A stretch of DNA of 28,885 nt, taken from contig JAKSYS010000740.1 of assembly GCA_022925895.1 (NCBI GenBank), forward strand, positions 1-28,885, written 5' to 3'. A program made the position numbers and the translations under genes. Source of the DNA: Fragilaria crotonensis. Its lineage: Eukaryota; Bacillariophyta; Fragilariophyceae; Fragilariales; Fragilariaceae. Under the pieces are notes generated by a model. That model saw only the letters and a program-made list of their open reading frames with translations. It was not told the origin of the DNA and made no database searches. This document shows, piece by piece, positions 1 through 28,885 of the stretch (position 1 is the first letter of the stretch; every line of letters begins with the position of its first letter).

Positions 1-1
1 C

Positions 2-29
<28 letters not shown>
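2..29 (-). repeat. Oligo-T tail of element A (28 A on the plus strand)
   Basis: A homopolymer of 28 A on the plus strand is the 3' terminus of element A seen from the other strand, so the coding strand ends AGG(T)28. It follows the same terminal sequence seen in element C. The outer flank is only one base (C at position 1), so a target-site duplication cannot be tested. Confidence 0.85.
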
Positions 30-32
<3 letters not shown>

Positions 33-142
33 CAAATCTAAGTTAACGTGCTGCCGCTTTCGTGGTATAAAAGGTCGACTCGCACGACCAGATATGATCC
101 GAGTGGGACCACGTCCAGTATCAGTAATTCGCTGTACGGTAT
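30..142 (-). other. 3' UTR of element A
   Basis: Noncoding tail between the likely ORF2 stop (143-145) and the oligo-T. Positions 46-57 hold a 12-mer identical to 18276-18287 in element C, at the same distance (17 nt) from the tail, so this is a conserved 3' end. GGTCG at 73-77 can pair with CGACC at 85-89 around a 7-nt loop. Such 3' structures are often what the element's own RT recognises; that role is inferred here. Confidence 0.6.
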
Positions 143-838
143 TTACCGCACGGGTTCAAAATAAGACCGTATCGATCTCACCCTGCTATCGCTTTCTCCT
201 TTGCTCGTTTTGCGCTTTCTTTGAAAATTGGTACATTCACCGTTAGCCAATTCCGAGTTACCCATAGTGGCTTATGCATATGTTCGTGTTCTTCACGAAG
301 TAATAGTTCGCGGACTCTCGGTTCATATTGAGACGCTTGCCATATACTTCTCGCAGCTGCGCTGAAATCTCTCGCCGCATGGCACGGTCTGCTGCGTCGC
401 TCCCGTGTAACTCTTCGTTCCTTATCTTCCATAGCTTTTGCCATTCCTTCCATATCAAACAAATCAGTTTAGTTTGCCATCGGTGACCGCTGCGCCTGTC
501 CTGTGTGCCTCGTTGGGACCGCAACCTTGCATAATGGTCGTCTTGAATCCGGCTCCATTCCGCACTGAACCTCCTGTTGATCGTTTGGCGCCAACCGATC
601 GAATTTTGCTGGGTGATCAACGCTCGAACATCAGTGGAAAAGAAAATTGGCGATGCTTGAAACTCGACTTCCTCATTTGTGACCATCCAGTCTCTTATTG
701 TTTCGTTCCATAAATTGCGAAGTAATGGATTTGTTTCTTCTTTAGCGTGGAACTCATCAATGATGTGATGAAAACTGTCCCTCCAATTCTGACGACTTGC
801 GGCCGTACACTTAAGGATATGGTCCCTGGTTTCCGGCA
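143..838 (-). pseudogene. Element A ORF2, C-terminal domain
   Basis: Continuation of A's ORF2 after the zinc finger, split between the frame at 857-258 and the frame at 462-178. It contains the block QQNSIGW, RFSAEW and DDHY, then W-x-x-W with RNEELHGSD. Matching blocks occur in B (near 8720-8520) and C (near 18830-18620), and a weaker one in D (28140-28360). The frame ending at 178 stops after KAIAG. Shifting one base gives a tail that ends SIRSYFEPVR with a stop at 143-145, matching the C-termini of B and C, so the 178 stop is most likely a frameshift artefact. The domain's function is unknown; its position after the zinc finger suggests nucleic-acid or host-factor binding. Confidence 0.7.
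158..181 (-). other. PIP-box-like C-terminal motif, element A
   Basis: Read in the frame that ends at 143-145, these codons give VRSIRSYF. This matches the PCNA-interacting pattern at positions 4, 7 and 8 (I, Y, F), but position 1 is V rather than Q. The same register occurs in B, C and D. Confidence 0.5.
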
Positions 839-1830
839 TGTTCCACAACCTGGGCACATTCGTGTTCTGCTTTCTTGCTTGTTTAAGCGTTCAAGAGTGG
901 GTAAGCACTCGTGTACCAGTTTTGTGATGTGTATCCGTTTCTTTATCATCTGTTTCATCGCCTTTCCATGCGCCCGCCAGTTAATCGTAGCCATAGTTGC
1001 TTCGGTGTACCCATACTTGGCTTGAATGTATTCTCGCAATGGTCCTATTGTCGCCCGGTGTCGGATATCTTGCGCATACTTCGAAGTTTTTGTTCCCTCT
1101 GGATAAACAAGAAATGCTCCTGTATTCGGTGTCATGAGTGCATATGGATGTGCGCGTCCATATTGATCTTGATACCTCCCCGCTAAATCATCAGCGTCGA
1201 CGTTTAACTGCGCCCGTAGAGTAAGTCTATTGTACGCCTTCTTCTTGTCCTGGTGGCCTTTAACATAGACCAGTTTGACTCCTGGCATATGTGTAAGAGC
1301 ATATCGGATTTCAACGAGTAAATCCCATTCAGGTATCAAAGGATCAAGGGGTGAGATTCCGAAGTGCAGTCGGGGATGCCGCAGGGCCCCGTCCCGATCT
1401 CGTCCGAATATTGTGTCAAGCATGCTTTGACTATCTGTCCCGATTGTACCGTCCCATGGTTCAATCATGTTTGTATATTCAGACAGCCTCAACAAAAATC
1501 GCAGAATTGACAGCATGCCACTGCATTCTGCTCGGTAGGAGTCCACGTATCCCCTGATGGTCCCATTCCCGTCGCTACTCGTTCGCCTTGGGATGTGCTA
1601 ATCATCCATCCGAATGATCCGTCGGTGCCATACTTCTCGGAACCATCGCTCCCGGCTTCAAATCCTTGGTGTAACTCTAAACATGCTGTATACGGATCCA
1701 CAAATAAGTCTGTATGCCGCAGGAGATCGACCTCCCATGCATCAAGCTGTTGAACGTAGTCGTCAAACGTAGCCACTGGTAACGGTCGCGGTTGGATACC
1801 CGAGACAGCTTGTTGATTATTTCCCATCGA
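807..1830 (-). pseudogene. Element A ORF2, RNase H, AHGKA domain and zinc finger
   Basis: RNase H type 1, which would degrade the RNA strand of the RNA:cDNA hybrid. Catalytic signatures in order are GSDGS near 1645 (first Asp), YRAE near 1530 (Glu), GTDSQS near 1430 (Asp) and GHQD followed by LNVDAD near 1200 (fourth acidic region). A 1-nt deletion plus a lost codon, judged against C, shifts frame near 1545 between the first and second motifs. Downstream lies INWRAHGKA, KLVHECLPT, then a CX2CX8HX3C zinc finger at 807-856 that is itself cut by a frameshift near 837: the CPGC half is in one frame and the DHILKC half in another. The equivalent fingers in B and C are intact, which confirms the reading. 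Confidence 0.82.
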
Positions 1831-2436
1831 TGCATTCTTCCTGCCTGCTGAATTTCCACGGGTACTGCCATATTCGGAATCTCCCTCTTCGATATTGAGA
1901 TTGCTTTCTCTATACATTCGTTGAGTGTCTTCAAGCTTCCGACATTTGACATATTCCCTCCCATTCGTCGCACGTATAATGTCGATCTGTAGACGTAAGC
2001 AGGGTAAGATATCCGACTTTCTGTGGTAGTTAGTAACCAAGGCCCCAAGGGTTGGACCAATGTGCCGTCGGGATAGCTCCATAGCGCATTTGCTTTTTTC
2101 CATAATTTCCATGATACTGCAGATGGTAACTCTTGATGCACCTTCATCCACCTCGGACGATTGCTGAACAGTGATTCTTGACCCGTGAGTTTTGCTTGAT
2201 CTAACTGCGTTCCCTCTGTCGTCGCCAAATCCGATATTGTCAGCGCTCCCAGGTATAATCGACAATAATTGATTCGCCTGATTTCATTATCGCTGAATCG
2301 ACCTGATGCTAATATCCGATCCATAATGAATTCATCGTGACGTCGCTCTAGTGGTGCAACACCCGTGTAGTCCAACTGTATTCCTGCTTTGATAAAGGCC
2401 AAATATCCACGCAGGGAACTTAACCATTTGGATTCC
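1800..2436 (-). pseudogene. Element A ORF2, RT thumb/connection
   Basis: Frame 2402-1677 continues the RT protein towards RNase H. Its start is joined to the RT frame by a frameshift near 2436: KWLSSLRGYLAFI matches KWLKSLRTFLASI in B. The block INYCRLYLGALTISDL matches LNYCRLYLKATTVSDL in B and IYLQVNTLADMTDVS in D. WKLWKKANALWSYPDG matches WRLWKKANGLWSHPDG in B. A further frame change near 1800 leads into RNase H. It probably acts as thumb and spacer between the RT and RNase H active sites; no enzymatic motif is visible. Confidence 0.7.
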
Positions 2437-4290
2437 AGATGCGGAGATTATCGTACACATTTTCCATCAACGGTAGTGAGGTCCCAACACAGTATTGTGC
2501 CCAAGCTACGGCACATCGGAGTAGCCTTCCTGCTGTTGTCTTGTTGCGCCAATGCCTCAAGAATAATTGAACTTGTCCGATACCTTGTTGGTCATACAAT
2601 CTCCTGAAATTAGCGCCGCCGTATTCCAATGGACCGTATATGATAGCTCGTTTTGTGTTCCGATTATATCCACATTTCGCAATGATGATTGACATCGCTT
2701 TCCGTTGAATATTGTTTAATTGAGCTGCCGTGAAGTGTGAATTTGCGAGGGGATAACCGATACTTGGTAAGTAGCACGCGTAATAGAACGTCCATGCTTC
2801 TTCTGGGGTCAATGAACATTGATACAAAAATTCGACCGAATTATCGCTCTTGGATTTCAGTTGTCGATATTGTTCGCGCTGTGTGCCCGCCGGATCTTTG
2901 TAGTGACCCAAGGTTTTGTGTGATGCATATGGAGACAAGTACGTGAGTTCTTGATCGATTCCTGATGCGGGATCTTTTACGCGGACTCCTTTGAACTGAG
3001 ACGAATCCGTCATTAGGATAGGGGCTCCTGTTACCGTGAATTGCCAAGCCATAACGTGATACGAGCACTTCGATGGTTCTAATGCTCCTCCAGAAATCCC
3101 AAGCAGTTCCGCCCAGAGTTGTGCGTTATTTTCCAACTGGGTGATAATCTGATGGCGTGCATTTTCCGTTTCCTCATGATCGAACAGGTTGGTTTGCCCG
3201 TTTGAGTCATCGACGAAGCCGACCATACCGAGTTCCACTGTTTCTGATGTACTTGGATTTTTGTAAGTTGCCTTTGCTGCTTTCTGGTCATAGCAATCGT
3301 AAAGTAGACTCGACAAGAAACACCATATAGCAGGAGAATTACCACTTCCTTGTCCTGTTCCGTATATTGGGTGAGTATTGCTATGCGTGTAGCTCTCTTC
3401 TGCTAATCCCATTTCGGTTCTGATGTGATATCTTGCGTGCTTTAGCGTCCGCGCGTTTGACGCTGTCACTGAAGGGGGCACTCCAAATGTCTGACTTGCA
3501 ACCATTGCCAAGTTTGGAACAATCCGGTCGTAGCACGAGGCTGCATCGTAATTCGTCTGCACCAATGTTTTTCTTGTTAAGCGGGAAATCTCAAACTGAA
3601 GTTCTTCGATGAATACTGGGTCTATTGCATTCCGATGAGGTCGCGATCCATATTGGCCATCGTTTAGAAGTGATAGACTCTCTGCGTGATACAATGCTGA
3701 TCGCCATTTTAATCCCATCGCTAGATTGTAATCTGCTTCATACAGATGGATAACTCTGGTACGATGGATCCGAATGTTCCCTGGTTCTTTGAACAGTATA
3801 CTATTTGCCACTTTCTGCCACCGGCGATAGGAGTATCCTCGAGTCAGGGCGTAGTTTATCAAGTGCAAATGAAGTTGGAACAAATCGGACTGCATTTTGT
3901 CAAGTTCTTCCCGATTGGCTTTGTGTTCTTCATCTTCATCTTCTGGAATGTTGGAATATTGATGCTTTGCTATCAATGCTTTGTAATGCCCGAGATGTAA
4001 TCCTGATGGTGAGGTCGCAGTGGATTCTCGCCATACTTGTAGTTTACTCTTCATCTCGCCCTCGGTTATGGAGGCCATGTGTTCCATTGTCGCTATTTCT
4101 GCTGATTGTTTCAAATGATCTAACAACAGTCGAAGATTGCTTTGCATTTCCGGATCGTGTTGGTAAGTTCCTGTTAGTAGTTGTTTCGCTGCCGAACGCT
4201 GGCCTGTGAATCCAAGGTCTGTACTCAACGGTGGAACAGTGAACGGAGTCCTTGCGCTTGTCCGAAATGCTTCTGATTCCGTGTCCGAAG
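2420..4290 (-). pseudogene. Element A ORF2, reverse transcriptase domain
   Basis: The longest open stretch is 4228-2420 (602 aa counted from an internal Met). It shows TATSPSGLHLGHYKAL (residues 71-86), RVIHLYEADYN (158-168), motif A NYDAASCYD (catalytic Asp 228), motif B GTGQGSGNSPAIW (290-302), motif C GFVDD (Asp 340 and 341) and SGGALEPSK. These are the elements of a non-LTR reverse transcriptase that primes cDNA synthesis from nicked target DNA. The true frame extends upstream of the Met to about 4290, where it joins the linker frame through a frameshift. All catalytic Asp residues are present, so the core is intact although the full protein is not. Confidence 0.9.
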
Positions 4291-5215
4291 ATGATGCAAA
4301 ACTTGAGTTGGGATATCAATCTGTTGCCACGAGGTGCACTCTTTGGATCCATCGTCAAATCTGTCGGTATTTCGATACGTGTAACGCCTTGTCGCTCATG
4401 AGTCAGTCGTAATCGTCGCAACTTTGAGAAGAGTTGGTTGAGGGCTTCCGCTTTTTGTAGATGTCGCAACCTTGTAGCTTGATCCTGATCACTTGCAACC
4501 GCCGATGCTGTCAATTCGTCGATCTTTTTTCTTCTTTCGCTTGCCCTTACTTCGTAACTGGATTTGACCAATTCTTGAACTTGGCGTTTCAATTCTTTGA
4601 GTAATTCTTTACACGCTTGTGTGGTTCTGGGCATCTCTTCGGATGGAAAAACGTCCTGCCACTCGTGCTGTATGACCTCCCAATTATCCAATCGTGTCCT
4701 CGCCATTGATAAGCACTTATTCACCACTTGAACTTTTTTCCTAGCTTGTGCTAAGTCGACTGACCAGAATGGTTTGTCGAAGTGAGGAATGGTTTGTTCA
4801 GCTGCAAGGCTCGCCGCTTCTACATCTTTATCGAGTCTTTCTGCAAATCGATGTCTATTCCCTGGCAATTCTAAGCGTTTCATCCTGTCGAAGACGTTAT
4901 GTGCATCCAGATACTTGTGTTTTGCTTTGATGTATGCCGTCACCTGTTTCAGATTGTTTGCCTTCAACACTCGTGGCTCGTATTTTGATAATGGTTGAAT
5001 CTGAATTCCGAACAACTTGTCTGTCGAAAGATCCACAAAATACGTTCGATGGTCCGTTTGGTATCTTGCGTTGAATGCTTCATACCCTGCTTTTTCCACT
5101 GCATTAATTACATGCGGGGTGGCGAGGGCGTAATCCAAACATCTCTGGCCGCGGGCGTAAGTTGCTGGAAGTCTGCCTCCGTGCCGGTGCTTCATTACAT
5201 CAATTAAGCCAATGT
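4290..5215 (-). pseudogene. Element A ORF2, EEP C-terminus and helical linker
   Basis: Frame 5195-4044 (383 aa). The first part finishes the endonuclease: ATYARGQRCLDYALAT carries the late Asp, and TDHRTYFVDL carries the Asp-His pair. Then follows a lysine/arginine-rich, mostly helical linker to the RT. AERLDKDVEAASLAAEQ closely matches AERLDRDVLAASLAAEK in B, as strong as the match in catalytic blocks. The frame is lost near 4330; the last part of this reading frame is out of register. It is joined to the upstream EEP frame by a 1-nt deletion in an A-run near 5215. The linker's function is unknown; RNA or template binding is a guess. Confidence 0.75.
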
Positions 5216-6308
5216 CGTCTACTATTTTTGCATGGAGTCTTGTTCGTCTCCGATTTGCTCATTGAAGTCGCCGACCAAGAGAATTTCATGACGTTCGCTG
5301 CGACATTGCTGAAGAAACCGTTTCAAATCTCGCCGAAAAGCCTCTCTGGGGGCGATCACCGGATCTTGTTCTTGGATGAGAAAACTTTGTTGTTGAGATG
5401 CCGCTGTCATCAAACCTTTGCCTGGACTATCTGTAACGACTTGATAAGCTGAGATTACTGTAAATATAACACCTGCTCTTCCCTGAAATGTTTGACTTGT
5501 CCATCGACCCCATTTGTCTTGTGATGTAGACTTGATTCTGCCTGTAGCGTTTCCCATTGTCATCATGAATGTGCCGCCTGGTTTATATAAATTCTTGAAG
5601 ACGACGGGGGTGTTTGCGAAGTTAATCCGTGACCGTTGCCAGTACTTACGTGTAGTATCGAATACTATACTTCGAACTGGTGATTGCATGGAGTCGAGGT
5701 TGTGTTCTTGTCCGCACGCTATGTCCGCCTGTACTTCTTGTAAAGTTGTGCAATATGTATCGAATTGTCCTCCTCTGCGATCCAGTGTAAATCCGTTGAC
5801 GTTTGCCGAATAAACTCTGAGTATTCCGTCTCCTTTATTTTCCATTTCATCGCCCCATATATGATTATTTCGTTGATTCGTTGTCGACAATTGTATCTCT
5901 CTGTTAACCCGAGTCGTTCCTGTGTCGTCTATAGTTTGCGTGAAAATCTTCCTCCATTCTGTCTGTGCGATATTCAGACGGTCCATAGGCGTTACAGAAT
6001 GCGTCCTGTGAACATTTCTATCATGAGCCTGCCTGATATACGATCCTGGATTACTATTAATCATTGTGGTTGTCGTGTGCCTCTGTATCCATGAATGTTT
6101 CCGATGTCGAGGACTTGTTGCTGCTCTCAATGCCAGAGCCTTGCTTATTGAAGTCATTCTCTCCTGAGTCCGACTTGTTGTCTTGTTCGCCTTCTTTATT
6201 CTTGGCGATTCCATTGTTTTGTTTATTGATTTGCGCTGAGCTCGATTTATCATTCCATAGGCCATCTTGGTGGTCGATCATCTGGGCTGCTAACTTTGTT
6301 GGTGTCAT
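5216..6308 (-). pseudogene. Element A ORF2 N-terminus and EEP endonuclease
   Basis: ORF2 probably starts at ATG 6306-6308, which overlaps the ORF1 stop; the first 80 codons are polar and low in complexity. A frame change near 6060-6100 leads into 6265-5222. There the APE-like endonuclease shows NVNGF (catalytic Asn region, near 5803), GQEHNLD (catalytic Glu), YKPGGTF, ISAYQ and LLVGDFNE (Asp and Asn). The final LDY and DHR motifs lie in the next frame. This enzyme would nick target DNA to prime reverse transcription. All expected active-site residues are visible, spread over three frames. Confidence 0.82.
6305..6308 (-). promoter_or_regulatory. ATGA stop-start overlap, ORF1/ORF2 of element A
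   Basis: The TGA stop of ORF1 (6305-6307) overlaps an ATG (6306-6308) that opens the ORF2 frame reading MTPTK. A second in-frame ATG lies two codons upstream. The same ATGA junction occurs in B and D, which suggests coupled termination and reinitiation. Confidence 0.65.
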
Positions 6309-8107
6309 ACACATTCTTTGGTCTTCATTTTCGACTCTCGATTCTGACGTTTTCTCGGTGTTGCTTTGTTATCCCATCTTTTAGCTCCTTCGATGTGATT
6401 GCTTTGTACCTTTTTTATATCATCGTCATCTGGCTCGTCGATTTGTGTTGCTCTTCTTTTGGATGCATTAGACGACATCTGTGCCATCATCATTTGACTA
6501 AACATTGTTGTCATGTCATGAGTAAAGACTCTGAACTGTTCTTGCAAGGCCTGCGATACCTGACTTTGTACTTTTTCTTCGATAGTTGCTTGGTCTTGTG
6601 CTTGCTTGCCTTCAATCATGGCTAACCTCTCTCGTAACGCAGCAACCTCGTCTCTACTTTTAGCGAGTTCCTGTTGTAGGAGTTTGTGTTGTTCCGACTC
6701 GACTGTGGAAGTCTGCTCGCTTGATGAGTAAGTTTGTGATCCACGGACTTTATCTGCCCACGATGCTTTACCGACGTATGATGAATTAGCTTGGCTGCCT
6801 CCTAGTGTAGATTCGTCTGTAACGCTCTGTTGTTCCTTGCGATATATGAATGTAGGTGGACTTTCGTTTGAGATATTCGAGCCGATTGACATTGCAGTAT
6901 TAATACTGATTGTCAAATAAGAATGATCGCCTTGCGAGATGCCATCGGATTCAATCGGCGATACTGCTGGAGGTCCAGGGTATCGATCTGCCGAAACTTT
7001 AGCATCTGGTTCGACGTGTTCTTCGTACCACTTTGGAATCGCCTCTTTCAATACTTCCCGTACCTGATGATAGTTCTTTTGATGGACTAATACTTTGTAT
7101 TTTCCATCCTCATTCACGGATCGACACGGTAATAGCGAAATGACACCCGATGTAGCGATGATGCGTTCGGAAAGGTAGTGCATTGCATCTTGTCCAATGT
7201 GATTCAACACGATAACGTAGTTTGTTGCTAACGTTCGAGTTTGTGCTTTGATGAAACGCTCGAATGCATCCGGGTGACGAGATCTCATTTGAAAGGGTAC
7301 AAAGGTTCCGCTTTCTTTGTATGCTTCTTTCAATTGTTTGCTAAGCTCGTCTCGATCTGCTCTCAAAGTTTCCACTGCGTACGCTTTGGTTCTGACGATG
7401 CGTCCTTTCGCTGTTTTGATCTTTGGGGAACAATACACCAATCTAAATTTGGGGATCTTCATCCGCGGTAACGCCTGACGTAGGGTATTGGTGAACTTGG
7501 TTGTCGCTTGGTCAATGTCATAGAACTGTGGGTCGAGACCATAGATAAAACCGAGTTGTGTCGTTTCCCAGTCCGTTTCGCTCCAACGATGTTCGTTCAC
7601 GTAGAAATTATGTTCTTTCATCAACTTGAAGATTGAATTGGTTGCCTTTAGTTCGCTCAAGGAAACCACCGAACGGATTCGATGAACGATATAAGTCGAA
7701 ACGCTTTTGTGGTCCTGACTGTTGTTGGTGTACGTAGTATTCTTGTGCTGGCGAGTGTGACGATCGAAATGGAGATGAAACTGCTGGACATGCATCTCGG
7801 GATCAATACGAAGTGGCTCGATCTTACTGACTTGGCGATTTCGATTATCGAAGAACTGAATCTTATCGCTACCGAAGGCCATAATAGCTTCATGCATCCA
7901 ATTTGCATGAAGGATTGCTGGATGAATGTTGTCGTTGTTTTGAGATGGAACAAAACGAAATCTAAGCGTTATTTCGACGCTAGACTTGACAGTTGACTTT
8001 GAACTTTCTCCACGGTTAGGTGTAACTACGGTATCGTCGTCATCGCATGGAAGATCGCTTGTTGCTTGAAGGCGTCCGGTGGCATGATGAACGGAAGGGT
8101 CCATCAT
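6305..8107 (-). CDS. Element A ORF1 protein
   Basis: Open frame of 600 aa with an MM start and an in-frame TGA 13 codons upstream of it. The central domain (about residues 45-370) aligns loosely with ORF1 of B and D. Its best match is near its end, where KYKVLVHQKNYHQVREVLKE parallels AYLLVPSQYFQKVQQEW in B. Residues 468-541 look like a coiled coil rich in Gln, Glu and Leu. The tail is acidic then basic (DEPDDDDIKK, then PRKRQNRESKMK). KASWADKVRG lies before the coil. No CCHC zinc knuckle or recognisable RRM is seen. By position it should be the RNA-binding, particle-forming ORF1p, but this is inference. It lacks the N-terminal block of B and D. It is the only unbroken complete-looking ORF in this element. 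Confidence 0.82.
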   Translation of the reverse strand: MMDPSVHHATGRLQATSDLPCDDDDTVVTPNRGESSKSTVKSSVEITLRFRFVPSQNNDNIHPAILHANWMHEAIMAFGSDKIQFFDNRNRQVSKIEPLRIDPEMHVQQFHLHFDRHTRQHKNTTYTNNSQDHKSVSTYIVHRIRSVVSLSELKATNSIFKLMKEHNFYVNEHRWSETDWETTQLGFIYGLDPQFYDIDQATTKFTNTLRQALPRMKIPKFRLVYCSPKIKTAKGRIVRTKAYAVETLRADRDELSKQLKEAYKESGTFVPFQMRSRHPDAFERFIKAQTRTLATNYVIVLNHIGQDAMHYLSERIIATSGVISLLPCRSVNEDGKYKVLVHQKNYHQVREVLKEAIPKWYEEHVEPDAKVSADRYPGPPAVSPIESDGISQGDHSYLTISINTAMSIGSNISNESPPTFIYRKEQQSVTDESTLGGSQANSSYVGKASWADKVRGSQTYSSSEQTSTVESEQHKLLQQELAKSRDEVAALRERLAMIEGKQAQDQATIEEKVQSQVSQALQEQFRVFTHDMTTMFSQMMMAQMSSNASKRRATQIDEPDDDDIKKVQSNHIEGAKRWDNKATPRKRQNRESKMKTKECV

Positions 8108-8152
8108 CGTCGTTGAAGCGCAGGTACCAAGACCTACTCAAGATTCACGTAG

Positions 8153-8249
8153 AAAAACCTAGTGGGCTTACTATTTTCTCCTAAGTGAAAATTCTACCAG
8201 TACCGTATACCAGTAGAGGCTAACCCCGAATCCCGCTTGGTGTTGATCA
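8153..8249 (-). other. 3' UTR and short T tail of element B
   Basis: Noncoding stretch from the ORF2 stop to the AGG(T)5 end. It contains the direct repeat TACCAGTA twice (plus strand, near 8195-8215), with no strong hairpin. Element A begins immediately beyond the T tail, so A and B are arranged head to tail. Confidence 0.55.
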
Positions 8250-9240
8250 TTACTTCTTCGGCGCAAAATAGTGTTGGAGAGACTTCACACCCTGGATTGC
8301 CCTAGCTTTTGCCCGTTTGATACTTTGCTTGGCCAATGGGCCATACACTGCTATCCAGTTTTTGTTGTATGTCACTGATTTTTCGAAATGCTCGGTGATG
8401 TCCCGACACAGGAGTTTCTGCACGCTCGGTTCCATTTGATTGCGAACGTCATAAATGTCCACTAACATTCTTTCGACTTCGCGACGCTCCGCCTGTGCTT
8501 TAGCTTGGGCATCCGCGCCGTGTAACGATTTGTTGCGAACCTCCCAGAGGAGAAACCATTGATTCCACACCGTGCTAATAATGGCGGTCTGCCATCTTAG
8601 CCCGGTTTGCCGTTTGGTATCCGTCAAATGCGCTTGCCGTGCATAATATTCATCCTGCAACGAGCTCCATTCGCTACTAAACCGTCCCAGAAACAGATGT
8701 TCCCACCCAATAGCATTTTGTTGAAACACCAGACGTCGAATCGCCGATGTTGCCGTGGTCGGAGCTTGGAGTTGGTACGGAGTCCCGTCGTCGCTGGAAT
8801 ACTGGAGCCATTCGCAAAGGGCCTGAAGTAATAAAGCTTTAAGGCTAGGCATCGTACGAAGATCAGTGCACTGCTTCTCGACTGTCTGGATCATGGCCGT
8901 TCGCCACTTTGTATGAGGGGCTGAAGGACACCGGAGGATATGCTGCCAATATTCCGGGTCTCGTTGGCAACTTGGGCATCGATTCCGACGAGGATCATTG
9001 CGATGGATTCTAGCATTCGTCGGAAGAAGACCATGAACCAATTTCACTAAATGTGTCCGTTTGTTGAGATGCCGATGCATGGCTTTTCCATGTGCATTCC
9101 AATTTATAACAGACATCGTTTGTGCCGTCCACGCGTACCGCTCGCGCATATGTTCTTCTAACGCCGGTGCTGTTGCTTGATAACGAATGGCCGCATCATA
9201 ATGTGCCGTGATGGTACCTGTAGGGAACTCCGTGGACTCC
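8250..9240 (-). CDS. Element B ORF2, AHGKA domain, zinc finger and C-terminal domain
   Basis: Open frame 9323-8250 (357 aa), of which the first 30 residues are out of register with the upstream RNase H frame. It is the cleanest copy of this region in the window. It shows INWNAHGKAMH (residues 73-83), KLVHGLLPT (94-102) and a zinc finger with C116, C119, H128 and C132 (CX2CX8HX3C). Then come QQNAIGW, RFSSEW, QDEYYAR, W-x-x-W and VRNKSLHGAD. The C-terminus is QGVKSLQHYFAPKK. A zinc finger after RNase H is common in non-LTR elements and probably binds target DNA or element RNA. The last domain is not one I can name; a role beyond cofactor recruitment would be a guess. Confidence 0.82.
8271..8288 (-). 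other. PIP-box-like C-terminal motif, element B
   Basis: Codons within the last 15 residues of ORF2 give SLQHYF, with L, Y and F at PIP positions 4, 7 and 8 and Q two residues before position 1. Four residues (APKK) follow to the stop. Confidence 0.5.
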
Positions 9241-10020
9241 TGCCCATTCGCTGAGTAGCACCTCGGGTTGAAAGGACCCAAAGTCGCGCTGGTATCTCGA
9301 CGCTTGGCCGTCTGCATCGACATTTAGCTGGGCTAATAATGGAAGGCGAGAATATGGAGTATCGCGGTCTTGGTGGCCTTTCACATGTTGAAGGTGGATC
9401 TCTGGCATCTCCGTAAGTAGAATTTGAATGCCTCGGATAACATCCCATTCAGGGATGAGCGGATCTAGGGGAACGGTACAAACTGACCTCCTGACATCGT
9501 GACTCAGGCCCGTTGGATGTCCTGACGCATCGCGTGATTGTTTCTGAAGCACCGTATCAATGAGACTTTGACTGTCGGTCGCCAAGGTTCCGAACCACTT
9601 GCCATGTTTTCCTGTAAATTCTGCGAGTCGTCTCAAGAAACATAGAAGAGATAAAAGGCCATAACTTTCCGATCGATACGCATGGGGAGAAGCGCTACGG
9701 GCAGGTCCCATACCGTATGCGCACCGTTCACCAATATCTGTACTCATTGTCCATCCAAAGGAACCCTGAATTTGATGCCAATCGGATCCGTCGCTAACCC
9801 CACGGACTCCATGTTCGAGAGCGACCGCGACTGAAAACGGATCGGCTTCCAGTTCCACGTGCTGCAGCAATTCCATTTCCCAATTAGGAAGCGAGGCAAT
9901 GAATTGAGCAAAAGTACCCGCGCATGGTGGAGTATTGACTTCCAAGATATAACTGTGCTGCACGATGGTCCATAAACCTGGGGAGGATTGTAACGCGAAA
10001 ATGGGGACTGCTAGAGATGG
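9240..10020 (-). pseudogene. Element B ORF2, RNase H domain
   Basis: Frame 10218-9196, of which about the first 65 codons are out of register with the RT frame. RNase H type 1 motifs are GVSDGSDW (Asp 143), YRSE (Glu), LATDSQS (Asp) and HVKGHQD followed by LNVDAD. All four acidic positions are kept in one continuous frame, unlike A and C. It would remove RNA from the first cDNA strand. It is joined by frameshifts near 10020 to the RT frame and near 9240 to the C-terminal frame. The upstream block TFAQFIASLPNWEMELLQH corresponds to TFDDYVQQLDAWEVDLLRH in A. Confidence 0.85.
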
Positions 10021-11960
10021 TAATGATTCCCAGGCACACGAAAGGGCAATTCTTGAAAAGCTCGATCCGAGACCGGTACGCACTTGACATAGTGATCCTG
10101 GATGCGTACCCAAAGTCGTCCTGATAACCAATAAGCTGGATGACGTTGATTCATCTGATGAAGAGGGAGAACCCAATCGCCAAGAGACTGACGAAGTTTT
10201 CCGTCGGGATGACTCCAAAGACCATTAGCTTTTTTCCATAGCCTCCAAGTATTCGCCGACGGACTTTCTTGATGAATAACGGTCCCGTGTGTGAAACTGC
10301 TGAGAAGGGAATGAGTGCCTGATAGCTTACTATTGTCCAGCGAGCGACCGTCAATACTAGTCAAATCCGAAACCGTCGTCGCTTTCAGATACAAGCGACA
10401 ATAGTTCAGCTTACATATCTCTGCGGGCGTAAACTTGCCGGAATCGTGAATTGCATCCATAATACAAAAGTCATGTAATCGTTGGAGCTTTGGAAGATAT
10501 GGATTATCAAGACGCAATTTTGCGTTGATACTTGCGAGAAAAGTTCGGAGAGATTTAAGCCATTTCGATTCCAATTGGGGCAAAGAAGTGTGAACATTTT
10601 CCAGAAAGGGGTATGATACTCCCACCTGGGATTGAAACCACGATACAGCGATTCGGAGGAGTTTCCCTGCTATCGAGTTTGTACGCCATTGACGAACGAA
10701 CATCACGACCTGGGCCACCCCTTGTTGTACAATCAACGAGCGAAAACTGGCACCGCCGAGAGCGAGCGGGCCATACAAAATCGCCTTTTTTGTATTGCGA
10801 TTGAAACCACACCTCGGGATTATGATGGACATGGCTTTTCGTTGTACTTGGTCGAGGCATCGTGGCGACAATGATGAGTTCGACAGAGGATAGCTCACCG
10901 CTGGCAAATAGCATGCGAAGTAAAACGTCCATGCTTCCAACCGAGATAATGGACACTCCCACAAAAAAGCTGTGATAGAATCACTTTTTTTCTTAAGTTG
11001 CCGGTATTGCTCTCGTTGCGTCCCCGCTGGGTCTTTATAGTGTCCCAAGGTCTTGTGAGCGGCGAATGCAGGGAGGACACTCAACTGCTGTACCCCATCG
11101 TCGTTATACTCCCGAACTGTGATTGTTGCCTCTTCCGCCGAATGCTTTGGAACAAGAACGGGGGCACCCTGCATTGAGAATTGCCACTGTAAGATATGAT
11201 TCGAACATTTCGATAACTCCAATGCTCCTCCACTAGCTGTCAAGAGATTCGTCCAACATTGGGCATTGGATTGCGTCTGAGACACGATTTGCTGGACCGT
11301 ACGAGAGGAGCCGTCACTCTCGAAGGCATTCGTTTGACCGTTACAATCATCCACAAAGCCGATCAACCCTAGGTTGACTCGGACGTCCCCTTGGGTATCC
11401 CAGTACGTTGCCAAATCCGCTTGGGTATCGTAGCAATCGAATAGCGTACTGGAGAGGAAACACCAAATCGCCGGAGAATTGGCACTTCCTTGACCAGTGC
11501 CATAAATAGGAAAGTCGCTTTCATGGTGATATCCAATAGGAGAAATACCGAGTTCTGTGCGCACATGAAATTCCGCTTGTTCAAGCGTAGATGCATTACT
11601 TTCGGTCACAGTGGCCGGAACCCCGAACTTCTGACTGACTGTCATTCCGAGATTCGGTATGATACGATCATAGCAAGCTGTTGCATCATAATTTGTGAGG
11701 ACAACCGGTTTCCGAGTCGCCCGAGATCTCAAGTTGGAGCTCTTCAATGAATACTGGTTCGGTTGCATTCCGGAACGGTCTGGAGCCAAATTGGCCATCG
11801 TTCAATAAACGGAAGTCTTCTGCTTGATGCATGGCCGCGCGCCATTTTATACCGAGAAACAAGTTGAAGTCCGCTTCATATATATGAATGACCCTGGTAC
11901 GATGCAAGCGCACATTGTCAGGGTCCTTGAATAATATAGTATTAACCACTTTTTCCATCG
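10011..11960 (-). pseudogene. Element B ORF2, reverse transcriptase and thumb
   Basis: Three frames. The RT starts at the end of the 14216 frame (TTTSPSGMHLGHYKAL), shifts near 11950 into KVVNTILFKDPDNVR and RVIHIYEADFN, and shifts near 11727 into frame 11798-10011. That frame holds motif A NYDATACYD (Asp 38), motif B GTGQGSANSPAIW and motif C GFVDD (Asp 150 and 151, near 11350), then SGGALELSK. The thumb/connection follows without a break: KWLKSLRTFLASI, LNYCRLYLKATTVSDL and WRLWKKANGLWSHPDG. The catalytic core is intact. This is the copying enzyme of the element; the lesions upstream of motif A would truncate it. Confidence 0.88.
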
Positions 11961-14216
11961 CTGGAATGAATAACCTCGCTCCAGTGAATAATTCATCAGG
12001 GTTAATCGCAAACGACGTAAAGCTTGCTGTTTGGAATTCAACTCATCTCGTCGGGCCTTGAATTCCGGTGTCAACTCGTCATCTGCAGCGTCGGATGAAT
12101 AATTATGTCTTGCAATGAGGGCTTTATAGTGTCCTAAATGCATACCCGATGGAGACGTTGTCGTAGATTCCGACCAAATCTTCAGTTTATCGCAGAAATC
12201 GTCGTCGCTTATTGTCGGACGCGTTTTATCCACGAAGGTGTGGTGGGCATATTGAAGATGCTGTAAGAGCAATTTTACATTCTCATCATAACCCGAGCTA
12301 TCGAATGTACCAAGCAAGATCTGTTGTTGAGTGACGCTCGTACCAGTGTAACCCAAAAGAGTAGACAAAGGCGGAATCGTGAAAGGTGTACCATGAGCCT
12401 GCCCAAAATGCTTTCTGTTCCTTTCCTGAAGGTGCCGAACAATCTCACTAGGGATATCGACTTGTGTCCACTGCGTGCAAGTTTTGGGATCATCGCCATC
12501 GTGTAATGGAATCTCTAACCGAACCACTCCTCCACGGTTAGTCTTTCCGCGGACATGCCGAAGCTTTTCGGTGACTGCCTTGATATCCTCAGCTTTCTTT
12601 AATCTCCGCAATCTCTGAGCTGTCACTTTATCCACTTTCAAGATGGATTTCTCTAACTCTTCTATCTTTTGTCGGCGTTCCATATTCCGAGTGACGTAGC
12701 TGTCCTTGACAATCCGACAAACCTCTTTATTCGCCCAACGAAGTAAACGCGAACAATGACTTGTATTCCGTGGAATTTCGTCAGTAGGCAAGTCTTCTCG
12801 GTACGCCTGAATTACACTGGAGCAATCAAATGTAGTTCGGAAGGCCGATAAACACTTTCGAAGGTAATGAACTCGTCGTCTCGCCCGAGCTAATTCCATG
12901 GACCACGCCGGTTCGCCAAACTGAGGGAGAGACTTTTCAGCGGCTAAACTGGCCGCTAACACGTCGCGGTCCAGTCGTTCCGCATATTGATGCCTGTTCC
13001 CTTCATGCGTTAACCGTTCGCATCGTTCGAAAGCATTATGTTTCAAAAGTAGCTCATACATTGCATCAATGTATACAGTGACTTGATGAGGATTGTTAGC
13101 CTTGAGCATGCGCCTCGTTGGAGTTGCCAAGTCTTGAGTCGGGCTTCCGAAGAGTATGTCAGTATGAAAGTCGATGAAGAATCCTCGATGATCAGAAGAC
13201 AATCGGGCGTTAAAGGCGTCATAGCCCATCGAAATCATTGCGTCTTTGAATCGCATACTGCCTAAAGCGTAGTCTAAACACTTGGAACCGCGAGCATACG
13301 TTGCTGGGACTTTGGATGAATGCCGACAAGTACTTAAGTTCACCAGGTTCAATTCTCCTGCCACGAAACTCAGACCATCGGGATCAGAACCGAACTCTTC
13401 ATTAAAATCGCCTACTAACAGGATATCGGATCCTGCGCGTTGATAGTACCTTAAAGAGGCCAACAGATCTCGACGAAAAGCAGACCTTGGATTCTGCACC
13501 GCGTCGTTGGATTGCAGCAACAGACTCCTATGTTGACCAGCCACGGTTAGATTTCCTTCTTGCGCCCCGCGTTTATCAACCGGTTGATATGCCGAGACAA
13601 TGACCAATTTGATCCCCGACTGACCGACAAACTCTTGATCACCCATCGGCCCCACCGGTCTTGTGTTTGGTGTATGATTCGCCCGGAGAAACTTCCAATC
13701 GTTAGAAGGAACGTCCCCGGGTTTATATGGCGTCATAAATGGAATAGGAGTTGTCCCTGCGATGAACTTGGTTCGGTTCCAGTATTGTTTAACGGTATCG
13801 TACAAAATGCTACGAATACTCATTTGCGTTACATCAAGATTATGCTCTTGACCGCAAAAAACATCCGCTTGAACTTCTTGAATAACAGCACACACATCGT
13901 TAAGTTGTCCTCCACGCCTATCGATTGAAAGTCCATTTACATTTTGAACATACACTCGAGTATGATTCGGTGCTTTGGGAGTTAAAAGATCTCCCCATGG
14001 ATTATTCTCACAAAGATTACTCCGAGTAAGGAAACAAGGTCGTCGCCCACGAGGGCCTGATACGTCCAACTCAGTCGGTGCTGTGGATCTGCTGAAAAGA
14101 TTTTTCCATTGTGCCTGTGCGCGCTCTAACGATGGATTGACATTTGAAGGAGGTGGGTCAACGATGTCGATTCCCAAACCTTCTCCCTGCATCTCGTGTT
14201 CCGCTGGAGGAATCAT
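11847..14216 (-). CDS. Element B ORF2 N-terminus: EEP endonuclease and linker
   Basis: Open frame of 789 aa starting at the ATG that overlaps the ancestral ORF1 stop. Residues 1-80 are a variable leader. The APE-like endonuclease spans about 86-350: NVNGL with Asn 92, GQEH with Glu 124, VSAYQ, VGDFNE with Asp 270 and Asn 272, LDY with Asp 315 and SDHRG with Asp 342 and His 343. A helical basic linker follows (about 365-600; AERLDRDVLAASLAAEK), then RT block TTTSPSGMHLGHYKAL at 685-700. The last 45 residues are out of frame. Residues about 168-190 (near 13718-13645) do not match A, yet another frame there gives GGTFLLTIG and QDRWGRW as in A. So the ORF hides two compensating indels that damage the endonuclease. 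Confidence 0.85.
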   Translation of the reverse strand: MIPPAEHEMQGEGLGIDIVDPPPSNVNPSLERAQAQWKNLFSRSTAPTELDVSGPRGRRPCFLTRSNLCENNPWGDLLTPKAPNHTRVYVQNVNGLSIDRRGGQLNDVCAVIQEVQADVFCGQEHNLDVTQMSIRSILYDTVKQYWNRTKFIAGTTPIPFMTPYKPGDVPSNDWKFLRANHTPNTRPVGPMGDQEFVGQSGIKLVIVSAYQPVDKRGAQEGNLTVAGQHRSLLLQSNDAVQNPRSAFRRDLLASLRYYQRAGSDILLVGDFNEEFGSDPDGLSFVAGELNLVNLSTCRHSSKVPATYARGSKCLDYALGSMRFKDAMISMGYDAFNARLSSDHRGFFIDFHTDILFGSPTQDLATPTRRMLKANNPHQVTVYIDAMYELLLKHNAFERCERLTHEGNRHQYAERLDRDVLAASLAAEKSLPQFGEPAWSMELARARRRVHYLRKCLSAFRTTFDCSSVIQAYREDLPTDEIPRNTSHCSRLLRWANKEVCRIVKDSYVTRNMERRQKIEELEKSILKVDKVTAQRLRRLKKAEDIKAVTEKLRHVRGKTNRGGVVRLEIPLHDGDDPKTCTQWTQVDIPSEIVRHLQERNRKHFGQAHGTPFTIPPLSTLLGYTGTSVTQQQILLGTFDSSGYDENVKLLLQHLQYAHHTFVDKTRPTISDDDFCDKLKIWSESTTTSPSGMHLGHYKALIARHNYSSDAADDELTPEFKARRDELNSKQQALRRLRLTLMNYSLERGYSFQRWKKWLILYYSRTLTMCACIVPGSFIYMKRTSTCFSV

Positions 14217-17200
14217 GAGTCACTCGCTCCAGCGTGATCCAATGAAGAATTGTATTGTGGATCAAGGGAGCCGTTTGTTGAGTGTTGTTATGTTGGTAAT
14301 CCGTTACGTCCGTATCCGACGATGGATTGTGCCTACTGACGTCCTGTTGGTCTGAGGTGCGATTGCTTTGATATTCAAACGTGGTATCGAGATTCGTGCA
14401 AACGTCCATATACTCTGCGTCTACCTGCTCTGGATAATCTTCTTGTAAGCGCGAATGATCAGACTCTTCCAAATGAAACTTCTTGTTCCCAACTAATTTC
14501 CGATGTGACCGTTGTTTCTTCTTCTCCGGAGAGCAATAGACGATGGATGAAGCTGATGAGTCAACTGAATTAGCATGTGACTGTGACGACCCAGAGTCGG
14601 AGCTCGCGCTACTGGTAGAATAATTGTCGACGCCCGCTCTTTGTGCATTGTCCGAAGACGTGGCTGGTTTTTTATGCACTCGAGTAGTGGTTGTAGCTTG
14701 TGTGCGATCGGATTCCATTTTTGTGGCCAAATCTTCCATAAATGCGGACAGCTTTTCGAAGTGCGCATGTAGATCAAGCATTGTTGTCGACATCTTATGT
14801 TGGTTCTCCATATTCGTGATCAATCTTTTGTTCATCGCTGCGAATTGCTCAGTATTTTGAATTTTCATTTCTTCCATGTCTGTGGAAATGTGTTTCTGTG
14901 CCTCGCTTGACTTCTCCATATGTTCTGTTACTATCTCCAGTTTATCGGTGACCGCGGCTAATTTCTTATCGAGATCATCAATCCGACTGAATTGTTGCTC
15001 AATCGACAATAAACGCTGCGATGATTTCTTCCCTGACACATCGAGTGCATCCAATTTCTGCTGCATCGATTGTTCCAATTCCGAGAATCTTGCATCCGCC
15101 GAATACTTAGACGCGTGAGTAAGTGAATGTGTTGACCCTGTACTTTTATCTTCGTCCGTCCCAATAGATGTACCTCCGAAACTATTGAGATCCTCCGAAG
15201 CGTGTCTCTTGTTTGCGAACGCTGTTTGGTTACGATCATGAACATTAAGCTGTGCCGCTTCGACTGGAGTTGGCCACTCCGAACTCTTATTCGATCGTGC
15301 GCGGGCGTGATTCGTGCCCCACGCTCTCTCTCTTCCTTCTGCGATTGGCGGTGACTTTGTGCCTAATTCCTGAGTGGGTTGATTCCATTCTGCTGCCGAT
15401 GAAAGTTTATCAAGAAACGATACATTAGCTTCGACTTCCGCTTGGATATGTATGACATCGGGTAGTCCAGGGAGATTATCTCTGTAGCGTGCCTCACGTT
15501 TATTTGGAGGATACAATCGCGATTTGTACATCCGCCACTCCTGTTGGACCTTCTGGAAATACTGACTTGGGACCAACAAATATGCTTTGTGATCCGGGGT
15601 TCCGTTTACCACGTCGCACAATGCCGAGGAAATATTGTCGGTAGCCTGAAGTTGTGAGGCCCATTCGCGAGTGGATCTTTCGGTCGTGGTGCCATCTTCG
15701 TTGTACTCAACTCTCGTCTGATCTAAATGATTAATGTTCGGTGACATAGTGATGGCTTTCAACGATCTTGCCCACCTCTCATGAACTTGAAAATGGCTGC
15801 GAATTTTTTCATCCGTCATAGTGCCCAATGCGTAACGTGGAATGAACAATGCACTCCCATGACCTGTCAAGACTAGAAGCAATGCCTGGCATAGAGGCAT
15901 GACATGTTTCTCCCCACAATGGATACGGAGGTGAGGAATCAATTGGTCCATGGGAGTCTTTTTGTAACGCACGACGTCAAAGTACGGGGTATTTTTTGGA
16001 AGCAAACTTCGTAAGAACTGAGTGTAGCGATGAACTTGTGTGGTGTTTGGCGCTTTCAGCAGAATGTACCCTGCGTTGACCATCTTTCCACTCGTGCTGC
16101 TTGAATTCGAAATTGAGACTTCCAGTTTTAAGGACTTGAAGGTCCTCGTTGTTTTGTTTGACCGCACCCACTGGCCTGGAGTGACACTAAAACCGATTCG
16201 AAGCCCGAAGATGATCTGAGACTGTGAATGAGCCATCGTGATAGTCGGCGTAATAAAATCGCGAAGTTCGACAGCTGTCATATTCTGCGCTGATTTAAAC
16301 ACCGACAAATCTTCACTCTCCCAACGATACAAATTACCAACTTCCGGAGGAACCATAGTTTGGACGATCTCGTGGATGGTTTCGTTCATTTTCTTTTTAT
16401 CCTTTTCGTACTCATGAGTATTCTCTGGTGGAGTCCATTTGACAGTTACTCGGTGCGTGCCATCGTTTGTTGGAATATTTGGATGAGGTGGAGGTTTCGA
16501 CATTATGGTCGTGGTGCCTTGAGATGCGATATCGGGGCCTTGATTGTCATTTATGACGAACATCTCTTCTTCTCTTTCTTCTTCATCTTCCTCGGTAACT
16601 GTAGTAACAGGTGGTAATCCTTGAGACCAAGATAATTTAGAGGATCGTTTCTTGTTCGGACGATTTGCAACCGTTAAGACTGATTTACTCAAACTACTAG
16701 GGGACGACATTTCTGAAGAAGCACGGGACCTGGGAGTGACGATGGGATGAGTACTAGCGGGAAGTTGTTCTTGAGCGGTGGAATTCGGAGGACTTTTCGA
16801 ACGTCTGCGTCGTTGGACTGGAATCCATGCCGACTGATCGTCCGTATCCATACGGTGCATGAAGGGCATTGTCTTCCATGAGTACGCCAACGTATCGGTT
16901 TCATTTAGAGTCATGGGATCAAAATGGAGAAGATAGACTCGAGAGACATCCATAGCCCATTTGTTCAACAATGGGGGAATATGCATTTCTTGATCAATAT
17001 AGAAGCGAAAGTTATACCAAATCGCTCGATGAACTTGGAGCGGATTTGTCTCCATCGCCTCCCATAGTTTATCGCAATCAAAACAGTCTTCGAATACGAA
17101 GAAACCGAGAAGAAGATAACGACACCACTGCTCTTCGTTCCTTTCTGGCGATAAGCATACGCGTTAGCCTCGCGGCGAGCTCGTTCCTCAGATGAGAACC

Positions 17201-17330
17201 AATCTGGTCCTTCGATCGTCGGATGAGGGAGCCAATTGTCACATTGGAAACCCTCCAACGGTTGCAACGGGTCCCAATCCTTGGGATAAGCGGATGGAAT
17301 CACAAGAGCCGTTCCATCGGTCATGGTCAT
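14158..17330 (-). pseudogene. Element B ORF1 protein
   Basis: The start is placed at ATG 17328-17330 (CACCATG context, MTMTDG) because D starts at the matching position in the same context. A frameshift near 17150 separates this N-terminus from the main frame 17055-14158 (965 aa from an internal Met). Order in the main frame: an IWYNFRFYI and IPPLLNKWA block; an acidic and Ser-rich spacer with basic QRRRRSKSPP (81-90); a globular domain (about 198-520) opened by NDGTHRVTVKW and including GYILLKAPNTTQ, CGEKHVMPLCQALLLVLTG and AYLLVPSQYF; a long coiled coil (about 655-785); and a Ser-rich tail with CSPEKKKQRSHRK. No zinc knuckle is seen. It is probably the RNA-binding ORF1p. The last residues (to 14158) are likely out of frame. 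Confidence 0.82.
14213..14216 (-). promoter_or_regulatory. ATGA stop-start overlap, ORF1/ORF2 of element B
   Basis: The ORF2 ATG (14214-14216) overlaps a TGA (14213-14215). The TGA is in the frame that reads QYNSSLDHAGASDS, which resembles the ORF1 end of D (RYNYPNAPGGGKAT). The present ORF1 frame misses it through an indel near 14255 and runs on to 14158. The ancestral junction was therefore ATGA, as in A and D. Confidence 0.6.
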
Positions 17331-17458
17331 GGTGCTTGGGGTACGCGACAACTTCCTATTTGGTGTACGCAATTACGGACTGCGGACAGACTGTACTTGC
17401 GAAACTCTAAACTAGAAAATTGTGTATAAACATGTAATGAAGAGTTTAGTATAACCAA

Positions 17459-17605
17459 CAATTCATTCTCTATTATATTGTTTGCATCCTTAAAAGGTCT
17501 TGTGTTTAATATTCTTTGAGGTCAACTTTTCTCAAGGTCTGTTGTTTCAGATTTAATATTGGACTCTTATTCGTGAAGATACAGTATGAAATGTGGAGTT
17601 GGTGC
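17459..17605 (+). repeat. Diverged direct repeat, copy 1
   Basis: Landmarks GTTTGCATCCT (17480), ATTCTTTGAGGTCAAC (17511) and GAAGATACAG (17575) all recur in order in copy 2. Offsets are 176 nt at the first landmark and 193 nt at the other two, so copy 2 carries an insertion of about 17 nt. I see no coding potential. Confidence 0.75.
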
Positions 17606-17631
17606 ATGTTCAAATCACGATTGAACACTAA

Positions 17632-17800
17632 AAATTCAATCTCAATTCTATTTTTGTTTGCATCCTCAGCAGGGTTGTTTCCTTCAGAGGTCTTGTGTTA
17701 AACATTCTTTGAGGTCAACTATCCTCAAGGTATGTTGTTACAGATTTAAAATTGGAAAGTTACAAGGGAAGATACAGAACAAAATGCACATTCGGTTCAT
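17632..17800 (+). repeat. Diverged direct repeat, copy 2
   Basis: Second copy with GTTTGCATCCT at 17656, ATTCTTTGAGGTCAAC at 17704 and GAAGATACAG at 17768. It differs from copy 1 by scattered substitutions and an insert near 17668-17685. It lies next to the possible host coding segment. Confidence 0.75.
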
Positions 17801-17875
17801 TTGCAAATGTCGAGCGCTGTCTGGAGCTGGATGCGGAGGTCGGTGGGCGAGCTGGGTGCAATAGAACCCTTGTTT

Positions 17876-18236
17876 CATGTAGAACTTGAGCGTTGCTTCT
17901 GATACATCCATCCCGAGTACTCCCGGAGGAGCTCGTTGCTGCCTTTCTCACCTTTGACTCCGAGGGGTACCGTCTTAGGATAGAACATGAAGATGATGAA
18001 GCCGCCAGGGTTTGCTCGGTTAGGGTCTTGCGAGAGGAATCCGTGAGAGAGTAACTTGTGGAAACCGCCGGCGGAAACGTCCCCTCCCAGTCCCTGGTTT
18101 CGGACTGGATTAGGTTAAACGCCTTTTGTGGCGTTTTACTCGATGCGAGGCTCTTCATGAACGTTGTCATCGCGGGCTCTACGTTCATCCGTCGAGTGCA
18201 AAGAGACGTGAAGAGGTCGCGTTGTGTCGGGCCCAT
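17876..18236 (-). pseudogene. Possible broken host gene fragment, unknown function
   Basis: I do not recognise this protein. On the minus strand an ATG at 18234-18236 (reading MGPTQRDLFTSLCTRR) opens a frame that looks protein-like for about 40 codons. A second frame then looks better, with NQGLGGDVSAGGFHKLL, GGFIIFMFYPKTVPLGVKG and NELLREYSG, ending at a stop at 17876-17878. A third frame offers MDVSEATLKFYMKQGF further on. These pieces could be one gene with indels, exons, or chance. It resembles none of the retroelement proteins nearby. Element C's tail ends 13 bases upstream of its ATG, so if it was a gene, the insertion hit its 5' side. Confidence 0.3.
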
Positions 18237-18249
18237 GGTTTTTGATATC

Positions 18250-18259
18250 AAAAAAAAAA
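18250..18259 (-). repeat. Oligo-T tail of element C (10 A on the plus strand)
   Basis: The coding strand ends GAGG(T)10 and is followed by GATATCAAAAACC of the flanking DNA. This is the same arrangement as in element A. Confidence 0.8.
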
Positions 18260-18355
18260 CCTCAAAATCTACTTTACGTGCTGCCGCGACATCCAACGCC
18301 GAAGTAATAGCATGAGACGGTGTGACTCTTGTGGTCCATGGCGGTATTACATGCC
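18260..18355 (-). other. 3' UTR of element C
   Basis: Noncoding stretch between the ORF2 stop (18356-18358) and the tail. The 12-mer at 18276-18287 is identical to 46-57 in A and sits at the same spacing from the tail. The rest has diverged. Confidence 0.6.
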
Positions 18356-19012
18356 TTATGGTACCGGGTGGAAATACGACCGTATCGATCGGACGCCCTG
18401 AATAGATTTTTCTTTGACTCGACGTATACTGTCCTTGAATAATTGGCCATGCATCGAAATCCAGTTCCGTGTAACCCAGTTCGGCGTCTGCAGATGAGTT
18501 CGAACGTCAGTATGTAACATGCGTTGGATGGACGGCTCCATGTGTTGCCGAGTATCGTATATTTCCCTCAGTTGGCTTGCGACGGCAGCTCGCTCTGCTG
18601 CTGTTTCTCTGTCATGTTGTGTCCGTGGACGTCACCATTCCGCTGCTTCCACACCACTTCCCATTGCGTCCAGATTGTTACGATAAGCCGTTGTTGCCAC
18701 TGAATCCCTGTGCGGCGAAATTTCGTGTGGTTGCGGTGATTTTGGTAGTAGTCTTCTTGCATGCGAGCCCATTCAACACTAAAACGACCATTAAATAGTT
18801 GTCTCCACCCGATGAGATTTTGCTGCCGAATAAGTTTGCCAACATTTGTGTGAAACAGTACTGGGTTGATTTCATCGGGTTGCTGGGGTCCAGCCACTGT
18901 GCAAAGGCCTTGTTTAGCACGTGTCGCAGGATGGGACTTGTGTGCATGGTGCTATGGAATGTGTTGAGACTTTGCAGGGGACAGTCGCCATGTCTCCCGG
19001 CTTGAATGTGGA
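18356..19012 (-). pseudogene. Element C ORF2, C-terminal domain
   Basis: Three frames (19040-18678, 18897-18568, 18541-18356) carry one domain in sequence. The first gives LRHVLNKAFAQWL. The second gives IRQQNLIGWRQLFNGRFSVEW, QEDYY, W-x-x-W and KQRNGDVHG. The third gives WVTRNWISMHGQLFKDSIRR and the C-terminal SIRSYFHPVP. Each part aligns in order with B's continuous frame, so the breaks are indels near 18890 and 18560. The domain is the same unnamed post-zinc-finger domain as in A and B. Confidence 0.75.
18371..18394 (-). other. PIP-box-like C-terminal motif, element C
   Basis: Codons give VRSIRSYF, four residues before the ORF2 stop, with I, Y and F in the PIP register. It is nearly the same as in A. 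Confidence 0.5.
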
Positions 19013-19944
19013 CATCGAATAATATGATCTCGATCTTCACAGTGGTGCTGACAAAGCGAGCAAGTGCGTTTGCCGGAGTCGAATTTATTCAACAACTCGT
19101 GTGTCGGAAGACAATCATGAATCAATTTAGAGAGATGTACTCGTCGGGTGTGATGAACTTTGATCGCTTTTCCATGGGCTTTCCAGTGGACCATGCGCAT
19201 GGTACTGTCGGACCAGTGATACTTCGTTTGGATTTTTGATACCAGAGCTGGGCTCGTCGAAATCAACCGTATTCGGTCCTCATACTTGCCCGTGATAGTG
19301 CCGGTGCTGTGGACCAAATGAATGCCTGTATTTGGAGTCATCAATGCTATTGGTCGTGCTAATCCATGCTTGGTTTGAAACGACGTTGCCATTTTGTCTG
19401 CGTCTACATTGAGCTGTGCCAGGAGCGATAGACGGTCGTATGGTTGTGAGTCGTCTTGGTGTCCTTTAACGTGTGTCAAAGACACGCCTGGGAGAAGTCG
19501 CAGTCCTTCCTGAATTTCAATTAACAAGTCCCATTCGGGTGTCAATTCGTCAAGGTGAACCCGTTTGCCTGCCTCTTGGTTGGTGTCATACGATGTTGGA
19601 TTTGGGGATAACTTGTCGAGAAGACTCTTGCTGTCTGTTCCGATGACCCCTTGCCACGGCTCATGCATTGCCGTGAATGTGGCGATCTGTATCAGAAATC
19701 TCAAAATGGATAGCACTCCGCTACATTCTGCCCGATAAGAGTCCATTCGGGATCCTCTGGATGGTCCCATTCCGCTTGCAACGCGTTCACCTTGGATTGT
19801 ACTGATGGTCCACCCGAATGCTCCGTGGGGTACCGTACTTCTCTGAGCCGTCACTCCCGGCAAAAAATCTCGGTTGTAATTCAAGGCATGCGGAATATGG
19901 ATCGATGAAGAGTTCGTGATGTTGCAATAGATCCGTCTCCCAAG
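19012..19944 (-). pseudogene. Element C ORF2, RNase H, AHGKA domain and zinc finger
   Basis: RNase H type 1 with GSDGSEKYG (first Asp, near 19850), YRAE (Glu, near 19735), GTDSKS (Asp) and HVKGHQD followed by LNVDAD. A 1-nt insertion in a C-run near 19832 shifts frame just after the first motif. VHWKAHGKAI, KLIHDCLPT and an intact CX2CX8HX3C finger (19012-19062) follow. After TWR the frame is lost. The domain begins at codons WETD, exactly where element D has inserted; the missing N-terminal codons are at 28723-28885. Confidence 0.85.
19930..19944. repeat. Left target-site duplication of element D (15 bp)
   Basis: GATCCGTCTCCCAAG, identical to 28723-28737. Both copies lie in element C sequence, one at each end of D. 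Confidence 0.95.
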
Positions 19945-20037
19945 ACACTTTTTTTCGTTCGTAGTTTTCACATCACCCTTCCGTCCGTCGCCCGTCTCTC
20001 CGTAGAACTGATACGAATCACCTCGTGTGAATCCACC
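19945..20037 (+). promoter_or_regulatory. 5' leader of element D
   Basis: A 93-bp untranslated leader that begins ACACTTTTTTTCG directly after the duplication and ends CACCATG, the same start context as ORF1 of B. A full-length LINE needs an internal promoter here; no specific motif is recognised. Confidence 0.5.
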
Positions 20038-22888
20038 ATGTCTGAAGGAGCGGCAGCTCAATCTTCTCCCACCATGGCTTACCTTCCACCCGACGGTGAT
20101 CCCGTCTTTGGTTTCCTTACCACCAAGTGGATAGAACCTCCAAACCCCGCCTCGATCCGTCATGAAACAGACGAAGACCGCAAAAGTCGTCTCATGACTG
20201 AAGCCACGTACCGCTCCCAAACAAATCCTACGTCCTGGTATCGTTTCTGCACTTTAGGAAGATATGCAGTGGACGGTCCAACTTTTGAAATGATATGGAA
20301 TGAATTCGAGAAGTAGATCCCCTTCGAGCACACTGCCTTATCTGGTATCACTACATGTATCACCTAGATAGGAAGTTGGACATTCCAAGCAAACTCGACT
20401 CCTGGGCTACTAAACGTTCTCAAGTCTATCTTGCTATCCATGCCACATCGGTTCTATCGGTTGATACAGTTCAAACCACTTGGAGAGCATTGACACAAGC
20501 GCAGTCCATCGCAACCCCGTGGACTACAGTTGGGCACAAACAACGTTCAGGGCCAAAACAGTCTCAGCAAAAATCAAAGCATGTTCAAATGGTGCTCCCC
20601 TTCAAACGCGCTTCAAGCGTACTAGGCGAATTGGCGACTCCAACGATCATGGAGGAAGGAAAAGAAAACGATTCGACAGCATCTAACAACACTTCAAACA
20701 AGGCATCCCCGGTCACTGCCTCACGGGAAGGTAGAGACAACCTTTCCCAAGCTTCGTCACAGGGAAAAATGTCTGCACTGATTCCGAACTTGAATGTTCC
20801 TCTCAATGATGGTACCCACAGGATTACTATCCGTTGGAAAACAACAATCGAGTTTAATAACTCCGCACAGCAAGCCGACGTACTAAACCGTCATATATAC
20901 GACCTTCTCAACGAACTGTTCAGTGATGATGACGGTTTGTTATACAAATGGGGAAGAGACGACCTTGATCATTTCAACTCTATTTCCAAAATGACTCCTG
21001 AGGAAGTCCGAGCTTTCATATCTCCGACTATTGCAATTATTCCGTCACAATCCTTGGTAATTATACCAATCCGGTTCGGCTTCTCGGGCATGACACCATC
21101 ACACTGGAGAAACAAAAACGTGACAAAAATGACTCTCGATCGTCTCAATCTAACCCTGTCGACCTCAAATTCTAAGACGACAAGCGGCAAACTCGTCGTC
21201 TGCGGGTACATTTTGCTAAAAGCACCCATGACAACCCATCGCATCCGATATCTTCAAAGCCTTCGCAGTGTGCTACCAGAGACAACACCCCATTTTGATA
21301 TACTTCTGCACAGAACAACACCACTGGGACAGAAAATAAATCATCTCGTAGTACAATGTGGTGAAAAACACGTGCACCCGCTAAGTCAAGCCCTTCTCAC
21401 CGTTCTCACGGGATACAGATCTCCAGTCTATATACCGAGATTTGCTTTCGCGGACATGAGTACAGAACAGGCCACAAAGCTCTTTGAAACGCACGACCAA
21501 TACATCAAAGCGCTTCGGTCAATTTCCCTATTTCCCATGTTGACAAACTTGGACACGCTGAGGACAGAGCATTTTCCTGATGGCAACACGTTAGTGAGGT
21601 CTACTCGAGATTGGGCAACGAGTATTATGTCAATTGACGGTACAGAATCTGCCAAATGCGACGTGGTTAATGGTGGACTCGATCAAAAGGCATATTTGCT
21701 TTTTCCTCCTCAATTCGAAGAAGCTGCTCGACTTGCTTTCGAAGAGTATCGCCGACGAATCTTTCCTTCACTCAAGAAGCCCGTTTTCGCGACAGTGTTG
21801 GACCACCAAACGTTATCCACGTGAAATCAAAGATTGACGCAAATATACAGATCATCGAATCGCTCTCAGCAAACGATTTCTGGAAGCACCTCCATCAGTC
21901 ACATCACCACAGTCTGAAAACAATTTCCGCTCAGAGATTTCCCGACAGCACCGATACCACCATTGCATCCGCTCAATCGTCCTTGAATCGACCACCGACC
22001 CCGCTGGAATCCCTTCGGCATCGGTACAATTCAAACGCGACACTCCTCCAACGAGAACGAAGAAACTACAGCCACCAGCGATACATCTCGATCTCAGGGT
22101 TTATCAGGAAATTCTTCGAACGCCGCGCGTTTCAAAGAATTGAGTCAAAGATTACCCGACAACAGAAAGACCTTCATAAGTCAAACAAATACTCCACCGA
22201 CAAACTTCAACAAATTGAAGATCACCTTCAGTCTAAACTGGACGAAGTCAAGCACGACGTGTCCATACAATTAACCGCACTGGAAAAGCAATTGATAACG
22301 TCAATGCAGCAACAGGTTCACACAGGCGACTCGATGAAAGCAATCAATGAAAAAATCGAAAGGCTTACCGATGCAGTCGCACTTCTTCTCCGGAAGACAT
22401 CATCCAGCTCCCCACCGGCACATGATACATCGCATTCTCACAGGTCAAACAATGACTACTCATCAACCTTGATTTTAACACAAAATCCAGATGGTGATGA
22501 ATCGATGAAAACATCGTCAACGGGCTCGTCCGCACAAGAGGTCATATCATCACCCCAACACAAAAAACAACGACCTTTGCATTCAGAAGGCGACGACCAT
22601 ATTGACGACATGGTGTTCGGTACTCCAGACAGCTCTGACCGTAATCCTGAGATCACGAGTCCCAACCTAGACGGAGGTCCTTCTCATTCAACAAGCAATG
22701 ACGACTCAATCGCCTCATCATCCATATCGCAATCAGCTGATCAGTCTCATCTCTTTCCGCCAGAAACCATTGCACCAACCATTCCAAATCCACTCGAAGC
22801 TCTCATTCCCCATTTGGCTGATATAACCGCCGACCTGGAAGCACGATACAATTACCCCAATGCTCCAGGCGGTGGGAAAGCCACATGA
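20038..22888 (+). pseudogene. Element D ORF1 protein
   Basis: Starts MSEGAAAQ and is split by frameshifts near 20312 and 21790, with further shifted stretches near 22050-22190. The N-terminal block (VFGFLTTKW, WYRFCTLGRYAVD, LIWYHYMYHLD, IPSKLDSWATKRSQVYL) parallels B. The globular domain runs from NDGTHRITIRW through GYILLKAPMTTH and CGEKHVHPLSQALLTVLTG to AYLLFPPQF. VIHVKSKIDANIQ continues in the next frame, matching VIHIQAEVEANV in B. A coiled coil (about 22130-22390) and a Ser-rich tail with ISSPQHKKQR follow. The end is GGGKAT with the stop at 22886-22888. It is the counterpart of B ORF1 and probably the RNA-binding protein of the element; no zinc knuckle is seen. Confidence 0.82.
22885..22888 (+). 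promoter_or_regulatory. ATGA stop-start overlap, ORF1/ORF2 of element D
   Basis: ORF2 ATG 22885-22887 overlaps ORF1 TGA 22886-22888. It matches the junctions in A (6305-6308) and B (14213-14216). Confidence 0.7.
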
Positions 22889-24345
22889 GTCACCACACTC
22901 AAGCACCCACACCGGAGCCATTAGTTACGGCTCCTTTTTCCACCCACACCACGGGTGTTTTGCACACACTTCCCACATCACCAATTCTTCTCTTACCATC
23001 ACACAGGCCAGGGCGCAAACAATGGTCAAACCCATTAGATCCTCATCCAGACAAAAGTTACGGTGACAGCATCAGGAGAAACCGCAGCACAGTCTTCGAG
23101 TTTTTTCCAAAACGTGAAAGGCTTCTCTCACTCCGACGGTTTTGATGATTTCAAGTATTACTTCTCTAGTCTTCAGGCATTCGGTGTTGACATTTCTGGA
23201 TCCGCTGAAACGAACACAGCATGGCAACATGTTCATCTACAACAAGACGTCCGAAAGATCATTCACAAACGATTTCGACAAAGTAAAATAATTTTTGGGT
23301 CGGCTACCTGAAGTTGATCGTTGCCCCCTTCCGAAGTTTATCAATCTGGAGGAACAATGACACTAGTACAGGGTCCAATTACATCTAGTGTATACGGCGA
23401 CACTATCAAGGACGAAACAGGTCTAGGACGATGGACAGGCATAACACTCCGAGGACACGGCGACTACCGACTGAGCATCATTACGGCTTATCGGACATGC
23501 GGCGGAAATATCAAAACTTCATCTCTTGGCAGCGTCTTCAGCAGAGAATTTACCTACTTTCGATCACTCGGTATTCAAACCCCAAACCCTCGACGATTGT
23601 TCTTTCATCACTTGAGTTCCGTCATTCAAGACCTACAGGAGAATGGATGCCACATCCTTCTGATGCTTGACGCAAATTCAGATTTGTCTACGGACCATGG
23701 CTTTTCTGAATTCGCGGCGCAATGTGACCTACACGATCTCCACTACCGTGCTACACCACCGTCAACATATATCGGGTCATCACATCGACGCATTGATTAT
23801 ATATTTGGCTGCAGCGGCCTGTCAAATCTCTGCTCACGATCCGGCTCTCTTTCTTATATCGAAGGACCTCAGTCTGATCATCGCGGTCTTTTTGTGGACC
23901 TAACGATTCCTTCCTTGATTCCCGCTTTGCGCATGCAACCAATGTCACCCTCTTCGCATCGCGCCCTACATACCGGGAATCCCGAACTAGTTGATGCGTA
24001 TCTAAAATCCGTTGGCGAGTATTATCAAAAGCACCGAATGAAGGAACGAATTGACGAACTTTTCCTGAAACACAAAGCCATGGATAAACAAGAAGTACTT
24101 CGTCTGTTAATTGGATGGGATAATGACCAGGGTAGAGCAATGTCCTCGGCGGAAGATAAATTGAGCAAACCACCAAAGAAATGCGTCTGGTCGCCAACGT
24201 TAAGGAACACTGCAATGATCCGTAAGTATTGGAAACTTCGACTGCGTGAGGCCAACTTCCAGGAATGTTACCTTCCCACCTTCCTACGATGGCAAACACA
24301 TTCAAAAGCACGATCCGAGTTTTACATTTCCACACTTGCATACAT
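22885..24345 (+). pseudogene. Element D ORF2 N-terminus and EEP endonuclease
   Basis: ORF2 starts MSHHTQAPTPEPLV at the overlap. The frame changes near 23080 into SSFFQNVKGF, the first endonuclease block (Asn kept; the residue before Gly is Lys, not Asn as in A and B). SAETNTAWQ follows and keeps the catalytic Glu. Frame 23321-24379 then gives YQSGGTMTLV, ITAYR, LMLDANSDL (Asp and Asn), RIDYIFG (Asp) and SDHRGLFVDL (Asp-His). The following AMSSAEDKL and WSPTLRN begin the helical linker seen in A and B. The EEP is recognisable throughout but broken near 23080 and 23315. It would nick target DNA; the target used by D itself is visible at 19930. Confidence 0.8.
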
Positions 24346-24908
24346 CCTTGTCTCTCCAGGAGATAAGACAACAATTTAATCAGGCGACAAAGCGGTTTCG
24401 TAAATCACAGATGGATTCCACTTCGCTTCGTTTGAAAACGTATGAAGAATTAATGCAGCATTATCTGGACGACAACAACTCGGCGACTCAAAAAGAATCC
24501 ACACGAAAAGCCAAAGTTATCTTACGAACACTACAAACAGAGACATGTCGAAAAACATTCACCGATCTTCGATTGGCACTCAAACCCAACACAAGTACTC
24601 AATCTGGCTTGTCTCACATCATGATTCCTCATCCACAAACCGACGCTCCCGAGCTCTCTCACAATTCATACACAATCCTTCGCGACACGCCTCCTGAAGA
24701 GCTAAGATGGGACACAATAATCGACAGAGCGGACATCGAAAATCAATTGTTGACCTATAACAAAGAAGCGTTTCGGGCAGCGGCAGCATCGCCATGCGGA
24801 CACGGGATTATATATGATGCTATCACCTTTACAAGTTTGTCTCCTCGGCAAAACAGCTCCTTGCTGGCATTGTACCACCGGAATGGCACGGTGACGATCA
24901 AGTTTTGA
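24246..24908 (+). pseudogene. Element D ORF2, linker to RT
   Basis: Frame 24246-24908 (220 aa). It becomes the true ORF2 frame at about 24345 (LSLQEIRQQFNQATKRF) and leaves it near 24870. It is polar and basic with a helical character. GLSHIMIPHP corresponds to GVVRLEIPLH in B, just before the RT. NKEAFRAAAASPCGHG is specific to D and ends near the RT N-terminus. No catalytic motif is seen; it is likely a structural or RNA-binding link between endonuclease and RT. Confidence 0.65.
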
Positions 24909-26800
24909 AGGAATTCTTAGCGTCCTTTGCCATACCAGCTTCTGTTCAGAAATCCGAGCCCATCAGTACAATCATTTCGGAAGAAGACGTTACGCGTGGC
25001 TTCAAGGGCTGGCGAGAGACTACTACAACGTCACCATCCGGTCGACATTTGGGTCACTACAAAGCCCTCATCACCGATAGTATATTTTTGCAATGTTTGA
25101 CGAAATTCTTGAATATTGTTCTGTTTCACGGGATATCAATTCCGCGATGGTGTCATGCAACAAACATTCTACTCGAAAAGGATCCGGGTCGTCCGCATAT
25201 CAATCGGTTGCGAATCATTCATCTGTTCGAGGCGGATTTTAATTTCCTGTTGAAGATATTATGGGGATCGAGATTGGTGCATCGAGCAGTCGACTTCGAC
25301 TTACTGCATGATGGACAGTTCGGATCGGTTCCCAGAAAAACCACGTTGGATCCCATTATGTTAACGCAATTAACAACAGATTTGTCGCGGATCCTAAAAA
25401 TGAATATGGCGCGCTTCGACAACGACGCATCCGCATGTTATGATCGAATTATAGTGGCTTTTGGTATGTTGGCCGCTCGCCGTTGCGGCATGCCAGAAAA
25501 TGCAGTAAGTACACATGCTTCCGCACTACAGTTCATGCGGTACTCAGTGAAGACAATATATGGCATATCTAGGGACACATATTCGGGTAGTGACTTGGCA
25601 CCTCTCTTTGGAACCGGGCAAGGCAGCGGAGCCTCTCCCTCAGTATGGTTATCGCTGGTGGTCCTTCTTCTAAACACCTTGGAGAAGTTAATTCCCGACC
25701 GCATCAGTTTTGAATCTCCGACGAGGCAAATGCAACATAATCGGCTTGTTGACGCCTACGTCGACGACACATCGTTGGGTCTGACCGATCCGTTTCAGAT
25801 TATACGATGGAAGAAATGATTGATCGTCTGCAAGCTATGGCTCAGACATGGGAACACATTTTATCGTTATCGGGTGGAGCACTCAATTTTAAAAATGCAG
25901 CTGGTATGCGGTATATTGGGAATGGGATAAAGGAAGACCACGTATTCGTCCAGTCTCACCTCAGGATCCCTCCATTACACTACAAAATTCCGTGGGAAAT
26001 CCCTCCCCACAGGCAATTCCGCGAATGTCACTTGAAGCATCGTCACGTGTTCTTGGAGTTCATCTTTCTCCGTCTGGAGATTTCTCTGAATCTATAAAAG
26101 TCTATAAGCGGAAAGCCGACGAGTTTGCCGCTAGGCTTCACTCTCCTCGAATACGCGCTCCTGAGGCCCGCATCTTTCATCGATCCATATATGTGCCGAC
26201 AATGCGATATGGTCTGGCAGCTTTGTCCGCATCGGAAGAAACATTGGCTGGAGTACAATCTCGCGTGCTTGCATCACTTCTTCAAAAAATGAATGTCAGT
26301 AAATCCCTGCCCACTGCAATCCGTCACGGTCCTCAGGAATTTGGCGGATTAGCCCTCTATGATTTACGCACCGAAATTGGAATCGAAAACATCAAATTTT
26401 TACGAGATGCAGTGTTTGCAAATTCATCGGCTGGCAGACTGATTTTGATAAATCTCCAATACCTACAATTAGAAGCAGGCATCGGCGAAGGACTACTTCA
26501 ACACCCTACGATCCCGGTTCCTTATCTGACTCCATCGTGGCTTCTCTCCGTCAGGCAATTTTTGTCTAAGCACAACATGACAATCACATTGACAGATGAA
26601 CCCACAATCACCAAAGCTAACTCGTCTGACCAATTTATAATGCAGCATTCGCATTTGCAAAGGTACAGTATTACCCAACAAAGGACATTAACCTGGTTCG
26701 TATCTATCTGCAGGTGAACACACTTGCTGACATGACTGACGTCTCTCAACCGAATCATCTCCCTTTGCTACCTTGATGGGAATCGACCGCCGGGCTGGGC
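24870..26800 (+). pseudogene. Element D ORF2, reverse transcriptase and thumb
   Basis: Frame 24905-25819 holds TTTSPSGRHLGHYKAL, RIIHLFEADFN, motif A FDNDASACYD (Asp 174), motif B GTGQGSGASPSVW and motif C YVDD (Asp 287 and 288). A frameshift near 25800 leads to LSLSGGALNF, and another near 26030 to frame 25992-26717. That frame carries the thumb (SRVLGVHLSPSGDF, VPTMRYGLAAL, RHGPQEFGGLALYDL). Near 26705 it shifts again to IYLQVNTLADMTDVS. RWPRQAAPSSSQKRLWKRF near 26811 is the counterpart of the WKLWKKAN block in A. The catalytic residues are all present. Confidence 0.87.
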
Positions 26801-26812
26801 AGAAACAATGAG

Positions 26813-27790
26813 ATGGCCCCGTCAAGCTGCTCCATCTTCTTCCCAGAAACGACTATGGAAACGATTTTAACATCCTCCTTTCTAAGATACATCCCGTATT
26901 GGAAACAGAACCCCATTCAACCGACAAACGATTCCGTTCATTCCGTATTCTGCGAATCTTCTCCACCTCCTCACAATCCTGCCACTGCAACGAACATGCC
27001 CTTGATGGATTATCTTAAAACATTACCCCGTACTCAGCGACGGATGGTGTCCAACGTTGAACAAGTGGCGACGGATGTCCAAGTATGGCGAGCTTTTCGT
27101 TCACGAGAAAGGTTACACATTGCCTCTGATGGCGGATTACACGGCAATCTTGGCACATTTGGATGGGTATTGGCGACGTCTAAAAACATTTTATTCAAAT
27201 GCGGGGGTCCGGTTGATGGGCCTTTCGATACCGCCAGTTCCACGAGAAGCGAACTATGCGGATTCGCCTCCTCGTTACTTCTCATTGCAGCAGCTTCCAG
27301 AAACTGGGGTCTGAGACATAGCTGTTCTTTTCGATGGCTCACCGACAGTCGTTCCGCAATCTCGAAAGTTTATAAAACAAATCGACGTGGGTGCCTCGCC
27401 AGTCGACAAACATTTGATTCAGATCTTCTCTCAATGATTCGGTCGCTTCTGATTGAAATTCGACGCATCGTGGTCTTTCGTTGGGTGCGAGGACATCAAG
27501 ACTCCATCAAGTCATATGAACATCTCTCCAGAGAAGCCAGACTTAACATTGATGCGGATTATCTTGCCACAAGATATCGTCTTCGAGGCAAGTTGAAGTC
27601 CACGAGTACCGTCGATCATCATCCGGCGCAGCGGATATCTATATCGATCATGGGAAAACGGCTGACAGCACAATATGACGAGTGCATTCGGTTTCACATA
27701 AATGGTTACCATTTGAAACAATATATGCAGGATCGGAAGCAATGGAACGACAATACGTGGAACATGATCGACATGGGAGCTTCAGTCACC
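26813..27790 (+). pseudogene. Element D ORF2, RNase H domain
   Basis: Frame 26813-27832 (339 aa from an internal Met). The lead block MPLMDYLKTLP corresponds to TFDDYVQQLD in A. RNase H type 1 residues are IASDGG (Asp 106), TRSELCG (Glu 147), LTDSRS (Asp 178) and WVRGHQD followed by LNIDAD (acidic residues near 249). All are in one frame. The reading shifts near 27785 into the zinc-finger frame; the last residues of this ORF are out of register. It degrades RNA in the hybrid during second-strand synthesis. Confidence 0.86.
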
Positions 27791-28590
27791 ATTTCAAACG
27801 CCTTACTCCGTCGCAGCAGACATCACACATGAAGTTCGTTCATGACCAACTTCCTCTCGGAAAACGTCGCTTTCAAGTTTCGATGAGCAAGGACACGATC
27901 TTGAAAACATGCCCGTGTTGCGGCAAAGCTGACGAGGACTCACACCACCTGGTACGTTGCCACTCAATTCCTTCATGAATTCGGGTTTACAAACGCTTCG
28001 ACGGTCTCCAAACGAAGGGCCACATCCTCTGCGTCGCATCCTAGTTGGAGGCATTACACATTGGATTCATAACGGCACGTCCGATTATCGAGTTGATCTG
28101 GAAGGGTATCCGAACACATGAAAGACACGATCACTCGTATACTTCTCGAACAAGAGTTAATAGGATGGGACAACGCCCTGAAAGGTTTTTGAGTAAGTCA
28201 TGGATGGATCTTGCATCGCTGAGGTATGACGATTCCAGCAGCGACCGTGTTGAAGGCGCGAATCGCCTTCGACGCAGCATTCGAGCACTTTATGTTTACA
28301 CCACCGGGGTTTGGAGAGCACGGAATTCGGCCCTCCACGAATCTGATGATGATCTCAACCGACGTCTTCGTTCAAATATGCATGATACCATTCTTCAATT
28401 ACATCGGAATCCGGACCAGATCTGCTTTGACGACCGTTATTTATGCGAAATGCCATTGGAGACACTGCTGAAAAGTTCTGCTGCCACTCAACGGCGATGG
28501 ATAAAGAAGATGCGCGAATCTCGAGCCATGTACACCCGGCTCGGTGAACAACAAACATTGATCACATCTTTCTTCTCACGGGGGAATTAA
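27682..28590 (+). pseudogene. Element D ORF2, zinc finger and C-terminal domain
   Basis: Frame 27682-27978 supplies KFVHDQLPLGKRRF (the KLVH block) and a zinc finger at 27910-27960 with C77, C80, H89 and C93 (CX2CX8HX3C). A frameshift near 27970-28045 leads to 28045-28590 (181 aa) with WRARNSALHESD, the RN-x-x-LH block shared with A, B and C. The C-terminus is EQQTLITSFFSRGN. The AHGKA motif of the other three elements is replaced here by divergent sequence, so D's domain is a distant version. Confidence 0.8.
28552..28575 (+). other. Canonical PIP-box-like motif at the ORF2 C-terminus, element D
   Basis: Codons give QTLITSFF, a full match to Q-x-x-[ILM]-x-x-[FY]-[FY], four residues before the stop. 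This is the best of the four copies. Confidence 0.65.
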
Positions 28591-28704
28591 ATTCTCATGA
28601 TGGTATTTTTCACAAAAACTCCTCGCCTACCTCCGGGTTGGCCGGGTAGGGGTACACACTTGGACCCGTTTGGTTTCAGGACGGTGATTAACCCGATAAT
28701 TAGG
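28591..28704 (+). other. 3' UTR of element D with hairpin
   Basis: A 114-bp noncoding stretch. CCTAC (28626-28630) pairs with GTAGG (28646-28650) and CCGG (28633-28636) pairs with CCGG (28642-28645). This is a nine-pair stem with a 2-nt bulge and a 5-nt loop. It is a plausible recognition element for the RT. The end ATTAACCCGATAATTAGG resembles the A end (GTTAACTTAGATTTGAGG). Confidence 0.65.
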
Positions 28705-28722
28705 TTTTGTTTGTTTTTTTTT
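28705..28722 (+). repeat. T-rich tail of element D
   Basis: T4-G-T3-G-T9 on the coding strand, directly before the right duplication. It confirms that this family ends in T, not A. Confidence 0.88.
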
Positions 28723-28737
28723 GATCCGTCTCCCAAG
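28723..28737. repeat. Right target-site duplication of element D (15 bp)
   Basis: GATCCGTCTCCCAAG, identical to 19930-19944. Confidence 0.95.
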
Positions 28738-28885
28738 GCTCGATGGTGCTGACATATTCATCGAAGGTTCCGTAATTGAAAGGGCGCGTGGATGTCCATT
28801 GCCGTTTACGTGCTTCTATCCCAATCAGCTGGCATCCTCCATGATGACATCGACCGGACGTGCGTGCTCTGGAAGATTCTCGTAA
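28723..28885 (-). mobile_element. Element C, 5' continuation beyond the D insertion
   Basis: The minus strand is open over the whole segment in the frame that reads GRCHHGGCQLIGIEARKR, then GTFDEYVSTIEPWETD. The last codons run into LLQHHELFIDP at 19944 if D and one 15-bp repeat are removed. TFDEYV matches TFDDYV in A upstream of RNase H. The rest of C lies beyond the window end. Confidence 0.88.

Follow-up and report, generated by a model that had tools for sequence, protein, structure and literature searches.

A likely PCNA-interacting motif at the extreme C-terminus of ORF2 in probable LINE-type retrotransposons of Fragilaria crotonensis

How LINE proteins use PCNA is still debated: for human L1, the long-cited internal PIP box has been disputed and a different site proposed (PMC7617806). 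The window analysed in this study, a stretch of 28,885 nt from Fragilaria crotonensis (assembly GCA_022925895.1, contig JAKSYS010000740.1), raises this question for four elements, A to D, for which a PIP-like motif at the extreme C-terminus of ORF2 had been predicted and was confirmed at every end. Element D ends on the (+) strand with the canonical PIP box QTLITSFF (28552–28575), which matches Q-x-x-[ILM]-x-x-[FY]-[FY] as proposed and is followed by SRGN and the stop codon (28588–28590). The remaining three are located on the (−) strand and revealed Q-less forms, namely VRSIRSYF in A (158–181, then EPVR and the stop at 143–145) and C (18371–18394, then HPVP and the stop at 18356–18358), both at the predicted places, and VKSLQHYF in B (APKK, stop at 8250–8252). 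While the B motif itself stood, its exact place turned out to be 8265–8288, six bases lower than the 8271–8294 suggested by the original prediction, and the gap between motif and stop was exactly four residues in all elements instead of four to five. Strong divergence of the surrounding domain was also found, with 20% identity between D and B in an alignment. In A, the motif is seen only via a frameshift, as it is read in another frame than the upstream domain (...KESAKRAKEKAIAG); near-copies of A elsewhere in the genome (L099, L114) have both in a single frame.

Domain content of ORF2 was assessed by Pfam and by eye in the window and in long frames (L166–L169); of ten places with an open frame of at least 1,900 aa among the D and B genome matches, all but three were fetched. 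Element B revealed an AP-type endonuclease together with the start of the reverse transcriptase (11847–14216, (−) strand; Exo_endo_phos, E 1.8e-7, 31.6 bits, above the cut-off of 24.5), a reverse transcriptase part (10011–11798, (−); RVT_1, E 8e-5, 22.9 bits, below the cut-off of 29.6), an RNase H-like part (9196–10218, (−)) with SDGS, SES, TDSQS, and NVDAD detected by eye, which we take to be RNase H-like motifs, and a C-terminal frame (8250–9323, (−)) comprising the zinc-finger-like CPSCQRDPEYWQHILRC, the C-terminal domain, and the tail, in which zf-RVT matched weakly (E 0.04, 15 bits, under the cut-off of 27.5). In A, the reverse transcriptase part (2420–4228, (−)) reached 25.1 bits (RVT_1, E 1.7e-5, cut-off 29.6), and D harbored an RNase H-like part (26813–27832, (+)), recognized by its likeness to the other elements, as well as the C-terminal domain with the tail (28045–28590, (+)). 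The endonuclease at the start of ORF2 was also detected in L167 (28.0 bits), while L166 reached only 14.3 bits (cut-off 24.5) and L168 and L169, for which Pfam did not list Exo_endo_phos, retained SDHR. FVDD was present in L167–L169 and not seen in L166, and the reverse transcriptase part of L167 gave no match in PDB. Pfam scored RNase_H in L166 under its cut-off (E 2.6e-4, 21.6 against 25.8 bits) and gave no RNase_H match in L167–L169 or in the window frames of B and D, with catalytic-like motifs found by eye. For 18 C-terminal domains, Pfam revealed no family matching more than one member, and a whole-domain profile search returned FAM166C as its sole match (E 0.16) and no PCNA partner. On these sequence features, the elements seem to supply an RNase H of their own, and they are probably LINE-type retrotransposons whose ORF2 combines an AP-type endonuclease, a reverse transcriptase, an RNase H-like domain, a zinc finger, a C-terminal domain, and a PIP-box end, an assignment that we weigh jointly with the docking explanation given below. 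An L1-like internal PIP box was also considered: x-x-x-M-x-x-Y-Y was found 44 aa past the endonuclease SDH in L166, L168, and L169, with Q only in L168 (QKAMRSYY) and thus in one of the four long frames, while in this region window D has V for M and the Y-Y pair is missing from L167 and windows A and B.

How widely the terminal motif is kept was determined within this one genome, where well over a hundred related copies carry it. Searches with the C-terminal domain and tail of D and with the last 170 aa of B resulted in 337 and 496 candidates, respectively, with 150 matches scored for each. The first D ends were taken in rank order from stop-free rows, generally with a single row for each distinct bit score. 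The strict form Q-x-x-[ILM]-x-x-[FY][FY] was detected in 53 of 60 D-lineage ends (38 of the 53 at three to five residues from the stop), and its Q-less counterpart in 37 of 60 B-lineage ends (31 of the 37 at three to four residues). Since the first D ends had been picked by a query that included the tail, a tail-blind search was added for the D lineage, not for B, with the last 30 aa of the query removed; 40 rows not fetched before were taken, near-identical duplicates being skipped and all but one being stop-free within the match. It recovered the same D lineage, and the 40 new ends comprised 25 with the strict form, one with a loose form, and 14 without an in-frame motif, six of which possess the whole strict motif in another frame.

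After reduction to less than 85% identity, 38 D ends and 39 B ends remained. In the motif counts, all 37 non-redundant D ends carried Q at position 1 and one of [ILMV] at position 4 (I, L, or M in 36, V in one), and [FY] occupied positions 7 and 8 in 37/37 and 36/37, so that the proposed conservation of positions 4, 7, and 8 was borne out for D within this genome. For B it held at position 4 (I or L in 39/39) and position 7 (Y, F, or W in 39/39) and only partly at position 8, where 27 F, 6 W, 5 L, and one D were counted and 12 of the 39 ends are without F or Y; position 1 of B is V (24), M (8), or T (7) and never Q. Residues directly after the motif were among the least conserved in these ends. 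In a hand-picked D alignment of 18 rows with 29–65% identity to window D, three of the ten invariant columns fell into the eight-residue motif. The motif flanks were net positive in 34 of 44 distinct D ends (five negative) and in 44 of 45 distinct B ends; positive flank charge has been linked to PCNA affinity (PMC6881253).

A second PIP-like motif was identified in two lineages, both of them longer-tailed. The L161/L169/L170 copy and its near-twin L171 carry QQTVTQYF and, 43 residues on, QMSILRYF at the end. Degenerate first sites are followed by intact second ones in L058 (QQRITQFM, then QQRMTAYF 35 residues on) and in L157/L168 (QRSITQYI, then QQRMTSFY 38 residues on).

Tail profiles were searched against 177,635 PDB sequences. 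The D profile consisted of window D and 17 hand-picked rows of 100 fetched D ends, the B profile of window B and 19 hand-picked rows of 60 fetched B ends; decayed ends and B ends in YL, FL, and WL were excluded and two YW ends retained, a choice that favours a clean profile, and the L089 row of the B profile carries one residue past its stop. With the D profile, four of five matches were PIP peptides, namely of DNMT1 (6k3a) and p21 (4rjf, 1axc, 5e0u), the fifth being an unrelated enzyme (E 1.4). The B profile gave three matches, of which the last was the PIP peptide of RNase H2B (3p87, E 1.1), ranking below two chains of a nanobody. Structures 6k3a, 1axc, and 5e0u also contain PCNA, as presumably do 4rjf and 3p87. 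Both profiles in reversed form gave no matches in the same set, and a single D tail found nothing in PDB with phmmer. Searching the B alignment against viral_contigs and genome_contigs confirmed no relatives beyond this genome.

The tail might instead complete the fold of the C-terminal domain, as a short closing helix or strand packed against it, with the PIP-like letters as a signature of the fold. In the parsed ends of the D lineage, RRRW and Q are always the same distance apart, as would also be expected of a folded unit, and the AlphaFold model of the D domain draws a helix across the tail, though with three sequences and a mean pLDDT of 44 this model is too poor for use. However, most of the linker that joins RRRW to the motif varies, the terminal position and the variable neighbours of the motif would fit a flexible tail, B and D share the same ending despite different linkers, the motif reappears 35–43 residues on in the extended tails, where the first site is degenerate in L058 and L157/L168, and a fixed-position pattern retrieves PIP peptides from PDB. 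On balance, we regard such a fold signature as improbable.

PIP-like motifs can bind several partners, and the tail could also dock on another PIP-reading protein, e.g., the 9-1-1 clamp or a Rev1- or MLH1-like platform. This reading is most plausible for the B group, which has no Q and in which 11 of 39 ends carry W or L as the eighth motif residue, but it is unlikely overall: all 37 non-redundant D ends keep the Q that fits the Q-pocket of PCNA, 34% of 77 confirmed PCNA motifs are without Q (PMC6881253), and RNase H2A has been seen on PCNA by cryo-EM with LRKITSYF (PMC11731006). As a third of the confirmed motifs have no Q, its absence in B bars the canonical form only (PMC6881253).

Substitution patterns were compared by simple Nei-Gojobori counts on greedy non-overlapping pairs (17 for D, 19 for B), using rows aligned over the motif (57/61 per group), from which a required aromatic residue at position 7 removed none. 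The motif revealed a dN/dS of 0.081 in D and 0.090 in B, compared with 0.155 and 0.118 for the domain, 0.267 and 0.170 just before the motif, and 0.581 and 0.696 just after it. In the codons of positions 7 and 8, pS was 0.79 and 0.85 against a pN of 0.011 and 0.039 for D and B, respectively. Motif pN reached that of the codons after the motif in none of 2000 bootstraps in either group, and in D it reached the domain in 6/2000 and the linker in 4/2000. In B, the preceding stretch was reached in 46/2000, while motif pN was not clearly lower than that of the B domain (231/2000). Selection on the motif acts at the protein level.

These counts also bear on whether RNA or DNA is conserved instead, such as a signal that overlaps the end of ORF2 and lets the reverse transcriptase recognize the 3' end. 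The motif does lie near the 3' UTR, and TAACCC[GT]ATAATT is shared by D-type UTRs in 29 of 100 fetched D-type ends, but synonymous substitutions are common within the motif (pS of 0.385 in D and 0.467 in B) with the protein constant, and the dN/dS analysis leaves this reading very little room. An ending that arose by chance in a few young elements and was inherited by their copies, as the many close relatives (rows with identical bit scores in the genome matches) might suggest, is ruled out by the motif dN/dS of about 0.08–0.09 and is likewise at odds with the number of D and B ends remaining below 85% identity. Given the amino-acid composition of four long ORF2 frames, chance would produce the strict Q form with a frequency of 3.0e-5 to 4.5e-5 per position and the Q-less form with one of 6.4e-4 to 8.7e-4, and one and nine occurrences, respectively, were observed in 7,453 residues with the last 120 per frame left out. 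These figures carry less weight than the selection and profile tests, since members of one repeat family do not count as independent trials.

Altogether, the ORF2 tail is likely a real PIP box. The original prediction of a selected PIP box is well supported for D and less firm for the Q-less B group, which is the weaker case. For the reading that the tail docks on host PCNA for retrotransposition, taken jointly with the assignment of the elements given above, we estimate a probability of about 0.77. It would cover the position of the motif, its conservation in the genome, protein-level selection, the likeness to PCNA-bound peptides, the second motifs, and a host PCNA with its partner surface. 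The C-terminal half of the PCNA in the host genome matched the PCNA of 1axc, which we take to be human, with E 2.5e-52; host PCNA is conserved and its partner surface kept. Host FEN1-like and XPG-like proteins carry QARMDSFF and QTRLDTFM, respectively. Mechanistically, the tail would dock in the hydrophobic groove of PCNA and tether the ORF2 RNP to clamp-loaded DNA, which would place it at replication forks, immediately behind them, or at repair patches; after the start of the first strand, it would hold ORF2 on one ring with the finishing enzymes of the host (Pol delta, FEN1, ligase). We infer PCNA binding and a retrotransposition step that needs it, and the tail may have a role in second-strand synthesis. 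Recruitment of host RNase H2 through PCNA, which has been suggested for human L1, is probably not what the tail mainly serves here, because an RNase H seems to be encoded by the elements themselves.

Among known systems, human L1 ORF2p is likewise a LINE protein engaging PCNA, with docking predicted from sequence in our case. PCNA binding by L1 ORF2p was reported to be needed for retrotransposition, with a PIP box at 407–415 between endonuclease and reverse transcriptase (PMC10830420, PMC7617806). The L1 case is less settled than the original prediction put it: a 2025 study predicted binding via the wrist (PUB motif) instead of the internal PIP box and reported supporting pull-downs of mutants (PMC7617806). 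The L1 site is internal and its canonical PIP box disputed, while the site described here is terminal and canonical in D; moreover, L1 is without RNase H (PMC6068448), which is apparently encoded here. The R2 element is also of LINE type (non-LTR), but is reported to be without a PIP box or known PCNA role (PMC10830420). RNase H2A and RNase H2B share with B the Q-less [VML]-[RK]-x-I-x-x-[YF]-F in their C-terminal region, the former docking on PCNA (PMC11731006) and the latter being retrieved by the B profile, and DNMT1 and p21, the best PDB matches of the D profile, share with D the core RQT-x-[IM]-T-x-[FH]-[FY]. All four are host proteins with unrelated domains, and both likenesses presumably reflect convergence. 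Pogo transposase and its relatives (Tigger, Lemi1) are mobile-element proteins with a PIP box, and pogo is a PCNA interactor, though it belongs to a DNA transposon and the relevance of its motif was called unclear (PMC5371812). Bacterial Tn7 and IS transposases also use a sliding clamp, the beta clamp (PMC5371812, PMC4549789), but this is a bacterial clamp read by another motif in DNA elements. Clamp docking by mobile elements is already known, and the likely terminal PIP box in a LINE appears to be the new part; in agreement with the original prediction, searches of open-licence PMC papers listed none that describes a LINE with a PIP box at its C-terminus.

More tentatively, and with slightly less than even confidence, a very diverse lineage of RNase H-bearing LINEs may depend on a terminal clamp plug that was kept through deep divergence, canonical in one branch and RNase H2-like in the other, and regained where tails were extended. 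In that case, LINE insertion at replicating DNA would generally require PCNA docking, independently of the recruitment of host RNase H2, and L1 and the present elements would have acquired the plug separately. The motif is small, separable, and terminal, in elements that apparently bring their own RNase H. If the tail binds PCNA, it would allow a direct test of whether clamp docking serves targeting to replicating DNA or the completion of the second strand.

In the window, all four LINE-type elements (D on the plus strand, the other three on the minus strand) revealed the PIP-box-like motif that the original prediction placed near the ORF2 stop, namely VRSIRSYF in A (158-181, minus strand), VKSLQHYF in B (8265-8288, minus strand), VRSIRSYF in C (18371-18394, minus strand) and QTLITSFF in D (28552-28575, plus strand). 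Its distance from the stop, given earlier as 4-5 residues, is exactly four in each element, and the place assigned to B (near 8271-8294) was six bases off; in other respects what was seen earlier stands. The canonical Q at position 1 is found only in D. As also predicted, the motif and the upstream domain of A lie in different frames; near-copies L099 and L114 carry both in a single frame. Element B precedes A head to tail on the same strand (8107-8250), its stop being separated from the start of A's ORF1 by some 140 bases, and is identical over 170 residues to two more copies (G000:C310:29377-29886 and G000:C528:28863-29372), which points to recent movement. Head-to-tail copies were also seen on contig G000:C493 (13152-35661), where the D-type matches, located at 13152, 18637, 26854 and 35365, share the plus strand.

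For the genome (62.1 Mb, 881 contigs), the best 150 of 337 candidate relatives of the D C-terminal domain and the best 150 of 496 for B were scored, and 60 ends of each type were fetched from the matches listed. Among the 60 D ends, 53 matched Q-x-x-[ILM]-x-x-[FY][FY], here called the strict form, 38 of these at 3-5 residues from the stop; among the 60 B ends, 37 matched the same form without Q. The remaining D ends comprised three truncated or shifted copies (L011-L013), L008 with the last motif residue altered, L046 with one residue extra, L054 with V at position 4, and L057, which was unlike the others; the remaining 23 B ends, counted by eye, showed YW endings (11), YL, FL or WL (7), or truncation or shift (5). 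A tail-blind search using the D query minus its last 30 residues retrieved the same lineage, and 40 further ends from its list yielded 25 strict forms, one loose form and 14 ends without the motif. Among these 14, the whole strict motif lay in another frame in six (L129, L132, L140, L152, L154, L155), a stop codon fell within it in two (L127, L162), and it was substituted, partial or lost in six (L126, L128, L130, L131, L135, L160). Open frames of at least 1,900 aa occurred at ten places among the matches listed, and all seven places from which ends were fetched (L032/L166, L039, L085/L167, L106, L142, L157/L168, L161/L169) terminate in a PIP-like motif, with two F/Y in six and YW in L106.

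After copies of more than 85% identity were dropped, 38 D and 39 B ends remained. In the 37 D ends with letters at the motif, Q at position 1, [ILMV] at 4 and F/Y at 7 were invariably present (37/37 each), T at 5 in 34 and F/Y at 8 in 36, and conservation of the residues directly after the motif was near the bottom of the domain. All 39 B ends had I/L at position 4 and Y/F/W at 7, position 8 being F (27), W (6), L (5) or D (1). In an alignment of 18 hand-picked D rows, three of the ten invariant columns fall within the motif, which is eight residues long. Pooled across non-overlapping pairs (17 D, 19 B), dN/dS of D and B was 0.081 and 0.090 for the motif, 0.155 and 0.118 for the domain, 0.267 and 0.170 for the stretch before the motif, and 0.581 and 0.696 for the three codons that follow. 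When the pairs were bootstrapped, the D motif was lower, with contrary outcomes in 6/2000 versus the domain, 4/2000 versus the linker and 0/2000 versus the following codons; the B motif was lower than the following codons (0/2000 contrary) and the preceding stretch (46/2000), but not clearly below the domain (231/2000). In the codons of positions 7-8, 0.79 (D) and 0.85 (B) of synonymous sites differed, against 0.011 and 0.039 of non-synonymous sites. Since these positions vary widely at synonymous sites but hardly at non-synonymous ones, the protein and not the RNA is conserved, showing that the terminal plug is under protein-level selection.

A reading of the motif as an element of the fold is hard to reconcile with D-type ends that keep it while changing its place, and docking peptides typically retain their motif though its position shifts. 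In the D-type ends parsed, the motif Q sits 21 residues past the start of the conserved RRRW stretch, and two groups have a longer tail. The L161/L169/L170 copy and its near-twin L171 carry QQTVTQYF at the old site and QMSILRYF 43 residues on, three residues from the stop (L169's relative L172 has KRTMTQYF at the old site and one residue extra at the second). In L058 and L157/L168, the old site reads QQRITQFM or QRSITQYI, the second aromatic being gone, and QQRMTAYF or QQRMTSFY follows 35 or 38 residues on.

The genome has one PCNA_C match, which aligns with human PCNA 1axc (E 2.5e-52) and retains the connector-loop LGIP and the LAPK end. QARMDSFF and QTRLDTFM occur in the host proteins that we read as FEN1-like and XPG-like, respectively, and take to be their PIP boxes, as we read the clamp match as PCNA. 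Profiles of hand-picked tails (18 D, 20 B) were searched against 177,635 PDB sequences; as they span just 24-25 positions, E-values are weak, and what counts is the identity of the matches. The D profile matched a DNMT1 peptide (6k3a, E 0.0094), three p21 peptide forms (E 0.018 to 0.13) and an unrelated enzyme (E 1.4), and the B profile two nanobody chains (E 0.066), then an RNase H2B peptide (3p87, E 1.1). The reversed profiles retrieved five PDB sequences each, none a PCNA partner. A direct precedent for the Q-less form is LRKITSYF of RNase H2A, described as docked on PCNA (PMC11731006), and Q is lacking in 34% of 77 confirmed PCNA motifs (PMC6881253). The same source links basic flanks to higher affinity; here, 34 of 44 distinct D ends and 44 of 45 distinct B ends have flanks with a net positive charge. 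The D tails likely bind PCNA (probability roughly 0.85), and the B tails probably do so.

Clamp docking is already known for pogo, Tn7, IS elements and human L1, and PIP boxes were noted in Tigger and Lemi1 as well (PMC5371812, PMC7617806, PMC10830420). R2 is reported without a PIP box (PMC10830420). The LINEs described here carry a PIP-like motif terminally, for which no report was found in the open-licence literature searched. Separately, the D-type long frames L166, L168 and L169 revealed M-x-x-Y-Y 44 aa past the endonuclease SDH (QKAMRSYY in L168), a place recalling human L1's internal PIP box; element D of the window (23321-24379) has V-x-x-Y-Y there, and the Y-Y pair is absent in L167 and in elements A and B. 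All four long frames (L166-L169) also showed a zinc-finger-like C-x2-C-x(n)-H-x(n)-C at residues ~1695-1774, downstream of the RNase H position. The element ends (window 28590-28722; L001-L165) seem to be sense-strand T-rich simple repeats and not poly(A): in D-type ends, TTTTG, TTA or TATATA repeats follow a shared TAACCC[GT]ATAATT, which 29 of 100 reach, and a plain T run was found in 13 of 19 B-type ends examined. Another contig (G000:C880:8934-91370) holds 14 RVT_1 matches, which may be group II introns from an organelle genome.

The ORF2 carrying the plug has an endonuclease, its RT and RNase H parts being backed only below Pfam cut-offs. A PCNA-bound tail would tether ORF2 to DNA that carries a loaded clamp. 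Dependence on host RNase H2 was shown for LINEs that lack RNase H, and PCNA was proposed to provide the connection (PMC6068448). As the elements of this study appear to encode an RNase H themselves, the plug would more likely serve to tether ORF2 to DNA under replication or repair, or in second-strand hand-over.
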